A stretch of 64,000 nucleotides of DNA from contig QJJF01000008.1 in assembly GCA_003202005.1 (NCBI GenBank), forward strand, positions 132,667 through 196,666, given 5' to 3'. Each line of letters opens with the position of its first letter. The stretch's first letter is position 1. A program made the translations under genes and the position numbers. The notes beneath the pieces are model-generated. The model did no database searches. It worked only from the letters and a program-made list of their open reading frames with translations, and had not been told where the DNA came from. This DNA is from Williamsia faeni (GTDB lineage Bacteria > Actinomycetota > Actinomycetes > Mycobacteriales > Mycobacteriaceae). Shown piece by piece: positions 1 to 64,000 of this stretch.

Positions 1-173
1 AGAGTCGGTTTGACCGGCCAGTCACCATGCGCGGCATGCAAATCGGTGTGACAAACCCCCGAGAACTGAACCTTGACCAAAGCCTCGAAGGGACCCGGAG
101 CAGGAATAGGCAACTCTTCGACAACAAGGTCATCGGTGAAGCTGTGTACGAGAGCGGCTTTCATGCTGTTCAT
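1..173 (-). CDS. Zinc-dependent alcohol dehydrogenase, N-terminal part (runs off the left edge)
   Basis: Reading leftward from the ATG at 171-173 gives 57 codons of an AdhP-type medium-chain dehydrogenase. The start reads [20 protein letters not shown] and is followed by a [12 protein letters not shown] stretch and [14 protein letters not shown], where the Cys of CHTD is the family's first catalytic-zinc ligand. The family oxidises primary alcohols to aldehydes with NAD. A GAGGAG sequence lies 9 nt before the ATG at 173; a second in-frame ATG at 164 would be a less well placed start. The gene diverges from the antiporter at 472. The C-terminal NAD-binding domain lies outside the window. Confidence 0.9.
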
Positions 174-471
174 CGTTCGGTGCTCCTCGTTTCCCGATGT
201 CCGGGTGTCCGTTGCGGCCCAGCGGCACCGAGCTGACGTCGCTATGCATTGAGTGCAGCATGGTTTGCACGGTGGCGCCTGAGTCCAAAGTCATTGATTG
301 CGGGCCAACGGTCACCCGTCGACAGGCAGCCTGCATCGAGTTTTGTTGTGGTGATTCGTTCCGCACAGCTCTACGGCGGCACAATCATCAGCATGTCGAC
401 AAGTCGGTGGCGTCAGGCGCCAGAGTTCAGCACTCCCACGCCGGGTGCCCCGGCGGGCCGAGGTAACCGCA

Positions 472-1644
472 ATGTCCTTTGAGATTCTCGCCCTCATCTC
501 TGCCGTCGCTCTCCTCGGTCCGCTGATTGCAAGTCGGCAGTCGTGGCACCTGCCGGTGGTGCTCGGTGAATTGCTCGCTGGATTGGTGATCGGCACTTCC
601 GGGTTTCGTTGGCTCGATCCGGGTGACCCTGCGCTGGCCTTCTTCGCTGCCATCGGATTCGCGCTGGTCATGTTCGTGGCGGGAACCCACATCCCCATCG
701 CGAACGCCGCCATTCGGCCTGCCCTCGTTGCGGGCGCGGTCCGTGCTGCCATCGTCGGAGTCGTTGCGGCGGCGGCCGGGTTTGGTATCGCCGGCGTGTT
801 CGGCACCGGACACGCAGCGTTGTATGCGGTGCTCATCGCATCGTCGTCCGCCGTTCTGGTGCTGCCGCTGGTAGATGCAATCGGGCTCACCGGCACACCG
901 GTTCTGCAGACCCTGGCCCAGGTGGCGGTCGCCGATATCGCCTGCATCGTCGCGCTTCCGCTCGTGATCAATCCAGCACACGCCGCCCACGCCGCGCTGG
1001 GAGCAGTGGCAGTGGCAGGTTCGGCGGCACTGTTCTATGTGCTGCTGAAGGCGAGCGACAAGCGCGGCTGGCTACACAAACTGCACAAAGAATCCAAGCA
1101 CCTCAGCTTCGCGCTGGAGTTACGAATCAATCTCGTGATGCTCTTCCTCCTGTCGGCGCTGGCGGTACACACACAGGTCTCGGTCATGCTGGCCGGTTTC
1201 GCGCTCGGGTTGGCGATCGCCGGCGTGGGCGAACCACGGCGCCTGGCAAAACAGTTGTTCTCGATCACCGAGGGATTCTTCGGGCCGCTGTTCTTCGTCT
1301 GGCTTGGCGCATCGCTGAACCTGCGCGAGCTGGCGGACCACCGATCACTGATATTGCTCGGAGTAGCGCTCGGTATCGCTGCAGTGCTCGCGCATTGCGT
1401 GAATTGGCTGTTCGGCCAGCCCTTGCCGTTGGCAGCCCTGACATCGGCTCAGCTGGGCGTTCCGGTGGCGGCGGCGACAATCGGCGTGCAGTCGCATATC
1501 TTGCGTCCCGGCGAACCCTCTGCGCTGATCCTCGGTGCGCTCATCACGATCGGCGTCACTGCTGTTGCCGGCAACTTTGCGGCGCGCCGACGTTCCGCTG
1601 CCCCGCCTTCGACAAACAGCGCCCCGGCACCGGGTGACGCATGA
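472..1644 (+). CDS. Cation/proton antiporter, CPA2 (Kef/NapA-like) family
   Basis: A 390-residue, almost wholly hydrophobic protein with about 11-12 predicted membrane helices. It has the family's early motifs (PVVLGELLAGLVIG, FVAGTHIPI) and a polar turn followed by LELRINLVMLFLLS, where the CPA2 ion-binding helices lie. It probably exchanges Na+ or K+ for H+ across the cytoplasmic membrane. No C-terminal RCK/TrkA-N domain is present, so it is the short, NapA-like form rather than full KefB. ATG 472 is preferred over the upstream GTG at 445 because GAGG lies about 10 nt before it and the hydrophobic region begins at once. The Ala/Pro-rich tail is probably disordered. Confidence 0.85.
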   Translation: MSFEILALISAVALLGPLIASRQSWHLPVVLGELLAGLVIGTSGFRWLDPGDPALAFFAAIGFALVMFVAGTHIPIANAAIRPALVAGAVRAAIVGVVAAAAGFGIAGVFGTGHAALYAVLIASSSAVLVLPLVDAIGLTGTPVLQTLAQVAVADIACIVALPLVINPAHAAHAALGAVAVAGSAALFYVLLKASDKRGWLHKLHKESKHLSFALELRINLVMLFLLSALAVHTQVSVMLAGFALGLAIAGVGEPRRLAKQLFSITEGFFGPLFFVWLGASLNLRELADHRSLILLGVALGIAAVLAHCVNWLFGQPLPLAALTSAQLGVPVAAATIGVQSHILRPGEPSALILGALITIGVTAVAGNFAARRRSAAPPSTNSAPAPGDA

Positions 1645-2090
1645 ACCGGAGGAAACCCTTTCCCGGTCCTGCCCGAGACACGATTTCGCCCGGACTGCTG
1701 GCGTTTCCACGATTCGGATCCATCGTTTGATCCTCATGACCCCGTTGGGCAGTTTCCGGGCGATTCGTGCCGAGTTTCTTTCGGCACACAAAGTATGCGC
1801 ACGGCCACAACGCTGCGTACAGGGTCGAACGTCCCGTGTGGGCGGGACTTCATCAGTCTTCACAGATGGGTCGCCACCATTGGCCGCAGTCGGGGTGGAA
1901 TCTGAAGTCCTCAAGGTGCTGTCCCGGTCCGCGCCGCGAATTCACAGTTTCGATACCTGCGAACAATGGCGTATTGAGCAGACTCTCATGACGAAATAAC
2001 TTGTGCGCGAGGCGGTTACCACCAACGCCACGCAGGCGGAAGCCAACAATCAGGATGACGGGTTCGAGAAGGTGTCGACGTAGATCTGCT
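1645..2090. other. Intergenic stretch without a recognisable gene
   Basis: About 450 bp between the antiporter and the small membrane protein. Open frames exist on both strands but none has a ribosome-binding site, family motif or convincing composition. A GGGACTT sequence near 1844-1850 followed by an AGTC resembles a broken DosR box but has the wrong spacing. It may be remnant DNA. Confidence 0.5.
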
Positions 2091-2261
2091 TCAGAATCGC
2101 CAGGGGCTGGTCATGTCCTCCACCACGCCCACTGCCTGAAGGACGGCCAGCAATCCGAAGAAGACCGTCAGCCACACTGACAGGGAAACCAGTACGCACA
2201 GCAAGAACGCGAGAGCCAAAAACGTGAGTGCGAGCTTTTCAGTTCGCTCATTACCGAACAT
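2091..2261 (-). CDS. Small two-helix membrane protein
   Basis: A 56-residue protein starting at ATG 2261. After a short polar N-terminus (MFGNERTEK) come two hydrophobic helices (LALTFLALAFLLCVLVSL and LTVFFGLLAVLQAVGVV) and a short tail. The layout resembles YgaP-like DUF2892 proteins, but I cannot assign it firmly. It is transcribed away from the DUF1876 gene. A good DosR-box-like 20-mer lies about 90 bp upstream (2351-2370), so it may belong to the local DevR regulon. A TTG at 2273 would add four residues. Confidence 0.5.
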   Translation of the reverse strand: MFGNERTEKLALTFLALAFLLCVLVSLSVWLTVFFGLLAVLQAVGVVEDMTSPWRF

Positions 2262-2350
2262 GATCGCTGACAACCCCTGTGCTTTCTCACTGCGCCCTGC
2301 ACGATCTGCAAGTGCCTCTACAACAGCATGGGCGCCGCGAGGAAAAGAGT

Positions 2351-2370
2351 GAAGGGCCTAAGGTCACAGG
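2351..2370. promoter_or_regulatory. Candidate DosR (DevR) box
   Basis: GAAGGGCCTAAGGTCACAGG fits most core positions of the M. tuberculosis DosR consensus TTSGGGACTWWAGTCCCSAA (GGG, CT, AA, GTC and C in register). It is about 90 bp upstream of the small membrane gene on the minus strand. Assigned by eye only. Confidence 0.45.
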
Positions 2371-2443
2371 TTTGCCCGTGGAGGTAGATGGTTGGTTGGT
2401 CGATGCACGAGCTCACGGCCGGACTGACCTCCGAGGCCGGCTC

Positions 2444-2463
2444 GGAAGGACTTGAGTCGTCTG
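2444..2463. promoter_or_regulatory. Candidate DosR (DevR) box
   Basis: GGAAGGACTTGAGTCGTCTG contains an uninterrupted GGACTTGAGTC core in register with the DosR consensus. It is about 92 bp upstream of the DUF1876 start, a usual distance for such boxes. Together with the box at 2351 it would give each of the two divergent genes its own site. Confidence 0.5.
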
Positions 2464-2554
2464 CCGAATGACCGTCGGCCCTACCGCTGAAGATCGACAG
2501 GATCTCCACTGGAAGCACCCGATTTTTGCCGGTCGATCACTGGAGAGGGATGCC

Positions 2555-2830
2555 ATGAACGAGCACCGCTGGACGGTCAGCATCTTCATCGACGAAGGTG
2601 TTGGTGATGGGACGAAGACCGTGGCACATGCACAACTTCACGGTCGCGATGGAGTTCAACTGACGGGGGAAGGTGTCGCTCAACTTAGCCCGCACGACAA
2701 AGATGTCCCGGAGATCGGTGACGAATTGTCTGCCAGCAGAGCTCTTCACGACTTGGCAGACCAGCTGCTCCAAGCCAGCACCGATGATGTGGCGCAATCC
2801 ACCCATGAGCATGTGCATCTGAAAAGCTGA
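2555..2830 (+). CDS. DUF1876 domain protein (Rv2632c family)
   Basis: A 91-residue protein with the DUF1876 pattern: an N-terminal WTVSIFIDE strand, an H/R-rich hairpin (AHAQLHGRDGVQLTGEGVA), the conserved DVPEIGDELSASRALHDLA and a closing THEHVHL. M. tuberculosis paralogues such as Rv2632c are induced under hypoxia; the biochemical function is unknown. ATG 2555 is chosen because GGAGAGGGA lies 5-13 nt upstream and the DUF begins there. A DosR-like box at 2444-2463 and the USP, devR and devS genes nearby support a dormancy-regulon role. Confidence 0.88.
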   Translation: MNEHRWTVSIFIDEGVGDGTKTVAHAQLHGRDGVQLTGEGVAQLSPHDKDVPEIGDELSASRALHDLADQLLQASTDDVAQSTHEHVHLKS

Positions 2831-2991
2831 GTGCTCCGGTCGCTACACCGAACCTGTAAACGGCTCGTCGACATCTCGGTCCAAGTGCCTTTCGACATCG
2901 TGGCCGATGTCCACCGGCCCTATACCCAGGTGCCGGCAAGGAGAGACGGTGGGTAGAACAGCGACCGGAATTCACGCATGGAGGAGTGCCC

Positions 2992-3880
2992 ATGGACAAC
3001 AACCCGATTGTGGTGGGAGTCGATGGATCGGAAACCGCACTCGCCGCTGTGCGATGGGCAGCACGCGAAGCCATTCTGCGAGGGGCAAGGCTGAAGATTC
3101 TCTGCTGCGTCGACTACGACATGATCACACTCAGCGACTATCCGATTCCCGAGGATTACATCCATCTCCTCCGGGAGCGCCACGAAGGACCTTGCCGAGG
3201 CAAGCGCACAGGCCTTGACCGTGGTTGTGGGCGCCGGTTCGGACATCGGGATCGAAACCAAAATGCTCCTCTGCGAACCGCGGGCGGGCCTGCAAACACT
3301 TTCCGAAAGTGCGCAACTGCTCGTGCTGGGCGCTCATGGCGCCACCCGCCGCGTCTCAGGCCTACTCGGCTCTGTGGCGGATGCGCTATCGACGCGCGCG
3401 AGCTGCCCTATCGCCGTGGTCCGAGAACAGCCGGAGGCCATCCTTGACGCCCGGCCGAACACTGTCGTCGTGGGTATTGATGGATCTCGATGCAGCCGGC
3501 AAGCCGTCGAGATCGCCTATGCAGAAGCATCCATCCGCGACGGCAAGCTGATCGCCATCCACGCCTGGCACCTGAGGAAGGTGCATTCGGTGTTCAAAAC
3601 CGACCACACCAAACTCGCCTGGGAAGACGCACGCACTGCCGAAGAAGCTGTCCTCGCCGAAACCCTTGCCGGACATCGGGAACAATACCCAGATCTGGAA
3701 GTCTCACAGCAGATCCTCAACTGCGATCCCGTCGCTGCATTACGCGACGCGGCAGGCAACGCCGGTCTACTCGTGGTTGGCTCACGCGGCCGCAGAGGCT
3801 TCACCGCAGGCCTGCTCGGATCCACCAGCCGCGCGCTTCTGCACTCCGCAACATGTCCAGTCCTCATCGCCCGCCCGTAG
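2992..3880 (+). pseudogene. Two-domain universal stress protein, broken by one frameshift
   Basis: From ATG 2992 (GGAGGAG just upstream) the frame encodes a typical USP start: NNPIVVGVDGSETALAAVRW, ending near LLRERHE. The family continuation KDLAEASAQALTVVV appears in another frame from about 3182 and runs to 3880. It includes LVLGAHGATRR at the end of domain 1 and a full second domain (VVVGIDGSRCSRQAVEIA, LLVVGSRGRRGFTAGLLGS). One extra or missing base near 3180-3184 therefore splits a protein of about 295 residues. USPs of this type bind ATP through G-2x-G-9x-G(S/T), visible in domain 2. It may be inactive, may express the second half from GTG or ATG codons near 3215-3261, or the shift may be a sequencing error. 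Confidence 0.82.
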
Positions 3881-3968
3881 CTGCCAGTTTTGACGAGCCA
3901 CCGCGAAACCGTTCCGACTACCTACACTGAACGAGCAACCTGTGACGGCGCCATCAGAGGAGCCAACT

Positions 3969-4619
3969 GTGATTTCAGTGTTTCTGGTCGACGACCACGA
4001 GATCGTCCGGCGGGGCCTGATCGAACTCATCAATTCTGACCCCAACCTGACCGTCATCGGCGAAGCCGGATCCTGTGCTCAGGCGCTGGCCCGGATACCA
4101 GCACTGCAACCCGATGTCGCAGTACTCGACGTGCGCTTGCCAGACGGCAACGGCATCGAATTGTGCCGGGAACTGCTCACCAAACTCGACAAGTTGCGGT
4201 GCCTGATGCTGACATCCTTCACCGAAGATCAAGCCATGATCGACGCAATCCTCGCCGGCGCAAGCGGTTACGTCGTCAAAGACATCACGGGCATGGAGCT
4301 GGCGAAAGCGATCAACGAGGTGGGTGAGGGCAAGTCACTGCTCGACAATCGGGCCGCTGCCGCGCTCATGGCCCGCCTTCGGAGGCGCGCAGCAGCACCC
4401 GGACCGCTCGACAATCTCACCGAGCAGGAACAAACGCTGCTCGCTTTGCTCGGTGAAGGCCTGACCAATCGGCAGATCGCCGCCCGAATGCATCTGGCGG
4501 AAAAGACAGTCAAGAACTACGTCTCCCGGCTCTTGGCCAAACTGGGCATGGAACGGCGCACACAGGCGGCTGTGTACGCCTCCAAACTGGGAGACGAGAC
4601 CAACCAGTCGCGAAAGTAA
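3969..4619 (+). CDS. devR: DevR/DosR-type NarL-family response regulator
   Basis: A 216-residue ortholog of M. tuberculosis DosR. The receiver domain starts [17 protein letters not shown]; phosphoacceptor Asp54 lies in [17 protein letters not shown], with switch Thr82 and Lys104 at the same positions as in DosR. The C-terminal LuxR helix-turn-helix is [20 protein letters not shown] followed by [23 protein letters not shown] 3969 is selected rather than GTG 3942 because AGAGGAG lies about 6 nt upstream and the N-terminus then matches DosR. It should activate dormancy genes in response to hypoxia, NO or CO when phosphorylated by DevS, whose gene is 1.8 kb downstream on the other strand instead of adjacent as in M. 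tuberculosis. Confidence 0.95.
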
Positions 4620-4657
4620 TCCGAATCGCATTCCGCTCGAGGACCTGTCATCGCGAC

Positions 4658-4993
4658 GTGGTCGCTGCCAGACGGCCACCGCGTCACCGCGTCACCGCGT
4701 CACCGCGAGCATCACATCGCAAAGAGGATGGCAAAGCGGGCCGACAGCGATCGGTCTGGATCGATCAGGCAGGTGCATTCACCACCAAGCCCGAAACGAC
4801 GGAAAGTGCTGCAGCACAATCAGTCCTGGCAGGACTCTCTGCCGCATCCGTCATCATTCTGGTATGGCGACCCATGGTCACCAGCGTCAAGAAAGTCGCC
4901 GACAAGCATCGGCTCAACGCCTAGGAGACCGAGTGGGCCGAGTATTCCAGCAACAACATGCGAGTATCGCCCTTTGGGTCCCCCCGGGTATAG
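4658..4993 (+). pseudogene. Remnant of an Rv1733c-like membrane protein (C-terminal half, amber stop)
   Basis: The frame reads RSVWIDQAGAFTTKPETTES, then a hydrophobic segment (AAQSVLAGLSAASVIILVWRP) and VADKHRLNA before TAG at 4922-4924. Reading through the TAG gives ETEWAEYSSNN and a stop at 4991. Rv1733c-family proteins have the same order (VWVD-x-G, membrane helix, then a Trp-Glu/Gln-x-(D/E)-Trp tail), so TAG most likely replaces the TGG of the conserved tail. The N-terminal membrane helix and extracellular domain of a roughly 210-residue protein are missing upstream, where DNA is replaced by an 8-bp tandem repeat. In M. tuberculosis Rv1733c belongs to the DosR regulon, which fits the location behind devR. 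Confidence 0.65.
4681..4707 (+). repeat. 8-bp tandem repeat, three copies
   Basis: GCGTCACC is repeated three times head to tail (4681-4704) and begins a fourth time. It lies at the decayed 5' side of the Rv1733c-like remnant and could mark replication slippage or the deletion point. Confidence 0.85.
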
Positions 4994-5009
4994 GGACCTC
5001 GGTCACCCG
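4990..5009. promoter_or_regulatory. Candidate DosR (DevR) box
   Basis: ATAGGGACCTCGGTCACCCG matches the DosR consensus at GGGAC, GTC and most of the second half. It lies 105 bp before the membrane-protein gene at 5114 and overlaps the end of the Rv1733c-like remnant. Confidence 0.42.
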
Positions 5010-5113
5010 GAGATGGACTGCAGACCCTAGAGCAGGGACACAACCGACGAGTGAAATTGAAGAGTCGACTCTGATCAAGAACCAACCTGCGGGTCTGCGA
5101 TCTAGGAGCACTC

Positions 5114-5623
5114 GTGAGCACTCGAACCAGTCTCGGACGCAGACGAACCCTGGTGTCGAACGGTCTATCGCGGCGCGATCGGAGCCGCGAAAGGATTCTT
5201 GGACCAGTGTGGCCATTCGCAGATGCATCTCTCGCCTCTGCGACGCGGCGGTCGACGAATCAAGACAACTCTGTCGGCTGTGTCACCTGGAACCGACTCG
5301 CGGGCTTGAGCGCCGTCGAAGGCGATGTAAGTTGTTGCACCGCCTGTTCGTTCGTATCGGTGACTTGTGCAGAACCACATGCCGACAAGCGGTTGTTGGT
5401 TGTGCTCGCGACAGTACTTGCGGTCGTGGCCGTTCCCGCGTGGTTACTCATCGTCGCGGCGGACGAGGCGGTGATCGTGGGCTTGGCGATTGCCGTCTTC
5501 ACCTGTACGACGGGGTCCGCGCTCGGATTGATCTGTATCGCGATCTGGCTGAGCCTCCGGTGGCCGGATCGAGATCGGACGGTGGGGGCCGACGACCCAG
5601 ATGTGGGGGGCGGATCTCGCTGA
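5114..5623 (+). CDS. Hypothetical protein with two C-terminal membrane helices
   Basis: A 169-residue frame starting at GTG 5114 with AGGAG 6 nt upstream. The first 90 residues are polar and rich in Arg, Ser and Cys, with no family I recognise. The C-terminal part has two strong helices (LLVVLATVLAVVAVPAWLLI and AVFTCTTGSALGLICIAIWL) and an acidic tail. The frame overlaps the sequence before the DUF6629 gene by nothing and ends 61 bp before it, so the two may be co-transcribed. A DosR-like box lies upstream. The N-terminal half could instead be non-homologous sequence fused to a membrane-domain remnant. Confidence 0.5.
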   Translation: MSTRTSLGRRRTLVSNGLSRRDRSRERILGPVWPFADASLASATRRSTNQDNSVGCVTWNRLAGLSAVEGDVSCCTACSFVSVTCAEPHADKRLLVVLATVLAVVAVPAWLLIVAADEAVIVGLAIAVFTCTTGSALGLICIAIWLSLRWPDRDRTVGADDPDVGGGSR

Positions 5624-5684
5624 AGATCTATTGAAGAGTGCTGTATCGGATATCTCTGCGTGCTGTCTGAGACGGGAGTTCGAG

Positions 5685-8109
<2,425 letters not shown>

Positions 8110-8220
8110 TCACCCCGAAACATTCCATGACTCAGCGCATGTTGTCCCTGAGTGTAACGCTTCAGCCGGACGAGATCGGGTACGAACTGGAGCTTGATTG
8201 ATTACTTTCGTCCTGCGACT

Positions 8221-8240
8221 CGAGGGTCTAAGTCAGGTTC
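8221..8240. promoter_or_regulatory. Weak DosR-box-like sequence
   Basis: CGAGGGTCTAAGTCAGGTTC resembles a DosR box but its half-sites are one base closer than in the consensus. It lies between divergent devS (115 bp) and the USP gene (67 bp), where a site for DevR would be expected. Confidence 0.28.
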
Positions 8241-8307
8241 CAAATCAGCGTTCCTCAGGTGAAATTGGTTGGAGAACCTGAGCCACCTTTCAGAGGAGGA
8301 GAACCCG

Positions 8308-9183
8308 ATGACCGCTACTGCCCCGACTGTAGTTGGTGTGGATGGTTCATCCACAGCGCTCGACGCTGTGAGATGGGCAGCGTACGACGCGAAACTGCAT
8401 CACTCCCAACTCATCCTGGTGTCGTCGATGTGTCCGCCGGCGAACGCCCTGCCCCCGACCGGCTACTACGACGCTCTTCAGGAGGAATCAGAACGTGCTC
8501 TGGCCGAGGCTAGTGCGGTGGCTCTGCACACGGACGAGAGCCCCGGGCTCCAGCTGTCCACCAAGGTGACTCCGGAACCCCCGATCCCTGCCCTACTGGA
8601 GATGTCGAAATCCGCCCGGATGGTGGTCGTCGGTAACCGCGGAATCGGCAGGATCAATCGGTCGCTACTGGGGTCGGTGAGTTCTGCGCTCGCCTCCCAC
8701 ACCCGCTGCCCGTTGACCGTGGTCCGGGCCTGGTCCGCGAATGATTCAGCCGGGCGACGGAATGTCGTCGTGGGCACTGACGGCTCCGCGGCCAGCCTTT
8801 CAGCACTGGAGATGGCATTCGAACAAGCGTCAGGCCGCGGGGTGGATCTGACCGCGGTTCACGCGTGGGCCGATGGCGACTTCACGCTGATGCAATCGAA
8901 CCAGGGGCTCGAACCGTGGGGGTGGTCCGATGTTCATTCTGAAGCCGACCGCGTGTTGGCGCACAGCCTAGAAAATCTGCGTGAGAAGTATCCGCATGTC
9001 CGTGTCCGGCCAGTGGTGGTCCGGGATCGGCCCGCTCACGCACTGCTCGACCACGCACAGGCCGCCCAGTTGGTTGTGGTGGGAACACATGGGCGAGGTG
9101 GATTCGTCGGCATGCTTCTCGGGTCTGTCAGTCGGAAAGTCATCCTTGGCGCGACGTGCCCGGTGATGATCGTTCCCCGCTGA
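8308..9183 (+). CDS. Two-domain universal stress protein
   Basis: A 291-residue tandem USP. Domain 1 starts TVVGVDGSSTALDAVRWAAY and ends at VVVGNRGIGRINRSLLGS; domain 2 runs from NVVVGTDGSAASLSALEMAF to VVVGTHGRGGFVGMLLGS plus CPVMIVPR. Both domains carry the G-2x-G-9x-G(S/T) ATP-binding pattern. ATG 8308 has AGAGGAGGAG 6 nt upstream; an ATG at 8269 lacks this. Such USPs are DosR-regulon members in M. tuberculosis, and the gene diverges from devS. The last 136 bp occur again at 10506-10641. This is the intact counterpart of the frameshifted copy at 2992. Confidence 0.93.
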   Translation: MTATAPTVVGVDGSSTALDAVRWAAYDAKLHHSQLILVSSMCPPANALPPTGYYDALQEESERALAEASAVALHTDESPGLQLSTKVTPEPPIPALLEMSKSARMVVVGNRGIGRINRSLLGSVSSALASHTRCPLTVVRAWSANDSAGRRNVVVGTDGSAASLSALEMAFEQASGRGVDLTAVHAWADGDFTLMQSNQGLEPWGWSDVHSEADRVLAHSLENLREKYPHVRVRPVVVRDRPAHALLDHAQAAQLVVVGTHGRGGFVGMLLGSVSRKVILGATCPVMIVPR

Positions 9184-9185
9184 AC
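9050..9185 (+). repeat. Copy A of a 136-bp direct repeat (USP 3' end)
   Basis: The last 45 codons and stop of the USP gene. The stretch matches 10506-10641 at all but 5 of 136 positions by eye. Confidence 0.9.
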
Positions 9186-9260
9186 CCAAAACGCTGGGAT
9201 TGCAAGAACCGACCTTGAATTGAAGCAACAGCAGATGCCGCCGTCCTCGAGGAGAACAGA

Positions 9261-9707
9261 ATGAGCGCCAGCCATCAGACCGCGACTGCGAACCGCTCGA
9301 GCAAACGCATCTGGCGCGCGACCGCGATGGTCACGGCAACCACCACCAGTGTGCTCGCATTGGCCGGCGCCATCGGCGTCGCCGGCGGTGGCACACGATT
9401 CGGCGAGGAGATCGAGAGCCGGTTGCCCTGGCAAAGTCCCGTCTTCGCCGGCATAGCACTCGCGGTCGTCGTCGGAATACCAACGGCCCTGGCAGCCTTC
9501 ACCCTGTGGCGCAACACAACTCAGGCAGCACTCATCACACTCATCGCCGGATTCTTACTGGTCGGATGGATTGCCGTACAGATCGCAGTGATCCAGACAT
9601 TCAATCCGCTGCAAGTCGTTTTCGGGCTCGTAGGATTTCAACTCGTCGCGGCGGGATCGCAAATGGCAAGCACCGGCACGCCGCCGCGCGACGAGCTCAC
9701 CCACTGA
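9261..9707 (+). CDS. Hypothetical integral membrane protein, four helices
   Basis: A 148-residue protein with a polar start (about 20 residues) and four hydrophobic segments: AMVTATTTSVLALAGAIGV, SPVFAGIALAVVVGIPTALA, ALITLIAGFLLVGWIAVQIA and PLQVVFGLVGFQLVAA. ATG 9261 has GAGGAG 6 nt upstream. It follows the USP gene by 77 bp and may be co-transcribed as part of the stress island. I do not recognise a named family, and no catalytic motif is visible. Confidence 0.75.
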   Translation: MSASHQTATANRSSKRIWRATAMVTATTTSVLALAGAIGVAGGGTRFGEEIESRLPWQSPVFAGIALAVVVGIPTALAAFTLWRNTTQAALITLIAGFLLVGWIAVQIAVIQTFNPLQVVFGLVGFQLVAAGSQMASTGTPPRDELTH

Positions 9708-9760
9708 GCTGCCTGCCTGCCGGACAGATTCACGGGGGACGGCCAACCCATGCACTTCGA

Positions 9761-10334
9761 CTAACTCGACGAACCCTTGGCCGCCTTGCGCTTCGCGATC
9801 GCCATCCGGATCAGGTAGCGCGGACTCGGCGGAATCCAACCCAACTGCTCGGGCAGCGTGAGATCGTCGCGGTTGGCCCAGTGCTCGATCACCTTCCCGT
9901 CCCGGATCCGAATCCAGTGCGTCTGCGTACTGGCGAAGTTGCGGCCGGTAGGCGGGAACGCCTGCTTCACCGCCGCGTTCTCGTCGTAGACCACGAAGGA
10001 TCCGACCTGGCGGCCAGTCATCGTCGTATGCAGCACGACGAGGTCGCCCGCGGTCACAGATTCGTGGATCTCGTGGTGCAGATCCGCGAAGGCGCCGCGC
10101 CACCATTGCGCGATCGCGAAGATGGCTGCAGGGCCGGATCCACGAGTAGCGGCAGGTTCTGTAATGCCCTCCCCCGGTTCACCGCGTCTGGATGCACCAC
10201 CGCTTCGAAGTCCGGCAACGACCCGGTCGCCATGATCTCCAAGCTGCGCGCAGCTATGTCCTGCAGGTCGGTGCCCTTCCAAACCGCGGTGCCTTTGTTG
10301 CCGGGCCAGCGGCGGGTTCATTCGACGAGTTCAT
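9761..10334 (-). pseudogene. SnoaL-like polyketide cyclase-fold protein with two frameshifts
   Basis: The C-terminal two thirds is clear: EGITEPAATRGSGPAAIFAI, QWWRGAFADLHHEIHESVTA and RNFASTQTHWIRIRDGKVIE, then HWANRDDLTLPEQLGW, a typical SnoaL-like ester-cyclase or NTF2-fold domain. The N-terminus appears in two other frames: MNSSNEPAAGPATKAPRFG from ATG 10334, then GTDLQDIAARSLEIMATGSL in the next frame, which returns to the C-terminal frame near 10175. Two single-base changes are needed to restore one reading frame. The gene is therefore probably dead. It lies in the scrambled stretch between the stress island and the steroid cluster. Confidence 0.72.
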
Positions 10335-10505
10335 GACGCCTTCTTCGCTCGTTGGTTCGACAAAGTTCAGCCTGTATCCAACTACCGCTATTGCGGCGAG
10401 ATCCATTACCAAAGACTCCCGAGCGGCGCAGGCCTCGAGCCGAGAAAAAACCGATATCCACGTTGAAGATACCTCGGGATGCCGCCACCAATTGCAGTAT
10501 CTGGC

Positions 10506-10641
10506 ACCACGCACAGGCCGCACAGCTGGTTGTGGTGGGAACACATGGGCGAGGTGGATTCGTCGGCATGCTTCTCGGGTCTGTCAGTCGGAAAGTCATC
10601 CTTGGCGCGACGTGCCCAGTGATGATCATTCCCCGTTGAAC
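10506..10641 (+). repeat. Copy B of a 136-bp direct repeat (orphan USP 3' end)
   Basis: This repeats the last 136 bp of the USP gene (9050-9185) with five differences, including the in-frame stop. Upstream of 10506 USP homology ceases abruptly, so it is a truncated duplication and not a gene. Confidence 0.9.
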
Positions 10642-10689
10642 ACGACAACAAGAGACGGGCTGTACTAGGGCTCGAATGCGGCGGCGTAC

Positions 10690-10704
10690 TCCCATCCAGC
10701 GGGA
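10690..10704. promoter_or_regulatory. Cluster palindrome, site 1 (before the ketosteroid isomerase gene)
   Basis: TCCCATCCAGCGGGA keeps 11 of 15 positions of the cluster consensus TCCCGCTGAGCGGGA, with both outer arms TCCC/GGGA intact. It ends 41 bp before GTG 10746, or 71 bp before the alternative start TTG 10776. Confidence 0.5.
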
Positions 10705-10745
10705 CCACTGTGGCGAGATTCTGCGAATGCTGGTGATCTGTCCCG

Positions 10746-11147
10746 GTGTTCTCAACCAAGAGTGGTCCTGCAACGTTGTCGGCGAGAATAGCTTGCAGTG
10801 TCTCCCAATATATTTCGTTTCTGGACGCGGGAACCGCCGAGGCCATCGCCGATCTGTATGCACCGGACGCGACATTGGAAGACCCCGTAGGTACCGAGCC
10901 ACGCCGCGGGCGCGACGACATCCGGTCGTTCTACTCGAAGATCAGCAGTTCCGGTATCGCAGCTGAACTGATCACCATGCGGGTCTCCGGTAACTCGGCC
11001 GCTTTTCACTTTCGGGTCACCACAACAACGGCGGATCAGGTCATCACCATTGAGCCGATCGACGTCATGACTTTTGACAATGACGGACTCATCACCAGCA
11101 TGCGTGCATTCTGGTCACCGATCGATGTCCACACGATCCCGCTGTGA
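10746..11147 (+). CDS. Steroid delta5-isomerase-like protein (KSI, NTF2 fold)
   Basis: A protein of 133 residues from GTG 10746. It aligns along its length with Pseudomonas ketosteroid isomerase: QYISFLDAGTAEAIADLYAP, then LEDPVGTEPRRGRDDIRSFY and IEPIDVMTFDNDG. The KSI catalytic residues are in place (Tyr22, Asp46 and Asp106 in this numbering, for Tyr16, Asp40 and Asp103). It would move a 5,6 double bond to 4,5 in 3-oxo-5-ene steroids. No good ribosome-binding site precedes GTG 10746. TTG 10776 would place the Tyr at residue 12 and give the usual family N-terminus, so the true start may be there. The steroid cluster begins with this gene. Confidence 0.8.
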   Translation: MFSTKSGPATLSARIACSVSQYISFLDAGTAEAIADLYAPDATLEDPVGTEPRRGRDDIRSFYSKISSSGIAAELITMRVSGNSAAFHFRVTTTTADQVITIEPIDVMTFDNDGLITSMRAFWSPIDVHTIPL

Positions 11148-11229
11148 CGAGTGCCCGTGACGGCCGTTCCGGTTTGATACCGCATACCTACCAAGGCGCT
11201 TGATGCGCACCACTTCGAAGGGACTCCCT

Positions 11230-12447
11230 ATGGCAGAAGCAGTTGTCGTTGCCACCGCCCGTTCACCGATCGGCCGGGCCGTCAAAGGCTCGCTCAAAGA
11301 TGTCCGCCCCGACGAACTCGCCCGCCAGATGGTCGAGACCGTGCTGAACAAAGTCCCCGAACTCGATCGCAGCGACATCGACGACCTGCACCTGGGATCC
11401 GGACAACCAGCAGGCAAAGCCGGCTTCAACCAGGCCCGAGTCGTCGCCGTCCTCGCCGGACTCGACCACGTTCCCGGCGTCACCGTGAACCGCTACTGCT
11501 CCTCATCGCTGCAGACCACCCGCATGGCACTGCACGCCATCCGCGCCGGAGAAGGAGACACCTTCATCTCCGCCGGCGTCGAAAGCGTCTCGAACTTCGC
11601 TTTCGGAAGCGCCGACCGATGGCCCGACACCAAAAACCCCGAATTCGCCGCGGCCATGAAACGCACCGCCACAGCGGCAGAAGGCGGCACCACCTGGAGC
11701 GACCCCCGCGCACAAGGTCTCCAACCCGACATCTACATCCCCATGGGCGAGACCGCCGAAAACGTCGCCTCCTTCACCGGGATCTCCCGTGAAGACCAGG
11801 ACCACTGGGCCGTGCTCAGCCAGAACCGCGCCGAAGAAGCCATCAACTCCGGATTCTTCGCCCGCGAAATCGACCCCATCACCCTCGCCGACGGCACCCT
11901 CATCACCACCGACGACGGACCCCGCGCCGGCACCACCTACGACAAACTCAGCGCACTCAAACCCGTCTTCCGCCCCGACGGCACCGTCACCGCCGGCAAC
12001 GCCTGCCCCCTCAACGACGGCGCCGCCGCACTGGTGATCATGAGCGACACCAAAGCCAAAGCCCTTGGCCTGACCCCGCTGGCCCGCATCGTCGCCACCG
12101 CCGCCACCGGCCTGTCCCCCGAGATCATGGGACTGGGACCGATCGAAGCCGTCCGCAAAGCCCTGCGCTACGCCGGTATGAGCATCGACGACATCGACCT
12201 CTTCGAAATCAACGAAGCCTTCGCCGCACAAGTCCTCGGATCGGCCAACGAACTCGGCATCGACCACGACAAACTCAACATCTCCGGCGGCGCCATCGCC
12301 CTCGGCCACCCCTTCGGAATGACCGGCGCCCGCATCACCACCACACTGCTCAACAACCTCACCACCTACGACAAGACCTTCGGCGTCGAAACCATGTGCG
12401 TCGGCGGCGGACAAGGCATGGCGATGATCCTCGAACGCCTCAGCTGA
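11230..12447 (+). CDS. Acetyl-CoA C-acetyltransferase (thiolase)
   Basis: A 405-residue thiolase. Start region MAEAVVVATARSPIGRAVKG; acyl-accepting Cys in TVNRYCSSSLQTTR; His in [16 protein letters not shown]; second active-site Cys in VETMCVGGGQGMAM. It cleaves 3-oxoacyl-CoA with CoA and probably serves steroid side-chain beta-oxidation. ATG 11230 follows GAAGGGA; ATGs at 11200 and 11203 are weaker. Third codon positions are almost always C or G, more extreme than neighbours, which also creates a long spurious open frame on the opposite strand. That may reflect high expression. It lies 82 bp after the isomerase gene and 38 bp before the LLM gene, so the three probably form an operon. Confidence 0.92.
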   Translation: MAEAVVVATARSPIGRAVKGSLKDVRPDELARQMVETVLNKVPELDRSDIDDLHLGSGQPAGKAGFNQARVVAVLAGLDHVPGVTVNRYCSSSLQTTRMALHAIRAGEGDTFISAGVESVSNFAFGSADRWPDTKNPEFAAAMKRTATAAEGGTTWSDPRAQGLQPDIYIPMGETAENVASFTGISREDQDHWAVLSQNRAEEAINSGFFAREIDPITLADGTLITTDDGPRAGTTYDKLSALKPVFRPDGTVTAGNACPLNDGAAALVIMSDTKAKALGLTPLARIVATAATGLSPEIMGLGPIEAVRKALRYAGMSIDDIDLFEINEAFAAQVLGSANELGIDHDKLNISGGAIALGHPFGMTGARITTTLLNNLTTYDKTFGVETMCVGGGQGMAMILERLS

Positions 12448-12485
12448 GCCATTGGTCGCCACCACCACAGGGAAGCTGCAGAGAT

Positions 12486-13367
12486 ATGCGTCTTGGCATT
12501 TCAACACCGGTTCTGGTCCAGCATCCGAGCACCCGTTCGGCGTGGGAAGCCACCGCAACCATCGATGACGTAGCGGAGATAGCCCAGTGCGCTGATCGTC
12601 TCGGCTTCCACCATCTCACCTGCAGCGAGCATGTGGCGGTACCGGTCGAGGTGGCGGCCGAGCGCGGTGGGACGTACTGGGATCCGCTGGCAACGTTCGG
12701 ATATCTGGCCGCTCGAACCCGGCAAATACGTCTGGCCACACAGGTTTTGGTGCTGGGCTACCATCATCCGCTCGAGATCGCGAAGCGTTACGGAACGCTT
12801 GATCGCATCAGCGGCGGCCGTCTGATCCTCGGATTGGGAGTGGGCACGCTCCAGGAAGAATTCGAACTGCTCGGCACACCGTTCGGCGATCGCGGGGCTC
12901 GTGCCGATGACGCGCTCGCCGCGATACGCACGTCCATGTCGAGGTCACAACCCGAGTATCACGGCGTCTTCTACGACTACGAGGCTTTCGTGGTCCAGCC
13001 GCACGCCGTCCAGGAGCGGGTCCCGATCTGGATCGGTGGCCGCACCAAACGGTCGCTGCGCCGAGCGTTCGATCACGGTGACGGGTGGGTTCCGTTCGGG
13101 CTCAGTGCATCCGAACTGAAAGCGATGCTGGAAACGGTCAACCTCCCGACTGGCTTCGATGTTGTTCTGTCCGCGGGACTTCCCCTCGATCCGCTCGGGA
13201 ACCCCGACAAAACGGTCAAGACCCTGGCACGTCTGCGCGACGTGGGTGCGACAATCGCCGGCACCTCACTCGTTGCACAAGCTGCCACCCACTATGGGCA
13301 GCAGGTCGAAGAACTCCACCGACTCGCGCGTGACGAGGGTGTCGAGTTCACTCCCGGTCAACGGTAG
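12486..13367 (+). CDS. LLM-class (luciferase-like) flavin or F420-dependent oxidoreductase
   Basis: A 293-residue TIM-barrel protein. It begins MRLGISTPVLVQHPS and shows the family's LTCSEHVAVP, TRQIRLATQVLVLGYHHPLE, RLILGLGVGTLQEEF and VPIWIGGRTKRSLRRA. Mycobacterial members usually use coenzyme F420 and less often FMN. The substrate is unknown; within the steroid cluster a hydroxysteroid or ketosteroid redox step is likely. ATG 12486 is the first Met of the conserved domain and lies 38 bp after the thiolase stop. Confidence 0.85.
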   Translation: MRLGISTPVLVQHPSTRSAWEATATIDDVAEIAQCADRLGFHHLTCSEHVAVPVEVAAERGGTYWDPLATFGYLAARTRQIRLATQVLVLGYHHPLEIAKRYGTLDRISGGRLILGLGVGTLQEEFELLGTPFGDRGARADDALAAIRTSMSRSQPEYHGVFYDYEAFVVQPHAVQERVPIWIGGRTKRSLRRAFDHGDGWVPFGLSASELKAMLETVNLPTGFDVVLSAGLPLDPLGNPDKTVKTLARLRDVGATIAGTSLVAQAATHYGQQVEELHRLARDEGVEFTPGQR

Positions 13368-13380
13368 CGATCCCGGCAAG

Positions 13381-13395
13381 TCCCGCTGAGCGGGA
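13381..13395. promoter_or_regulatory. Cluster palindrome, site 2 (perfect copy)
   Basis: TCCCGCTGAGCGGGA is a perfect 7+1+7 palindrome. It ends 67 bp before the GTG of the SDR gene at 13463 and lies just behind the LLM gene. Confidence 0.7.
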
Positions 13396-13426
13396 TTGAT
13401 TGCAATATTCGCGTCGTGCGGCATAC

Positions 13427-13447
13427 CAATAGAATTCAATTCTATTG
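13427..13447. promoter_or_regulatory. TAGAAT/ATTCTA palindrome upstream of the SDR operon
   Basis: Perfect 10-bp arms CAATAGAATT and AATTCTATTG flank a single C. The layout is typical of a TetR-family operator, and TAGAAT could also form part of a -10 box. A related palindrome precedes the fadA5-like gene (34485-34498). Confidence 0.6.
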
Positions 13448-13462
13448 AGCACGAGGAGAGCA

Positions 13463-14206
13463 GTGAGACTACAAGGAAAAACAGCAATCATCACCGGTGG
13501 TGCCGGTGGTATCGGCGGGGCGATCACCCGCGTGTTCGTCCGGCAAGGGGCCAACGTTTTATTCGTCGACGTCGACGAAGAACGCGGAGCAGCACTCGAG
13601 CGTGAACTCGGCGACGCCACAAGGTTTCTCAATATCGACATCTCGGAATCTGGTGCCGCGGAGACGATACGCGATGCCGCAGTTGACGCGTTCGGTTCAG
13701 TCGACATCCTGGTCAACAACGCTCATGCGTCCCGCCAGGCGCTGCTCGTGGACCACACCGCTGAGATGTTCGAATTGTCGTTCAACACCGGTTTCTATCC
13801 GACCGTTCACCTCATGCAGGCTTGTTATGAACAGCTGAAGGCATCGTCGGGTTCGGTCATCAACTTCGCCTCAGGTTCGGGGCTCGAGGGCATGCCGACA
13901 CAGACGTCCTACGCAGCTGCGAAGGAGGCCATCCGAGGGATGAGCCGGGTGGCCGCCAATGAATGGGCCCCCGACGGCATCCGCGTGAACATCATCTGCC
14001 CGTTCGCGGCCACCGAAGGTGTGCTCGCCTGGCAGAAAGCTTTTCCCGAACGCGCTGCCGAATCGGTGGCCAAGGTGCCGCTGCAGCGGATCGGAGATCC
14101 CGAAATCGACATCGCGCCGGTGGTGGTCTTCCTTGCGTCCGAGGATTCCAAATACATGACCGGCCAGACCGTAATGGCCGACGGCGGCATCATCAAACTT
14201 CGTTAG
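13463..14206 (+). CDS. Short-chain dehydrogenase/reductase (probable hydroxysteroid dehydrogenase)
   Basis: A 247-residue classical SDR: TGGAGGIGGAI cofactor loop, VDVD acidic turn favouring NAD(H), NNAH motif, catalytic Ser in NFASGSG and Tyr/Lys in SYAAAKEA. GTG 13463 is chosen because ACGAGGAG lies 5 nt upstream; a TTG at 13445 would put that sequence inside the gene. Two palindromes, at 13381 and 13427, lie in the promoter region, suggesting dual control. It is followed by a second SDR 25 bp downstream. Substrate position (3-, 7-, 12- or 17-hydroxyl) cannot be told from sequence. Confidence 0.88.
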   Translation: MRLQGKTAIITGGAGGIGGAITRVFVRQGANVLFVDVDEERGAALERELGDATRFLNIDISESGAAETIRDAAVDAFGSVDILVNNAHASRQALLVDHTAEMFELSFNTGFYPTVHLMQACYEQLKASSGSVINFASGSGLEGMPTQTSYAAAKEAIRGMSRVAANEWAPDGIRVNIICPFAATEGVLAWQKAFPERAAESVAKVPLQRIGDPEIDIAPVVVFLASEDSKYMTGQTVMADGGIIKLR

Positions 14207-14231
14207 ACCACTGGCAGAACAGGAGTACATC

Positions 14232-15071
14232 ATGGCCGACGGATTCGATGGACAGGTCGCGTTGATCACGGGGGCCGCCCGGGGACAGGGTCGCAGCCAT
14301 GCGATCGAGTTTGCCGAGCGCGGCGCGAACGTGGTCGTGTGCGACAGATGCGAGGACAGCCCTGCGGTGGGCTATCCGCTCGCGACGGAGGCCGATCTCG
14401 CCGAGACGGCACGGCTGGTTGAAGAGACCGGACGCAAATGTATTGCTGTCAAGGCCAACACCGCCGACCGGGCGGCGATGGATGCGCTTGTCGCACAGGC
14501 CGAGTCCGAGTTCGGCCGTATCGACATCGCCGTCGCCAATGCTGGTGTGTCCGTCGCGGCACCCGTTCAGTCCATGACGCAGACCCAATGGTCCGAGGTC
14601 ATCGCATCGAATCTCACCGGGGTCTTCAACACTGTCGGTGCGGTCTCTCCCGGCATGATCAAGCGCGGATTCGGGCGAATCGTCACCATCTCGTCGATGC
14701 TCGGCCGCGCAGGTAACACCAACATGGTCGGCTATGCCGCGTCGAAGTGGGGCGTCATCGGGCTGACCAAGAGCGCAGCGCTCGATCTTGCGGGCCACGG
14801 CATCACCGTCAATGCCATTGCGCCGGGAAACATCTCGACACCCATGATCCACAATGATCAGCTGTACTCGATGATGCGTCCCGACCTCGAATCACCGACG
14901 GCCGCCGACGTGGCGCCCATCTTCAATTCGCTGCATGCCCAGGATATTCCGTGGCTTGACGCCGCCGAGATAACGCGAGTGGTGCTGTTCCTCGCCGATC
15001 GGGCCAGCGCGCACATCAGCGGAACCGTCATTCCTGTGGACGCCGGCAACGCAGCACGCGTCACCGGTTGA
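14232..15071 (+). CDS. Mycofactocin-type SDR oxidoreductase
   Basis: A 279-residue SDR with TGAARGQGRSHAIEFAERGA and the long insertion after the second strand (CDRCEDSPAVGYPLATEADL) that marks mycofactocin-associated SDRs, which hold NAD non-exchangeably and pass electrons to mycofactocin. The catalytic Ser/Tyr/Lys lie in SSMLGRAGNTNMVGYAASK. AGGAGT lies 6 nt before ATG 14232. It probably oxidises a steroid hydroxyl group. It forms an operon with the SDR upstream, 25 bp apart. Confidence 0.88.
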   Translation: MADGFDGQVALITGAARGQGRSHAIEFAERGANVVVCDRCEDSPAVGYPLATEADLAETARLVEETGRKCIAVKANTADRAAMDALVAQAESEFGRIDIAVANAGVSVAAPVQSMTQTQWSEVIASNLTGVFNTVGAVSPGMIKRGFGRIVTISSMLGRAGNTNMVGYAASKWGVIGLTKSAALDLAGHGITVNAIAPGNISTPMIHNDQLYSMMRPDLESPTAADVAPIFNSLHAQDIPWLDAAEITRVVLFLADRASAHISGTVIPVDAGNAARVTG

Positions 15072-15136
15072 TATCTGGCTCGGTCGTGAGCTAACTCCTC
15101 ACCGCGACAATCGGTCTCAGCTGATTCGTCCCCTAT

Positions 15137-15151
15137 TTCCACTCACTGGGA
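15137..15151. promoter_or_regulatory. Cluster palindrome, site 3 (before the MFS gene)
   Basis: TTCCACTCACTGGGA, read on the other strand as TCCCAGTGAGTGGAA, keeps 11 of 15 consensus positions. It is 186 bp before the MFS start, farther than at the other sites. Confidence 0.4.
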
Positions 15152-15337
15152 CTGCGCGCCGAATGTGCTGTGCGTCACTGTATCTCTGTAGTCACGTGGC
15201 GGTCACGTTCCGCCTCCGATACAGGTAAGGACACACACAATGCTGAACGGCACGGCAACGGCCCCAAAGCTTCTGCTCCAACGGTGTTGCAGCACGACGC
15301 CCCCGTCCATGACGCGACACCTTCTTGGAGGACTTCG

Positions 15338-16786
15338 ATGACCACAATTCCCGATCCTATTGCTCCGGCCAAGCCGGTACCCCTGGCCGGCCGCTACAAC
15401 CGGAACCGCTCAGCGGCGTTCATCATCACCATCCTGGTGCTGGTCGAAATCATCAGCGCATTCGAGACCTCGATGGTCTTCGCCGCGATCCCGACGATCA
15501 TCGCCGACTTCGGCAGCGACGCCGCCACAGTCGGATGGGCGGTGACGGCGTTCCTCCTCGTCGCCGCCGCCTCGGCTGCGGTCTGCGGTCGACTCGGTGA
15601 CATGTTCGGACGCGAACGGGTACTCGTTGTCATCCTCGCCACAGCCACCATCGGTTCGCTGGTCAGTGCACTAGGCGACAGTGTCAACACAATCATTGCC
15701 GGACGAGCCATCCAGGGCGTGGCCGGAGCTATTCTCCCGCTGTGCATCGGGCTGGCGCGTGAGCACCTGACCAAGGACAGGGTTCCCGTTGCGATCGCGA
15801 TCATCTCGGGATCAGCGGTGGCTGCCGGCGCGGCATCCGCGTACATCGCGGGTCTGATGATCGACCACGCGAGCTGGCACATGATCTTCATCGTCGCAGC
15901 CGTCTATGCGACATTCGCACTCCTACTGGTGTTGTTTGCCCTTCCGTGGCGCCCTCCGGTCGGCACCACGCAAAAGGTCGACTACGTCGGCACCATCGTG
16001 TTTGCGCCGGCCATTGCAGCAATCTTGTTGGGTATCAACAAATCCAGCACATGGGGCTGGTCTGATCCGAAAACGATCGGCCTGATCGTGACCGGGCTGG
16101 TGGCGATGGCACTGTGGGTGGTCTGGGAACTTCGTGTGACAGACCCGATCGCCAATGTGCGACTGTTCACCAACCGCAAGGTTGCACTGACGATGCTGGC
16201 GACGCTGGCGGCGGCCGTGGGCCCCTTCGGAATCGGCAACATGATCACGCCCTTGGTGCTCCAGTCCCCGACAACTGCGCCGTACGGGCTCGGCATGTCG
16301 CCCACCGATGCCGGATTGCTTGCTCTGATCGGTGCTCTGATCGGTTTCGCGTTCACCCCGTTGAGCGGCCGACTCACCCGCACCGTAGGTTCTCGCGCTT
16401 CGTTGATCGTCGGTGGTCTGCTCTATGTCGTGGTGGCGATCCTGCTGGTCACGTCGCACGATTCGATTGGCGGCATGTTTGCCATGGTCACCACGGCATC
16501 TATCGCCACCGCATTCGCGTACACCGCCCTTCCGAACCTCATCGTCGAGGCTGTGCCTGTCGACAACACCAGCGAGGCAACCGGATTGCAAACAGTCATC
16601 CGTACCGCCGGACAGGGCATCGGCACATCTATCGGCACAACTGTATTGGCTGCTTCGGCTGTGGCAGGCAGTATTGCACCCACCGTGGCAGGGCTCAACG
16701 CCGTCGCCGGTATCATTTTTGCCGGTGCGGTGGTCACCGTCGGCCTGGCACTGATGCTGCGCCGCGGCAGCGTGTACGCGCACTGA
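15338..16786 (+). CDS. MFS transporter, DHA2 (14-helix) type
   Basis: A 482-residue transporter. The N-terminal tail is followed by helix 1 (AAFIITILVLVEIISAF) and the DHA family motif A region (RLGDMFGRERVLVVI), then about 14 helices. ATG 15338 has TTGGAGG about 7 nt upstream; the open frame extends further but lacks a better start. DHA2 proteins usually export drugs by proton antiport, while steroid clusters carry MFS proteins for substrate or intermediate transport (CamM in Rhodococcus cholate degradation). I infer import or export of a steroid or its metabolites. A strong terminator follows. Confidence 0.88.
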   Translation: MTTIPDPIAPAKPVPLAGRYNRNRSAAFIITILVLVEIISAFETSMVFAAIPTIIADFGSDAATVGWAVTAFLLVAAASAAVCGRLGDMFGRERVLVVILATATIGSLVSALGDSVNTIIAGRAIQGVAGAILPLCIGLAREHLTKDRVPVAIAIISGSAVAAGAASAYIAGLMIDHASWHMIFIVAAVYATFALLLVLFALPWRPPVGTTQKVDYVGTIVFAPAIAAILLGINKSSTWGWSDPKTIGLIVTGLVAMALWVVWELRVTDPIANVRLFTNRKVALTMLATLAAAVGPFGIGNMITPLVLQSPTTAPYGLGMSPTDAGLLALIGALIGFAFTPLSGRLTRTVGSRASLIVGGLLYVVVAILLVTSHDSIGGMFAMVTTASIATAFAYTALPNLIVEAVPVDNTSEATGLQTVIRTAGQGIGTSIGTTVLAASAVAGSIAPTVAGLNAVAGIIFAGAVVTVGLALMLRRGSVYAH

Positions 16787-16796
16787 CAGAACACCC

Positions 16797-16841
16797 CGAG
16801 CACATCGCACCCGCGCCGCACTCACGGGTGCGATGTGTTCG
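16797..16841 (+). terminator. Rho-independent terminator behind the MFS gene
   Basis: 13-bp perfect arms CACATCGCACCCG and CGGGTGCGATGTG (16801-16813 and 16825-16837), extended by a few wobble pairs, with an 11-nt loop and followed by TTCGGTTTT. It starts 10 bp after the MFS stop. Confidence 0.85.
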
Positions 16842-16882
16842 GTTTTGACAATCCGAACTCCATAGGCACTGTGTTGCTGAAC

Positions 16883-16922
16883 AATTCGAGGCTACATCGA
16901 GTAATCGATGTAGCCTCGAATT
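16883..16922. terminator. Perfect 18-bp inverted repeat, bidirectional terminator
   Basis: Arms 16883-16900 and 16905-16922 are exactly complementary (AATTCGAGGCTACATCGA and its complement) around the loop GTAA. It lies between the converging MFS and kshB genes and would end kshB transcription as well. Confidence 0.8.
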
Positions 16923-16948
16923 ATTGCAATGGGTCACAAGTCGACGGG

Positions 16949-18004
16949 CTAGAACTCCACGTGGAGGTGGTCACTGATCGGGCGAGCCTGGCAGGCCAGG
17001 ATGTAGCCATCCGCGATGTCATCCTCATCAAGGATGGAGGCATTACCCATGTCGACTTTTCCATCGACCAATGTGCATGCGCACGAACCACATTCACCTT
17101 CGCGGCACGAGAAGGGCACGTCGATGCCCTTGGACAACAGTACGTCGACCAGCGTCACCGAGCGCGGCCAGGCGTACTCGTGCGAGTCCCCGTCGAGTGT
17201 GACCGACACCGTTGCCGCATCACCGGCCTCTTCTTCAGACAGGTCTGGCAGGACCACGTCCGCGAACGGATCACCGGAGAGCGAGGTGAACACCTCTGCA
17301 TGCACACGGTTGCGTGGGATACCGGCGCGTGCCGCGGCGTCGTGGACCGTGTCCATGAACGGCTTCGGTCCACACATGAACACCCGGTGGCCGGTGAACG
17401 AGGAGGCAAGGACTGCGAGCTGGCCCGCAGACGGCAGGCCCTGCACGCTCTCGAGCCAGTGGATCACCGTCAACCGGTCGCCGTGACGTGCCTCGAGCTC
17501 GATCAGTTCACGCGCGAAGATCACCGACGTCTCGTCTCGATTCGCGTACACCAGAACAACTTTGCGCGTGCCCTGACTCAGGGCCGACTTCAGGATGGAG
17601 ATCACCGGGGTGACGCCGCTGCCGGCGGCGAACAACAGCAGATCCTCATCGAGGTTCGTGGGCGTGAACACGCCGGATGGCGGCAAGACCTCGATCACAT
17701 CTCCGACGGTCACGTTGTCGCACAGCCAATGTGAGGCGTAGCCGCCCGCCGTCCGCTTGATGGTCACCTTCGGCAGATCGTCGGTGAACGGTGAACTGGC
17801 CAACGAATAGCATCGCGCGACCGACCCGGTCTGATCGCTCGGAACACGAAGGGTGAGAAACTGTCCGGGCGTGTATGCGAACTCGTCGACGCGGTCGGTA
17901 GGGACTTCGAACACCAGCGACCTCGCATCACTGGTCTCCTCGATGACCGCCGCGACGGTCATCTTTGCAGAACGCGAGCTGCTCGACGCTTGAGCGGTTG
18001 CCAT
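16949..18004 (-). CDS. kshB: 3-ketosteroid 9alpha-hydroxylase reductase KshB
   Basis: A 351-residue FAD/[2Fe-2S] reductase. The N-terminal flavin domain has RCYSLASSPF (FAD) and GSGVTPVISILKSAL (NADH side); the NAD domain ends in FMCGPKPFMD. The C-terminal plant-type ferredoxin carries Cys300, 305, 308 and 338 in CREGECGSCAC and YILACQAR. It passes electrons from NADH to the Rieske oxygenase KshA, which opens ring B together with KstD. The gene is alone on this strand, 20 kb from kshA. A cluster palindrome lies 76 bp before the start (18080-18094). Confidence 0.93.
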   Translation of the reverse strand: MATAQASSSSRSAKMTVAAVIEETSDARSLVFEVPTDRVDEFAYTPGQFLTLRVPSDQTGSVARCYSLASSPFTDDLPKVTIKRTAGGYASHWLCDNVTVGDVIEVLPPSGVFTPTNLDEDLLLFAAGSGVTPVISILKSALSQGTRKVVLVYANRDETSVIFARELIELEARHGDRLTVIHWLESVQGLPSAGQLAVLASSFTGHRVFMCGPKPFMDTVHDAAARAGIPRNRVHAEVFTSLSGDPFADVVLPDLSEEEAGDAATVSVTLDGDSHEYAWPRSVTLVDVLLSKGIDVPFSCREGECGSCACTLVDGKVDMGNASILDEDDIADGYILACQARPISDHLHVEF

Positions 18005-18079
18005 CGCGGACCATGCCTTTCCATACGTGAACTGGACTCGACGACACTAGGGCACCGGATGTGGCGCGTCACACCCACT

Positions 18080-18094
18080 TCTCGCTGAACGGGA
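18080..18094. promoter_or_regulatory. Cluster palindrome, site 4 (before kshB)
   Basis: TCTCGCTGAACGGGA keeps 13 of 15 consensus positions. It lies 76 bp upstream of the kshB start on the minus strand. Confidence 0.6.
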
Positions 18095-18110
18095 TTGCAC
18101 GACGTGTCAC

Positions 18111-18920
18111 TCACCGGCCGAACGCGGCACGTCCCCCGGTAATCGTCGGGTCACCGTCTTTGACGAGCTCGAACGCAAGGTCTGTGGTGTCGCCCCATAC
18201 CCGTAGGTCGGCAGACTCACCGGGATGAATCGCAGCCCCGAACCGTCCATCGAGGGCCGTCAGGTCTGCCGGATGCGCCCCGGTCAATCGCGCGAGTTCC
18301 ACCGCCGCGACTCCGAGCGTGCACAGTCCGTGCATGATCGGACGGGGCTGGTTGATCCGGGCCGCGGCCTCCGGGTCGATGTGGATGTGATGGCGATCCC
18401 CGGTGAGCCGGTACAACGCTGCCTGATTTTCCGTGGTGTGCACCACCGCTTCGACAGCCGGATCCCCCTGCGGTCCCGCCGGGCGTCCCGGTCCGCGGTC
18501 TCCCCCGAATCCGCCTGTGCCCGGAGCAAAGATCGACCACGTGGCCACGAAGTAGTCGCTACGGACCACCACCTCGAACACTGCGGCGCTGCCCTTGTCC
18601 CAGACCTCGCCGACAGAGGCGGCCAAGGTCACCTCGCCGCTACGGGGTAGCGGTGCGGTGACCGTCAACTGCTGTGAACCGTGCAGCGCCGTGGTCGTGT
18701 CGAATGCGCCGCGCACACCGAGTTCGTCAGGCGCCCACTGTGCCAGCGTCAGCGCGAATGTCGGCAGAACCCGCAGCCGGTCCTCGAATACGAGGTCGAG
18801 CTCGGTTGCCCTGGCACCGACTGCCAATGCGTAGAGGATGGCGTCGCGTTCGTCGTACGAGACGGTGCGGGTGCCCAGATCCTCGCCGCGCCAGTCGCCG
18901 GCAGGTTTCGTGGTGGTCAC
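18111..18920 (-). CDS. MaoC-like enoyl-CoA hydratase (hydratase 2 type)
   Basis: A 269-residue double hot-dog protein. The active-site motif is in YRLTGDRHHIHIDPEAAARI: the Asp and second His of the hydratase-2 motif are kept although Asn-Pro of the usual GDxNPLH reads His-Ile. PIMHGLCTLGVAA follows. It adds water to a 2-enoyl-CoA and resembles Rv3538/ChsH3, so a second side-chain hydratase is likely. GTG 18920 has GAAGGAG 6 nt upstream; an upstream GTG at 18935 does not. It is the last gene of the chsE2-chsH2-chsE1-chsH1-ltp2 operon, 11 bp after ltp2. Confidence 0.87.
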   Translation of the reverse strand: MTTTKPAGDWRGEDLGTRTVSYDERDAILYALAVGARATELDLVFEDRLRVLPTFALTLAQWAPDELGVRGAFDTTTALHGSQQLTVTAPLPRSGEVTLAASVGEVWDKGSAAVFEVVVRSDYFVATWSIFAPGTGGFGGDRGPGRPAGPQGDPAVEAVVHTTENQAALYRLTGDRHHIHIDPEAAARINQPRPIMHGLCTLGVAAVELARLTGAHPADLTALDGRFGAAIHPGESADLRVWGDTTDLAFELVKDGDPTITGGRAAFGR

Positions 18921-18931
18921 AATGTGCTCCT

Positions 18932-20110
18932 TCACGCGGCACCGAGGATGAGGCCACTGGTCGGGACCGCGGTTCCGGCGGTGACGAGTACGTTGTCTAC
19001 CCCGTCGGGCTGATTCGTCGACGTTCCTCGCAACAACCGGACCGCTTCGGCGATGCCGTTGACGCCGTGCAGGTACGCCTCACCGATCTGTCCACCATGG
19101 GTGTTCGCCGGAAGCCGTCCACCGATCTCCAGGTTGCCGTCGCCGATGAAGTCTTTGGCCTCGCCCCGTGCGCAGAAACCGAGTTCTTCGAGTTGCGGCA
19201 ACACCAGCGGGGTGAAGTGGTCGTAGAGGATCGCGGCGTTGATGTCGGCGGGCGACAGGCCACTCTGGCCGTAGAGCTGTCTGCCGACCAGTCCCATCTC
19301 CGGGATCCCGGAGATGTCTGCGCGGTAGTAACTGGTCATCATGTGCTGGTCTTTTCCACTGCCCTGCGCGGCGCCCTTGATGAATGCCGCTGTGCCGGTG
19401 AGGGTCTTGGCCCGCTCCGCGGACACGATCACGAGGGCCTGGCCGCCGTCGGTCTCCTGGCAACAGTCCAGCAGATGCAGTGGTTCGGCGATCCACCGCG
19501 AGTTCTGGTGATCTTCCAGCGTGATCGGCCGCCCGTAAAACCAGGCGGCGGGATTGTTCGCGGCGTGCTTGCGAGCCACTACGGCCACCTGGCCGAAATC
19601 TTCACTGGTGGCGCCATATTGGTGCATGTAGCGCCGGGCGAACATCGCCACCCACTGCGCGGGCGTCGACAGACCCTGCGGTGTCATCCAGGCGTATGCC
19701 GCCCGGTCGGCGGTGCTGTCCATCGGCCGGTCGTGCTGACCGAGGCCGTAGCGCACACCCGAACGCTCGTTGAAGGCGCGGTAACAGACCACAACGTCCG
19801 CGACACCGGTGGCAACCGCCATCGCGGCCTGCTGCACGGTCCCGCATGCGGCACCGCCCCCATAACCTATGCGCGAGAAGAACTTCAACTCCCCCAGCCC
19901 GCAGTTACGGGCCACCAGCACCTCGCCGTTCGTCTCGGCGGTGTAGGTCGAGAGACCGTCGACCTCGGACGGATCGATGCCGGCATCGGCCAGCGCGGCG
20001 ATGATCGCCTCACACGCCAGCTGGAGTTCGGTGCGTCCGGAGTTCTTCGAGAACTCGGTGGCACCGATGCCGACGATGGCTGCCGCGCCGGACAGGGGGC
20101 TGATCGCCAT
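18932..20110 (-). CDS. ltp2: Ltp2-type steroid side-chain aldolase (thiolase fold)
   Basis: A 392-residue ortholog of Rv3540c/Ltp2. Shared stretches include AAIVGIGATEFSKNSGRTEL, FFSRIGYGGGAACGTVQQAA, HAANNPAAWFYGRPITLEDH, LLDCCQETDGG and GRLPANTHGGQIGEAY. Ltp2 works with the DUF35 domain of ChsH2 in a retro-aldol cleavage that removes the last three side-chain carbons as propionyl-CoA and leaves a 17-ketosteroid. Its ATG follows the chsH1 stop directly (TAGATG), and chsH2 is in the same operon, so both partners are co-expressed. Confidence 0.94.
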   Translation of the reverse strand: MAISPLSGAAAIVGIGATEFSKNSGRTELQLACEAIIAALADAGIDPSEVDGLSTYTAETNGEVLVARNCGLGELKFFSRIGYGGGAACGTVQQAAMAVATGVADVVVCYRAFNERSGVRYGLGQHDRPMDSTADRAAYAWMTPQGLSTPAQWVAMFARRYMHQYGATSEDFGQVAVVARKHAANNPAAWFYGRPITLEDHQNSRWIAEPLHLLDCCQETDGGQALVIVSAERAKTLTGTAAFIKGAAQGSGKDQHMMTSYYRADISGIPEMGLVGRQLYGQSGLSPADINAAILYDHFTPLVLPQLEELGFCARGEAKDFIGDGNLEIGGRLPANTHGGQIGEAYLHGVNGIAEAVRLLRGTSTNQPDGVDNVLVTAGTAVPTSGLILGAA

Positions 20111-20545
20111 CTACAGACTTCCTTCCAGGTATGTGAACGTGACGGTGCCCTTGACATGGTCTCCGAGGCTGTTTGCGCCCCGAACCTGCACGGACACAAG
20201 ACCGTCTTCGACGCTCGTCACCGTTCCGGTCAGCGTCATGGTGTCGCCGGGGTAGTTGGGCGCTCCGAGCCGGATCGCGACCTTGCGCAGCGATGCCCGT
20301 GGTCCGGCCCAGTCGGTCACGAACCGGACCACGAGCCCGTTGGTGGTGAGGATATTCATGAACACGTCTTTGGAGCCGCGGGCCACCGCGAGATCCGGAT
20401 CGTGGTGCACATCCTGGTAATCACGGCTCGCGATGGCCGTGGCCACGATCATGGTCCGGGTCAGTGGGATGGCGAGTTCCGGCAGCACCTGGCCCACCAC
20501 GATCCGTCCGGGTACGGCCTGCCGCACCGCGTCGTCGACGCTCAT
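20111..20545 (-). CDS. chsH1: ChsH1, MaoC-like hydratase subunit
   Basis: A 144-residue hot-dog protein like Rv3541c. It holds ASRDYQDVHHDPDLA, the catalytic Asp/His region, followed by DVFMNILTTNGLVVRFVTDW and PGDTMTLTGTVT. In M. tuberculosis ChsH1 pairs with ChsH2 to hydrate the 17(20)-ene of 3-oxo-pregnadiene carboxyl-CoA. The ATG overlaps the stop of chsE1 by four bases (ATGA), a sign of coupled translation. Confidence 0.92.
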   Translation of the reverse strand: MSVDDAVRQAVPGRIVVGQVLPELAIPLTRTMIVATAIASRDYQDVHHDPDLAVARGSKDVFMNILTTNGLVVRFVTDWAGPRASLRKVAIRLGAPNYPGDTMTLTGTVTSVEDGLVSVQVRGANSLGDHVKGTVTFTYLEGSL

Positions 20546-21645
20546 GATGCGACCCCGGCGGCGAGCTGTGCGCCGAGCCGGCTCAGATCGGCACTCGAAC
20601 CGCCCAGGGTTGCCGCGATCTGCTTGCCCCACAACAGGTGCCGGTGCACCGGGTAGTCGGTGTCCACGCCGATGCCGCCGTGTACGTGCTGGGTGCGGTG
20701 CACCACGCGCTGACCACCGTCGGTGGACCACCACTTGGCCACCAGCACTGCGGCTTTCGGATCGTGATCGTTGGCGAGCAACCAGGCTGCCTGCCACAGG
20801 GTGACCCGCATGGCTTCGAGGTCGATGTAGCAGTCGGCGAGCTGATGGCTGACCGCCTGGAACGTCGACAACGGCCGGCCGAACTGCTGACGATCGTTGA
20901 GGTAGGTCACGGCCTGCGCGACCGCACCGGTGCCGACGCCGACCTGCAGCGCGGCCAGGGCGACCTCGACCCGGTCGACGAGCCACTGCACGGCTTCGCC
21001 CTCGGCCAGCAACTCCGCCGGAGCGGAATCGAAGGTCAGGTTCGACGCGATCGCGCGGGTCGTTGTCTCGTTGTTCTCCGAGACCACCCCGGTACCGGCC
21101 GGATCGACCAGGAAAAGCCCTGTGCCCGAGGGTGTTGCGGCCGACACCACGACACGCGTGGCGATGTGGGCGGCCGGGACCACGGCCTTGGCACCGGACA
21201 GCGTCCAGGTTCCGTCGGCTCCAGGACTCGCAACCGTTGTCGGTGCGGTCGGGTCGGCGGGGCCGAACTCTTCGAGACCGACGGTCAGGAAGATCTCACC
21301 GGCAGCGACCGGACCCACATATGCCTGCTTCTGTTCCTGCGTACCGAACTCCGCGATCGCCATGGCGCCCAGCGCGGTCTCCCACAGTGGCACCGGGGCG
21401 ACATTGCGCCCCTGCTGCTCGAGCAGCACACACAGTTCGGTCAAACCCATTGCACCGCCGTCGAACTCCTCGGGCAAGGCGATCCCGACAAGTCCCGCCT
21501 GGGCGAGTTCGCGCCACAACTCGCGGTCGATGCGCTCATCGGTGGACTCGACGGCCTTGACCCGGTCGATGGCCGACTTGCCGGCGAAGATGTCCGCGGC
21601 CAGATCACCGATCGCGGTCTGCTCTTCGTTGAAGGTGAAATCCAT
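20542..21645 (-). CDS. chsE1: ChsE1 (FadE28-like) acyl-CoA dehydrogenase subunit
   Basis: A 367-residue acyl-CoA dehydrogenase of the short, non-catalytic-Glu type: MDFTFNEEQTAIGDLAADIF, IALPEEFDGGAMGLTELCVL, DRQQFGRPLSTFQAVSHQLA and HVHGGIGVDTDYPVHRHLLW. It corresponds to Rv3544c. With ChsE2 it forms an alpha2beta2 enzyme that dehydrogenates the three-carbon steroid side-chain CoA ester. The order differs from M. tuberculosis: here chsH2 lies between the two subunit genes. The ATG overlaps the chsH2 stop (TGATG). Confidence 0.9.
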   Translation of the reverse strand: MDFTFNEEQTAIGDLAADIFAGKSAIDRVKAVESTDERIDRELWRELAQAGLVGIALPEEFDGGAMGLTELCVLLEQQGRNVAPVPLWETALGAMAIAEFGTQEQKQAYVGPVAAGEIFLTVGLEEFGPADPTAPTTVASPGADGTWTLSGAKAVVPAAHIATRVVVSAATPSGTGLFLVDPAGTGVVSENNETTTRAIASNLTFDSAPAELLAEGEAVQWLVDRVEVALAALQVGVGTGAVAQAVTYLNDRQQFGRPLSTFQAVSHQLADCYIDLEAMRVTLWQAAWLLANDHDPKAAVLVAKWWSTDGGQRVVHRTQHVHGGIGVDTDYPVHRHLLWGKQIAATLGGSSADLSRLGAQLAAGVAS

Positions 21646-22583
21646 CAGTTCTCCTCGGGTGCGGCCGGCCGGAACGCGGGAAGCGTCAGATCCGGGTCGG
21701 CGTCGATCCAGTCCAATACCACCGGCATGTCGACCTTCACCTGGTCCGGTTCGATACCGACCATGTTGGCGATCAATCGGGTGCCCTCTTCGAGTTCGAT
21801 GACGGCGACGATCAGCGGATAGTCGAATGCATCGATCTTGGGATGGTGGTTGACGACAAAGCTGTAGACGAACCCCTTGCCCGAGGCGTCCACGGTGTCC
21901 CAGTCCAGTGACCGGCAGTGTCCACACATCGGCCCCGTCGGATGCCGCAGCGTTCCGCATGCGGTGCACCGCTGGATGACCAGTCGGTGTTCCTTGGCGG
22001 CGGCGAACCAGAAGGCGTTGTCCTGGTTGAGTGCCGGCCGGGGCCGCAACGCACGGGGCGCCGGCTTCTCCTCAGGACGGAAACGCAGTGTGCGCCACTT
22101 CTGGGTGGCCACGACGTCACCCTCCGCGTTGCGGTACGTCTTCAGCGTCGTCACGAAGTGCCCGGTACCCAGGCCGGTCTTCTTCTCCGGCGAAATCGAT
22201 TCGATGACCTCGGTGACGTTGATCAGGTCGCCGGGCCGCAGCTCGGTGAAGTATTCCTGCTCCGAGTCGGTGGCGACCACCGAGGTGAATCCCGCGTCGG
22301 CCAGCACACCGAAGAGCTCGACCGCCACCTCCGAACCGGTGCTGCCCGCCGCGGTTGCCGCGTAGCCCCGCATGGTCCAGGCCTGGACCATCGTCGGAGG
22401 GGCGATCGCACCGTCGTGTCCGGCGCTGCGGGCCGCGTCGTCATCGAGGTAGATGGGATTCTCATCGGCCATGGCCTCCACCCAGTGCCGGATCATCGGT
22501 GTGTTCACCGGATCCTGCGCCCACGTGGTGGGCACCACCTCCTGACCGACCAGGTTGCTCAGCGCCGCGTCGATCCCGCTCAT
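21645..22583 (-). CDS. chsH2: ChsH2, MaoC-DUF35 fusion subunit
   Basis: A 312-residue protein like Rv3542c. The N-terminal half is a MaoC-like domain (NPIYLDDDAARSAGHDGAIA, PPTMVQAWTMRGY). The C-terminal half is DUF35, with a zinc ribbon formed by Cys206, 209, 220 and 223 (CTACG...MCGHC) and an OB fold after it. The N-terminal part completes the hydratase with ChsH1; the DUF35 part binds and activates Ltp2. The ATG at 22583 overlaps the chsE2 stop by four bases. Confidence 0.93.
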   Translation of the reverse strand: MSGIDAALSNLVGQEVVPTTWAQDPVNTPMIRHWVEAMADENPIYLDDDAARSAGHDGAIAPPTMVQAWTMRGYAATAAGSTGSEVAVELFGVLADAGFTSVVATDSEQEYFTELRPGDLINVTEVIESISPEKKTGLGTGHFVTTLKTYRNAEGDVVATQKWRTLRFRPEEKPAPRALRPRPALNQDNAFWFAAAKEHRLVIQRCTACGTLRHPTGPMCGHCRSLDWDTVDASGKGFVYSFVVNHHPKIDAFDYPLIVAVIELEEGTRLIANMVGIEPDQVKVDMPVVLDWIDADPDLTLPAFRPAAPEEN

Positions 22584-23746
22584 TTTCCACGCCCCATGCG
22601 GGTGGTACCCAGGCCGATGGTGGCGACCATGTCCCGCAGCACCTCGTTGACGCCACCGCCGAAGGTGTTGACCACGCCCTGCCGAGAGATCTGTTCGATC
22701 TGACCGGCCAGGATCGCACCCGGGTTGTCGGGACGGATACGTCCTGCGGCACCCAGAATCCCGAGCAGGGTCCGGTAGACGTCGACGTGGGTCTCGGTGC
22801 CGAATACCTTGGTGGCACCGGCATCTGCGCCCGAGAGGGTATCGGCGGCGACCGCGGCGGTCATCTTCCAGTTCATCAGTCGCATGGCGACCAGCTTCGC
22901 GTGCGTACGCGCGAAATCCTGCTGGACCCAGGGGATCTCGATGGCACCGGACTCTTTGGCCCATTCCAGCACCTGGTTCCACAGGCCCTCGGTCCGCCCG
23001 CCGAGTGCGGCCAGACCGATGCGCTCGTGATTGAGCTGCGCGGTGATCAGGCGCCAGCCGCCGTTGGCCTCACCGACAAGGGCTTCGGGGCCGACCCGGA
23101 TTCCGGTGTAGTAGGTGGAGGTGACCATCAGACCGCCCACGGTTGGAATCGGCGACCACGAGAAGCCTGGATCGTCGGTGGGGACCATCAGGATTGAGAT
23201 GCCCTTGTGCTTGGGTGCTTCCGGATCGGTTCGGCAGGCCAGCCAGACGTAATCAGCGGTGTTCGCGCCCGAGGTGAAGATCTTGTTGCCGTCGACCACC
23301 CACTCGTCGCCCTCGCGGACCGCCCGGGTCTTGAGGGAGGCCAGATCTGTGCCGGCGTCCGGTTCGGTGTATCCGATCGCGAAAACGATGTCGCCGGAGA
23401 GGATTCCGGGCAGGAACCTGGCCTTCTGCTCCTCGGTGCCGTATTTCTGCAGGATCGGTCCGACGGTGTTGACGGTGACGAAAGGGAATGGCAGGCCGGC
23501 GCGCTGCACCTCGTCGAAGAAGACGAACTGATCCTCGATCGAGCGTCCCTGACCACCGAACTCCACCGGCCATCCGATGCCGAGCCAACCGTCTTTGCCG
23601 AGCATCTTGACGACCTCACGGAAGCGGGGCCCGCCGACGCCCTGCTCACCGGCCGCACGGCGCTCGTCCTCGGGCAGGAGCGTTGAGAAGTACGCGCGCA
23701 GTTCCCTTCTGAGCTCCTGCTGCTCGGGCGATTCAGTCAAATCCAT
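22580..23746 (-). CDS. chsE2: ChsE2 (FadE29-like) acyl-CoA dehydrogenase subunit
   Basis: A 388-residue acyl-CoA dehydrogenase like Rv3543c: EQQELRRELRAYFSTLLPED, FAIGYTEPDAGTDLASLKTR (FAD/substrate loop), TYYTGIRVGPEALVGEANGG and TFGGGVNEVLRDM. It is the catalytic partner of ChsE1. It is the first gene of the six-gene side-chain operon. GGAGAACC lies before the ATG, and a cluster palindrome lies 81 bp upstream (23827-23841). Confidence 0.92.
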   Translation of the reverse strand: MDLTESPEQQELRRELRAYFSTLLPEDERRAAGEQGVGGPRFREVVKMLGKDGWLGIGWPVEFGGQGRSIEDQFVFFDEVQRAGLPFPFVTVNTVGPILQKYGTEEQKARFLPGILSGDIVFAIGYTEPDAGTDLASLKTRAVREGDEWVVDGNKIFTSGANTADYVWLACRTDPEAPKHKGISILMVPTDDPGFSWSPIPTVGGLMVTSTYYTGIRVGPEALVGEANGGWRLITAQLNHERIGLAALGGRTEGLWNQVLEWAKESGAIEIPWVQQDFARTHAKLVAMRLMNWKMTAAVAADTLSGADAGATKVFGTETHVDVYRTLLGILGAAGRIRPDNPGAILAGQIEQISRQGVVNTFGGGVNEVLRDMVATIGLGTTRMGRGK

Positions 23747-23826
23747 CGTGGTTCTCCTATGACGTTTATGGCTATCGCTGCAGTTTTCTGGACGCTAACT
23801 GCGCGCCGCCGACTGCGGTAGCGAGG

Positions 23827-23841
23827 TCCCGCCCAGCGGGA
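23827..23841. promoter_or_regulatory. Cluster palindrome, site 5 (before the chsE2 operon)
   Basis: TCCCGCCCAGCGGGA keeps 13 of 15 consensus positions with both arms intact. It lies 81 bp upstream of the chsE2 ATG and 12 bp after the stop of the fadD gene. Confidence 0.65.
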
Positions 23842-23852
23842 GGAGCGTTAAT

Positions 23853-25562
23853 TCACAGGAAGCGGGTACGCCCGTGCTCGTCGAATTCCTTCTCGAGTGC
23901 GTCCCGATCGGCATCGGTCATCAGGGTGTAGACGGGCGCGCCCCGACCGACCCAGTGGTACACCGGTTCGTCACAGCGCCAGCCTTCGGTCTGCAGGGCA
24001 CGCTTGAGGACCTTGTTCGATCCGGTGACCGGAAGGCTGGTCGAGACCCGGATGAACCTCGGCGCCGCCTTGGTACCCAGATCAGCCTGTGCGGCAAGGT
24101 ATACCGCGAACTCTTCCGGATCGAAATCGCTGTGGTCGGCGACCTCGACGGCAGCCATCACCCGGTCTCCCGAGCGGGGGTCGGGTACCGCGAACACACC
24201 GGTGGAGATCACCTTCGGATGACGCCGCAGAACGTGTTCGATCATCAGGGCCGAGGTGTTCTCGCTGTCGACGCGGATCCAATCCCCCTTTCGTCCGGCG
24301 AAGTATATGAATCCGGCTTCGTCGACATATCCGAGGTCGCCGGTCCAGTACCAGCCGTGGCGAATTCGCTCGGCCACCGCCGACTCGTTCTTGTAGTAGC
24401 CCTCGAAGCGACCGGCACCGGCCTTGTCGATCATTTCTCCGATCGCCTCGTCCGAGTTGAGGACGCGGCCGTATTCGTCGAGTACCGCACGCGGACATTC
24501 CTCGAGTGTCTCGGGATCGACGATGACGATGTTCTCGTTGGCAGGGCGTCCCAGTGCCGCGGTCGGTGCCGCCGGATCCAGACGGATCGAACCGGCACCC
24601 TCACTGGAACCGTAGGCCTCGTACAGCTTCGCCCCGAAGCGGCGGCTGAACTCGGTCTTGTCCCCCGGTGACGCCTCCGTCCCGAACCCATGGGTCAGCG
24701 TGTTGTCCGCATCACCCGGGGATTCCTCGGTCGACATGAGATATCCCAGGGCCTTGCCGACATAGGTGAAATAGGTTGCGCCGTAATACCGGACGTCGGG
24801 CATGAACCCTGATGCGGTGAACTTCGGCACCAGACATACCGTCGCGCCAGCGGACAGGGCCGGCGCCCACAACCCCATCAACGCGTTGCCATGGAACAGC
24901 GGCATGCAGCAGTAGCAGACGTCGTCTCGATCGATGTCGTACTTCGCGCAGTTCGCGTAGGCCAGTCGGGTGATGCGACCTTGACTGCACCGCACCGCTT
25001 TTGACATTCCGGTGGTGCCCGAGGTGAACAGGAGCAGGAACAGTGTCGAGGCGTCGACCCCGTCGGCCACCTGCGGCTCGGTGACATGCCCGGCCATCGA
25101 GTCCACGTACGAGGCGTCATCGACCAGTACAAAACGGTCATCGGTGAGTCCGAGATCAAGGTCGGCGAGCTTCTCCCGACCGGCACTGTCGGTGACGATG
25201 AGTTGACAATCGACGTACCGGACTTCGGCCTCGAGTTCTTTGCCACGCCGGGTGGGATTGATGCCGACGATCGTCGCGCCGGTCAGTGCCGCGCCGCCCA
25301 GCCAGAAGGTGAACTCGGGTGTGTTCTCGAGCAGGACCCCGATGTGAAAGGGTCCCGGCCGACGCAGTGACTGCGCCAAGGCGCCGCGCGTCGCGCTCTC
25401 CCGGACGACCTCATCCCAGGTCCAGTCCCGCGTCCGGGTCCGCAGTCCGAGATGCTCATCGCCGAGCCGGTCCATCAGCATCTGTGCGACGTCGCCGCGG
25501 GGGTTTGTCGTGACAGGGGTTGTCGTGGCGGGGGTTGTCGCGTCCAAGACTTCAGTCCTCAT
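23853..25562 (-). CDS. Steroid-acid CoA ligase (FadD17/FadD19-like)
   Basis: A 569-residue ANL-superfamily ligase. The AMP-binding loop is LLFTSGTTGMSKAVRCSQG; GSSEGAGSIRL and YWTGDLGYVDEAGFIYFAGR are the A5 and A7/A8 motifs, and the C-terminal SNKVLKRAL holds the adenylation Lys. It matches the FadD17/FadD19 group that activates steroid side-chain acids. ATG 25562 overlaps the stop of the OYE gene by four bases; an upstream TTG region would lengthen it but lies inside that gene. With the OYE gene it forms a two-gene operon on the minus strand. Confidence 0.9.
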   Translation of the reverse strand: MRTEVLDATTPATTTPVTTNPRGDVAQMLMDRLGDEHLGLRTRTRDWTWDEVVRESATRGALAQSLRRPGPFHIGVLLENTPEFTFWLGGAALTGATIVGINPTRRGKELEAEVRYVDCQLIVTDSAGREKLADLDLGLTDDRFVLVDDASYVDSMAGHVTEPQVADGVDASTLFLLLFTSGTTGMSKAVRCSQGRITRLAYANCAKYDIDRDDVCYCCMPLFHGNALMGLWAPALSAGATVCLVPKFTASGFMPDVRYYGATYFTYVGKALGYLMSTEESPGDADNTLTHGFGTEASPGDKTEFSRRFGAKLYEAYGSSEGAGSIRLDPAAPTAALGRPANENIVIVDPETLEECPRAVLDEYGRVLNSDEAIGEMIDKAGAGRFEGYYKNESAVAERIRHGWYWTGDLGYVDEAGFIYFAGRKGDWIRVDSENTSALMIEHVLRRHPKVISTGVFAVPDPRSGDRVMAAVEVADHSDFDPEEFAVYLAAQADLGTKAAPRFIRVSTSLPVTGSNKVLKRALQTEGWRCDEPVYHWVGRGAPVYTLMTDADRDALEKEFDEHGRTRFL

Positions 25563-26752
25563 CGTGCTCGAAGCACACAGTGTGTGCCACCGTAGATTGC
25601 CGTCATGCATTTGTTGTTGTGATTGCACAGTCCCGGCGAGTGGGTTTGTGCCGCAATTCGATTGACGAGATCAGGCTCGCGAAGCAACGCCCGGGCAACC
25701 GCCACGAACTGGAATCCCTCGCGCATCGCCAGGTCCATGGTCTCTTTGCCGGTGATCCCACCGAGCAGGACCAGCGGCATCTTCACCGCTTCGCGGATCT
25801 GGCGGGCATCCTCCAGCAGGTATGCGTCCTTGTACGGGTACTCCTTGAGGAAGTGCTTGCCGACGAGCTGAATTCCCAGTTTTGTGGGCTGCGGCATCAC
25901 GGCGGCGAACTCACGCAGCGGGGCATCGCCTTTGAACAGATACATCGGGTTGAGCAGCGAGCTGCCCGCGGTCAGCTCCAATGCGTCGAGGGAACCGTCC
26001 TGTTCGAGCCACCTGGCGACCTGGATCGCTTCCTCGACCCAAAACCCGCCGGGCACACCATCATCCATGTTCAGCTTGGCCAGGATCGCGATCTTGTCGC
26101 CGACCGCGTCCCGGACTGCGAGTGCGATCTCGCGGGCGAAACGGGCCCGGTTCTCGAGCGAACCCCCGTACTCGTCCTTGCGCTTGTTCACCCGGGGACT
26201 CAAAAAGGAACTGACCAGGTAGTTGTGGCCGAAGTGGATCTCGACGGCGTCGAATCCGACCTCGATCGCCCGGCGTGCGGCCTCCGCATGCGCTTCGGTG
26301 ATCCGGGCGATGTCGGCTTTGGACGCGGGCTTGGAGAAGTTCTGCGTTGTCATACGAAACGCCCGCGAGGGCCCGAGCGCCGGGGTACCCAGATATTTCG
26401 AACCCGCGACCGGACCGGCATGCCCGATCTGGGCAGAGGCTGCCGCACCCTCGCTGTGGATGGCGTCGGTGAGCTTGCGTAGGCCGGGCATCGCCTCGTC
26501 GCGCCAGTAGATCTGGGCAGGCGACGTCCGGCCTTCGTATGAGACGGCGCAATATGCGACCGTCGTCATGCCGACACCACCGGCTGCGGGCTGGCGATGG
26601 AACTCGATCAGTTCGTCGCTGACCAGGCCCTTGGGCGTCAGACCCTCGAAGGTCGCCGCCTTGATGACCCGGTTGCGTAGCGTGATCGGCCCCAGTTTGG
26701 CGGGAGCCAACGGGTCGGCGTGCATCGTGGGCCGGCCGAGATCTGTCGTCAT
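25559..26752 (-). CDS. OYE-family NADH:flavin oxidoreductase, BaiCD/2,4-dienoyl reductase-like
   Basis: A 397-residue FMN-dependent TIM barrel: KLGPITLRNRVIKAATFEGL, EIHFGHNYLVSSFLSPRVNK, RKDEYGGSLENRARFAREIA and the C-terminal phosphate-binding GITGKETMDLAMREGFQFVA. A Cys-rich end (CNHNNKC and GGTHC) resembles the iron-sulfur region of larger family members, but the FAD/NAD domains of dienoyl-CoA reductase are absent. Bile-acid bacteria use relatives (BaiCD, BaiH) to reduce 4- or 6-enes of 3-oxo steroids. GGAGGAA lies 9 nt before ATG 26752. A palindrome at 26821 separates it from the divergent acyl-CoA synthetase gene. Confidence 0.88.
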   Translation of the reverse strand: MTTDLGRPTMHADPLAPAKLGPITLRNRVIKAATFEGLTPKGLVSDELIEFHRQPAAGGVGMTTVAYCAVSYEGRTSPAQIYWRDEAMPGLRKLTDAIHSEGAAASAQIGHAGPVAGSKYLGTPALGPSRAFRMTTQNFSKPASKADIARITEAHAEAARRAIEVGFDAVEIHFGHNYLVSSFLSPRVNKRKDEYGGSLENRARFAREIALAVRDAVGDKIAILAKLNMDDGVPGGFWVEEAIQVARWLEQDGSLDALELTAGSSLLNPMYLFKGDAPLREFAAVMPQPTKLGIQLVGKHFLKEYPYKDAYLLEDARQIREAVKMPLVLLGGITGKETMDLAMREGFQFVAVARALLREPDLVNRIAAQTHSPGLCNHNNKCMTAIYGGTHCVLRAR

Positions 26753-26820
26753 GGTGATATTCCTCCAGCTGCGATTATTCGCCGAACGGTATCGTCGCCA
26801 CCGTTTCCGAGAAGGCCGAG

Positions 26821-26835
26821 TCTCGCTCAGTGGTA
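26821..26835. promoter_or_regulatory. Cluster palindrome, site 6 (between OYE and acyl-CoA synthetase genes)
   Basis: TCTCGCTCAGTGGTA keeps 11 of 15 consensus positions. It is about 70 bp from both divergent start codons (26752 and 26906). Confidence 0.5.
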
Positions 26836-26905
26836 ACCGTCACCATGGATATGTCGCGCCGTGAGATTTTGTGGCGTACATCGCAGTACAAACGAAAGGC
26901 TTCCG

Positions 26906-28567
26906 ATGTCTGCCCCCACCGATCCGCAGCTACAGATCGCTGCGGTGATGACCCGCCTGACCGGCCCCGGCGGACCGTTCGAGCTGGTTGAAGAAGATGT
27001 GCTCGGTACGTCCATGCAGGTGATGAAGCATCGTCGGCACGCTGTGGCCGAACTTCTTCCGCAATCCCTGAACTGGGGAGATGCCGACTACCTCGTCACC
27101 ACCGACCGTCGCATCTCCTACGCCGAGCACGCTCGGTCCGTCACCGCGCTCGCCACGGCACTGCGCGACAAATACCGCGTCGGCAAAGGCGACCGTGTCG
27201 GCATCCTCGCAGCAAACACCCCCGAATGGGTCATGACGTTCTGGGCCACGCAGGCTCTGGGTGCCATCACCGTCGGCCTCAACGGCTGGTGGGTGCCGCG
27301 TGAGGTCACCTACGGCCTCGAGCACAGCCGGCCGACGGTCCTCGTGGTCGACGCGAGGCGCGCTGCCGCACTCCCCGAGATCCCCAGCACGGTCACCGTC
27401 TTGACCATGGAAGAAGACCTTCCCGCACTCATCGCCGAATACGACGGTGCCGACCTGCCGTACCCCGATGTCGATGAGGACGACCCGTCGGTCATCCTCT
27501 ACACCAGCGGTACCAGCGGGCGCCCCAAAGGTGCGCTGCACTCACAGCGCAATCTCTTGGCGGTGGTCGACTATCAGCGATTCAGTGACGGGTTCATGGC
27601 CGAACTCAGCAGACAGACCTACGATCCGACCGCGCCCAGCCCGGCACGCCATCTGCTGACTTCACCGTTGTTCCACATCGCGAGCCTGCACAATCTGGTG
27701 GTGCCTCGTTTGGCGACCGGGGGCGCCGTGATCATGAATCAGGGTGCGTTCGACGCCGACACCATCCTGGGTCTCATCGAGCGGGAACGGGTGACCAATT
27801 GGGGTGCGGTGCCGACCATGGCCACCCGACTCCTCGAGCACGACAATGTCGAGAAGTACGACCTGTCGTCCCTGCAGTCCTTCGCGCTCGCATCGGCGCC
27901 CTCCTCGGTCGCGTTCAAGGAGAAGCTGCAGTCCAAGTTTGCGTTCGCTCGCAACGCACTGGTCGACAGTTACGGTCTCACCGAATGCAGCACGGCCATC
28001 GCCGTCGCGACACCCGCCGACATCGAGGCGTTCCCCGGCACCCTTGGCCGTCCCATCGTGACCGTCAGCCTGCAGATCCGCGATCCGCTCGGGCGGCAGG
28101 TAACCGACGGAACCGAGGGCGAGATCTGCGTGCGCAGTCCATTCGTGATGCTCGGCTACTGGGAGGACGAGGCGGCCACCGATGCCGCGATCGCACCCGG
28201 ACGATGGCTGCGGACCGGTGATTTCGGAATCGTCGAGGACGGCAGGCTGCGCCTCACCGGACGCAGGTCCGATCTGATCCTGCGCGGTGGCGAGAACGTC
28301 TACCCGACCGAGATCGAACAGTGTCTCGACGAACATCCGGATGTCGCCGAATGTGCCGTGGTCGGCGTGCCGCATCCCGACCTGGGTCAGGAGGTTGCTG
28401 CCGTGATCGTGACCAGGCCGGGAGCATCGGCGACCGAGGACGACCTCCGCGCCTTCGCAACCGAGCGACTCTCCTACTACAAGGTTCCGACGCAGTGGCG
28501 GATCACCGATCATCCGTTGCCCCGCAACGCGACCGGCAAGATGATGCGCCGCTCGATCACGGTCTGA
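26906..28567 (+). CDS. Acyl-CoA synthetase (steroid or fatty-acid CoA ligase)
   Basis: A 553-residue ANL ligase with the AMP-binding loop [31 protein letters not shown] (A5), [20 protein letters not shown] (A7/A8), [10 protein letters not shown] and the terminal adenylation Lys in [13 protein letters not shown] 26906 has GAAAGG about 6 nt upstream. It is a second activating enzyme of the cluster, less similar to FadD17 than the one at 23853, so it may act on another steroid acid or on a shorter product. It ends at a strong bidirectional terminator. Confidence 0.9.
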
Positions 28568-28572
28568 CGACA

Positions 28573-28634
28573 AAGCACACGCTCCAGTCATTTGCACACC
28601 TTGCGACGTGTGCCTGTGACTGGAGCGTGTGCTT
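28573..28634. terminator. Bidirectional terminator between converging genes
   Basis: Arms AAGCACACGCTCCAGTCA (28573-28590) and its exact complement (28617-28634) enclose a smaller GCACAC/GTGTGC hairpin. It lies between the acyl-CoA synthetase gene and the SDR gene on the other strand. Confidence 0.85.
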
Positions 28635-28651
28635 CTGTTCGATGTGTACGA

Positions 28652-29440
28652 CTAGTCGACGGCCGGCGCCCATTGGACGCCGTTGATGTGGGCGCCACCA
28701 TCGACGAACAGTGTATTTCCGGTCAGATACCGGCTGTCATCGCTCGCCAGGAAGACAGCAACCGGGCCGATGTCGTCGAGGGGGTCGCCGATACGCCCCA
28801 TCGGGTTGCCGGCGGCCATGCCCGCGGCCATCTGGGGGTTGGATTCGGCGACGCGCTTGTAGGCCTCGCTCTGAGCACCCGGGCAAATGACGTTGCAGCA
28901 CAACTGATGTGGCGCCCATTCGCGGGCCGCGGTCCGGGTCAAGCTGCGCAGTGCCTCTTTGGCCGCGTTGTACTGCACCGAGTACATGTGCGCATTGACG
29001 CCGTTGAGTGAACACAGATTGATGACCCGCCCGGTGCCGTGCTTCAGCAATTCCGGCAGAGCCTTCTGCATAGCCCAGAACGCCGCCATCACAGCCATGT
29101 CGAAACCGCCACGCAGCTGCTCGTCGGTCATGTTCTCGAAGCGCGCATAGCCGGAGCCACGCCAGGCGTTGTTGACCAAGATGTCGAGCCTGCCGAAACG
29201 CTTCACCGCGACGTCCACCATGGCCAAGACCTGCACCTTGTCGGTGATGTCGGTGCGGACGAACTCCGCGGCCACACCCCACTCGTCACGCAACCATGCG
29301 ACCGTCTGTTCGCCTGCAGCAGTGTCGATCTCGGCTACCACCACCGATGCGCCCTCGCGGGCAAACGCCCCGGCGATACCCCGGCCGATACCCATACCGG
29401 CGCCGGTGACCACAGCCACCCTGCCGTCCAACTTGGCCAT
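28652..29440 (-). CDS. SDR-family oxidoreductase
   Basis: A 262-residue classical SDR: TGAGMGIGRGIAGAFAREGA, acidic EID turn (NAD preference), LDILVNNAW, catalytic Ser in NLCSLNG, Tyr/Lys in YNAAKEA. AAGGAG lies 6 nt before ATG 29440. It is the last gene of the operon that begins with the fadA5-like thiolase (34434) and continues with fadE34, the ChsH3-like hydratase and the thioesterase. A 3-hydroxyacyl-CoA or hydroxysteroid dehydrogenase role is likely. Confidence 0.88.
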   Translation of the reverse strand: MAKLDGRVAVVTGAGMGIGRGIAGAFAREGASVVVAEIDTAAGEQTVAWLRDEWGVAAEFVRTDITDKVQVLAMVDVAVKRFGRLDILVNNAWRGSGYARFENMTDEQLRGGFDMAVMAAFWAMQKALPELLKHGTGRVINLCSLNGVNAHMYSVQYNAAKEALRSLTRTAAREWAPHQLCCNVICPGAQSEAYKRVAESNPQMAAGMAAGNPMGRIGDPLDDIGPVAVFLASDDSRYLTGNTLFVDGGAHINGVQWAPAVD

Positions 29441-29464
29441 GAAGACTCCTTCGCGGGTACTCCT

Positions 29465-30121
29465 CTAGCGAGGGCGGGGCACCGTTTTGTCGATGAACAA
29501 TGCCTCGACCGAGACACAGACCGTGCCGTCCGCGGTGCGGATGTCGCCCACGGTTGTGATCTTTCTGCCGTTTTCCTCCGTCAACCGGCCACGTATCGTC
29601 AACGGCTCGAACAACGGTGTCGGAGCGTGATAGCGCACATTGAGCTGTGCCGTGGCACCGCTGCGGCCGGACCAGGCGTTGGCCACGCCGAGCGTGTGGT
29701 CGAGTAACAACGCCGCCACGCCGCCGTGAACATGCCCCGGGGGTCCCTGATACGGGAACGTCAGCGTCACATCACCTTCGACGTAGCCGTCGTCACGGCC
29801 GGCCAGCGTGAGCGGCGGTGCGATCGCATTCTCCGGGCCGGTCACGGGATCGTGCCGGGTGACGCCTTCGCCATGCCACATATCGATCAGACGGTCGGCG
29901 ACCTCTGGAGCATGTTCTTCGAGATGCTCGGCGATACTGTTCAATTCCTCGGCCACTCGATGGAGGTTCGCATTGGTGCGATCCGTGCGCAGCAGTGCAT
30001 CCACCACACGCCGTGCGGCGGCAGTCGCCTGATCGACGGGTTCGCCGTTGGGCGCCGAGGTCAGGACGATGCCGTCCGGCGCGTTCCCGACCGTCGGGTG
30101 CTTGGCCGGGTCCTGGCTCAT
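29465..30121 (-). CDS. PaaI-like hot-dog thioesterase
   Basis: A 218-residue protein. The C-terminal 120 residues form a PaaI-type hot-dog domain with GPPGHVHGGVAALLLDHTLG as the HGG-catalytic helix; the N-terminal 90 residues (RRVVDALLRTDRTNANLHRV) are a helical extension common in mycobacterial paralogues. It probably releases CoA from dead-end acyl-CoA intermediates. ATG 30121 overlaps the stop of the ChsH3-like gene by four bases. Confidence 0.85.
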   Translation of the reverse strand: MSQDPAKHPTVGNAPDGIVLTSAPNGEPVDQATAAARRVVDALLRTDRTNANLHRVAEELNSIAEHLEEHAPEVADRLIDMWHGEGVTRHDPVTGPENAIAPPLTLAGRDDGYVEGDVTLTFPYQGPPGHVHGGVAALLLDHTLGVANAWSGRSGATAQLNVRYHAPTPLFEPLTIRGRLTEENGRKITTVGDIRTADGTVCVSVEALFIDKTVPRPR

Positions 30122-30987
30122 CGGATCTCCATCGTGGCGTGGGTGAGGATCGGCTGCTGATCGCGTTCGACGCAGACGGCCTGCAAGATCAATTCGTTGT
30201 CGCCGCGCCAGACGGAGGTCTCGATGGTCTCCCCCGGGCACAGCGAACCGGCGAAGCGCGCCGAATAGGCCTGCACCGCTGCGGGATCACCGTCGAGGAT
30301 GCCGTCGACGACGGCCTTACACACGATGCCGTACGAAGCCAGCCCGTGCAGGATTGGTTGCTCGAAACCGGCCATTTTGGCAAAGGCGGGATCGGCATGC
30401 AACGGATTCATGTCGCCGCTGAGTCGGTATACCAACGCCTGCTGGGCGGACGTCTTGGAAACGAGGACCTTGTCCGGTTCACGGTCGGGGGTCGTCGTCA
30501 CCACATCGGGTCCGGCCGGTCCCCCGAAATCACCTTCTCCGCGGGCCCAGATCTGCATCGAACTGGTCCACAATGGGTTTCGGTCGACATCGGTGGCCGC
30601 CTCTTCGAGCACGATGACCGCCGCCTTGCCCTTGTCCCACACGTCGGCGACACGCGACGAGATCTGCGCGGTGCCGGACACCGGGATGGGCGCATGCAGT
30701 GTCAGCGACTGTCCACCGTGCAGGATCTTGCGCAGGTCGATGTCGATGCCCGGGAGATTCATACCCGAAGCTTCGATCGCGCCGGCCGAAACACCCTGTC
30801 CGGCAACCATCGCGAAGGTCGGAACCACACGCAGGTTCTTCTCGTAGACCCAGGCCAACTCCGTCGGATCCAGATTGTTGGTACCCGCGCCGAGGCCCAG
30901 GTGATAGAGCAGGACGTCTCGCTCGGTCCAGGACACATCGCGGACGGTCGGCTCGGCGGAGAGTGCAACGTTGACGTCGATACCCAC
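30118..30987 (-). CDS. ChsH3-like (Rv3538 family) enoyl-CoA hydratase
   Basis: A 289-residue double hot-dog hydratase. It begins VGIDVNVAL (GTG start), holds SWTERDVLLYHLGLGAGTNN and the complete hydratase-2 motif YRLSGDMNPLHADPAFA with Asp and His, then PILHGLASYGIVCKAVVDG. Rv3538/ChsH3 hydrates the 22-ene of C24 steroid CoA esters in the first side-chain cycle. GTG 30987 has AAGGAG 8 nt upstream. It lies 37 bp after fadE34, which makes its likely substrate. Confidence 0.9.
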   Translation of the reverse strand: MGIDVNVALSAEPTVRDVSWTERDVLLYHLGLGAGTNNLDPTELAWVYEKNLRVVPTFAMVAGQGVSAGAIEASGMNLPGIDIDLRKILHGGQSLTLHAPIPVSGTAQISSRVADVWDKGKAAVIVLEEAATDVDRNPLWTSSMQIWARGEGDFGGPAGPDVVTTTPDREPDKVLVSKTSAQQALVYRLSGDMNPLHADPAFAKMAGFEQPILHGLASYGIVCKAVVDGILDGDPAAVQAYSARFAGSLCPGETIETSVWRGDNELILQAVCVERDQQPILTHATMEIR

Positions 30988-31024
30988 GGCTAAAACTCCT
31001 TCATTGCGGTCATGCCCGCACTTC

Positions 31025-33211
31025 TTATGCCGGTTCGGGATCGCGGGGCAGCCCCAGGATCCGCTCACCGATGATGTTCAGCTGGACATTGGTTGTCCCG
31101 CCGGCGATCGACAGACACTGGGAGTTGAGGAACTGCTGGGTAGGTGCCCACCGATCCTGCTCACTCAGGAGTGAGGATGGTCCGGCCCACTCCATGGCCA
31201 CCTCCCACACCTGCTGGATGTGCTCGACACCGAGCAGTTTTGCAATCGACGACTCCGCTCCCGGCTGACCACCGGTGAGCGACCGCAGCGTGCTCCTCAG
31301 GCCCATCAACCCGCCGGTCTGCGCGTCGCACAACACCTTTCCAAGGACTGTCATCTGCTCATCATCCAGGCCACCGGGCACCGTAGACGCCAGATCGAGC
31401 AGCGCCTCGCCACCGGAGCCCAGTGACGAATCGTTCGACAGCGAGACACGTTCGTTCGCGAGTGTGGTGCGGGCCAGCTTCCAGCCGTCGCCCGGCTCTC
31501 CGACCAGTAGCTCGTCGGGCACGAACACGTCGTCGAAAAACACTTCGTTGAAGAGTGATTCGCCGGTGATCTCGCGCAGAGGCCGGATATCCAGGCCTTC
31601 GCTGTTCCTGATATCGATCAAGAAATACGACAGACCCTTGTGTTTCGCGACGTCCCCGTCGGTGCGTGCCAGGCAGATTCCCCAGTGGGCATCTCGCGCC
31701 ATCGAGGTCCACACTTTCTGGCCCTGCAGCTTCCAGCCACCGTCGACCTTGGTGGCCCTGGTGCTCAGTCCGGCCAGGTCCGACCCGGCACCGGGTTCGG
31801 AGAACAGCTGACACCACACGATGTCGCCGCGCAGCGACGGCGGAAGGAACCGCTGCAACTGCTCGTCGTTCCCATGGGCGATCAAGGTTGGCACCACCCA
31901 ATTGCCGATGATCATGTCGTGCGGCTCGAGGTCGGCGGCCCGTAGTTCGTCGGCGATGACCAGCTGCGTGATGGCATCGGCACCCTTGCCCCATGGGGTG
32001 GCCAGATGCGGTGCCGTATAACCGTTGTCGGCCAGGAACACCTTGCGTTCGGCATCGTCGAGCGACGCTGCGCCGGCGAGTTCTGACCGGATCCCGGTGC
32101 GAATCTGCTCGGCCTCGGGCGGTAGGTCGATGCCCAGGACACGGCGTACACCGTCGATGGTGAGCGAAGCGACCCGGCGGCGCCACGTGGCGGTTGAACC
32201 CAGCAGAATCCGGAGCGATTGGGCGCGACGGAGATACAGATGCGCGTCGTGTTCCCACGTGTAGCCGATACCACCGAGGATCTGAATGCAGTCCTTGGTG
32301 ACGGTGAACGCAGCCTCGGGCGCCACGGCGCCCGCGACGGCCGCTGCCAGAGAGGCTTCGCCGCCATCCGTGCCCGCTCCCATCGCACGCGCAGCATCCC
32401 AGGCTGTCACCCGCGCCTGCTCGGTCAGCCCGAGCATGCGCGCGGCCTTGTGTTTGACACCCTGGAACTGACCGATGACCCGGCCGAATTGTTGTCGTAC
32501 ACGGGCGTATTCAGCCGCGGTCGTGGTGGCCCAGTCGGCGAGACCTGCGGCCTCGGCCGAAAACAGCGTCGCCGCGATGTCGAGGACACGCTGCGAATCG
32601 AGTCCGAGGACATCCGCAGCGGACAACTCGAGACCGTCGACCTCGACCTGCGCGTTTCGGCGTACCAGGTCGTGGCTGGGCAGATCGGTAATGTCGACGC
32701 GGTCACGGGAAACCACCACAAATGCGCGAGCACCGTTGTCATCGGCGGCCAGCAAGAACAGGTCACCGACCTGTCCACCGAGGATATGACTGGATGTTCC
32801 GGACAGCGTCACGGAGTCACCGTCACGGTGCAAGCGCAGCGAACCGGGTTGTAGCGCAACGGCTCCGAAAAGCGAGCCGTCGGCCAACCCCGCCAGCTCG
32901 GTGGTTCGGCCGGCCTCGTGCAGAACCGTCGAGACCACAGCGGTCGGCAGGAACGGCCCGGGCACCATCGAACGCCCGAGTTCCTCGGCGACGATGGCGA
33001 GTTCCACCAGTCCGACACCGGCACCACCGAACTCCTCGGGCAGGTGAAGTCCGAGCATGCCCAGGTCGGCCAAAGACTGCCAATAGGCAGGGCGGACTTC
33101 GGTTTTCGCTTCCACTGCATCCCGGATCACGGTCGCAGTCGCGTGGCGCGCGGCCCATCCCCGCACCGAATCGCGCAGTTCGCGGTCGTCGTCAGTGAGT
33201 TCAATTCCCAT
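31025..33211 (-). CDS. fadE34: FadE34-like fused acyl-CoA dehydrogenase (ChsE3/CasC type)
   Basis: A 728-residue protein made of two acyl-CoA dehydrogenase halves in one chain, the length and layout of FadE34 and Rhodococcus CasC. The first half (1-350) has VRQQFGRVIGQFQGVKHKAA and CIQILGGIGYTWEHDAHLYL; the second (about 380-728) has WCQLFSEPGAGSDLAGLSTR and ends SIAGGTTNVQLNIIGERILG. FadE34 and CasC introduce the 22-ene into five-carbon side chains of C24 steroid CoA esters. The start region is odd: the 13-bp sequence ATGGGAATTGAAC is repeated 16 bp upstream of the start codon. Confidence 0.92.
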   Translation of the reverse strand: MGIELTDDDRELRDSVRGWAARHATATVIRDAVEAKTEVRPAYWQSLADLGMLGLHLPEEFGGAGVGLVELAIVAEELGRSMVPGPFLPTAVVSTVLHEAGRTTELAGLADGSLFGAVALQPGSLRLHRDGDSVTLSGTSSHILGGQVGDLFLLAADDNGARAFVVVSRDRVDITDLPSHDLVRRNAQVEVDGLELSAADVLGLDSQRVLDIAATLFSAEAAGLADWATTTAAEYARVRQQFGRVIGQFQGVKHKAARMLGLTEQARVTAWDAARAMGAGTDGGEASLAAAVAGAVAPEAAFTVTKDCIQILGGIGYTWEHDAHLYLRRAQSLRILLGSTATWRRRVASLTIDGVRRVLGIDLPPEAEQIRTGIRSELAGAASLDDAERKVFLADNGYTAPHLATPWGKGADAITQLVIADELRAADLEPHDMIIGNWVVPTLIAHGNDEQLQRFLPPSLRGDIVWCQLFSEPGAGSDLAGLSTRATKVDGGWKLQGQKVWTSMARDAHWGICLARTDGDVAKHKGLSYFLIDIRNSEGLDIRPLREITGESLFNEVFFDDVFVPDELLVGEPGDGWKLARTTLANERVSLSNDSSLGSGGEALLDLASTVPGGLDDEQMTVLGKVLCDAQTGGLMGLRSTLRSLTGGQPGAESSIAKLLGVEHIQQVWEVAMEWAGPSSLLSEQDRWAPTQQFLNSQCLSIAGGTTNVQLNIIGERILGLPRDPEPA

Positions 33212-33270
33212 GTCGTTCAATTCCCATGTTGTTCGTGCCGCTGTCGGTCTCGTGATTTCGGGTGGGTGTG

Positions 33271-34548
<1,278 letters not shown>

Positions 34549-34590
34549 CTACAACAAGCTGGTCGACGATTTCGACTCGCCGTTGGCGAC

Positions 34591-34674
34591 TTCAGCACGT
34601 TCGGCTGCGTTTTCGGCCCGCTCGACGGTCGGTTCGGCCCGCTCGACGGTTGCTTGGGCACGCTCGGCGGAAGG
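34591..34674 (-). repeat. Four degenerate 21-bp repeats coding a heptad pattern
   Basis: Four 21-bp units, the middle two sharing an exact 18-mer (TTCGGCCCGCTCGACGGT at 34612 and 34633). On the minus strand they encode seven-residue repeats (AERAQAT, VERAEPT, VERAENA, AERAEVA) and continue to a stop at 34549. The open frame reaches back only to 34704 and has no good start (a TTG at 34689). It may be a tiny coiled-coil peptide or the orphan tail of a lost protein. Confidence 0.6.
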
Positions 34675-34708
34675 CCCGACCGAGCGCAAGCGGAAGAATG
34701 TATTTCAG

Positions 34709-35323
34709 TCAGAACTCGTTGGTCGACATCCGGGCCAGCAACAGATCACACGCCGTGCGGATATCCGATTCGGCGTCGGGGATGGAGATACGGCCGTTGA
34801 GACAGGACTGGATCACACCGAGCCACAGCTGCATCAACAGCCGGACCGCCGTGTGGTCGTCCTCAGTCGGGTGTTCGATGCCCGCGGCGTTCATCACGAT
34901 GTCGTGAAATGCGCGGTCGATCTTTGCGGCATCGGGCACCGTCGCCGCGTTGGCCGTACTGCTCGACTGGATCATTGCCGTCGACAATGCCGGTCTGCGC
35001 AAGAGGGCGCGGGTCGACCGGACGAGCACCTCGTAGATCGCATCCTTACCGCCGTGCGCCGGCGGGCGCCGCGCGAGATTGTCGTTGATCTGCTCGATCT
35101 GCTCGACCATGACCGCGACGAACAGGTGGGTCTTCGACGGGAAATACCGATATAGCGTGCCGATGGCCACGCCGGCCCGCTTGGCGACCTCGTGCATCTG
35201 CACCCGCGAGAACTCTTTCTCGGTCGCCAACTCGGCGGCGGCCTCCAGCATCCGGACATGGCGGGCCCGCTGCTCGTCGGAACTGGGTTCCGCGGCGTCC
35301 CTCGCCTCGCCGATTCTCGGCAC
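34709..35323 (-). CDS. TetR-family regulator, KstR-like
   Basis: A 204-residue TetR regulator. Helix-turn-helix VQMHEVAKRAGVAIGTLYRY followed by FPSKTHLFVAVM; the rest is the helical ligand domain (RALLRRPALSTAMIQSSSTA, LLMQLWLGVIQSCLNGRISI). KstR of M. tuberculosis has the same AVQM-RAVA-RAxVAxGTLYRYFPSK-HL sequence pattern, so a steroid-CoA ligand is probable. GTG 35323 has GAGGAGG about 7 nt upstream. It is encoded between the fadA5 operon and a divergent kstD gene, with a cluster palindrome at 35403 and the TAGAAT palindrome at 34485 on either side. It is the natural candidate for the TAGAAT sites. Confidence 0.88.
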   Translation of the reverse strand: MPRIGEARDAAEPSSDEQRARHVRMLEAAAELATEKEFSRVQMHEVAKRAGVAIGTLYRYFPSKTHLFVAVMVEQIEQINDNLARRPPAHGGKDAIYEVLVRSTRALLRRPALSTAMIQSSSTANAATVPDAAKIDRAFHDIVMNAAGIEHPTEDDHTAVRLLMQLWLGVIQSCLNGRISIPDAESDIRTACDLLLARMSTNEF

Positions 35324-35402
35324 CGTCAGTCCTCCTCGTCATGCGCTCACGCGCGTTGTCGCTCTCTGACTGTCTCATCACCGTAGGAAACAGTGACACT
35401 CT

Positions 35403-35417
35403 GTCCGGTGAGTGGGA
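35403..35417. promoter_or_regulatory. Cluster palindrome, site 7 (between the TetR gene and kstD)
   Basis: GTCCGGTGAGTGGGA keeps 11 of 15 consensus positions. It is 67 bp before the kstD start and 79 bp before the TetR start. Confidence 0.45.
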
Positions 35418-35484
35418 CCCGGTGCGCGTCGATCATCGGAATGAGATTGCGTGGACACCCACTCGACCCCATGGAGGAATGACG

Positions 35485-37023
35485 ATGCAGGACTGGACCA
35501 TCCGATGCGACGTGCTGGTTGTGGGATCCGGCGGCGGTGCCCTGACCGGTGCGTATACCGCGGCGGCCAACGGATTTAGCACGATCGTACTGGAGAAGAC
35601 CACTCTGTTCGGTGGTACATCAGCGTATTCGGGAGCGGCAGTCTGGTTGCCGGGTACCGCGGTGCAGGAACGTGCGGGCATCGGCGATTCGACCGAGAAA
35701 GCGCGCACCTATCTCCGAGCTCTGCTCGGTGATGTCGACGTCGAGCGTCAGGAGGCGTACCTGACCACTGCCCCGGCTGTGGTCGACTTCCTCGAGAGCG
35801 ATCCCAACATCGAGTTCGAGTGGCGCCCATTCCCCGACTACTACCAGGCACCGGGACGGATGGACTCAGGCCGAGCGATCAATCCCCTCGACCTGCCCAG
35901 CGCCGAGATCGGGGACCTTCGGGAGTTGGTGCGGCCGGAACCGAACCTCGACCGAGCCGGGAAACCGCAACCCGACGCCACGCTCATCGGTGGGCGTGCC
36001 CTGATCGGTCGGCTGTTGTTGGCGTTGCAGGGCACCGGCCGGGCAGACCTGCGGACCCGCACGGCCGCCCGGCAGATCCTGACCGAAGGCGACCGGGTGG
36101 TGGGTGTCGAGGCGTTGACCGCCACCGGTGAGATCCTGCGTATCCGCGCAGAACGTGGCGTCCTCTTGGCCGCGGGCGGAATCGAAGGCAACGCCGAACT
36201 TCGTGGAGCGAACCGCACCCCGGGCCGCGCCCGGTGGAGTATGGGACCGCAGGGCGCCAACACCGGCGATCTGATCCGCGCGGCAGTCGACGTGGGCGCA
36301 GATACCGCGTTGCTCGACGAAGCATGGTGGTGCCCCGGAATCGAGATGCCCGACGGATCGGGCGCTTTCATGGTCGGCGTCCGCGGCGGCATCCTGGTCG
36401 ACACCTCAGGTAACCGGTACCTCAACGAATCACTGCCCTACGACCAGTTCGGTCGGGCCATGATCGCTCGTGGATCCGACGCCGCCATCCCGTCGTACCT
36501 GGTCTTCGACTCTTCCGAGGGCGGGCCCACGCTGCCCGCGATCTCTATCCCCCAGGCCACGGCCGAAGAGCACTTCGACGCGGGCACGTGGGTGTCTGCG
36601 GACACCATCGAGGAACTGGCCATGAAGATCGGAGTGCCTGCCGACACCCTGCTGCACACCGTCGAACGGTTCAACGACCACGCCAAACGCGGAGTCGACG
36701 AAGACTTCCACCGCGGCGAGGACCCTTACGACGCCTTCTTCTGCCGCCCCGGCGCGGACCTGCCGAACGCCGCGCTGAAACCGATCGCGACCGGTCCGTA
36801 CCACGCGGCCCGCATCATCCTCAGCGATCTCGGCACCAAGGGCGGCGTGCGCACCGATGCCGACGCCCGGGTGCTGCGCAAGGACGGCACCGCGATCGAA
36901 GGTCTCTACGCGGCCGGCAACACCAGCGCCTCGCTCAGTGGCAAGGTCTACCCGGGTCCCGGGGTTCCGCTGGGGACGGCGATGGCGTTCTCGTATCGGG
37001 CCGCCTTGCACATGATGGGGTGA
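35485..37023 (+). CDS. kstD: 3-ketosteroid delta1-dehydrogenase family flavoprotein (first copy)
   Basis: A 512-residue FAD enzyme. The dinucleotide loop is CDVLVVGSGGGALTGAYTAA, then LEKTTLFGGTSAYSGAAVWL, and the C-terminal part has EGLYAAGNTSASLSGKVYPG and GPGVPLGTAMAFSY with the Tyr-x3-Gly of KstD active sites. It removes hydrogens at C1/C2, or acts on a related ring A position. ATG 35485 is preferred over ATG 35479 because GGAGG ends 7 nt before it. A cluster palindrome precedes it. A second paralogue is at 42988. Confidence 0.88.
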   Translation: MQDWTIRCDVLVVGSGGGALTGAYTAAANGFSTIVLEKTTLFGGTSAYSGAAVWLPGTAVQERAGIGDSTEKARTYLRALLGDVDVERQEAYLTTAPAVVDFLESDPNIEFEWRPFPDYYQAPGRMDSGRAINPLDLPSAEIGDLRELVRPEPNLDRAGKPQPDATLIGGRALIGRLLLALQGTGRADLRTRTAARQILTEGDRVVGVEALTATGEILRIRAERGVLLAAGGIEGNAELRGANRTPGRARWSMGPQGANTGDLIRAAVDVGADTALLDEAWWCPGIEMPDGSGAFMVGVRGGILVDTSGNRYLNESLPYDQFGRAMIARGSDAAIPSYLVFDSSEGGPTLPAISIPQATAEEHFDAGTWVSADTIEELAMKIGVPADTLLHTVERFNDHAKRGVDEDFHRGEDPYDAFFCRPGADLPNAALKPIATGPYHAARIILSDLGTKGGVRTDADARVLRKDGTAIEGLYAAGNTSASLSGKVYPGPGVPLGTAMAFSYRAALHMMG

Positions 37024-37033
37024 TGCCGTCGGG

Positions 37034-38200
37034 TCAGACGAGATTGTCTTCGAACGGCAACCCGAACGCGCCCCGGCCGTATAGGGCGAGGGCGCGTTCG
37101 GGTTCGTTGGCCACGTGCACGCTGCCCGCATGGGCATCACGCCACGCCCGTTCGATCGGGTTTCCCCGGGTCAGCGAGTTGCCGCCGGAGGTCTTGAACA
37201 ACAAATCGATGGCTTCGAGTGACCGTTCGGTGGCTCGGACCTGGTCTCGGCGCGCCCGCAGCCTCATCCACATCGGCAGGTCCTCGCCTGCCCGGGCCAG
37301 ATTCCACAGATCGCGGACGTTGCGATCCATCTGCAGCATCGCCGCATCGATCTCCGAGGCCGCGCGGGCCACGGCCACCTGGGCGGCCTGATCCTCGGCG
37401 AACCGTCCACCGCCGAGGCTGAGCCGGACGCGCTCGCGCATCATCGTCAGATAAGACTCGTGACATCCGGCGACAACACCAACGATCGGTGCCGCGATCG
37501 CCGAGGTGAATATCGTCGCGAACGGCAATCGGTACAGCGGTCCGGAGTTGACCTTCTGTCCCCGACCACGGAGTTGAGCGGTGTCATAGTTCCGGATGGT
37601 TCGGTATTCGGGCACAAACGCCTTGGTCACGGTGATCTCGTTGCTCGCAGTACCGCGCATTCCGACCACATCCCACACGTCCTGGATGCTGTAATCGCTC
37701 CGCGGCACGAGCACCGTCATGAAGTCGACCGGCCGGCCCTCGGCACCGAAGACGAGCCCCCCGAGCAGCGCCCACGAGGCGTGCTCGCATCCGGAGGAAA
37801 ATCGCCAATTGCCGGTGAGTTCGAATCCACCTTCGACCGGCACCAATTTGCCCACCGGCGCGTACGCCGAAGAAATCAGCTCCGAGTCGTTTTCACCCCA
37901 CACATCGTCCTGCGCCCGCTGATCGAACAACGCGAGGTGCCACGGGTGCACTCCCAGCACCGACGCCACCCAACCGGTGGACCCGCAAGCCCCCGAGATC
38001 GCACGTACCACCTCGTAGAACTCCACCGGATCACCTTCGGCCCCGCCATATCGTTTGGGCTGCAACATCTTCAGCACGCCGGCCTGTTGTAGGTCGGCAA
38101 TTGCCGCATCCGACACATGCCGCGACGCGTCGACCTCCCGTGCCCTCTCGGCGATCGTGGGCAGCAGGTCGCGAATTGATTGCAGGACCTCATTGGCCAT
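37034..38200 (-). CDS. HsaA-like flavin-dependent steroid hydroxylase (first copy)
   Basis: A 388-residue group D flavin monooxygenase close to HsaA: LKMLQPKRYGGAEGDPVEFY, ACGSTGWVASVLGVHPWHLA, FDQRAQDDVWGE, DVWDVVGMRGTASNEITVTK and ERAWRDAHAGSVHVANEPER. HsaA hydroxylates 3-HSA at C4 with FMNH2 from HsaB. Start is open: ATG 38200 has GGAG 9 nt upstream, while ATG 38215 adds MEFSK without any such signal. It diverges from kshA across a palindrome. Of the two HsaA-like genes this one shares more residues with M. tuberculosis HsaA (for example LFDQRAQ and DQVRATxRS), so it may be the true HsaA. Confidence 0.85.
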   Translation of the reverse strand: MANEVLQSIRDLLPTIAERAREVDASRHVSDAAIADLQQAGVLKMLQPKRYGGAEGDPVEFYEVVRAISGACGSTGWVASVLGVHPWHLALFDQRAQDDVWGENDSELISSAYAPVGKLVPVEGGFELTGNWRFSSGCEHASWALLGGLVFGAEGRPVDFMTVLVPRSDYSIQDVWDVVGMRGTASNEITVTKAFVPEYRTIRNYDTAQLRGRGQKVNSGPLYRLPFATIFTSAIAAPIVGVVAGCHESYLTMMRERVRLSLGGGRFAEDQAAQVAVARAASEIDAAMLQMDRNVRDLWNLARAGEDLPMWMRLRARRDQVRATERSLEAIDLLFKTSGGNSLTRGNPIERAWRDAHAGSVHVANEPERALALYGRGAFGLPFEDNLV

Positions 38201-38282
38201 CTTCGAAAACTCCATCGGTGCGTTGCGGGCCGTACCCCGTGATGGTAGGCCGGTGCCGCGAAGCGGTGGGTCGACCGGAAGG

Positions 38283-38297
38283 TCTCGGTTAGTGGGA
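38283..38297. promoter_or_regulatory. Cluster palindrome, site 8 (between hsaA-like gene and kshA)
   Basis: TCTCGGTTAGTGGGA keeps 11 of 15 consensus positions. It is 83 bp from the hsaA-like start and 86 bp from the kshA start. Confidence 0.5.
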
Positions 38298-38383
38298 CAT
38301 GGGCTCTGGATGTGTGCGCGATCACCTAGCGTTCGAACAACCACGCCACTGCCACAAACTCTCCATGGAAGGACGGACACATC

Positions 38384-39544
38384 GTGACCACCCCGCAGTC
38401 CGAATCAGTCGAGATCCGTGAGATCGACACCGGGACTCCACCCGCGCGGTTCGCCCGCGGCTGGCACTGCCTCGGCCTCTCCGATTCTTTCCGGGATGGC
38501 AAACCCCATTCCATCCAGGCTTTTGACACCAAATTGGTGGTGTTCGCGAACAGCTCGGGCGAGCTCGCGGTCCTCGACGGATATTGCCGGCACATGGGTG
38601 GGGACCTGAGTCAGGGCACGATCAAGGGCGACGAGGTGGCGTGCCCGTTCCACGATTGGCGTTGGGGAGCCAACGGCCGGTGCAAGAAGATCCCGTACGC
38701 CCGTCGGGTACCTCCGGTCGCGAAGACGCGGTCGTGGAAGGTGCTCGATCAGGACGGCATGCTGTTCGTCTGGAACGATCCCGAAGGCAATCCCCCACCG
38801 GCCGATGTCACGATCCCCCGCATCGAGGGAGCACTCAGCGACGAATGGTCCGATTGGGTCTGGTACCAGGTCACCGTCGACACGAACTGTCGCGAAGTGG
38901 TCGACAACATCGTCGACATGGCGCACTTCTTCTACGTGCACTACTCTTTCCCGACATTCTTCAAGAATGTGTTCGAGGGGCATGTCGCCAGCCAGTTCAT
39001 GCGTGGCCAGGCGCGTGAGGACATGCGGCCGCATGCCGCCGGGCAGCCCAAGATGCTGGGAAGCCGCTCTGACGCAACCTATTTCGGTCCTTCCTTCATG
39101 ATCGACGATCTGGTGTACCAGTACGAGGACCATGACGTCGAGTCAATCCTCATCAACTGCCACTACCCGGTCAGTACCGACAAGTTCGTTCTGCAGTACG
39201 GCATGATCGTCAAGAAGTCGAAGCAACTCGAGGGCGACGCCGCCGATGAGATGGCCAAGAACTTCGGAGTCTTCATCGCAAAAGGCTTCGAGCAGGACAT
39301 CGAGATCTGGAAGAACAAAACGCGTATCGAGAATCCGTTGCTCTGCGAAGAGGACGGACCCGTTTACCAGTTACGCCGCTGGTACGAGCAGTTCTATGTC
39401 GATGTCGCCGACGTGACACCGGAGATGACCGAACGCTTCGAGTTCGAACTCGACACGACGCGCCCGGTCGAGTCATGGAAGAAGGAAGTGGAAGCAAACC
39501 TCGAACGGAACGCGGGCACTGATGCAGCCATTGCAGTGCACTGA
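38384..39544 (+). CDS. kshA: 3-ketosteroid 9alpha-hydroxylase oxygenase KshA
   Basis: A 386-residue Rieske oxygenase. The Rieske centre is Cys68-x-His70 and Cys87-x2-His90 (YCRHMGGDL, ACPFHDW). The mononuclear iron site is the N-x2-D-x3-H-x4-H pattern NIVDMAHFFYVH (His181, His186). It hydroxylates C9 of 3-ketosteroids; with KstD the unstable product opens ring B. Electrons come from KshB at 16949. GTG 38384 is about 10 nt after GAAGGA. The first five residues are unconserved, so the exact start is less certain than the identity. Confidence 0.94.
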   Translation: MTTPQSESVEIREIDTGTPPARFARGWHCLGLSDSFRDGKPHSIQAFDTKLVVFANSSGELAVLDGYCRHMGGDLSQGTIKGDEVACPFHDWRWGANGRCKKIPYARRVPPVAKTRSWKVLDQDGMLFVWNDPEGNPPPADVTIPRIEGALSDEWSDWVWYQVTVDTNCREVVDNIVDMAHFFYVHYSFPTFFKNVFEGHVASQFMRGQAREDMRPHAAGQPKMLGSRSDATYFGPSFMIDDLVYQYEDHDVESILINCHYPVSTDKFVLQYGMIVKKSKQLEGDAADEMAKNFGVFIAKGFEQDIEIWKNKTRIENPLLCEEDGPVYQLRRWYEQFYVDVADVTPEMTERFEFELDTTRPVESWKKEVEANLERNAGTDAAIAVH

Positions 39545-39785
39545 GTGCGGAGCGAAGGTTCTGGTCGAGAAGAACAGTTGGGAGCACACATCCGTGCAGT
39601 GGAACCCCGCTGCCCGTACCGCGTGCCGGGAGTTCTCCGGTGAAAACAACGGGGCGGCCCGCCGGGCCGGTGCCCCACGAGAACGGTGCCGCACCCTGAC
39701 CGACGAGATCGAGGTCGCGGCGCGTCTCGGTTCGGTCACCGTGCTATACCCCGAGCCGATTCGCCCGCTCGGGCTGTCGCACTGA
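39522..39785 (+). CDS. Small Cys-motif protein overlapping the end of kshA
   Basis: An 87-residue protein starting at ATG 39522, inside the last 23 bp of kshA. The N-terminus is MQPLQCTECGAKVLVEKNSW, with a CxxC pair, then EHTSVQWNPAARTACREF and a single Cys later (ERC). Three or four cysteines suggest a small zinc ribbon or redox protein. I believe similar proteins accompany kshA-type genes in other actinobacteria but cannot check. Overlap with kshA implies coupled translation and thus a role tied to the hydroxylase. Confidence 0.72.
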   Translation: MQPLQCTECGAKVLVEKNSWEHTSVQWNPAARTACREFSGENNGAARRAGAPRERCRTLTDEIEVAARLGSVTVLYPEPIRPLGLSH

Positions 39786-39821
39786 GCGTTTCGCGACACC
39801 ATCAATTCTGAAGGAGGAGTC

Positions 39822-40613
39822 TTGATCGACAAGAGTTACTACGGTCCGTGGGCGGTGATCGCCGGTGGCTCAGAAGGTGTCGGCGCATCGTTCGCAGACC
39901 AGCTGAGCAATGCGGGTATCAATCTGGTGCTGATCGCCCGTAAACCCGGTCCGCTCGAAGAGACGGCGGAAAAGGCGCGCACCAACGGGGTGGAGGTTCG
40001 GACCCTGGCGCTCGATCTGCTGTCCCCCGACGCTTTCGATCAGATCCGGCAGGCGACGGACGATGTCGAAGTCGGTTTGTTGATCTTCAACGCCGGCGCC
40101 AACAGCTACGGACATGAGTTCGTCAGCGGCGACCTGGCGGGTTTCCAGGGCGTCATCGACCTCAACATCACCTCGCAGCTGACCCTCTCACATCACTTCG
40201 GTGCCAGAATGAAAGAGCGCGGACGGGGCGGCATCATGCTGCTGGGTTCGCTGTCGGGATACATGGGTGCCGAACATCAGAGCATCTACGCGGCGTCAAA
40301 GGCGTTCGGCCGCATCTTCGCCGAGAGCCTGTGGATCGAACTCGAACCGTTCGGCGTGCACGTGGTCGAGCTGGTGCTGGGTGTCACGCGGACTCCTGCG
40401 ATGATCCGGGCCGGATTGAACTTCGATCTGCCCGGCATGAATGTGGCCGAGCCCGAAGATGTTGCGCGAGAGGGTCTCGAACACCTCACCGACGGACCGG
40501 TTTGGGTCGCCGGTGGCAACTACGAGGCAGCTCAGAAGCGCAACGGCTTCCCCCGGGACAAGCTTGTCAAAGGTGCTGCCGAGGCCATGCGCAAGCTGCT
40601 CAACCGCAACTGA
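39822..40613 (+). CDS. SDR-family oxidoreductase
   Basis: A 263-residue SDR. It begins with TTG (AGGAGGAG is 4-6 nt upstream), the loop is AGGSEGVGASFADQLSNAGI, a basic IARKPG turn suggests NADP, Ser lies in LLGSLSGYMG and Tyr/Lys in YAASKAFGR. It follows kshA and the small Cys protein, probably in one operon, and ends at a strong terminator. Similar mycobacterial SDRs act on hydrophobic ketones; the substrate here is not deducible. Confidence 0.87.
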   Translation: MIDKSYYGPWAVIAGGSEGVGASFADQLSNAGINLVLIARKPGPLEETAEKARTNGVEVRTLALDLLSPDAFDQIRQATDDVEVGLLIFNAGANSYGHEFVSGDLAGFQGVIDLNITSQLTLSHHFGARMKERGRGGIMLLGSLSGYMGAEHQSIYAASKAFGRIFAESLWIELEPFGVHVVELVLGVTRTPAMIRAGLNFDLPGMNVAEPEDVAREGLEHLTDGPVWVAGGNYEAAQKRNGFPRDKLVKGAAEAMRKLLNRN

Positions 40614-40682
40614 GAAACGGAGGCTGCCGGTCTTGCGCTTCGGCGCAGGGCCGGCTCATTCGTCTGTTGGATCACGAAGAAG

Positions 40683-40738
40683 GACGGCGGCCGGGGATCC
40701 GGTGGGTGATTATTCACCCCCGATTCCCGGCCGCCGTC
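40683..40738. terminator. Bidirectional terminator between SDR and hsaC
   Basis: 13-bp arms GACGGCGGCCGGG and CCCGGCCGCCGTC enclose a second hairpin (GGGTGA/TCACCC). It lies between converging genes ending at 40613 and 40761. Confidence 0.85.
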
Positions 40739-40760
40739 AGTCATCGGTCCCGGTTCGGTG

Positions 40761-41687
40761 TCACACGGGGGGCGGCGGCGCGAATGCCGCCAGCGGTTCG
40801 GATCCGGACCAGTCATGGCCCCAGTAGCTGTCCGCGGTGATTTCTTCGGCCGTGTAATGGGTTTCGTCGACGAGCATGCCCTCGGTACCGAACTCGATGT
40901 CCCAGCCACCGGGTGCGCGTACGTAGAACGAGACCATCTTGTCGTTCGTGTGGCGGCCGAGCGTCGAGGACAGGCTGAAGCCGAGCTTGTTGATCCGGTC
41001 GAGGGCCTGACCAACCGCGTCGAGGGTGTCGACCTCGACCATCAGGTGCACCATGCCGGGATCCTGGCTCGCCGGCGCCGGGCACAGCGCCAGGCTGTGG
41101 TGGCGCTGGTTGACGCCGAGGAATCGCACCCGGCGGGCCGGACCGGGAGCGTCGGGACCACCGAGCCGGATCGCGCCCCGCGGCAGAAATCCGAGAACCT
41201 CGGCGTAGAAGGCGTAGGTCTCGTCGAACGCCGGGGTGGGGAGCACCACATGACCGAGTCCACTTGCGCCGCTGATGAATCGGCCACCGTGAGGGGTCAC
41301 GACCGGGCTGTGGTCGAGCACCGGCCCGAAGAAGACCTCCGTACGGGTTCCGGACGGATCGGCGAATGCGATGACCCTCTCGGCATCGAGGTACCGCGCG
41401 TCCTCCTCGGACAGGACCTCGACCTCGATCCCGGCCTTTTCGACCGCTTCATGCACGCGCTGCAGAGCGAACTGGTCACGTACCTCCCAGCCGACGGCCA
41501 GCGCCTTGTCTGTGTCTCCGGGTAGCACGATGATGCGGGCCCGCCGCTCATCGAGCCGCAGGTACAGACCGTCGGGTTCGGGACCCGAACCGATCGACAT
41601 GCCCAGACCATCAACCGTGAGTTCTCGCCAGCGGTCGACATCACTGGTCTGGACCCGGAGGTATCCGAGTGCTCGTATGTCAGTCAT
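40761..41687 (-). CDS. hsaC: HsaC-type extradiol (3,4-DHSA) dioxygenase
   Basis: A 308-residue two-domain vicinal-oxygen-chelate dioxygenase. The iron ligands are His146 (ASGLGHVVLP), His214 (PGMVHLMVEV) and Glu265 (WDIEFGTEG), with catalytic His near 196-197 (QRHHSLAL). It opens the catecholic ring A of 3,4-DHSA (meta cleavage) to give the substrate of HsaD. It lies 26 bp after the hsaA-like gene at 41714 and closes the hsaD-kstD-hsaA-hsaC operon on the minus strand. Confidence 0.93.
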   Translation of the reverse strand: MTDIRALGYLRVQTSDVDRWRELTVDGLGMSIGSGPEPDGLYLRLDERRARIIVLPGDTDKALAVGWEVRDQFALQRVHEAVEKAGIEVEVLSEEDARYLDAERVIAFADPSGTRTEVFFGPVLDHSPVVTPHGGRFISGASGLGHVVLPTPAFDETYAFYAEVLGFLPRGAIRLGGPDAPGPARRVRFLGVNQRHHSLALCPAPASQDPGMVHLMVEVDTLDAVGQALDRINKLGFSLSSTLGRHTNDKMVSFYVRAPGGWDIEFGTEGMLVDETHYTAEEITADSYWGHDWSGSEPLAAFAPPPPV

Positions 41688-41713
41688 GGGAAAAACCTTT
41701 CGTGGAACCGGAA

Positions 41714-42892
41714 CTAGATCATCGAGCGGTGGGCACCTTGCGGTTCGCCGCCCATCTGAGTGAGCGCCGAGGCATGGAAAATTGAACCCGGCACGTGGAT
41801 GGCGTGCGCCAGACCGGCGTGGGCATCGCGCCAGAAGCGCTGCATCGGGGTACTGAGCTGCAACGCTCCGCCTCCCGAGCGTGCAAAGATCTCGTCGACT
41901 GCCCGCACTGCCCGCCAGGCGGCCGCGGCCTGTGTCCGGCGTCCGATGGCACGCAGTTCGAACGAGACCTCTTGTCCCTTCTCTGTCATGTCCCAGAAGC
42001 GGTCGACCGTTTCGAGGATCGCAGCGCGCGACGCCGCGATCTCGGCGGCCGCGTCACCGATGGCGAACAGGACATAGGGATCTTCTTTGATCGCGGTGCC
42101 CGACACGGTGACTCGATCACGCTGCGCATTGATATGGCACGCCAGCGCACCTTCGGCAATTCCGATCAGCGACGATGTGATTCCGAGTGGGAAGATGCAC
42201 GAGAACGGGAAGTTGTACAGCGACTGGGTGCGCCCGAACTCCTTGGGTGCCGATCCGTCGAAGACCTTCTTGGCCGACAACGTGCGGTAGGTGGGGATGT
42301 ACGCATCCTTGACGATCAGGTCTTTGCTGCCGGTTCCGCGCAGCCCGACCACATTCCAGCTCTCCTGGTCGATGTCGTAGTCGGAGCGCGGCAACAGGAC
42401 GTGCAGATGCTGCGGCGGCATCAAGGGCTTGCCGTCCTGGTCTCCGACCGTCGCTCCGATCATGACCCAGCCGCAGTGATCCGTTCCCGAGGAAAATGAC
42501 CAGCGTCCGTTGAGGATGTAGCCACCGTCGACCGGTTTGGCCACACCCATCGGCGCATAAGGCGAGGCCATCCACGTGTCGGGATCCTCACCCCAGACCT
42601 CGTCCTGCGCTTTGCGATCGAAGAAGGCCAGCTCCCAGGGATGAACGCCGACGATACCGCTCACCCAGCCGGCCGCACCGTCGATGGCGCCGATACCCAT
42701 TGCGGTTTCGGCGAACTCACGGGGGTGTGACTCGAACCCGCCGTACTCCTTCGGTTGCAGCATTCGGATGACGCCGGAGTCCCGCAGGCGCTTCGCGGAG
42801 GTGTCCGAGAGCTGCATCAGCTTGTCACCCTCGACACCCTCTGCGCGGATCTCGTCTGCGAACTGCAAGATGTTGTCCAGTACCTGGCCCAT
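41714..42892 (-). CDS. hsaA: HsaA-like flavin-dependent steroid hydroxylase (second copy)
   Basis: A 392-residue group D monooxygenase: IRMLQPKEYGGFESHPREFA, AAGWVSGIVGVHPWELAFFD, WNVVGLRGTGSKDLIVKDAY and MQRFWRDAHAGLAHAIHVPG. By position, between hsaC and a kstD, it is the hsaA of this operon, yet the copy at 37034 is nearer to M. tuberculosis HsaA. One copy may act on 3-HSA and the other on a ring-hydroxylated or otherwise altered catechol precursor. Both would need FMNH2 from the HsaB at 45774. Symbol assigned by context. Confidence 0.82.
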   Translation of the reverse strand: MGQVLDNILQFADEIRAEGVEGDKLMQLSDTSAKRLRDSGVIRMLQPKEYGGFESHPREFAETAMGIGAIDGAAGWVSGIVGVHPWELAFFDRKAQDEVWGEDPDTWMASPYAPMGVAKPVDGGYILNGRWSFSSGTDHCGWVMIGATVGDQDGKPLMPPQHLHVLLPRSDYDIDQESWNVVGLRGTGSKDLIVKDAYIPTYRTLSAKKVFDGSAPKEFGRTQSLYNFPFSCIFPLGITSSLIGIAEGALACHINAQRDRVTVSGTAIKEDPYVLFAIGDAAAEIAASRAAILETVDRFWDMTEKGQEVSFELRAIGRRTQAAAAWRAVRAVDEIFARSGGGALQLSTPMQRFWRDAHAGLAHAIHVPGSIFHASALTQMGGEPQGAHRSMI

Positions 42893-42987
42893 GATCTTCT
42901 CTGCTTTCTTGATTGATACCCGGCAGATGCCTAGGCAGGGGTTGTGAAGGTGGCGGCGTTGTCGATGCGGTGCATTCTCGGGACCAT

Positions 42988-44703
42988 TCAGCCAGCTGCC
43001 ACGTCTGCGGCGGCGTGCTGCTCTACCTCCGCCACGTGCTGGGCGGCGATGTATCCGAACACCATCGATGGACCGATGGTCGCTCCGGCGCCGGCATACT
43101 CGTTACCCATCACAGACGCGGACGTGTTGCCGGTGGCATACAGACCTGTGATGGCAGTGCCGTCTTCCCTGAGCACCCGGCTGTCCGCGTCACAGACCAG
43201 ACCGCCCTTGGTACCCAAATCTCCTGCTTCACAACGAATTGCATAGAACGGACCCTTCACGATCTCGTCGAGGTTCGGGTTCTTCATCGTCGGATCGCCG
43301 TAGTACCGGTCGTACGCGCTGTCACCTCGGCCGAAGTCTTCGTCCTTGCCCGTGCGCGCGAAGCCGTTGAACCGTTCGATGGTCTTCGCCAATTCCTTCG
43401 CCGGAATCCCCACTGCCTGAGCCAGTTCCGCCAGTGTGTCGGCCTTGTGCACAACACCGGAGTCATAGAAGCCCTGGGGGAATGGAACATTCGGGAGAAC
43501 CTGTGCAAACGGGTACCGGTTCTTGGCCTTGGTGTCCATGATGAACCAGGCCGGCACGTGGCCACCTTCGAGCTGATCGTGGACGAAGTTCACGTACGGT
43601 GCCGATTCATTGGTGAATCGGCGACCCGCACTGTTGACGATGACCGACGCCGGGATGCAACGCTCGGACACCAGCGGGATGACCGCGCCCATGGGGTGGA
43701 AGACCGACGGCATCCACCAGGCATCATCCATCAGGTCGACGGCCGCACCGAGACGCTGGCCGGCAACGATGCCATCTCCCACGTTCTCCCTGGCCCCTGC
43801 ACTGATGTCCGGAACACCCTTCTCCGGAAGATATTTCGCGCGCATCTCCTTGTTGTGATCGAACCCACCGGTCGCCAGGAGCACACCTTTGCGCGCCCCG
43901 ATGCGAACGGTCTTGCCGTCACGCTCGGCCACCACACCGATGACAGTGCCGCGGTCGTCGGTGATCAGGTCGGTCATGGAGGTCTTGAGCCACAACGGGA
44001 CACCGGCGTCCTTGAGCACCATCCGCATCCGGGCGACCAACGCGCGGCCACCGGTTGCCATATGCCGACGACGGATCACGTTGGACGAGACGCGCCAAGC
44101 GGCGACCAGCGATGCCTTGCGTCCCTTCCAGGTGCGCTTGACCATGGCCAGATCGTGATAGTCCTTCGAGGTCACCCACAGGCCCAGCGGACCCTTCATG
44201 CTGTTGGGGCGCTGGTGCTTCTCGTCCTCTTTCAGCGCCCGGGTGTCGAACGGTTTGCACTCGATGGTGCGTCCCAGCGGGCGCCCACCTTCGAGCTCGG
44301 GATGGTAGTCGGAGTAGCCCTTGACCCAGTACATCTTCATGTGTGGGCTCTTGTCGAGCAGTTCCATCAGCTCGGGGCCGTTGTCGACGTAGGCGTCCAG
44401 ACGGTCCGCGGGCACTTTGCCCTCGGTGATGATGTCGAGATACCTGCGAACTGAACTGCGGCTGTCGACAACACCTTTCGCGCGCAACGTCGGCGCATTG
44501 GGGATCCAGATCCCACCACCGGAGATCGCTGTGGAACCACCATAGGTGGCACCCTTGTCGATGATGAGGGTGTCGAGATCGTGGTGCGCCGCTGTGATGC
44601 CGGCAGCCATACCTCCGCCGCCGCTGCCGACGATGAGAAAGTCGACCACATGGTCGAAATCGCCTGCTGTGTTGCGGTTGTCCGTCATCCGGTTGTCCGT
44701 CAT
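42988..44703 (-). CDS. kstD: 3-ketosteroid delta1-dehydrogenase family flavoprotein (second copy)
   Basis: A 571-residue FAD enzyme, longer than the copy at 35485: VVDFLIVGSGGGGMAAGITA, IIDKGATYGGSTAISGGGIW, HMATGGRALVARMRMVLKDA and TGLYATGNTSASVMGNEYAG with GAGATIGPSMVFGY. The Tyr-x3-Gly pair (EYAGAG) is present. It is more similar to the KstD3/delta4-dehydrogenase group than the first copy, by eye. The N-terminus is a 15-bp tandem repeat, ATGACGGACAACCGG twice (MTDNRMTDNR). The ATG overlaps the hsaD stop by four bases. Confidence 0.88.
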   Translation of the reverse strand: MTDNRMTDNRNTAGDFDHVVDFLIVGSGGGGMAAGITAAHHDLDTLIIDKGATYGGSTAISGGGIWIPNAPTLRAKGVVDSRSSVRRYLDIITEGKVPADRLDAYVDNGPELMELLDKSPHMKMYWVKGYSDYHPELEGGRPLGRTIECKPFDTRALKEDEKHQRPNSMKGPLGLWVTSKDYHDLAMVKRTWKGRKASLVAAWRVSSNVIRRRHMATGGRALVARMRMVLKDAGVPLWLKTSMTDLITDDRGTVIGVVAERDGKTVRIGARKGVLLATGGFDHNKEMRAKYLPEKGVPDISAGARENVGDGIVAGQRLGAAVDLMDDAWWMPSVFHPMGAVIPLVSERCIPASVIVNSAGRRFTNESAPYVNFVHDQLEGGHVPAWFIMDTKAKNRYPFAQVLPNVPFPQGFYDSGVVHKADTLAELAQAVGIPAKELAKTIERFNGFARTGKDEDFGRGDSAYDRYYGDPTMKNPNLDEIVKGPFYAIRCEAGDLGTKGGLVCDADSRVLREDGTAITGLYATGNTSASVMGNEYAGAGATIGPSMVFGYIAAQHVAEVEQHAAADVAAG

Positions 44704-45575
44704 CGTTGGGTCCTGTCTGTACGGGTGAGAAATGCCAGCACTGCACAGAGCCAGGCCTCACGGGCCTCGATCATCGTCCAGTGCCCGCACTTGGGGAATA
44801 CGTGAAGTTCTGCGTTCGGAATGTCGCGCATCGGCAGCACCGCCATGTCGACCGGGCTGACCCGATCGTCCCGACCCCAGGTGAGCAATGTCGGGGCGGT
44901 GATCTTGCCCAGCCGGGCCCAGTACGGCGGCACGTCGGATGCGGCAGCGGCAGCCATGCTCGCTGCAAATGCCTTACTGCTGTACATCCGTCGCGCGATT
45001 TCGAGTGTGGTCGGTTCGGTTGCGAGAGCCCAGCGTTCTTCGATCAGCTCCGGTGTCACCAGGGCCTGGTCATGGACCATTGACAGCAGCCACCGGATCA
45101 GACGCTCTCGTGTGGGGTCGTCGGTGAACTCCATCAGCAGTTTGATGCCCTCGCTGGGGCCCGATGAGAAAATGCTCTTTCCCATTCCGCCGATCGTGAC
45201 GAGTTTGCCGACGCGCTCGGGTTCATCGATCGCGACCTTGGTGGCGACGATGCCACCCATTGAGTTGCCGATCATGTCGACCGCACCGAGCCCGAGACCA
45301 TCGAGAAAGTGACCAACTGCCGACTGCGCCATCACCATCGGATGTCCCTCGGCCGGGTCACTGACACCGAAGCCCGGGAATTCGAGTACCAGGCAACGGA
45401 AATGCGCAGCGAGATCGGCGAGCACACCGCGGTAGTTGCGCCATCCCGTGACACCCGGACCAGATCCGTGGAGCAGCAACAGCGGAGGACCTTCTCCGGT
45501 CTCGTGATACCGCAGTACCCCGAGACTCGTCTCCAATTCCCTTTGGGTGCGCTCGTAGCTCACGTCTGTGGTCAT
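44700..45575 (-). CDS. hsaD: HsaD-type meta-cleavage product hydrolase
   Basis: A 291-residue alpha/beta hydrolase. Oxyanion loop LLLLHGSGPGVTGWRNYRG, nucleophile Ser105 in MIGNSMGG, Asp in WGRDDRVSP and His265 in FPKCGHWTMIEAREAW. HsaD cleaves the C-C bond of 4,9-DSHA to give DOHNAA (HIP) and HHD. First gene of the operon hsaD-kstD-hsaA-hsaC. A cluster palindrome is 42 bp before the start (45618-45632). The downstream enzymes HsaE, HsaG and HsaF are not in the window. Confidence 0.92.
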   Translation of the reverse strand: MTTDVSYERTQRELETSLGVLRYHETGEGPPLLLLHGSGPGVTGWRNYRGVLADLAAHFRCLVLEFPGFGVSDPAEGHPMVMAQSAVGHFLDGLGLGAVDMIGNSMGGIVATKVAIDEPERVGKLVTIGGMGKSIFSSGPSEGIKLLMEFTDDPTRERLIRWLLSMVHDQALVTPELIEERWALATEPTTLEIARRMYSSKAFAASMAAAAASDVPPYWARLGKITAPTLLTWGRDDRVSPVDMAVLPMRDIPNAELHVFPKCGHWTMIEAREAWLCAVLAFLTRTDRTQR

Positions 45576-45617
45576 GCGGGAGAGGTTGCCAGCACGTAAC
45601 GCCGCTCACAGCGATCG

Positions 45618-45632
45618 TCCCGTTGAGCGAGA
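45618..45632. promoter_or_regulatory. Cluster palindrome, site 9 (hsaD side)
   Basis: TCCCGTTGAGCGAGA keeps 13 of 15 consensus positions. It lies 43 bp upstream of the hsaD start. Confidence 0.6.
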
Positions 45633-45667
45633 TCGAGAGTGCCTGCGAACTGACCGTTATCGACATC

Positions 45668-45682
45668 TTCCACTCAGCGAGA
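45668..45682. promoter_or_regulatory. Cluster palindrome, site 10 (hsaB side)
   Basis: TTCCACTCAGCGAGA keeps 11 of 15 consensus positions. It lies 91 bp before the hsaB start; its centre is 50 bp from that of site 9. Confidence 0.5.
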
Positions 45683-45773
45683 CCACCTTGGGACGTGCTG
45701 CGGCCCGGCCATACGCTCGCAGCGTCATTGGAGTCGAATCCTTGACCACAGAACGGAATCGGAGGTGGATCTG

Positions 45774-46277
45774 ATGTCGATCGAAACGATGTCACAGGCC
45801 GAGATGCGCAGAGCTATGGGCCAGTTCGCAAGTGGTGTGACCGTGGTGACGGGCATGGACGACGCGGGACCGATCGGATTCGCGTGCCAGTCGTTCGCAT
45901 CGGTGTCGCTCGAACCGCCGCTGATCCTCTTCTGCGCCGACCACCGTGGTCGGTCCTGGCCACGAATCCGCGGCACCGGGAGGTTCAGTATCAATGTGTT
46001 GCACGAGGATCAGACCGACTTGTGCGCACGATTCGGGGGAAGCGCCGGCCTCAAGTTCGACGGACTCGAGTGGGACATGTCCAAGTGGACGACACCAGCT
46101 CTGCCCGACGTGCTGATGCGGGTGCACGCCGAGGTCCACGATGTGCACACCGCCGGCGATCACGACGTGGTGATCGGCCGGGTCCTCGAACTCGAGTCGG
46201 TGACCGAAGAACGTCCCCTGATCTTCTTCCGGGGCAAGTTCGGAATCGAGGCGCCCTCGACACCGCTCCGTACATAG
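45774..46277 (+). CDS. hsaB: HsaB-type flavin reductase
   Basis: A 167-residue FMN reductase of the HpaC/HsaB fold: MRRAMGQFASGVTVVTGMDD, GFACQSFASVSLEPPLILFC, RFSINVLHEDQ and DHDVVIGRVLELE. It supplies FMNH2 to HsaA-type hydroxylases. ATG 45774 is 8 nt after GGAGG; GTG 45765 overlaps that sequence. It diverges from hsaD and converges with the IclR gene, 28 bp between stops. Confidence 0.92.
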   Translation: MSIETMSQAEMRRAMGQFASGVTVVTGMDDAGPIGFACQSFASVSLEPPLILFCADHRGRSWPRIRGTGRFSINVLHEDQTDLCARFGGSAGLKFDGLEWDMSKWTTPALPDVLMRVHAEVHDVHTAGDHDVVIGRVLELESVTEERPLIFFRGKFGIEAPSTPLRT

Positions 46278-46305
46278 CTCTCGCCGGCTCCGAGACCTTG
46301 GGGCA

Positions 46306-47199
46306 TTACACCCATTGCCCCGACTCGACGGCCAACAGCCGATCGAGCGCCTCGGAGGACCAGGTCTTCTCCGGCACGGCCACGGTTTTGCGACTTCGCC
46401 GCGGGGTCTCGGCTTCTGGGTAAAGCGTCCTCGTCGCTTCCCGGGCAGCGTGAACGACCAGTGGCGCAACCCTCTTGAGCTGTGAGGTACGAGAATCACC
46501 GCACAGCGAGATTGCGGCAACGGGACCGTCGAAACTGCGGACCGCGACTCCGACACACGAGACGTCCCGCACCGACTCTCCATGTTCGAGCGCGAGACCA
46601 TTGCGCTGGCGGATGCGATTGAGTTCCTGATGCAACGTCGGCAGATCGGTGATGGTGGACTCGGTGACCTGATTCAAGCGGTGCGGGTAGAGCGAATCGA
46701 CCTTCTCCGGATCCATCCAGGCCAGCATCGCTTTGCCACCGGCGGTGGAGTAGGCCGGAGCACGGCCACCGACCCGTGAGGGCAGCCGCGAGGCAAAACG
46801 TCCACCAACCTTGTCCAGGTAGACACTCTCGCTCCCGTCGAGCACAGACAGGTGCACCACCATTCCGGTTTGCATGTGCAGCTCGTGCAGCAGAGGTGCA
46901 GTCGCTTCCCGAATCTGGGCGTGACCACCGTCGCCACCGCCGAGTCCGATTGCCCGCCGTCCCAGGCCGTAGCCGAACGAGGCGTGTTCCGCCCAGTTCA
47001 AACGGACCAGCTGATCCAGGATGCGGTGGACCGTGGAACGCGGCAGCTGCGTACGACCGGCGACCTCCTCGAGAGTCAGTCGAGTCTTCGGGCCGTCAAA
47101 CGCGTCAAGGATGAGCGTCATGCGCTCCACCATCGACGGCGGCAGGTCTCGCCGCGAAGCTCCCACCGGAGCTGTGGAACCAGAATCAACGACAGTCAT
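46306..47199 (-). CDS. IclR-family transcriptional regulator
   Basis: A 297-residue IclR protein. The winged helix-turn-helix is LTLEEVAGRTQLPRSTVHRI, and the effector domain is typical: HMQTGMVVHLSVLDGSESVY, SRVGGRAPAYSTAGGKAMLA, then SVRDVSCVGVAVRSFDGPVA. ATG 47199 follows GGAGG. IclR regulators of catabolic clusters often act as activators and bind 15-bp pseudo-palindromes. A perfect copy of the cluster palindrome lies in its own promoter region (47275-47289), so I propose that this protein, or the TetR protein at 34709, reads the palindrome. Confidence 0.9.
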   Translation of the reverse strand: MTVVDSGSTAPVGASRRDLPPSMVERMTLILDAFDGPKTRLTLEEVAGRTQLPRSTVHRILDQLVRLNWAEHASFGYGLGRRAIGLGGGDGGHAQIREATAPLLHELHMQTGMVVHLSVLDGSESVYLDKVGGRFASRLPSRVGGRAPAYSTAGGKAMLAWMDPEKVDSLYPHRLNQVTESTITDLPTLHQELNRIRQRNGLALEHGESVRDVSCVGVAVRSFDGPVAAISLCGDSRTSQLKRVAPLVVHAAREATRTLYPEAETPRRSRKTVAVPEKTWSSEALDRLLAVESGQWV

Positions 47200-47274
47200 G
47201 GAGCCTCCAAACAACCTGGTCACCCTCGCGCCCAGGAACAAAACTGAAATGAATTCCTATTATGGTAGCACCGG

Positions 47275-47289
47275 TCCCGCTGAGCGGGA
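47275..47289. promoter_or_regulatory. Cluster palindrome, site 11 (perfect copy, between iclR and a SnoaL gene)
   Basis: TCCCGCTGAGCGGGA, identical to site 2. It is 75 bp from the IclR start and 72 bp from the SnoaL-like gene, symmetrical between the two. Confidence 0.7.
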
Positions 47290-47361
47290 AGAGGGCACAC
47301 AACCTCCACGGGACGAAGTCCCCTGGAACCAGCTGTTCACTCACGAGAAGGATGTGACGAC

Positions 47362-47850
47362 ATGAACGACCTGACACCCGACACAGAAGCCCTGGTCCGA
47401 TCCCTGGCCCAACGGGTCGCTTTGCTGGAGGACAAACTCGCCATCACAGAACTGATGACCGCCTACGGGCCCGCCATCGACAGCGGATCAGCCGAGGCCG
47501 TCGCCCGCCTGTGGACCGAGGACGGTGTCTACGACGTCGACACCGGCGTCATGCGTGGGCACGCCGAGATCACGGCAATGGTCCGATCACAGGCCCACCA
47601 GTCCTGGATCGAGGGTGGTTGTGGACACGTCCTGGAACCGGGGCACACGCGTGTCGACGGCACTACAGCGGTCTCGACGTGCAAGTCACAGTTGATCATT
47701 CGGGACGGCGACTCGTTCAAGGTCCACCGGGTCACGGCAACCCGATGGAACCTGGAAAAAATCGACGGCCAGTGGAAGGTGACAGTGCGGACCAGTCGCG
47801 TTCTCGACGGTCGCGCCGAGGCCCGCGATCTCCTGGCCGCGGGCCTCTGA
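47362..47850 (+). CDS. SnoaL/NTF2-fold protein, possible steroid dehydratase or isomerase
   Basis: A 162-residue protein: N-terminal helix SLAQRVALLEDKLAITELMT, then AYGPAIDSGSAEAVARLWTE, GVMRGHAEITAMV, GGCGHVLEPG and the closing strand RWNLEKIDGQWKVTVRTSRV. The spacing of Tyr35 and Asp40 equals that of Tyr30 and Asp35 in the bile-acid 7alpha-dehydratase BaiE, and His89 lies near the place of the catalytic His, though not in exact register. AAGGA lies upstream of ATG 47362. It is controlled by palindrome site 11. Function is inferred from fold and neighbours only. Confidence 0.78.
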   Translation: MNDLTPDTEALVRSLAQRVALLEDKLAITELMTAYGPAIDSGSAEAVARLWTEDGVYDVDTGVMRGHAEITAMVRSQAHQSWIEGGCGHVLEPGHTRVDGTTAVSTCKSQLIIRDGDSFKVHRVTATRWNLEKIDGQWKVTVRTSRVLDGRAEARDLLAAGL

Positions 47851-47901
47851 GCATCTGATCCTCCCGCACAGGAGCCGACCCGACGTGGCGGTTGCCATCG
47901 A

Positions 47902-47916
47902 TCCCGCTGAGCAAGA
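47902..47916. promoter_or_regulatory. Cluster palindrome, site 12 (before the Hsd4A-like gene)
   Basis: TCCCGCTGAGCAAGA keeps 13 of 15 consensus positions and lies 82 bp before the ATG at 47999. Confidence 0.6.
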
Positions 47917-47947
47917 CTCCATGCGCCCAAACCTCGTCCAGGGCAGA

Positions 47948-47967
47948 AACTAGAATCAATACCAGTT
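47948..47967. promoter_or_regulatory. Imperfect palindrome containing TAGAAT
   Basis: AACTAGAATCAATACCAGTT pairs at 7 of 9 arm positions around a central CA and includes the TAGAAT half-site found at 13427 and 34485. It lies 31 bp before the Hsd4A-like gene. Weak. Confidence 0.3.
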
Positions 47968-47998
47968 TTTACGGAAGCAATCCGAAGAGGAGTTCAAC

Positions 47999-48931
47999 AT
48001 GGTGGAAACACTCGACCTGTCCGGCCGCACCGCGGTCGTCACCGGAGCGGGCGCTGGTCTCGGGCGTGCAGAAGCTCTCGCGCTCGCCGAGGCCGGTGCC
48101 GCTGTTGTCGTCAATGACATGGGCGAGAACGCACACGTCGTGGCAGAAGAGATCACGGCCGCCGGAGGCCGCGCGGTCGCACTGACCGGAGATGTCTCCG
48201 ACTGGTCGCTCGGTGGGCGTCTCGTGGACCAGGCGGTCACCGCGTTCGGATCGTTCGACATCCTGGTGAACAACGCCGGCATCGTCCGCGACAAGATGAT
48301 CTTCAATTTGTCCGAATCCGACTGGGACGACGTGATCCGCGTGCACCTCAAAGGACACGCCGCCACCTCGCGTGCGGCGGCGGTCCACTGGCGTGCGGCC
48401 GGCAAGGCTGCCGGTGGCCCGGTGTTCGGACGTGTCATCAACACCTCGTCGGAGGCATTCCTGTTCGGTGCAGCCGGTCAACCCAACTACTCGGCCGCCA
48501 AGGCCGGCATCACCGCGCTGACACTTTCCACGGCACAAGGGCTGTCCCGCTACGGAATCCGCGCCAATGCCATCTGCCCGCGGGCACGTACCGCGATGAC
48601 CGCTGATGCCTTCGGTGAAAACACCGGCACCGCCGAGCTCGATCCACTTGCCCCCGAACGCGTCGCTACGCTGGTCCGGTACCTCGCGTCTCCGGCATCC
48701 GACGAGATCAACGGACAGGTGTTCGTCGTGTACGGCAAGATGGTCGCCTTGATGGCAGCTCCCAAGGTGGAGAACCGTTTCGACGCGGCGGGCTCGGCGT
48801 TCTCCGTGGAAGAACTCGATGATCAACTCACGCCGTACTTTTCCGGCCGAGGACAATACGAGACGTATGCCGCCTACGACGTCGCCGCACTGGAGAAGGC
48901 TGCATTGGCGACCGAGCCGGCGAGCGTCTGA
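47999..48931 (+). CDS. hsd4A: Hsd4A-like 17beta-HSD4-type SDR (3-hydroxyacyl-CoA dehydrogenase)
   Basis: A 310-residue SDR like Rv3502c and the dehydrogenase part of peroxisomal MFE-2: VVTGAGAGLGRAEALALAEA, VVVNDMG, DILVNNAGIVRDKMIFNLSE, Ser in NTSSEAF, Tyr/Lys in NYSAAKAGITALT, then the C-terminal extension past residue 250. In M. tuberculosis it oxidises the 22-hydroxyacyl-CoA made by ChsH3, the step before FadA5. AGAGGAG lies 6-12 nt before ATG 47999. Followed 13 bp later by the BaiE-like gene. Confidence 0.9.
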   Translation: MVETLDLSGRTAVVTGAGAGLGRAEALALAEAGAAVVVNDMGENAHVVAEEITAAGGRAVALTGDVSDWSLGGRLVDQAVTAFGSFDILVNNAGIVRDKMIFNLSESDWDDVIRVHLKGHAATSRAAAVHWRAAGKAAGGPVFGRVINTSSEAFLFGAAGQPNYSAAKAGITALTLSTAQGLSRYGIRANAICPRARTAMTADAFGENTGTAELDPLAPERVATLVRYLASPASDEINGQVFVVYGKMVALMAAPKVENRFDAAGSAFSVEELDDQLTPYFSGRGQYETYAAYDVAALEKAALATEPASV

Positions 48932-48944
48932 GGTCGAGACCGCA

Positions 48945-49469
48945 ATGTCGCAGGCTCCTCCCCCACACTCTCTGTCGGCCGCCGACGCTGTTCTGGCCAT
49001 CGAAGAGATCAAACGCGTCTTCGCGGCGCGGCTCCGCTGTATGGACACGAAACAGTGGCACGAGTACGCCCCGCTCCACACCGACGACGTGGTGAGCGAA
49101 ACATGGGGTGGACTACCCGAAGACAAGCAACCCCGGACGGGCGACACCGCGAACCGGGTCGTCGGTAAGAAGAAGCTGGCCGAGGCGATCCGGGCACTCC
49201 TCGACGGACCTGTCTGCGTCACGACTGCCCATCACGGGCACACCCCGGAGATCGAGCTGACCTCCGACACCACCGCGCGGGGCATCTGGGCGATGGAAGA
49301 CATGCTGTGGTGGCGAGACGGTGATGAGGAACTTCACCTTCACGGGTACGGGCATTATCACGAGGAATACCGCAAGGAAGACGGACGCTGGCTGATCAGC
49401 TATCGGAAACTCACCCGATTGAGGGTCGATTCATCACCTGGATTCTTCCGCTTCATGAAAGCACTGTGA
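48945..49469 (+). CDS. BaiE-like bile-acid 7alpha-dehydratase homologue (NTF2 fold)
   Basis: A 174-residue protein aligning with Clostridium BaiE nearly end to end: AIEEIKRVFAARLRCMDTKQ against BaiE IEAIKELKGKYFRCLDGKMW, then HHGHTPEIELTSDTTARGIW against HMGHTPEITIDSETTATGRW, and EEYRKEDGRWLISYRKLTRL. The catalytic Asp35 and His83 of BaiE are kept (Asp34, His96), but Tyr30 is replaced by Arg29. BaiE removes the 7alpha-hydroxyl of 3-oxo-4-ene bile acyl-CoA as water; the aerobic homologue Hsh2 does the same in Sphingobium. It lies between the Hsd4A-like and OYE genes, 5 bp before the latter. BaiE sequence quoted from memory. Confidence 0.82.
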   Translation: MSQAPPPHSLSAADAVLAIEEIKRVFAARLRCMDTKQWHEYAPLHTDDVVSETWGGLPEDKQPRTGDTANRVVGKKKLAEAIRALLDGPVCVTTAHHGHTPEIELTSDTTARGIWAMEDMLWWRDGDEELHLHGYGHYHEEYRKEDGRWLISYRKLTRLRVDSSPGFFRFMKAL

Positions 49470-49473
49470 ATAC

Positions 49474-50616
49474 ATGAACGACCATCACTCCGCGATCTTC
49501 GAGCCGCTGACAATCCGCTCCCTCGAACTCGCGAACCGGATCGTGATGTCGCCGATGACCCGATCATCTTCGCCCGCAGGGATTCCCGGGCCGGACGTCG
49601 CCCGGTATTACACCCGCCGGGCACAAGGTGGCACCGGGCTGGTCGTGACCGAGGGCGTTGCCATCGATCACCCGTCCGCCGTGGACAACGCCCGTGTGCC
49701 GCGTCTGTACGGCGACGATGCCCTGGCCGGTTGGCACGCCGTGGTCGACGAGGTGCACGCTGCCGGTGGCAAGATCATCCCGCAGCTCTGGCACGTCGGG
49801 CCGCTCTGGGGCGCGATGGGCAAAGTGGACCCCGCGATCAAGCCGATGCGTCCTTCCGGACTATGGGGCCCAGTCGGTACGACGTCCTACTCGAACGAAT
49901 ACATCACGCGCGCAACGCAGTCGACCGCGCCGATGTCCGAGGAAGACATCGCTGATGTTATCGCCGCCTATGTTCAAGCTGCGCGCCACGCCGTCGCGGC
50001 CGGCTTCGACGGTATCGCGTTGCACGGCGGTCACGGCTACCTCCTCGACTCGTTCGTGTGGCATGGCACCAACACCCGCGACGACGCATGGGGCGGAGAC
50101 CTGTTGGCCCGCACCCGCTTCCCCGTCGAGGTCGTCACAGCGATCCGGGCAGCCATCGGCGACGATCTTCCGATCTTCTACCGGTTCTCGCAGCACAAGC
50201 AGCAGGATTACACAGCACGTATCGCCGAGACCCCGGACGAACTCGGCATTGTCCTCGGGGCGCTCGCCAATGCTGGTGTCGACGTGTTCGACGCCAGCAA
50301 CCGCCGTTTCGATTCACCCGCCTTCGACGGCAGTGATCTGTCGCTTGCGGGTTGGGCCAAAAGGCTCACCGGTGCCCACTCGATGGCTGTCGGCAGCGTG
50401 GGACTCGGAAAATCACTGCGCGACAGTCGTATAGACGGTGCCGCCCCGGTGGTCGACAACATCGGCGACGTGGAAGGGCGGATCATCTCCGGCGAGTTCG
50501 ACCTCATCGCCATCGGACGACTGCACCTCGCGGACTCCGCGCTGGCGACCACTCTGCGCTCGGGTGCGGCGCTGACACCGTTCAATCGTTCAGTTCACGA
50601 AGCCAGTCTGCGCTGA
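49474..50616 (+). CDS. OYE/YqjM-type NAD(P)H:flavin oxidoreductase
   Basis: A 380-residue FMN TIM barrel: PLTIRSLELANRIVMSPMTR, GGTGLVVTEGVAIDHPSAVD, KIIPQLWHVG, ALHGGHGYLLDSFVWHGTNT and RDDAWGGD. It starts 5 bp after the BaiE-like gene, which implies a coupled task: reduction of the C=C bond created by dehydration, as BaiH/BaiCD do in gut bacteria. No upstream ribosome-binding site is evident, again suggesting translational coupling. A terminator follows at 50626. Confidence 0.88.
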   Translation: MNDHHSAIFEPLTIRSLELANRIVMSPMTRSSSPAGIPGPDVARYYTRRAQGGTGLVVTEGVAIDHPSAVDNARVPRLYGDDALAGWHAVVDEVHAAGGKIIPQLWHVGPLWGAMGKVDPAIKPMRPSGLWGPVGTTSYSNEYITRATQSTAPMSEEDIADVIAAYVQAARHAVAAGFDGIALHGGHGYLLDSFVWHGTNTRDDAWGGDLLARTRFPVEVVTAIRAAIGDDLPIFYRFSQHKQQDYTARIAETPDELGIVLGALANAGVDVFDASNRRFDSPAFDGSDLSLAGWAKRLTGAHSMAVGSVGLGKSLRDSRIDGAAPVVDNIGDVEGRIISGEFDLIAIGRLHLADSALATTLRSGAALTPFNRSVHEASLR

Positions 50617-50625
50617 CCAAAGCTT

Positions 50626-50662
50626 CGCGCCGATCCCGTGTCAACTCCCCGGGATCGGCGCG
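50626..50662 (+). terminator. Terminator closing the steroid cluster
   Basis: 13-bp arms CGCGCCGATCCCG and CGGGATCGGCGCG with an 11-nt loop, 10 bp after the OYE stop. No T-run follows, so it may also act from the other side. Confidence 0.7.
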
Positions 50663-50816
50663 ATCCCCAATGAATTGATCAGTTCGCCGCTGCTGCGGTA
50701 CCTGCCCGGCATCCGGTCTCGCCTACCAGGAATCGAGACCACCTACAACGGACGTCGAAAGCACGCCGTAACGGCAACCGGCCGGCAGTAGAAGGGATTG
50801 CGCTCAAGCCGAGGGG

Positions 50817-51680
50817 TCAGAGTCCGAGCATCGCGGTGGCGACCTGGTCGGCCGCGGCGTGCCGCAGGGCGGTACCCATGTCATCGAGGACGAGCAGTCG
50901 CGCCGCAGGGATCTCGGCGGCGAGGGCAACGCCGTTGCCGACCGGGAAGAACGGGTCGGCGCTACCGTGCACCACAAGCGTGGGCACGTCGAGCTCACCG
51001 AGCCGCTCCCGCCATCGCGGGGCGCAATCGATCCGGGAGAACACCATCCCGAGCTGGTTCGCCTGGTGCACCGCGGGATCGCTCGACGGTGTCCGGTCCC
51101 AGATTCGGACCGCCGTCGCCCGCACCTCCTCCGGATCGTCGCCCAGCAGCTCGGCACCCTCAGCGGCGAACGCCGCGACTGCATCCCGGTCGGACCAGTC
51201 CGGCATCGGGTGGGCGAACAGCGCACCCATGACCGCGGAGTCGTGGTCCGGCAGATCCTCGTCCACCGGGCCCGGCGCCACCGGCCGGGTGCCGACCAGG
51301 GTCAATGCCGAGAACACCTCCGGGTGGTCCAGGGCGGCAACCTGAGCGACCATCCCACCGACGCCGACCCCACCGAGATGGGCGGTCCCGGCGCCGAGCG
51401 CCCCCACCAGCGCGGCCGCGTCGGCAACGAGATCCCGCAGGTCGTACGCCGGATTCTCCGGGTCGCAGGTCGTCGATGCGCCGGAGTCCCGCAGGTCGTA
51501 ACGGACAACGCGTCGCCCACCCGACGCAAGCCGCTCGCACACCGCGTCGGGCCACGAGAACATCGTTGTGCCGCCGGCCAGAACGATCAGCGGATTGTCC
51601 TCGCGGCCAAAGCTCTCGATGCCGAGATCCACACCGTTCGCCCGAACCGAGGCCGTGGCTGATTCAATCCGTCCCGTCAT
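50817..51680 (-). CDS. Alpha/beta hydrolase-fold protein lacking catalytic Ser and His
   Basis: A 287-residue alpha/beta hydrolase fold: LIVLAGGTTMFSWPDAVCER, VRYDLRDSGAST, LGGVGVGGMVAQVAALDHPE and TLVVHGSADPFFPVGNGVAL. The nucleophile elbow that normally reads G-x-S-x-G reads GVGVGG, with no Ser, and the place of the catalytic His (usually DGMGHDLP) reads DDMGTALRHA. The Asp loop is intact. It is thus probably a non-hydrolytic member or a decaying gene. ATG 51680 has GGGAG 8-9 nt upstream. No cluster palindrome precedes it, so it may not belong to the steroid regulon. Confidence 0.8.
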   Translation of the reverse strand: MTGRIESATASVRANGVDLGIESFGREDNPLIVLAGGTTMFSWPDAVCERLASGGRRVVRYDLRDSGASTTCDPENPAYDLRDLVADAAALVGALGAGTAHLGGVGVGGMVAQVAALDHPEVFSALTLVGTRPVAPGPVDEDLPDHDSAVMGALFAHPMPDWSDRDAVAAFAAEGAELLGDDPEEVRATAVRIWDRTPSSDPAVHQANQLGMVFSRIDCAPRWRERLGELDVPTLVVHGSADPFFPVGNGVALAAEIPAARLLVLDDMGTALRHAAADQVATAMLGL

Positions 51681-52143
51681 GCCCTGGACTCCCGTCTGTC
51701 GGTCTTCATCCAGAGGTATAGACGACCGATTCACCTGAAAGTCATCGGTACCGCCGACGGCCGATTCGCGCCCATCGCGCGTCAGGCCGAAACACGGATC
51801 AAGAAACAGTCCCACCAGAGCCGGAATTTTCGCGGAAGAGTTTACTTTAATGCGACCGCTTGTAGGCATGTAGCGCTTTCAGCAAGAGAATTCATTCATT
51901 TCTAATTGTTCATTGTTCGGGCGCGACGCACTTTTTTCTACGGCGTGACTGGTCCGCCCTCCAAGGAAAGGTCAGCCCACCGGCCGGACCCACCAACATA
52001 CGGTCGATGCGGTCCCATGCAGATAAATAGGCTGGTCAGAGCAGATTCAGAGTGCACGTCGCCGTCGTTTCCGGACGGACTGGCTTTTATTTATTTTTGG
52101 GCTAGAGTCCATGGGACCAAGTAAATATAAAGGAGTGAGTTCC
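51681..52143. other. AT-richer intergenic region
   Basis: About 460 bp without a convincing gene. The part 51830-51920 and 52080-52135 is clearly richer in A/T than the rest (TTCATTCATTTCTAATTG, TTTATTTATTTTTGGGC) and could hold promoters for the gene at 52144. Composition suggests imported DNA. Confidence 0.5.
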
Positions 52144-52587
52144 GTGCGAGCGGTTCTGATGGAAAGTCGTTTTCGGGTATGCGCGTCACCGGAGCGGTTT
52201 CAACGCTTTTTCAAGCACACCGCATATGTAGTGGGGCATTTATTCCCTGAACATGTGCAGCGATCATGCATTATCGAGCATTGCGTCTCAACCTTGCTGG
52301 CCCGCCAATGGACCGAGCGCAACGATGCAAATTCGTTGCCCGCCCCCGTCACCTGGGAACTGAGCTATGGCTTTCGGGATCCGACCGGGTGGTTGACCGA
52401 CGCACGGTTACAGAGATTGTCCAGGGACGTTCTGACCGACCTGGACTCACCGCCAGAGGTTTCCAGAGACGTCGAGTCGGTGCCGTGGATGGTGACCTTG
52501 ACCACCGACACCGACCAGGACTCGCGCGCCGGCTTGGAGAAGCGCTACCCGGCTCTGCATCTTGCACCCCTGATGCCGTCTTTCTGA
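52144..52587 (+). CDS. Hypothetical protein
   Basis: A 147-residue protein. GTG 52144 has AAAGGAG 8 nt upstream. It starts VRAVLMESRFRVCASPERFQ and contains HCVSTLLARQWTERN, WELSYGFRDPTGWLTDARLQ and a Tyr/Leu-rich end. It has no membrane helix, signal peptide or motif I recognise. AT-rich DNA directly upstream and fewer C-ending codons at the 5' end hint at transfer. Confidence 0.6.
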   Translation: MRAVLMESRFRVCASPERFQRFFKHTAYVVGHLFPEHVQRSCIIEHCVSTLLARQWTERNDANSLPAPVTWELSYGFRDPTGWLTDARLQRLSRDVLTDLDSPPEVSRDVESVPWMVTLTTDTDQDSRAGLEKRYPALHLAPLMPSF

Positions 52588-52731
52588 GCGTTTGAGCTCA
52601 GGGACGCAGATACCTCCCCTGCCACGAAGGCCCAGCGACGTTGAGATGTGCCTGATCGCAATGTCCGAAGAACACGGAACCGACTGCATCGCAGTCGATC
52701 CGCACCCTCCAGTCCCGAATGAGTTGAGAGT

Positions 52732-53364
52732 ATGCACACCGCTATGTTGACCCGAGCCAAAACCCATGCCGACCACCTGACCTCGGCGAGATCGACTCAG
52801 GCCGAGCGTTCCGTAATCGTGATCGGCAGGCCGACCGACCTGCGTTTCGAAATCACACGCGAACTGGCCCAGAACAATGTGTCGCCGACAGTCCTCGACC
52901 ACCGAGCATCGACCACGACCACCGACAGTATTCGTGGAAGTCCGACCTGCGCAGCGGACAGTCTCAACCCCACGGCGGGCTCGATGATCATCGTCACCGC
53001 TCACCCACGGTTACCTCGGACCCGTCGAGGCCTCTCCCAATTGCGTGCACGAGCGGTCGAACGAATCGAACAACAGCGCCTCACCGCCCTCGCCGTCAGC
53101 GCAGCGTCCACCACATCCACTTGCCGAATCCTTGTGCTCTGCGACGTTCGTCAAGCAACGACAACCACAGACGCCGCCCGATGGGCCAAACAACTCGCCG
53201 TCGGCATCGGCTACGAAGCCCAAATCAACGGTGCGTCAGTAGATTCGACGTCGTACCTCATCGTCGGAAGAGCCATATCCGTGGCCCGAGCCGCGCAGCT
53301 AGCAGCGCAATGGCACCACAGACCAGACCGAGCCGTGATAAACAGATCCCGTAGACACCGCTGA
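52732..53364 (+). CDS. Hypothetical protein
   Basis: A 210-residue frame from ATG 52732 (or ATG 52744). Codon use is typical of the host and the product looks globular alpha/beta: VIVIGRPTDLRFEITRELAQ, SMIIVTAHPRLPRTRRGLSQ, RILVLCDVRQATTTTDAARW, YLIVGRAISVARAAQLAAQW. Its alternating hydrophobic strands suggest a Rossmann-like or STAS-like fold, which I cannot name. No ribosome-binding site of note. The C-terminus is very basic. Confidence 0.55.
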   Translation: MHTAMLTRAKTHADHLTSARSTQAERSVIVIGRPTDLRFEITRELAQNNVSPTVLDHRASTTTTDSIRGSPTCAADSLNPTAGSMIIVTAHPRLPRTRRGLSQLRARAVERIEQQRLTALAVSAASTTSTCRILVLCDVRQATTTTDAARWAKQLAVGIGYEAQINGASVDSTSYLIVGRAISVARAAQLAAQWHHRPDRAVINRSRRHR

Positions 53365-53776
53365 CGTGTGTGGGACCATTTCAACGGCGTTTCGGCTCGA
53401 CATCCGGTGGAACTTCACCGTGGCGACGCCGATTCACCCGACAGCCCGTGTACCGGTACCTCGCGACAACCGAGGCACTGTTGGTGGCCACGGCCATCGC
53501 GAGATCGGTCCAGTGCCAAGACCGCGCCGAGTCGGTTGCGTGCGTCCGCCGATAGCACTCGTCGTAGCTCTTGCGTCGGTTGTCCAGGAGCGAGGACGAT
53601 CATTGAGTGTGGTGTAAGGCAGCCATGAACGGAAATGAAGTTGCGTCCGCCGACGATTCTGCCGCGGTCGGCCGCCTTCGTGACGTGGGCATTTCACTCC
53701 ATGCTCGCAGCCTGGAATCCACCGCTCGGAGACAGACGTCAGGTGATCAGCTACCCGCAGTCGAAGGGACGAGAAC
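53365..53776. other. Intergenic stretch without a recognisable gene
   Basis: About 410 bp with short open frames on both strands, none with family motifs or a well placed ribosome-binding site. GAAGGGACGAG at its end serves the DUF1918 gene. Confidence 0.5.
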
Positions 53777-54079
53777 ATGCACGCAAAAGTAGGTGACTGG
53801 TTGGTGGTCAAAGGTACGGTGCTCGACACCCCCGATCATTTCGGACAGATTTTAGAAGTCCATTCACCCAACGGTGAACCTCCCTATGTTGTCCACTGGA
53901 CGCACAGCGATGTCGACGCCGTGGTCGTACCAGGCCCAGACGCGCGCGTCATCACGCCTGAAGAACACGAACACGAAGCACAACGCAGGCAAGACCGAAT
54001 CAGCGAGATCGAACGCAACATCTCGCAGCACCATCCCCATTCGAGCTCCTCGGCGGCACCGCGTGACAAGGAGACCTGA
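53777..54079 (+). CDS. DUF1918 domain protein
   Basis: A 100-residue protein. The first 60 residues form the DUF1918 SH3-like barrel: MHAKVGDWLVVKGTVLDTPD, GQILEVHSPNGEPPYVVHW and DAVVVPGPDARV. The rest is a charged His/Glu-rich tail. The family is common in actinobacteria, of unknown function, and often found near stress proteins. ATG 53777 has GAAGGGACGAG upstream. Confidence 0.88.
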   Translation: MHAKVGDWLVVKGTVLDTPDHFGQILEVHSPNGEPPYVVHWTHSDVDAVVVPGPDARVITPEEHEHEAQRRQDRISEIERNISQHHPHSSSSAAPRDKET

Positions 54080-54248
54080 GGACGTGCTCGACCGGCAGGC
54101 ATGGGTTGGGCACATCACTGGTTTGAGTGTCATCGCAGCACATTTGGGACAGTAGCCAACTCCGGTCCGGTCACCCGGCAGACCGATCGCACTGACGTCG
54201 CGCCACGGCCCGAGCCACGACGATGCAGAGTGATTCATTTCGCGGCAC

Positions 54249-55799
54249 CTAGTGTGGCGATGGATCATCCACCTCGGGCGGATCGGGATCGGAGTCGCAT
54301 TCGCCCGGCGCTCCCCCGCGGAGCTCTCGTTCACGCGCGGCAGCCGCCTCGCGACGTGCAGCCAGCAGCGCCGCCCGCGCCCGCGCCAACGCTTCATCAG
54401 GGTGGTGGACCCGGTTGATTCTGGGCCTGCGTTCAGGATCGATGTATTCCGGTGGAACCCAAGCAATCTTGCCCGCGTCGGGTCCATCAGGAACAACAAA
54501 CGTTCGCCACTGCCCGGGCCCGTCCCCAACTAACCGGTTGTGCGGCCCACACGCCCAAGCCAGACTGTCGATATCGGTCAACCCGCCATCAGCCCAATCC
54601 TGTGCGCCATGGTGGGCCTGAGACCACGCAGCCGGTTGATCACAACCCGGGTGAGTACAACCGCGCTGGGCGGCGACCATCGCCATCCGCTGCCACATCG
54701 AAGCACCACGGCGCGCCCGCCCGTAATAGAGGACCTCACTGGAACCGTCTTTGAACACCGCCAGGTTCGGATCGCAGTCGGCGGCCAGATCCACCAAGTC
54801 GTCGACCGGGATGTCCACCCCTGTCGCGGTATGCGCCACACCCGCTGCGGCCTCGAGGTCAGCCTTGCTCAACGTGATGATCAACTGCGCCGGCAAGCCA
54901 TTGTGAGTGTTACCGAGCTGACCAGAGGAAATCAGATACTTCAGCATCGCCGACAACGCATCGTGGTTGCGCTGGTCCTGGCTGCGGGAATCGAGTTGCG
55001 CCGCCGCCCGCAGCACCTCGGCATCGATCGCCGGATCATCAGCAGCACCCGACGGTGAATCCGGGTTGCCCGGATCATTCATACCGGGCGCAGCCCAAAT
55101 GGCCAGCAACACATCGAACAACGCCAGCGTCGTGGGATCGAGACGACCAGTGATCTTGCCCATCAGATCTTTGTCCTGTCGCCCACGGTGCAGGCTGCGT
55201 TTGCGGACCCGGTCACCCTCATCGGTCAACGACCCGTCGGGATTGAGATGCGCGATCAGCCGATCACCGAGCGCAGACAGCCGGGTCGGGGTGTAGTCGG
55301 CGGCAAATCCTGCCATCGTTCGCTCGGCGCTCGCGCGTTCCTCGGCCGCAATGTTCGACGGGATCTCGCCGAGAGTGCCGAGGATGGCGTGGATGTGGTC
55401 GAGGTCAATCACCCCGTGCCGCAACAGCTCTGAGGTGGCCGGGCACAGCGGATCGAGAACCTCACCGGTCGGAGTGATCCGGGAGACGAGATTGTTCATC
55501 GCCGCGATCCGGCGTTTGACAGCACCATCACCCAGGCGCAGTTGACCTTTCAAAAACCCGTACGTCGAGGGATACCCGGCTTTCGCGTACGCCCGGCGGG
55601 CATCGATCCCGGCTGCGGCAGTCAGCCCGGCATACGACAACTTCCGTGATCCGACCTCAATCTTCTCCACCAGCCGGGCGCTCTGCTCTTCGGACAGCAC
55701 CGTCAGGTCAGCTGCCAGCAGCCGCTCGATCGCCGCCTCGACCTCGGCGGCCGCACTGACCGCGTCCGGAGCCGGTGCGGCTGTTGGTGTATCCGACAT
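54249..55799 (-). CDS. DUF222/HNH endonuclease domain protein (13E12 repeat family)
   Basis: A 516-residue protein. DUF222 covers about 25-330 (RLVEKIEVGSRKLSYAGLTA, RAYAKAGYPSTYGFLKGQLR). The HNH domain near 400-450 has RGCTHPGCDQPAAWSQAHHG, then DIDSLAWACGPHNRLV: two Cys, the HH pair, Asn and the last His. The family is multicopy in mycobacteria and often lies near mobile DNA, but its nuclease role is not proven. ATG 55799 follows a G-rich ribosome-binding site; GTG starts upstream are less likely. Confidence 0.92.
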   Translation of the reverse strand: MSDTPTAAPAPDAVSAAAEVEAAIERLLAADLTVLSEEQSARLVEKIEVGSRKLSYAGLTAAAGIDARRAYAKAGYPSTYGFLKGQLRLGDGAVKRRIAAMNNLVSRITPTGEVLDPLCPATSELLRHGVIDLDHIHAILGTLGEIPSNIAAEERASAERTMAGFAADYTPTRLSALGDRLIAHLNPDGSLTDEGDRVRKRSLHRGRQDKDLMGKITGRLDPTTLALFDVLLAIWAAPGMNDPGNPDSPSGAADDPAIDAEVLRAAAQLDSRSQDQRNHDALSAMLKYLISSGQLGNTHNGLPAQLIITLSKADLEAAAGVAHTATGVDIPVDDLVDLAADCDPNLAVFKDGSSEVLYYGRARRGASMWQRMAMVAAQRGCTHPGCDQPAAWSQAHHGAQDWADGGLTDIDSLAWACGPHNRLVGDGPGQWRTFVVPDGPDAGKIAWVPPEYIDPERRPRINRVHHPDEALARARAALLAARREAAAARERELRGGAPGECDSDPDPPEVDDPSPH

Positions 55800-56130
55800 C
55801 GACCCCCCCCGGATCAACTCTTCGAAAGTATGTTCCCAGGATAACGCGGCCCACCGACAAGCTCTCCGACGAAGGTTCACCCAAGTGGCGGGGGGCGAGT
55901 TCGTGTTGACCAACAGCCGCGACGGACTGCTACGCGGTTAACATCACTGATGGCGTTCGGTGCTGTGCCGACCCCTCAGCGGAACACGAGAGGGGTCAAC
56001 GCCGGTTCCGCTGGGCGCACCACACGATCTCTGACAACCGGCAATCGCGTAGGCGTCCGCCGACATCCACCGCCAAGAGGTCAGCATGTGCTTGATGCCA
56101 AATGAGACCAAAAGGGTACTGACACAATTC

Positions 56131-56367
56131 CTGCGGACAGTAAGCCAAAGGATGAAGTAACACCAGTAGGCAAATATGCCCCTGACCGGGAATTTTGGAG
56201 TGGAGCTAAGGGGAATCGAACCCCTGACCTTCTCGATGCGAACGCGATCAACTGGGCGTTTGCGGGCATTGACCGGTGTTGAGAATTGGAATCGTCGCAG
56301 TTGGGAGCGTTTTCCGCGTTTACCAGAGATGGCATGTAATGGAGATTCTGCGGACAAACTGCGGACA
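56131..56367 (+). repeat. Three copies of CTGCGGACA around the tRNA fragment
   Basis: CTGCGGACA occurs at 56131, 56348 and 56359, one to the left and two to the right of the tRNA fragment. Short direct repeats flanking a tRNA-derived core are the arm-type binding sites of tyrosine integrases. Chance occurrence cannot be excluded for a 9-mer, though three in 240 bp is unlikely. Confidence 0.45.
56201..56243 (-). other. 3' fragment of a tRNA-Ala(CGC) gene (attachment-site scar)
   Basis: On the minus strand the sequence runs from the anticodon loop TTCGCAT through CGAGA, the variable region, the T arm (AGGGGTTCGATTCCCCT) and the acceptor end TTAGCTCCA. The 5' half of a tRNA is missing: the DNA upstream neither pairs with the anticodon stem nor supplies a complementary acceptor strand. 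The DNA also gives the spurious peptide GIEPLTFSMRTR, common at such scars. It is therefore an att core, not a functional tRNA. Confidence 0.82.
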
Positions 56368-56500
56368 AATCAACAGCACCAAACACCGTCCACACCACAC
56401 CGCAAACACGATGAAGATTCGTTTGACCTCGCCGCCTACGTGACCCGCTCCACTCAAGCACGCGGAGTGCCACTGCGCTAAAGAGACACGAAGGCGATAG

Positions 56501-56788
56501 CTATGTTCGCGAAGATCGTCCCGCCCCGCGAGTTCTGACTCTTAACCAGCTAGTCCGTCGTCGCCGAAGCGCTCTACCAAACCTGTACGCGCCGAACCCT
56601 GAGCACGAACTCATAATTAGCAAAATCACGCACGCCCCAATACGCGTACCAACGCGATCGGTTGGATCAACGAGTGCGGCGATCGCCGATAGGGCGAACA
56701 GTAGACACGCGAGGCCCAAGACAACAGCCATGACTGCGATTATCAGATAGACCAAGATGTTCGTTCGAACATACCCGCGTGCCGCCAC
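56501..56788 (-). CDS. Hypothetical small membrane protein
   Basis: A 95-residue frame with two hydrophobic helices (ILVYLIIAVMAVVLGLACLL and GACVILLIMSSCSGFGAYRF) and a very basic C-terminus (RRRRTSWLRVRTRGAGRSSR), so the tail would face the cytoplasm. The proposed start GTG 56788 has no clear ribosome-binding site; a TTG within the first helix is possible. Composition is less GC-rich than the core genome. Confidence 0.45.
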   Translation of the reverse strand: MAARGYVRTNILVYLIIAVMAVVLGLACLLFALSAIAALVDPTDRVGTRIGACVILLIMSSCSGFGAYRFGRALRRRRTSWLRVRTRGAGRSSRT

Positions 56789-56998
56789 GGCCGGATGAAT
56801 TGGTTGACCAGATCTGTGGTAGTGGTGCGAACAAAAGAAAGGTTCTGCACGAGAGTGGCCCGCCGCGTAGTACGAAAGTATGAATCATCGTGAGCCGTCA
56901 AGCAATAACGCCCTTCGTACCGCGCACGATCGTTAAACTGCGTGCTAAATCTACCGGTGTCGCGTCCGTCGTGGCCGCGCGGAGGAGGTGCGCTACAC

Positions 56999-59900
56999 AT
57001 GGCCGATCCGGATACCTGGCTCCACGCAAAGAAGTTTGTGGCTGCCGGGGCGGTGACGGTGGGACTCGGTGCGGCCCTCGCGGCCGGTTCTGGCGTGGCG
57101 GGCGCCGACGACCCACTGAATGCCGACTCCTCGGCGGCGACGGCGCAATTGGAACCGGACGGGTCCGAGGCCGCCAGCGACAACGACGCGGAGAGCGCGT
57201 TGCCGACGGACACGGACAACGCCCAGACCACCACAACCGGCGAGCCGGCGACCTCCACCGAGCAATCCACCACACCGGCAACGCCCACCGAACAGATCAC
57301 CACTGACGTCCCCGACGACGCCGTGCCATCCACCACTGTCGCACCACCACAGGCCACGTCACCTGACAACACGGAAGGATCGGGGGTTACCACCACAGAG
57401 GCGCCGACGGCGCCACCCAACTCCCGCAGCGCCGACAACGACGACGAAGAGACCGAATCCGAGAGTCAAACGTTCACGACCGAACAGTCGTCCGAGGCAT
57501 CGAACATTGACACCGACGCCATTCCGATGACGGCTAAGACCTCAAGTGCGACTGCGACTTCGGTACATACGGCGCCAAAGAGCGCCGGAACATCTCTGCT
57601 CGTAGGGTTCCTGGCCGTATTCGGCTTGTCGCCTCAGGCCGCTGGTACGTCAACCACAATCGCCACCACCAACCCGATTCAGGACCTGGCCTTTGCCTTC
57701 TTCCGGCGCATCCAGACAAACCTGGACAATGGCACCCCCACCGTCACTGCCGGCGAGCCGACCCAGGATTCCGACGGTCTCATCGGGGGGACTCTGCAGA
57801 TCTCCGATCCCGACGACGATCCACTAACCGTCGAGGTGATCGGTGCACCCACAAACGGATCGGTCTCGGTCAACCCCGATGGCATCTATGTCTTCACCCC
57901 GAACGCCGACCTAGCCTCCCAGGGCGGCATCGACAGCTTTGTGGTCCGAGTCACGGAAACTAACGCGGACAGCCACGCTCACGGATTCAGCGGACTGGCT
58001 AATCGGATAATCAACACGCTGACCTCTGGCCGCGCCGGCCTCAACGACGGCAGCAGCGCAACAGTAACCGTGCCGGTCACCGTGGTCCCCACCAACCACG
58101 CACCTACCATCGGGACACCCCCATACACTCAAACGACAGATACGGCAACGGGTGTGGTGACGGGACAGATCGTCGCATCCGACGACGACGGCGATACCCT
58201 CACCTACAGGTTGGGCAACCCCGTCGACTCGACGATCGCGGTAATCACCATCGATCCGGTCACGGGTGCGTACGTCGTGAGCCCCACGCTGCGATCGCGC
58301 TACCTCGCGTTCGCCTCTGGTTCCACCGATACTGCGGTGGCATTCACGGTGAGCGTCACCGATGGCAGCTCAACCAAATACGTGGACGTCAATGCACCCA
58401 TCACGCCCCGCGATCCCGCACTCGATGGTGCACTAGGCGTCGAAGAACTGCGCGCCCTGATCGCGAGCGGCGAAGTGTTTGTCAGCGAGAACAGCGACGG
58501 GACCGTGCGCGTGCTGGACGGTCGTTTTATGGACACCGCGGTGCACAGCGAAGCCGATGCCGCCATCGTGTTCAACCGAGTCGCGGACCTGCTGGGTGCG
58601 CCGTCGGGCTTCATCACCACCGGAAATGTTTCTTCGCAGTCGATTTCGATCCCACTCAGCGGCGGCGCCTTGAACGAGACGTACTATCGCGGTACCCCTA
58701 CCGTCAACGGCGTCCCGGTGATCGGTTCTGACGTTGTGCTCGTCACAGACACCGCGACAGGCGAAGTCAAGGGATTGTTCAGTACCTACGACACGGCGAC
58801 GCGTGGAATATCCACCACACCGACCCTGTCGGCCGACGACGCCGAGGCAATCGCCGCCAGAGTTATGACCGCGGGCTACGTCGACCCCGCCAATTCGGCC
58901 ACTACCGCCGCGTTTACCGCCGGACTCATCACCGAGTCGACGCTCGTTGTCGATGCCACCGACAAGGATGCGGGACCGGTACCCGCGTGGCTCGTGACGG
59001 TGACCGGACCTGAAGTCTACAGCTCTGCCGAAGATACCGAGATCGGTCGAGACCCGGAGAAGCTCGTGGTGAGCTATCTGATCACCGCAGCCGGGCCCAA
59101 CACCGGCACCATCGTCGGACAGAGCGACAGCATCGATGCGGCAGACGTTGCGTACGTGCAGGAATCGGATCTCAACGGCGTCACGCACAATCTCTTCCTC
59201 CTAGAAGCTGATGGGAGCAGCCTCTATGGTTACTGGTACGCGGATCCGGCCCGCAGCATTTATGTGCACACCGCCGACCAACAGGCTGTCTTTGGAATTC
59301 CGACCGGCGGCACCGAACTGACTAATATGCATCTAATCGGCGGGTCATCGAATGCCGACGCCAATCCGAATGCGGTGTCGGCGTTGACGAATGTGGCTAC
59401 CGCTTACGACTTTTACCGCACCGTCCTTGGTTATGTTCCTCGCGAGGGTGGGAAGGTCGGTGGGGTGGATACCACCAAGTACATTGACGTGTACCTGGTA
59501 GATGACTACCCGTTGGGTACGAATGCGAAATACGAAGCGGGCCATCCCCGCATCGTGCTCACTGGTGGTGACGAGATCGCGCTCGACGCCGTCGGGCATG
59601 AGTACACCCACACCGTCATGAAGGTGATCAGGAAGGACAAGGACCCGACACGAAGCCAATCCACGGAGAAAAATTCGCTGGACGAGGCCTACGCCGACAT
59701 CATGGGGGTCCTCATCGACGCAGACGCAAATGGTCAAACGAAGGTCACTGATTTCCTATTAGGCGAAGACGAAACCTCGTGCACCTGGCGCACCACGGAA
59801 TATGGTTGCGCGTTCCGAAATCTCGCTGATCCCAAGTCCCTCAACGGGACACGTTCGGTGTACGACTTCCGCACCAACTACGACGAGCGTGACACGAGCA

Positions 59901-61003
59901 ACACCACAAGCGCGAAATACAACAACAGCACCATCTTCAGCCATGCGGCTGCGGCGGCGATGGAGGATCCGCGGACCGCTGACGTGACAGTGGACGAGTG
60001 GGCTCAGGTGTATTACGCATCGATGCCCAAGCTGTCGTCGACATCGACGTTTCGCGACGCTCAAGCAGCAGTGGTCAGCAGCGCCAAGTCGCAAGGGTTC
60101 ACCCCGACCGAGATCGAAGCCCTCCAGGATGCCTTCGATTGTGCCGGGATCTCGGCTAATTCGTGCTCACCCGGGCCATCCGAGCCGGTCTTAACGACCC
60201 ATTACACCGTGCTCGATCGTCCCGGCGCACCGGTGACCGTTGTGAATGACGACGGCACCGAGACCAACTACTATCCCGACGCCGACGGTATCGTTCGTAT
60301 CCCATCCACCGTACACACGGCGCTGGCGCGGCCCTACCGGGATCACGAGGGTCAGTATCGGTACGCATTTGACTTCATCGAGCCAGACGGAACGGTCCAT
60401 TCGCAGGACCCCATGCCGGATTGGGAACCGGCGCTGGCAGGACCACAGCAATACATTACCGATGATTGCAGTGCCGACTGCGAAGCCGGAGGGCCGGTCA
60501 TCGTCACCTGGCAAGTACTGCAAGGGAACTCATCGTACACGGAGACCTTCTATCCCGGACCCGACGGAATCGTACATGTTCCGGTCGTGGTCGCCAACGT
60601 GCCTACGGAGATCCTCTTCGTTCCCAATGGGACCCGCTACGACCCGCAGTACCCGCCCTACGACCCTAATGGAATCTTCGGACCGCAAATGATCGATGGT
60701 CACCCTGTTAACCCTGGTCCTCCGCCGGTCGCCTATTTCTACCCGGACGGACGACTGGTGACGTACCGGCCGGACGCTAATGGAGTCGTTCACCTTCCCG
60801 ACATCGACCACCCCGGGATCGAAATCACTCTCACGCCCTCGACCACGACCCCGAACACCTATGACATCTCACGGGGCCCCGATTTCGTCCCCGAAAATGG
60901 GACAACCTACGGAACGTCTGTGTCCTACGAGGAAATTCGCTGGGGAAACCTGGATCAGGAACACCTCTACCAGCACTACCAAGAGCACCACCAAGGCCTC
61001 TAG
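56999..61003 (+). CDS. Large secreted modular protein with M4-type (thermolysin-like) domain
   Basis: A 1334-residue protein. ATG 56999 has GGAGGAGG about 10 nt upstream. An N-terminal membrane/signal segment (FVAAGAVTVGLGAALAAGSG) is followed by a low-complexity Thr/Glu/Pro region to about residue 180, two Ig-like VCBS-type domains (GGTLQISDPDDDPLTVEVIG), an FTP-like propeptide region (about 490-700) and the peptidase domain. The zinc motif is His867-Glu868-Tyr-Thr-His871, with DEAYAD (Glu896) as third ligand. The usual catalytic His of M4 enzymes appears replaced by Tyr in AKYNNSTIFSHAA. The C-terminal 280 residues hold three repeats of the type YPDADGIVRIP. No sortase signal is seen. Probably cell-surface or secreted. 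Confidence 0.82.
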   Translation: MADPDTWLHAKKFVAAGAVTVGLGAALAAGSGVAGADDPLNADSSAATAQLEPDGSEAASDNDAESALPTDTDNAQTTTTGEPATSTEQSTTPATPTEQITTDVPDDAVPSTTVAPPQATSPDNTEGSGVTTTEAPTAPPNSRSADNDDEETESESQTFTTEQSSEASNIDTDAIPMTAKTSSATATSVHTAPKSAGTSLLVGFLAVFGLSPQAAGTSTTIATTNPIQDLAFAFFRRIQTNLDNGTPTVTAGEPTQDSDGLIGGTLQISDPDDDPLTVEVIGAPTNGSVSVNPDGIYVFTPNADLASQGGIDSFVVRVTETNADSHAHGFSGLANRIINTLTSGRAGLNDGSSATVTVPVTVVPTNHAPTIGTPPYTQTTDTATGVVTGQIVASDDDGDTLTYRLGNPVDSTIAVITIDPVTGAYVVSPTLRSRYLAFASGSTDTAVAFTVSVTDGSSTKYVDVNAPITPRDPALDGALGVEELRALIASGEVFVSENSDGTVRVLDGRFMDTAVHSEADAAIVFNRVADLLGAPSGFITTGNVSSQSISIPLSGGALNETYYRGTPTVNGVPVIGSDVVLVTDTATGEVKGLFSTYDTATRGISTTPTLSADDAEAIAARVMTAGYVDPANSATTAAFTAGLITESTLVVDATDKDAGPVPAWLVTVTGPEVYSSAEDTEIGRDPEKLVVSYLITAAGPNTGTIVGQSDSIDAADVAYVQESDLNGVTHNLFLLEADGSSLYGYWYADPARSIYVHTADQQAVFGIPTGGTELTNMHLIGGSSNADANPNAVSALTNVATAYDFYRTVLGYVPREGGKVGGVDTTKYIDVYLVDDYPLGTNAKYEAGHPRIVLTGGDEIALDAVGHEYTHTVMKVIRKDKDPTRSQSTEKNSLDEAYADIMGVLIDADANGQTKVTDFLLGEDETSCTWRTTEYGCAFRNLADPKSLNGTRSVYDFRTNYDERDTSNTTSAKYNNSTIFSHAAAAAMEDPRTADVTVDEWAQVYYASMPKLSSTSTFRDAQAAVVSSAKSQGFTPTEIEALQDAFDCAGISANSCSPGPSEPVLTTHYTVLDRPGAPVTVVNDDGTETNYYPDADGIVRIPSTVHTALARPYRDHEGQYRYAFDFIEPDGTVHSQDPMPDWEPALAGPQQYITDDCSADCEAGGPVIVTWQVLQGNSSYTETFYPGPDGIVHVPVVVANVPTEILFVPNGTRYDPQYPPYDPNGIFGPQMIDGHPVNPGPPPVAYFYPDGRLVTYRPDANGVVHLPDIDHPGIEITLTPSTTTPNTYDISRGPDFVPENGTTYGTSVSYEEIRWGNLDQEHLYQHYQEHHQGL

Positions 61004-61216
61004 CACCGACTCGCCAATGATGGTCGCCACCGCGGGACCACGTAGAGTAGCGGACTCTCGATTGACCACCCTGTCAGTTCGGAAACCTGAAAACCTGCTT
61101 CCCGCAAGGCAAGCGGCCATCTCACGAAGGTCCATCGCCACTCTTTCGGCCTGGGAGTCGAACGATGCTCGCACGGGCGGGGTCTATCCAACTCGTCCAG
61201 TTTGCTGAAACGGACG

Positions 61217-62422
61217 TCATAGCGACAGGGTTCGCAGGCCCTTGGCCGCTATGGCGATGTCGTCAGCGAGAACCTTGATCTCTCGCTCGACCTGTTCGGG
61301 AGGCCCACTCAGGTCCAGTGACCTTAGAACGAGTTTTGTGCCGACATTCCGCACAGTGACGCTGCTATTGCCGATTTCGGAGTCTTGGTGACGGCAGTAG
61401 ATGAGGACTCCTTCAGGTAGATCCAACGCAGTCGTGTAAGCAAGCAGTTGATAGTAGTCCCCGCTCCGTCCGCGAGCGTCCTTGGTGAGCTTGTACTTGA
61501 TGTCACCGACGTAGCAATAAGGGCCACCTGGCTTGCGAAAGAGCAGATCTGGCAGCATCGTCACCTGTCGCCCCGTGCCTAGATGGACAGCCGGTTCATC
61601 GACGACGTCGAGGCGGCCTCTCAGTTCCCGTCGCAATCGTTCAGTGACGAACCGCTGGAATAGATCGTTCATGTCGACCATGAACGACGATGCGGATGTA
61701 GTTCCCGAGGTGTCGGTGAGTGTGAGGTTCGCGAGGACGAGACGCGCGAGTCCCAGCGCGGGTGCATAGTGCTGGTTCAGCCGAGTTAGCCTGATGTGAT
61801 CGACGTTCTCGGGCCGCACTGTCTTGTCCGTGACCCCCTCAAGGGCGACGAGTTGTCGCATGAGTCGCTGCCGATCGGCTGGATCAACCCGGGGGACGCG
61901 GAGCGCCCGCTGGGTGGCGGCCCGCAGGACCCTGTTCTCCGAGATGTCCTCGGTGAAGTCGTCGTATGTGCACGCTAGCGGTGTGAGAACGCCTGCGCGC
62001 TTGAACTGCCCCGTCACATCAAGGCGGCCGCGTAGGGCGACCAGTGTTTCCTCCACGGTCTTGTATGACCGCAGGACTCCGCGAGCAAGTGTTGTTTCCA
62101 GGGTTCGCGCGAAGAATGCGATCACTGACGGAAGTAGGTCCGAAGAAGCGTCGTACTCGTATGCCTCCCGCCGCCAGGCGCTGTGCGGTAGTCCCGGCTC
62201 TAGAAGGAGAAACAGGTTCTCGGGGTTGATCTTTGGTCGGATCAGGAGTTTGACATTGTCGACGACCAGTGTCCCGACGTATGACGTCGCCGTGACGCGC
62301 CACCGAGCAGCTGGTGCGGGAGCGACATTGACGAAACCGGTCAGCTGGAGTGACTCTGCTTGCGCGCGTGTCAGATCGAGGTCTCGAGACTCGTACTCCC
62401 TGAGAACCACCCCCGCGTCCAT
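61217..62422 (-). CDS. mcrC: McrC-type subunit of a 5-methylcytosine restriction system
   Basis: A 401-residue McrC protein. N-terminal McrBC_2-like region (LQLTGFVNVAPAPAARWRVT, GTLVVDNVKLLIRPKI) and a C-terminal PD-(D/E)xK nuclease: QVTMLPDLLFRKPGGPYCYV followed by GDIKYKL, giving Asp, Asp and Lys. With the McrB-like AAA+ protein it would cut methylated DNA, such as that of phages. The ATG touches the mcrB stop (overlap of one base), so the two form an operon. Confidence 0.9.
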   Translation of the reverse strand: MDAGVVLREYESRDLDLTRAQAESLQLTGFVNVAPAPAARWRVTATSYVGTLVVDNVKLLIRPKINPENLFLLLEPGLPHSAWRREAYEYDASSDLLPSVIAFFARTLETTLARGVLRSYKTVEETLVALRGRLDVTGQFKRAGVLTPLACTYDDFTEDISENRVLRAATQRALRVPRVDPADRQRLMRQLVALEGVTDKTVRPENVDHIRLTRLNQHYAPALGLARLVLANLTLTDTSGTTSASSFMVDMNDLFQRFVTERLRRELRGRLDVVDEPAVHLGTGRQVTMLPDLLFRKPGGPYCYVGDIKYKLTKDARGRSGDYYQLLAYTTALDLPEGVLIYCRHQDSEIGNSSVTVRNVGTKLVLRSLDLSGPPEQVEREIKVLADDIAIAAKGLRTLSL

Positions 62423-63981
62423 CAGTTCCCCGGCTCGTCGCCGCCTGAATTCTCACTGACCGACTCGCCTGCCAAGTAGTTGAAACGCTCCCACACTTGA
62501 TCGAATCGAAAATAGTCGATCCGCTGCGCGTCGCCGAAAAACTGGTCTTCGATAAAAGGCTCGATGTCGTACGCCCAGATACGTTGCAGCACAGCACGGT
62601 CTATTCCATGCTTCATGAAGTGACTCGCACCGAGTTGTAGGTGGGGTCCACCGAGTTCACGTGCGAGCTCATCATTGACCTGGGCGACCACCTCACCCAC
62701 CCAAGCCGGTTCGCCTTCGCGCTCAAGCCAGCGGGCGAGGAGTCCGGCTATCGGGCCGTGATTGGGGAAGAACGGGACGAAGTGAAATCGTCGTCGCAGT
62801 GCTGCGTCGACCAGGGCGATGGACCTGTCGGCTGTGTTCATCGTTCCGATGAACCAGATGTCCTTGGACAACTCGAACGGGTCATCGGGGCGATACAGGG
62901 TGCGCACAGGCGTGTCGCGGTACTCGAAGAGAAATAGCAACTCGCCGAGAACTTTTGGCAGATTCGCTCGGTTGATTTCGTCGATGATCATGAGGTGCCG
63001 GCGCCCCGGCGCGTCTGTGGCGCGGGCTGCCAACTCGGCGAGCGGACCACGTTGCAGCCGGTATGACATCAGACCGTCGGCGTTGGTCTCGGGCCGATAG
63101 CCCTCGAAGAAGTCCTCGTATGAAGTGGACGGATGGAACTGTACGACGGGCCGTCGTGCAGCGTCGGGTACCAGTGCTTCGGCCAGCTTGCGGGCGAAGT
63201 AGGTCTTTCCGGTTCCAGGCGGGCCGTAAAACACGACCTGCCTCTTGTCCTTGAGCAGTGCCACGACGTCGTCGAGGAAGGCGCGGTCGACGAGTAACTC
63301 CTCGGCCAGATCATCGAGCGGATCGACCGGTGGCTCGGGGGGTTCGTCGTCGCGCTCGACGAACCAGTAGAGGAATTCGCCCATACCGAGGGGGTCGCCG
63401 GGGAAGAAGCGGTCGAGCCTGGCGCGCAGAGCATTGTTTGAGGCGACTTGGAGTTCGCCGCGTCCAGTGACGTCAGGTACCGCGATGCCCAGCAGCTTGA
63501 GCATCCGAAGCTTTCCCTTGGGACCGGTGTAGGGATAGGCGGTGATGAACTGCTCGGGATGAGTGATCGCGAGCATCTTCATCATCACCGACTCGCCGAA
63601 TCCCTTGACGTGAAGCGCTGGGTCCTCCAGCGCTCGGTTGATACGTGTCGCCGGCGGATCGTCGCCCCAGCAGAGGTAGGTGAACGTGTTGATGATGCGC
63701 TGGTACTCGGCTTCGTCCGCGTCGCGGATGCTCGTATTGAGGACCGACATCGGCCCGGTACCGCCGTAGCGTTGGGTGTTCCAGATCAGGCGGAGGTCGG
63801 CGCGGTCGACGATCGACAGTTCCTCGGGGTCGAGCATTTTGGCAAAATCCCGCCGGCTGGCCTGGTCCTGCTCATGGCGCGGCGTCGGGTACTCCGTGGT
63901 GGTTTTGAACTCCTTGACCATTGTGGCCAAGCCGTCGTCTTCCGCTGTCGCGGTGATGGTGTCGCCGTTGAGTTCGGCCAT
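62422..63981 (-). CDS. mcrB: McrB-type AAA+ GTPase/ATPase subunit
   Basis: A 519-residue AAA+ protein. An N-terminal domain (1-230, target recognition in McrB proteins, type not recognised here) precedes Walker A GPPGTGKT (253-260), Walker B LMIIDEINRANLPKVLGE and the McrB signature IGTMNTADRSIALVDAALRR with the arginine region. The start ATG is preceded by ACTG with the sequence GGACTGATGG, so an upstream gene may end there by TGATG overlap, outside the window. McrB proteins prefer GTP; the signature MNTxDRS is present. Confidence 0.9.
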   Translation of the reverse strand: MAELNGDTITATAEDDGLATMVKEFKTTTEYPTPRHEQDQASRRDFAKMLDPEELSIVDRADLRLIWNTQRYGGTGPMSVLNTSIRDADEAEYQRIINTFTYLCWGDDPPATRINRALEDPALHVKGFGESVMMKMLAITHPEQFITAYPYTGPKGKLRMLKLLGIAVPDVTGRGELQVASNNALRARLDRFFPGDPLGMGEFLYWFVERDDEPPEPPVDPLDDLAEELLVDRAFLDDVVALLKDKRQVVFYGPPGTGKTYFARKLAEALVPDAARRPVVQFHPSTSYEDFFEGYRPETNADGLMSYRLQRGPLAELAARATDAPGRRHLMIIDEINRANLPKVLGELLFLFEYRDTPVRTLYRPDDPFELSKDIWFIGTMNTADRSIALVDAALRRRFHFVPFFPNHGPIAGLLARWLEREGEPAWVGEVVAQVNDELARELGGPHLQLGASHFMKHGIDRAVLQRIWAYDIEPFIEDQFFGDAQRIDYFRFDQVWERFNYLAGESVSENSGGDEPGN

Positions 63982-64000
63982 CAGTCCCGCGACGTCGCGG

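Follow-up and report, generated by a model that had tools for sequence, protein, structure and literature searches.

The 64,000-nucleotide stretch of Williamsia faeni DNA analysed here (the window) carries a steroid cluster in which a 15-bp odd palindrome with the consensus TCCCGCT(S)AGCGGGA (the box) recurs upstream of genes. Two regulators are encoded within the cluster, both on the minus strand: iclR (46306..47241), whose product contains the IclR-family domains HTH_IclR (PF09339, 42.2 bits, cut-off 22) and IclR_C (PF01614, 128 bits, cut-off 24), and tetR (34709..35323), which encodes a TetR-family homolog of KstR that matches KstR chains at a phmmer E of about 3e-24. An earlier note on this DNA had listed twelve boxes and a weaker one at 39777, and all thirteen are where it had placed them. 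Best-strand agreement with the consensus is 11-15 of 15 positions for the twelve, the 11 at 15137 being reached on the reverse strand only, and 10 of 15 at 39777. The note had put every site in intergenic DNA, which is borne out directly for 10 of the 12 by our crude longest-ORF gene calls (in scripts, a crude codon-composition method). The other two, at 35403 and 38283, fall inside longest ORFs, but in extensions at the N-terminus ahead of the Pfam domains, which start only at residues 57 and 66, so that both are probably intergenic as well. At 38283, a tblastn match to the Rhodococcus ruber ortholog starts at residue 17 already and thus spans the box; the R. ruber Chol-4 kshA1 amplicon labelled 'intergenic' by its authors contains the orthologous box.

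Nine of the boxes are followed, 28-31 bp toward the gene, by a predicted −10 element (NANNNT). On the minus strand, box TCTCGCTGAACGGGA (18080..18094) precedes a KshB/PaaE-like reductase gene (16949-18004; TAGTGT at 18044..18049, 30 bp from the box) and box TCCCGCCCAGCGGGA (23827..23841) an acyl-CoA dehydrogenase gene (22580-23746; TAGCGT at 23792..23797, 29 bp). Box TCTCGCTCAGTGGTA (26821..26835), kept in R. ruber, lies between divergent genes for an OYE-family oxidoreductase (25559-26752, minus strand) and an AMP-ligase (26861-28567, plus strand), with TACCGT at 26786..26791 on the minus strand, 29 bp away. Upstream of tetR, box GTCCGGTGAGTGGGA (35403..35417, 12.9 bits) is 28 bp from GACAGT (35369..35374, minus strand). 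Box TCTCGGTTAGTGGGA (38283..38297), kept in both R. ruber and P. equi, precedes kshA (38384-39544, plus strand) with TAGCGT at 38327..38332 (plus strand, 29 bp). Two boxes 50 bp apart serve divergent genes: TCCCGTTGAGCGAGA (45618..45632) is 29 bp from CAACCT (45583..45588, minus strand) of hsaD (44700-45575, minus strand), and TTCCACTCAGCGAGA (45668..45682) is 29 bp from TACGCT (45712..45717, plus strand) of hsaB (45765-46277, plus strand). The iclR promoter contains a perfect box, TCCCGCTGAGCGGGA (47275..47289), as had been noted earlier, 28 bp from CAGTTT (47241..47246, minus strand); given this −10 position, the called TTG start at 47241 is probably too early (a Met is found at residue 15). 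Finally, TCCCGCTGAGCAAGA (47902..47916) is 29 bp from GAAACT (47946..47951, plus strand) of an SDR gene (47999-48931, plus strand).

The 28-31 bp spacing is absent at three boxes. Box TCCCATCCAGCGGGA (10690..10704), upstream of a SnoaL-like gene (10746-11147, plus strand) and a thiolase gene, has no −10 at this distance; at the second perfect copy of TCCCGCTGAGCGGGA (13381..13395), upstream of two SDR genes (13445, plus strand), the best −10 is TAGAAT at 34 bp, not 29-31; and box TTCCACTCACTGGGA (15137..15151), upstream of an MFS transporter gene (15170, plus strand), is followed at 29 bp by the imperfect TATCTC.

Allowing up to three mismatches, we found 22 strand-matches to the box in the window, compared with 4.53 ± 2.18 expected (0 of 100 shuffles reached 22). 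These correspond to 16 distinct places, since palindromes score on both strands, and part of them lie outside the cluster. A de novo palindrome search of 18 window regions returned the box as its top motif with a score of 199.7, the next unrelated motif scoring 82 and five shuffles, run with fewer starting points than the real search, at most 90. The scoring matrix was built from the 12 window sites; the window scores are therefore not independent, and those of relatives are.

The distance between box and −10 element is almost constant. The earlier note had described a fixed spacing to the start codon; the conserved distance stands, but its reference point is the −10 element (9 of 12 boxes at 28-31 bp; across 57 other 4-nt offset windows the count averaged 2.1 and never exceeded 5 of 12). 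In all 41 non-redundant hsaD promoters, that of the window included, NANNNT starts 29, 30 or 31 bp past the box. The same peak is seen in 322 other non-redundant box flanks, where TANNNT occurs 17, 14 and 11 times at 29, 30 and 31 bp, respectively, and 0-3 times at each of the remaining offsets between 5 and 61. This spacing is what is new here. It places the box centre near −50, and no clear −35 element was found at the box promoters, −35 similarity being barely above that of shuffles (mean 2.49 versus 2.11 of 6). The arrangement, an operator at a fixed distance upstream of a −10 with no clear −35, suggests promoters of the activator-dependent type and agrees with the earlier proposal of an activator bound just upstream of the promoter. 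The two hsaB-hsaD boxes are themselves spaced by 40, 49-50, 58-59 or 69-70 bp among non-redundant loci, with exceptions at 66, 83 and 93. Over 30 non-redundant loci their vector strength at 10.25-10.5 bp is 0.78; over the 10 unique values it falls to 0.51-0.56, so helical phasing is suggestive only.

In line with the support that the earlier note had asked for, the box is conserved in related genomes together with the IclR ortholog. A box of at least 13 bits is found upstream of hsaD at all 61 relatives' loci that have hsaD in the fetched stretch and upstream of iclR at 42 of 79 loci (37 of 79 lack it there); 300 permuted matrices gave at most 16 and 7, respectively. De novo search of 28 R. 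ruber and P. equi ortholog upstreams, with the window left out, recovered the box in a degenerate form (233) and as the exact consensus (230), against a maximum of 110 in five shuffles; R. ruber alone gave 168 and P. equi alone 89, in degenerate form. A previous run on poorly called intergenic regions of these two species had been dominated by coding-like TCGwCGA repeats. At 7 of the 79 loci (L013, L034, L046, L049, L050, L064, L067) no box was found anywhere in about 21 kb, and the IclR proteins of these loci are 64-72% identical with similar HTH segments. A candidate co-varying box, TATCACTCAGTGATT, of an IclR paralog group (L046, L050, L064, L067) is weak, because it occurs in one copy per locus and the side expected for iclR has no −10 in three of the four loci.

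Within the W. faeni genome a strict pattern matches 30 places, compared with 6 for the reversed pattern, and 12 of the 30 lie in two steroid clusters, that of the window and a second one (G000:C3:471-507 kb) that contains IclR paralogs. The impression that no copy exists outside the first cluster is thus incorrect. The genome scan that the note had proposed, looking for hits confined to steroid genes, gave this concentration and also 18 matches elsewhere; 14 of the 16 of these examined are within called genes. The second-cluster boxes are close in sequence to TTCCRCTSAGYGGAA, and all five strict ones have NANNNT at 30 or 31 bp toward an adjoining gene. For the box preceding an IclR paralog, that −10 faces a divergent COX3-like gene, not iclR.

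The note had not recognized the motif, but a close variant has been published and the box is not wholly new. Lcin1, obtained by phylogenetic footprinting in Nocardioides simplex VKM Ac-2033D (Shtratnikova et al. 2020, PMC7593942), is a 15-bp palindrome, TCCCGGT[C/G]ACCGGGA, that differs from the window consensus at one position per arm and precedes lithocholate-induced operons orthologous to bile-acid genes, a kshA among them. Exact Lcin1-form boxes, TCCCGGTGACCGGGA, are present in the hsaD promoters of two relatives' loci (L029, L033) and also in G238 (L146). The parts of the Lcin1 paper available to us give no promoter spacing, its main text does not contain the term 'IclR', and it leaves the regulator open; Lcin1 was tentatively assigned to KR76_18060, the authors' KstR3 ortholog, because lithocholate induced that gene.

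Boxes also occur at R. ruber kshA1 and kshA2, which are induced by cholate and have no KstR motifs (PMC8228715). The kshA1 box scores 12.8 bits, and its −10 is identical in hexamer and distance to that of the window kshA (TAGCGT, 29 bp). Of two boxes in the kshA2-kstD2 region, one (16.2 bits; TAGCCT at 30) points away from kshA2 and the other (11.9 bits; CAGCAT at 31) points to it. By contrast, a KstR site is present at kshA3, where no box reaches 11 bits. On cholesterol, kshA1 and kshA2 rise 6.5-fold and 7.0-fold, and on androstenedione kshA1 rises only 2.3-fold (PMC8228715).

We consider it probable that the box is the operator of the cluster's IclR protein and that this protein acts as an activator of the cluster operons. 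An IclR dimer would sit on each box near −50, 29-31 bp upstream of the −10, and would recruit or stabilise RNA polymerase at promoters without a clear −35; the trigger is probably a bile-acid or ring-degradation intermediate sensed by IclR. Its predicted targets are hsaB, hsaD, kshA, ligases, acyl-CoA dehydrogenases, the KstR-like tetR and iclR itself. Counting against this reading are the loci without a box at iclR or anywhere, the COX3-facing −10 in the second cluster, the three window boxes off the common spacing, the rise of R. ruber kshA1 and kshA2 on cholesterol together with the small rise of kshA1 on androstenedione, and the imperfect core match of most relatives' boxes. MhpR, PcaU and PobR activate from upstream sites. 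These IclR-family regulators of aromatic catabolism are listed with related operators (PMC8222616), but their ligands and operators differ from those proposed here. IclR group-1 operators (Suvorova and Gelfand 2021, PMC8222616) are odd palindromes with an 11-nt core, YCRYW3RYGR, and tandem sites in helical-turn spacing, and the window box is likewise an odd palindrome, with tandem sites and with a core that resembles this consensus in part. With the core centre left free, six of the 12 window boxes match exactly and six with one mismatch; for 64 distinct boxes of relatives, 17 are exact and 34, 12 and 1 have one, two and three mismatches. However, the box has a TC..GA outer flank (on both sides in 34 of the 64) and mostly S at its centre, whereas the printed group-1 subgroups have TGT, GTT, WTT or NGT and a W centre; the flank matches none of these four. 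Another IclR-family regulator, SRTF2 of the Pimelobacter simplex steroid gene island (PMC7062782), is steroid-induced and adjoins a ketosteroid dehydrogenase gene, a likeness by description only; SRTF1 binds upstream of SRTF2.

The earlier note had named either IclR or TetR as the likely reader, and the evidence from sequence comparison favours IclR: the conservation with its ortholog, the resemblance to the group-1 core and boxes near IclR paralogs in stretches lacking a homolog of the cluster TetR (E 1e-3), namely the second W. faeni cluster (L095-L097, L099) and P. equi C9 (L129). That the KstR-like TetR, probably the KstR3 of the literature, reads the box, as was tentatively held for Lcin1, appears unlikely to us, though some findings speak for it. 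Some IclR-bearing loci have no box, KR76_18060 is reported to be lithocholate-induced (PMC7593942), and tetR is preceded by a box of 11 bits or more in 14 of the 15 genomes looked at (the window's included). In 54 of 56 IclR-bearing genomes searched, there is also a TetR homolog with 49% identity or more; being almost always present, TetR failed as a discriminator between the readers. A search of 15 tetR upstreams for a separate TetR operator gave nothing convincing. S. amethystogenes (L068), however, has hsaB-hsaD boxes and a best TetR match of only 43%. Among 296 sampled genomes of the class, 13 have an IclR above the cut-off used for it; 6 of these 13, and no other genome, have a TetR above its own, although the cut-offs differ and three of the genomes scored for IclR only carry, in the same stretch, TetR homologs of 42-46% identity. 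KstR and KstR2, like the proposed system, are dedicated regulators of actinobacterial steroid catabolism, but they are TetR repressors whose operators are even palindromes, TNNAACGTGTTNNA and AAGCAAGNNCTTGCTT, and they act on the sterol side chain and rings, whereas the position of the box, 29-31 bp ahead of the −10, suits an activator. KstR-type TnnAACnnGTTnnA sites, which are built around AACnnGTT, occur in the window about as often as expected (9 matches, each with one mismatch, against 8.5), and KstR control of the cluster was set aside. P. simplex SRTF1, a TetR divergent from kstD and compared by description only, binds a 22-bp palindrome. With IclR as reader, the cluster tetR is probably a target of the box regulator.

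IclR might instead bind the box and mainly repress, with a steroid intermediate relieving repression, which we judge less probable still. Many IclR proteins are repressors. The authors of the R. ruber study suggested that a repressor acts at kshA1 and kshA2, and a 155-bp kshA1 fragment that lacks the box and predicted −10 (as placed on the NBRC 15591 sequence) still conferred apramycin resistance on LB (PMC8228715), which would fit operator removal and counts against activation by IclR. On the other hand, the box lies near −50 with a nearly invariant −10 spacing and no clear −35. Repressor sites mostly overlap the promoter and do not need such fixed spacing. That the palindromes have no protein reader, being chance or compositional repeats or RNA hairpins, is barely conceivable. 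The isolated matches within genes elsewhere would agree with it, but shuffles, permuted matrices and conservation speak strongly against a chance or compositional origin, as do the hsaD promoters and the −10 spacing, and, judged from the predicted −10, the box would be untranscribed.

Knowledge of the regulation of bile-acid degradation is limited, according to a review (PMC8399759), and the R. ruber authors ask for steroid regulators beyond KstR and KstR2 (PMC8228715). The box could account for the cholate response of kshA1 and kshA2 without KstR sites, and because the promoter geometry is constant and a candidate protein can be named, the question of its reader is simple to address. Tentatively, and short of calling it probable, a dedicated IclR activator for bile acids and steroids may stand next to KstR and KstR2 as a third regulatory system for steroids, in which an operator fixed 29-31 bp from the −10 replaces the −35 and a KstR-like TetR is among the targets. 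Duplication of the regulator may have left a single genome with parallel steroid regulons whose boxes differ slightly (the second W. faeni cluster; R. ruber kshA2-kstD2), and the system may be conserved in Rhodococcus/Prescottella, Streptosporangiaceae, Geodermatophilaceae, Saccharopolyspora and Streptomyces. A steroid-responsive activator would serve biosensors and Rhodococcus engineering, and the genes that follow the box enable soil bacteria to break down bile acids and similar steroids.

The window cluster is a steroid degradation cluster. It encodes a KshA, by Pfam family, together with what we take, from Pfam class and gene order, to be KstD-, HsaA-, HsaB-, HsaC- and HsaD-like proteins, and presumably also ligases and dehydrogenases acting on acyl-CoA, thiolases and MaoC hydratases. 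One acyl-CoA dehydrogenase (31025-33319, minus strand) is 764 aa long and matches the C-terminal domain twice, apparently a fusion of two dehydrogenase units in one gene. Elsewhere in the window lie universal stress proteins with a GAF histidine kinase and a LuxR-type response regulator next to them (3215-9183), a set resembling a dormancy-type regulon; a protein of 1353 aa that combines a thermolysin-type peptidase domain with a bacterial Ig-like domain (56942-61003, plus strand); and McrBC-type restriction genes (61217-63981, minus strand).

Every 15-bp palindromic box listed in the earlier note was found in the window sequence, where 22 strand-matches with at most three mismatches make up 16 places, against 4.5 expected. 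Moreover, an unsupervised palindromic search of 18 intergenic regions located between 10 and 50 kb returned TCCCGCT(S)AGCGGGA with 11 sites and a score of 199.7, whereas the next unrelated motif scored 82 and five shuffles scored at most 90. An additional box-like site (13352-13366, 15.2 bits) sits where the preceding gene ends, with the perfect box at 13381 following 29 bp downstream. The earlier note did not recognise the consensus; a close variant of it had already been predicted, as Lcin1, in Nocardioides simplex (PMC7593942). Within the examined text of open-licence PMC papers, we found no assignment of the motif to an IclR protein.

The box is conserved along with the IclR ortholog. Among 79 IclR loci from named actinobacterial genomes, a partly redundant set collected by an IclR search, a box scoring 13 bits or more is found upstream of hsaD (in the hsaB-hsaD interval or, for loci in which no hsaB was located, within 300 bp) in all 61 loci with hsaD in the fetched stretch, where permuted matrices average 0.16 with a maximum of 16, and upstream of iclR in 42 of 79 (permuted maximum 7). 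Seven of the 79 (L013, L034, L046, L049, L050, L064 and L067), whose IclR is 64-72% identical to that of the window, lack any box of 13 bits or more throughout the stretch of about 21 kb; in four of these seven, a TATCACTCAGTGATT palindrome precedes iclR. With the window left out, the box is still the top motif, scoring 233 across 28 R. ruber and P. equi upstream regions, against at most 110 in five shuffles. In both species a box precedes tetR and kshA, and a pair of boxes 49-50 bp apart lies between hsaB and hsaD; R. ruber boxes at matching positions also lie before a mycofactocin-type SDR and between an OYE and a ligase. Spacings within the relatives' hsaB-hsaD pairs are mostly 40, 49-50, 58-59 or 69-70 bp, near whole helical turns, with exceptions. 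P. equi also has strong boxes outside its main cluster, at C9:144740 and C11:134838, one preceding an IclR paralog and the other an OYE-like gene.

When the last box before hsaD is taken, regardless of any -10, NANNNT starts 29, 30 or 31 bp after it in all 41 non-redundant promoters (7, 27 and 7, respectively). The distance from box to hsaD start is variable: for Rhodococcus loci it is mostly 41-45 bp, for L005-L010 and L012 88-119 bp, for most other loci 63-90 bp and for L071 256 bp; thus the spacing to the -10 is preserved and that to the start codon is not. In 322 other non-redundant flanks, taken on either side of all boxes scoring 15 bits or more but without the hsaD-proximal side, TANNNT occurs 17, 14 and 11 times at 29, 30 and 31 bp, versus 0-3 times at the remaining offsets from 5 to 61. 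A clear -35 was not seen in the box promoters. Taking about -12 to -7 as the position of the -10 puts the box at about -57 to -43, where a polymerase-touching activator would sit.

Across the 5.52-Mb genome, the strict pattern TYYCRNTNANYGRRA occurs at 30 places versus 6 for the reversed pattern: seven in the window cluster, five at 471-507 kb of contig C3 and 18 elsewhere. The earlier note had noticed no copy outside the 10.7-48 kb cluster, which, given the C3 boxes, does not hold for the genome. By the gene calls made here, 10 of the 12 places in the two steroid clusters are intergenic, and those at 38283 and C3:471263 fall in N-terminal parts of the longest ORFs. Gene context outside the clusters covers all strict places but C5:44270. 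Sixteen of the 18 comprise 14 inside called genes and two intergenic, both lacking NANNNT at 29-31 bp; C3:437876, also one of the 18, is inside a called gene, as is one further match from a separate scan. A stricter pattern, applied to 12 named genomes, gives, among the matches listed, 8-17 places versus 0-1 for the reversed control, many of them outside the cluster.

The second cluster (C3:470-513 kb) holds KstD-, HsaA-, HsaB-, HsaC- and HsaD-like genes, and its box variant is near TTCCRCTSAGYGGAA. It carries an IclR paralog, 41% identical to the window IclR over the match and preceded by TTCCGCTGAGTGAGA, as well as a second IclR. NANNNT stands 30 or 31 bp from all five strict C3 boxes towards a neighbouring gene; at the box before the IclR paralog it faces a divergent COX3-like gene.

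The box is probably the operator of the cluster's IclR (46306-47241, minus strand) acting as an activator, a prediction made from sequence. As to the reader, the evidence leans to IclR over the KstR-like TetR (34709-35323, minus strand), because the odd palindrome resembles the published IclR group-1 core and because boxes occur close to IclR paralogs where the stretch has no homolog of this TetR, namely in the C3 cluster and on P. equi contig C9, where a match to IclR (73% identity) starts 84 bp downstream of TCCCGCTGAACGGGA. S. amethystogenes (L068) argues the same way, its best TetR match being 43%, yet with two boxes at hsaB-hsaD. That TetR reads the box instead is less likely. In its favour, 14 of 15 genomes have a box at the tetR promoter, TetR (at least 49% identity) and IclR co-occur in 54 of 56 genomes, and Lcin1 has tentatively been assigned to a KstR3 ortholog (PMC7593942), probably the counterpart of this TetR. 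The seven boxless IclR loci also speak for TetR and, together with the direction in which the C3 box ahead of the IclR paralog points, somewhat lower our confidence in the IclR reading. We read tetR as a probable target of the box regulator. In another genome (G238, L146), iclR adjoins kshA with a box between the two, so KR76_18040 of N. simplex, which adjoins kshA (KR76_18045) and was passed over by the authors as not induced (PMC7593942), may be the IclR.

Published expression in R. ruber Chol-4 differs among its kshA genes: the increases on cholate, cholesterol and androstenedione are 8.8-, 6.5- and 2.3-fold for kshA1 and 18.3-, 7.0- and 22,438-fold for kshA2, and kshA3 responds to cholesterol only, the authors suggesting 'other steroid regulators' (PMC8228715). 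We found that R. ruber kshA1 has a box of 12.8 bits, followed by TAGCGT at 29 bp, and that two boxes lie upstream of kshA2 in the kshA2-kstD2 intergenic region: TCCCGGTGGGCGGGA (16.2 bits, TAGCCT at 30 bp), pointing away from kshA2, and TCCCGCTGGGCGGAC (11.9 bits, CAGCAT at 31 bp), pointing to it. R. ruber kshA3 and the second kshA of the W. faeni genome each have a KstR-type site and lack boxes of 11 bits or more. TAGCCT is the published kstD2 -10 candidate, whose distance to the mapped start its authors judged a bit far (PMC5348764). The reading of kshA1 as box-driven is weakened by a minimal kshA1 fragment, without box and -10, that was still active on LB plates (PMC8228715). In R. ruber NBRC 15591, the primers that define the Chol-4 kshA1 promoter (PMC8228715) fall in the promoter of the window kshA's ortholog, and KshA1 is the only KshA reported there as involved in cholic acid use; the window cluster is therefore read, by orthology, as one of bile-acid type.
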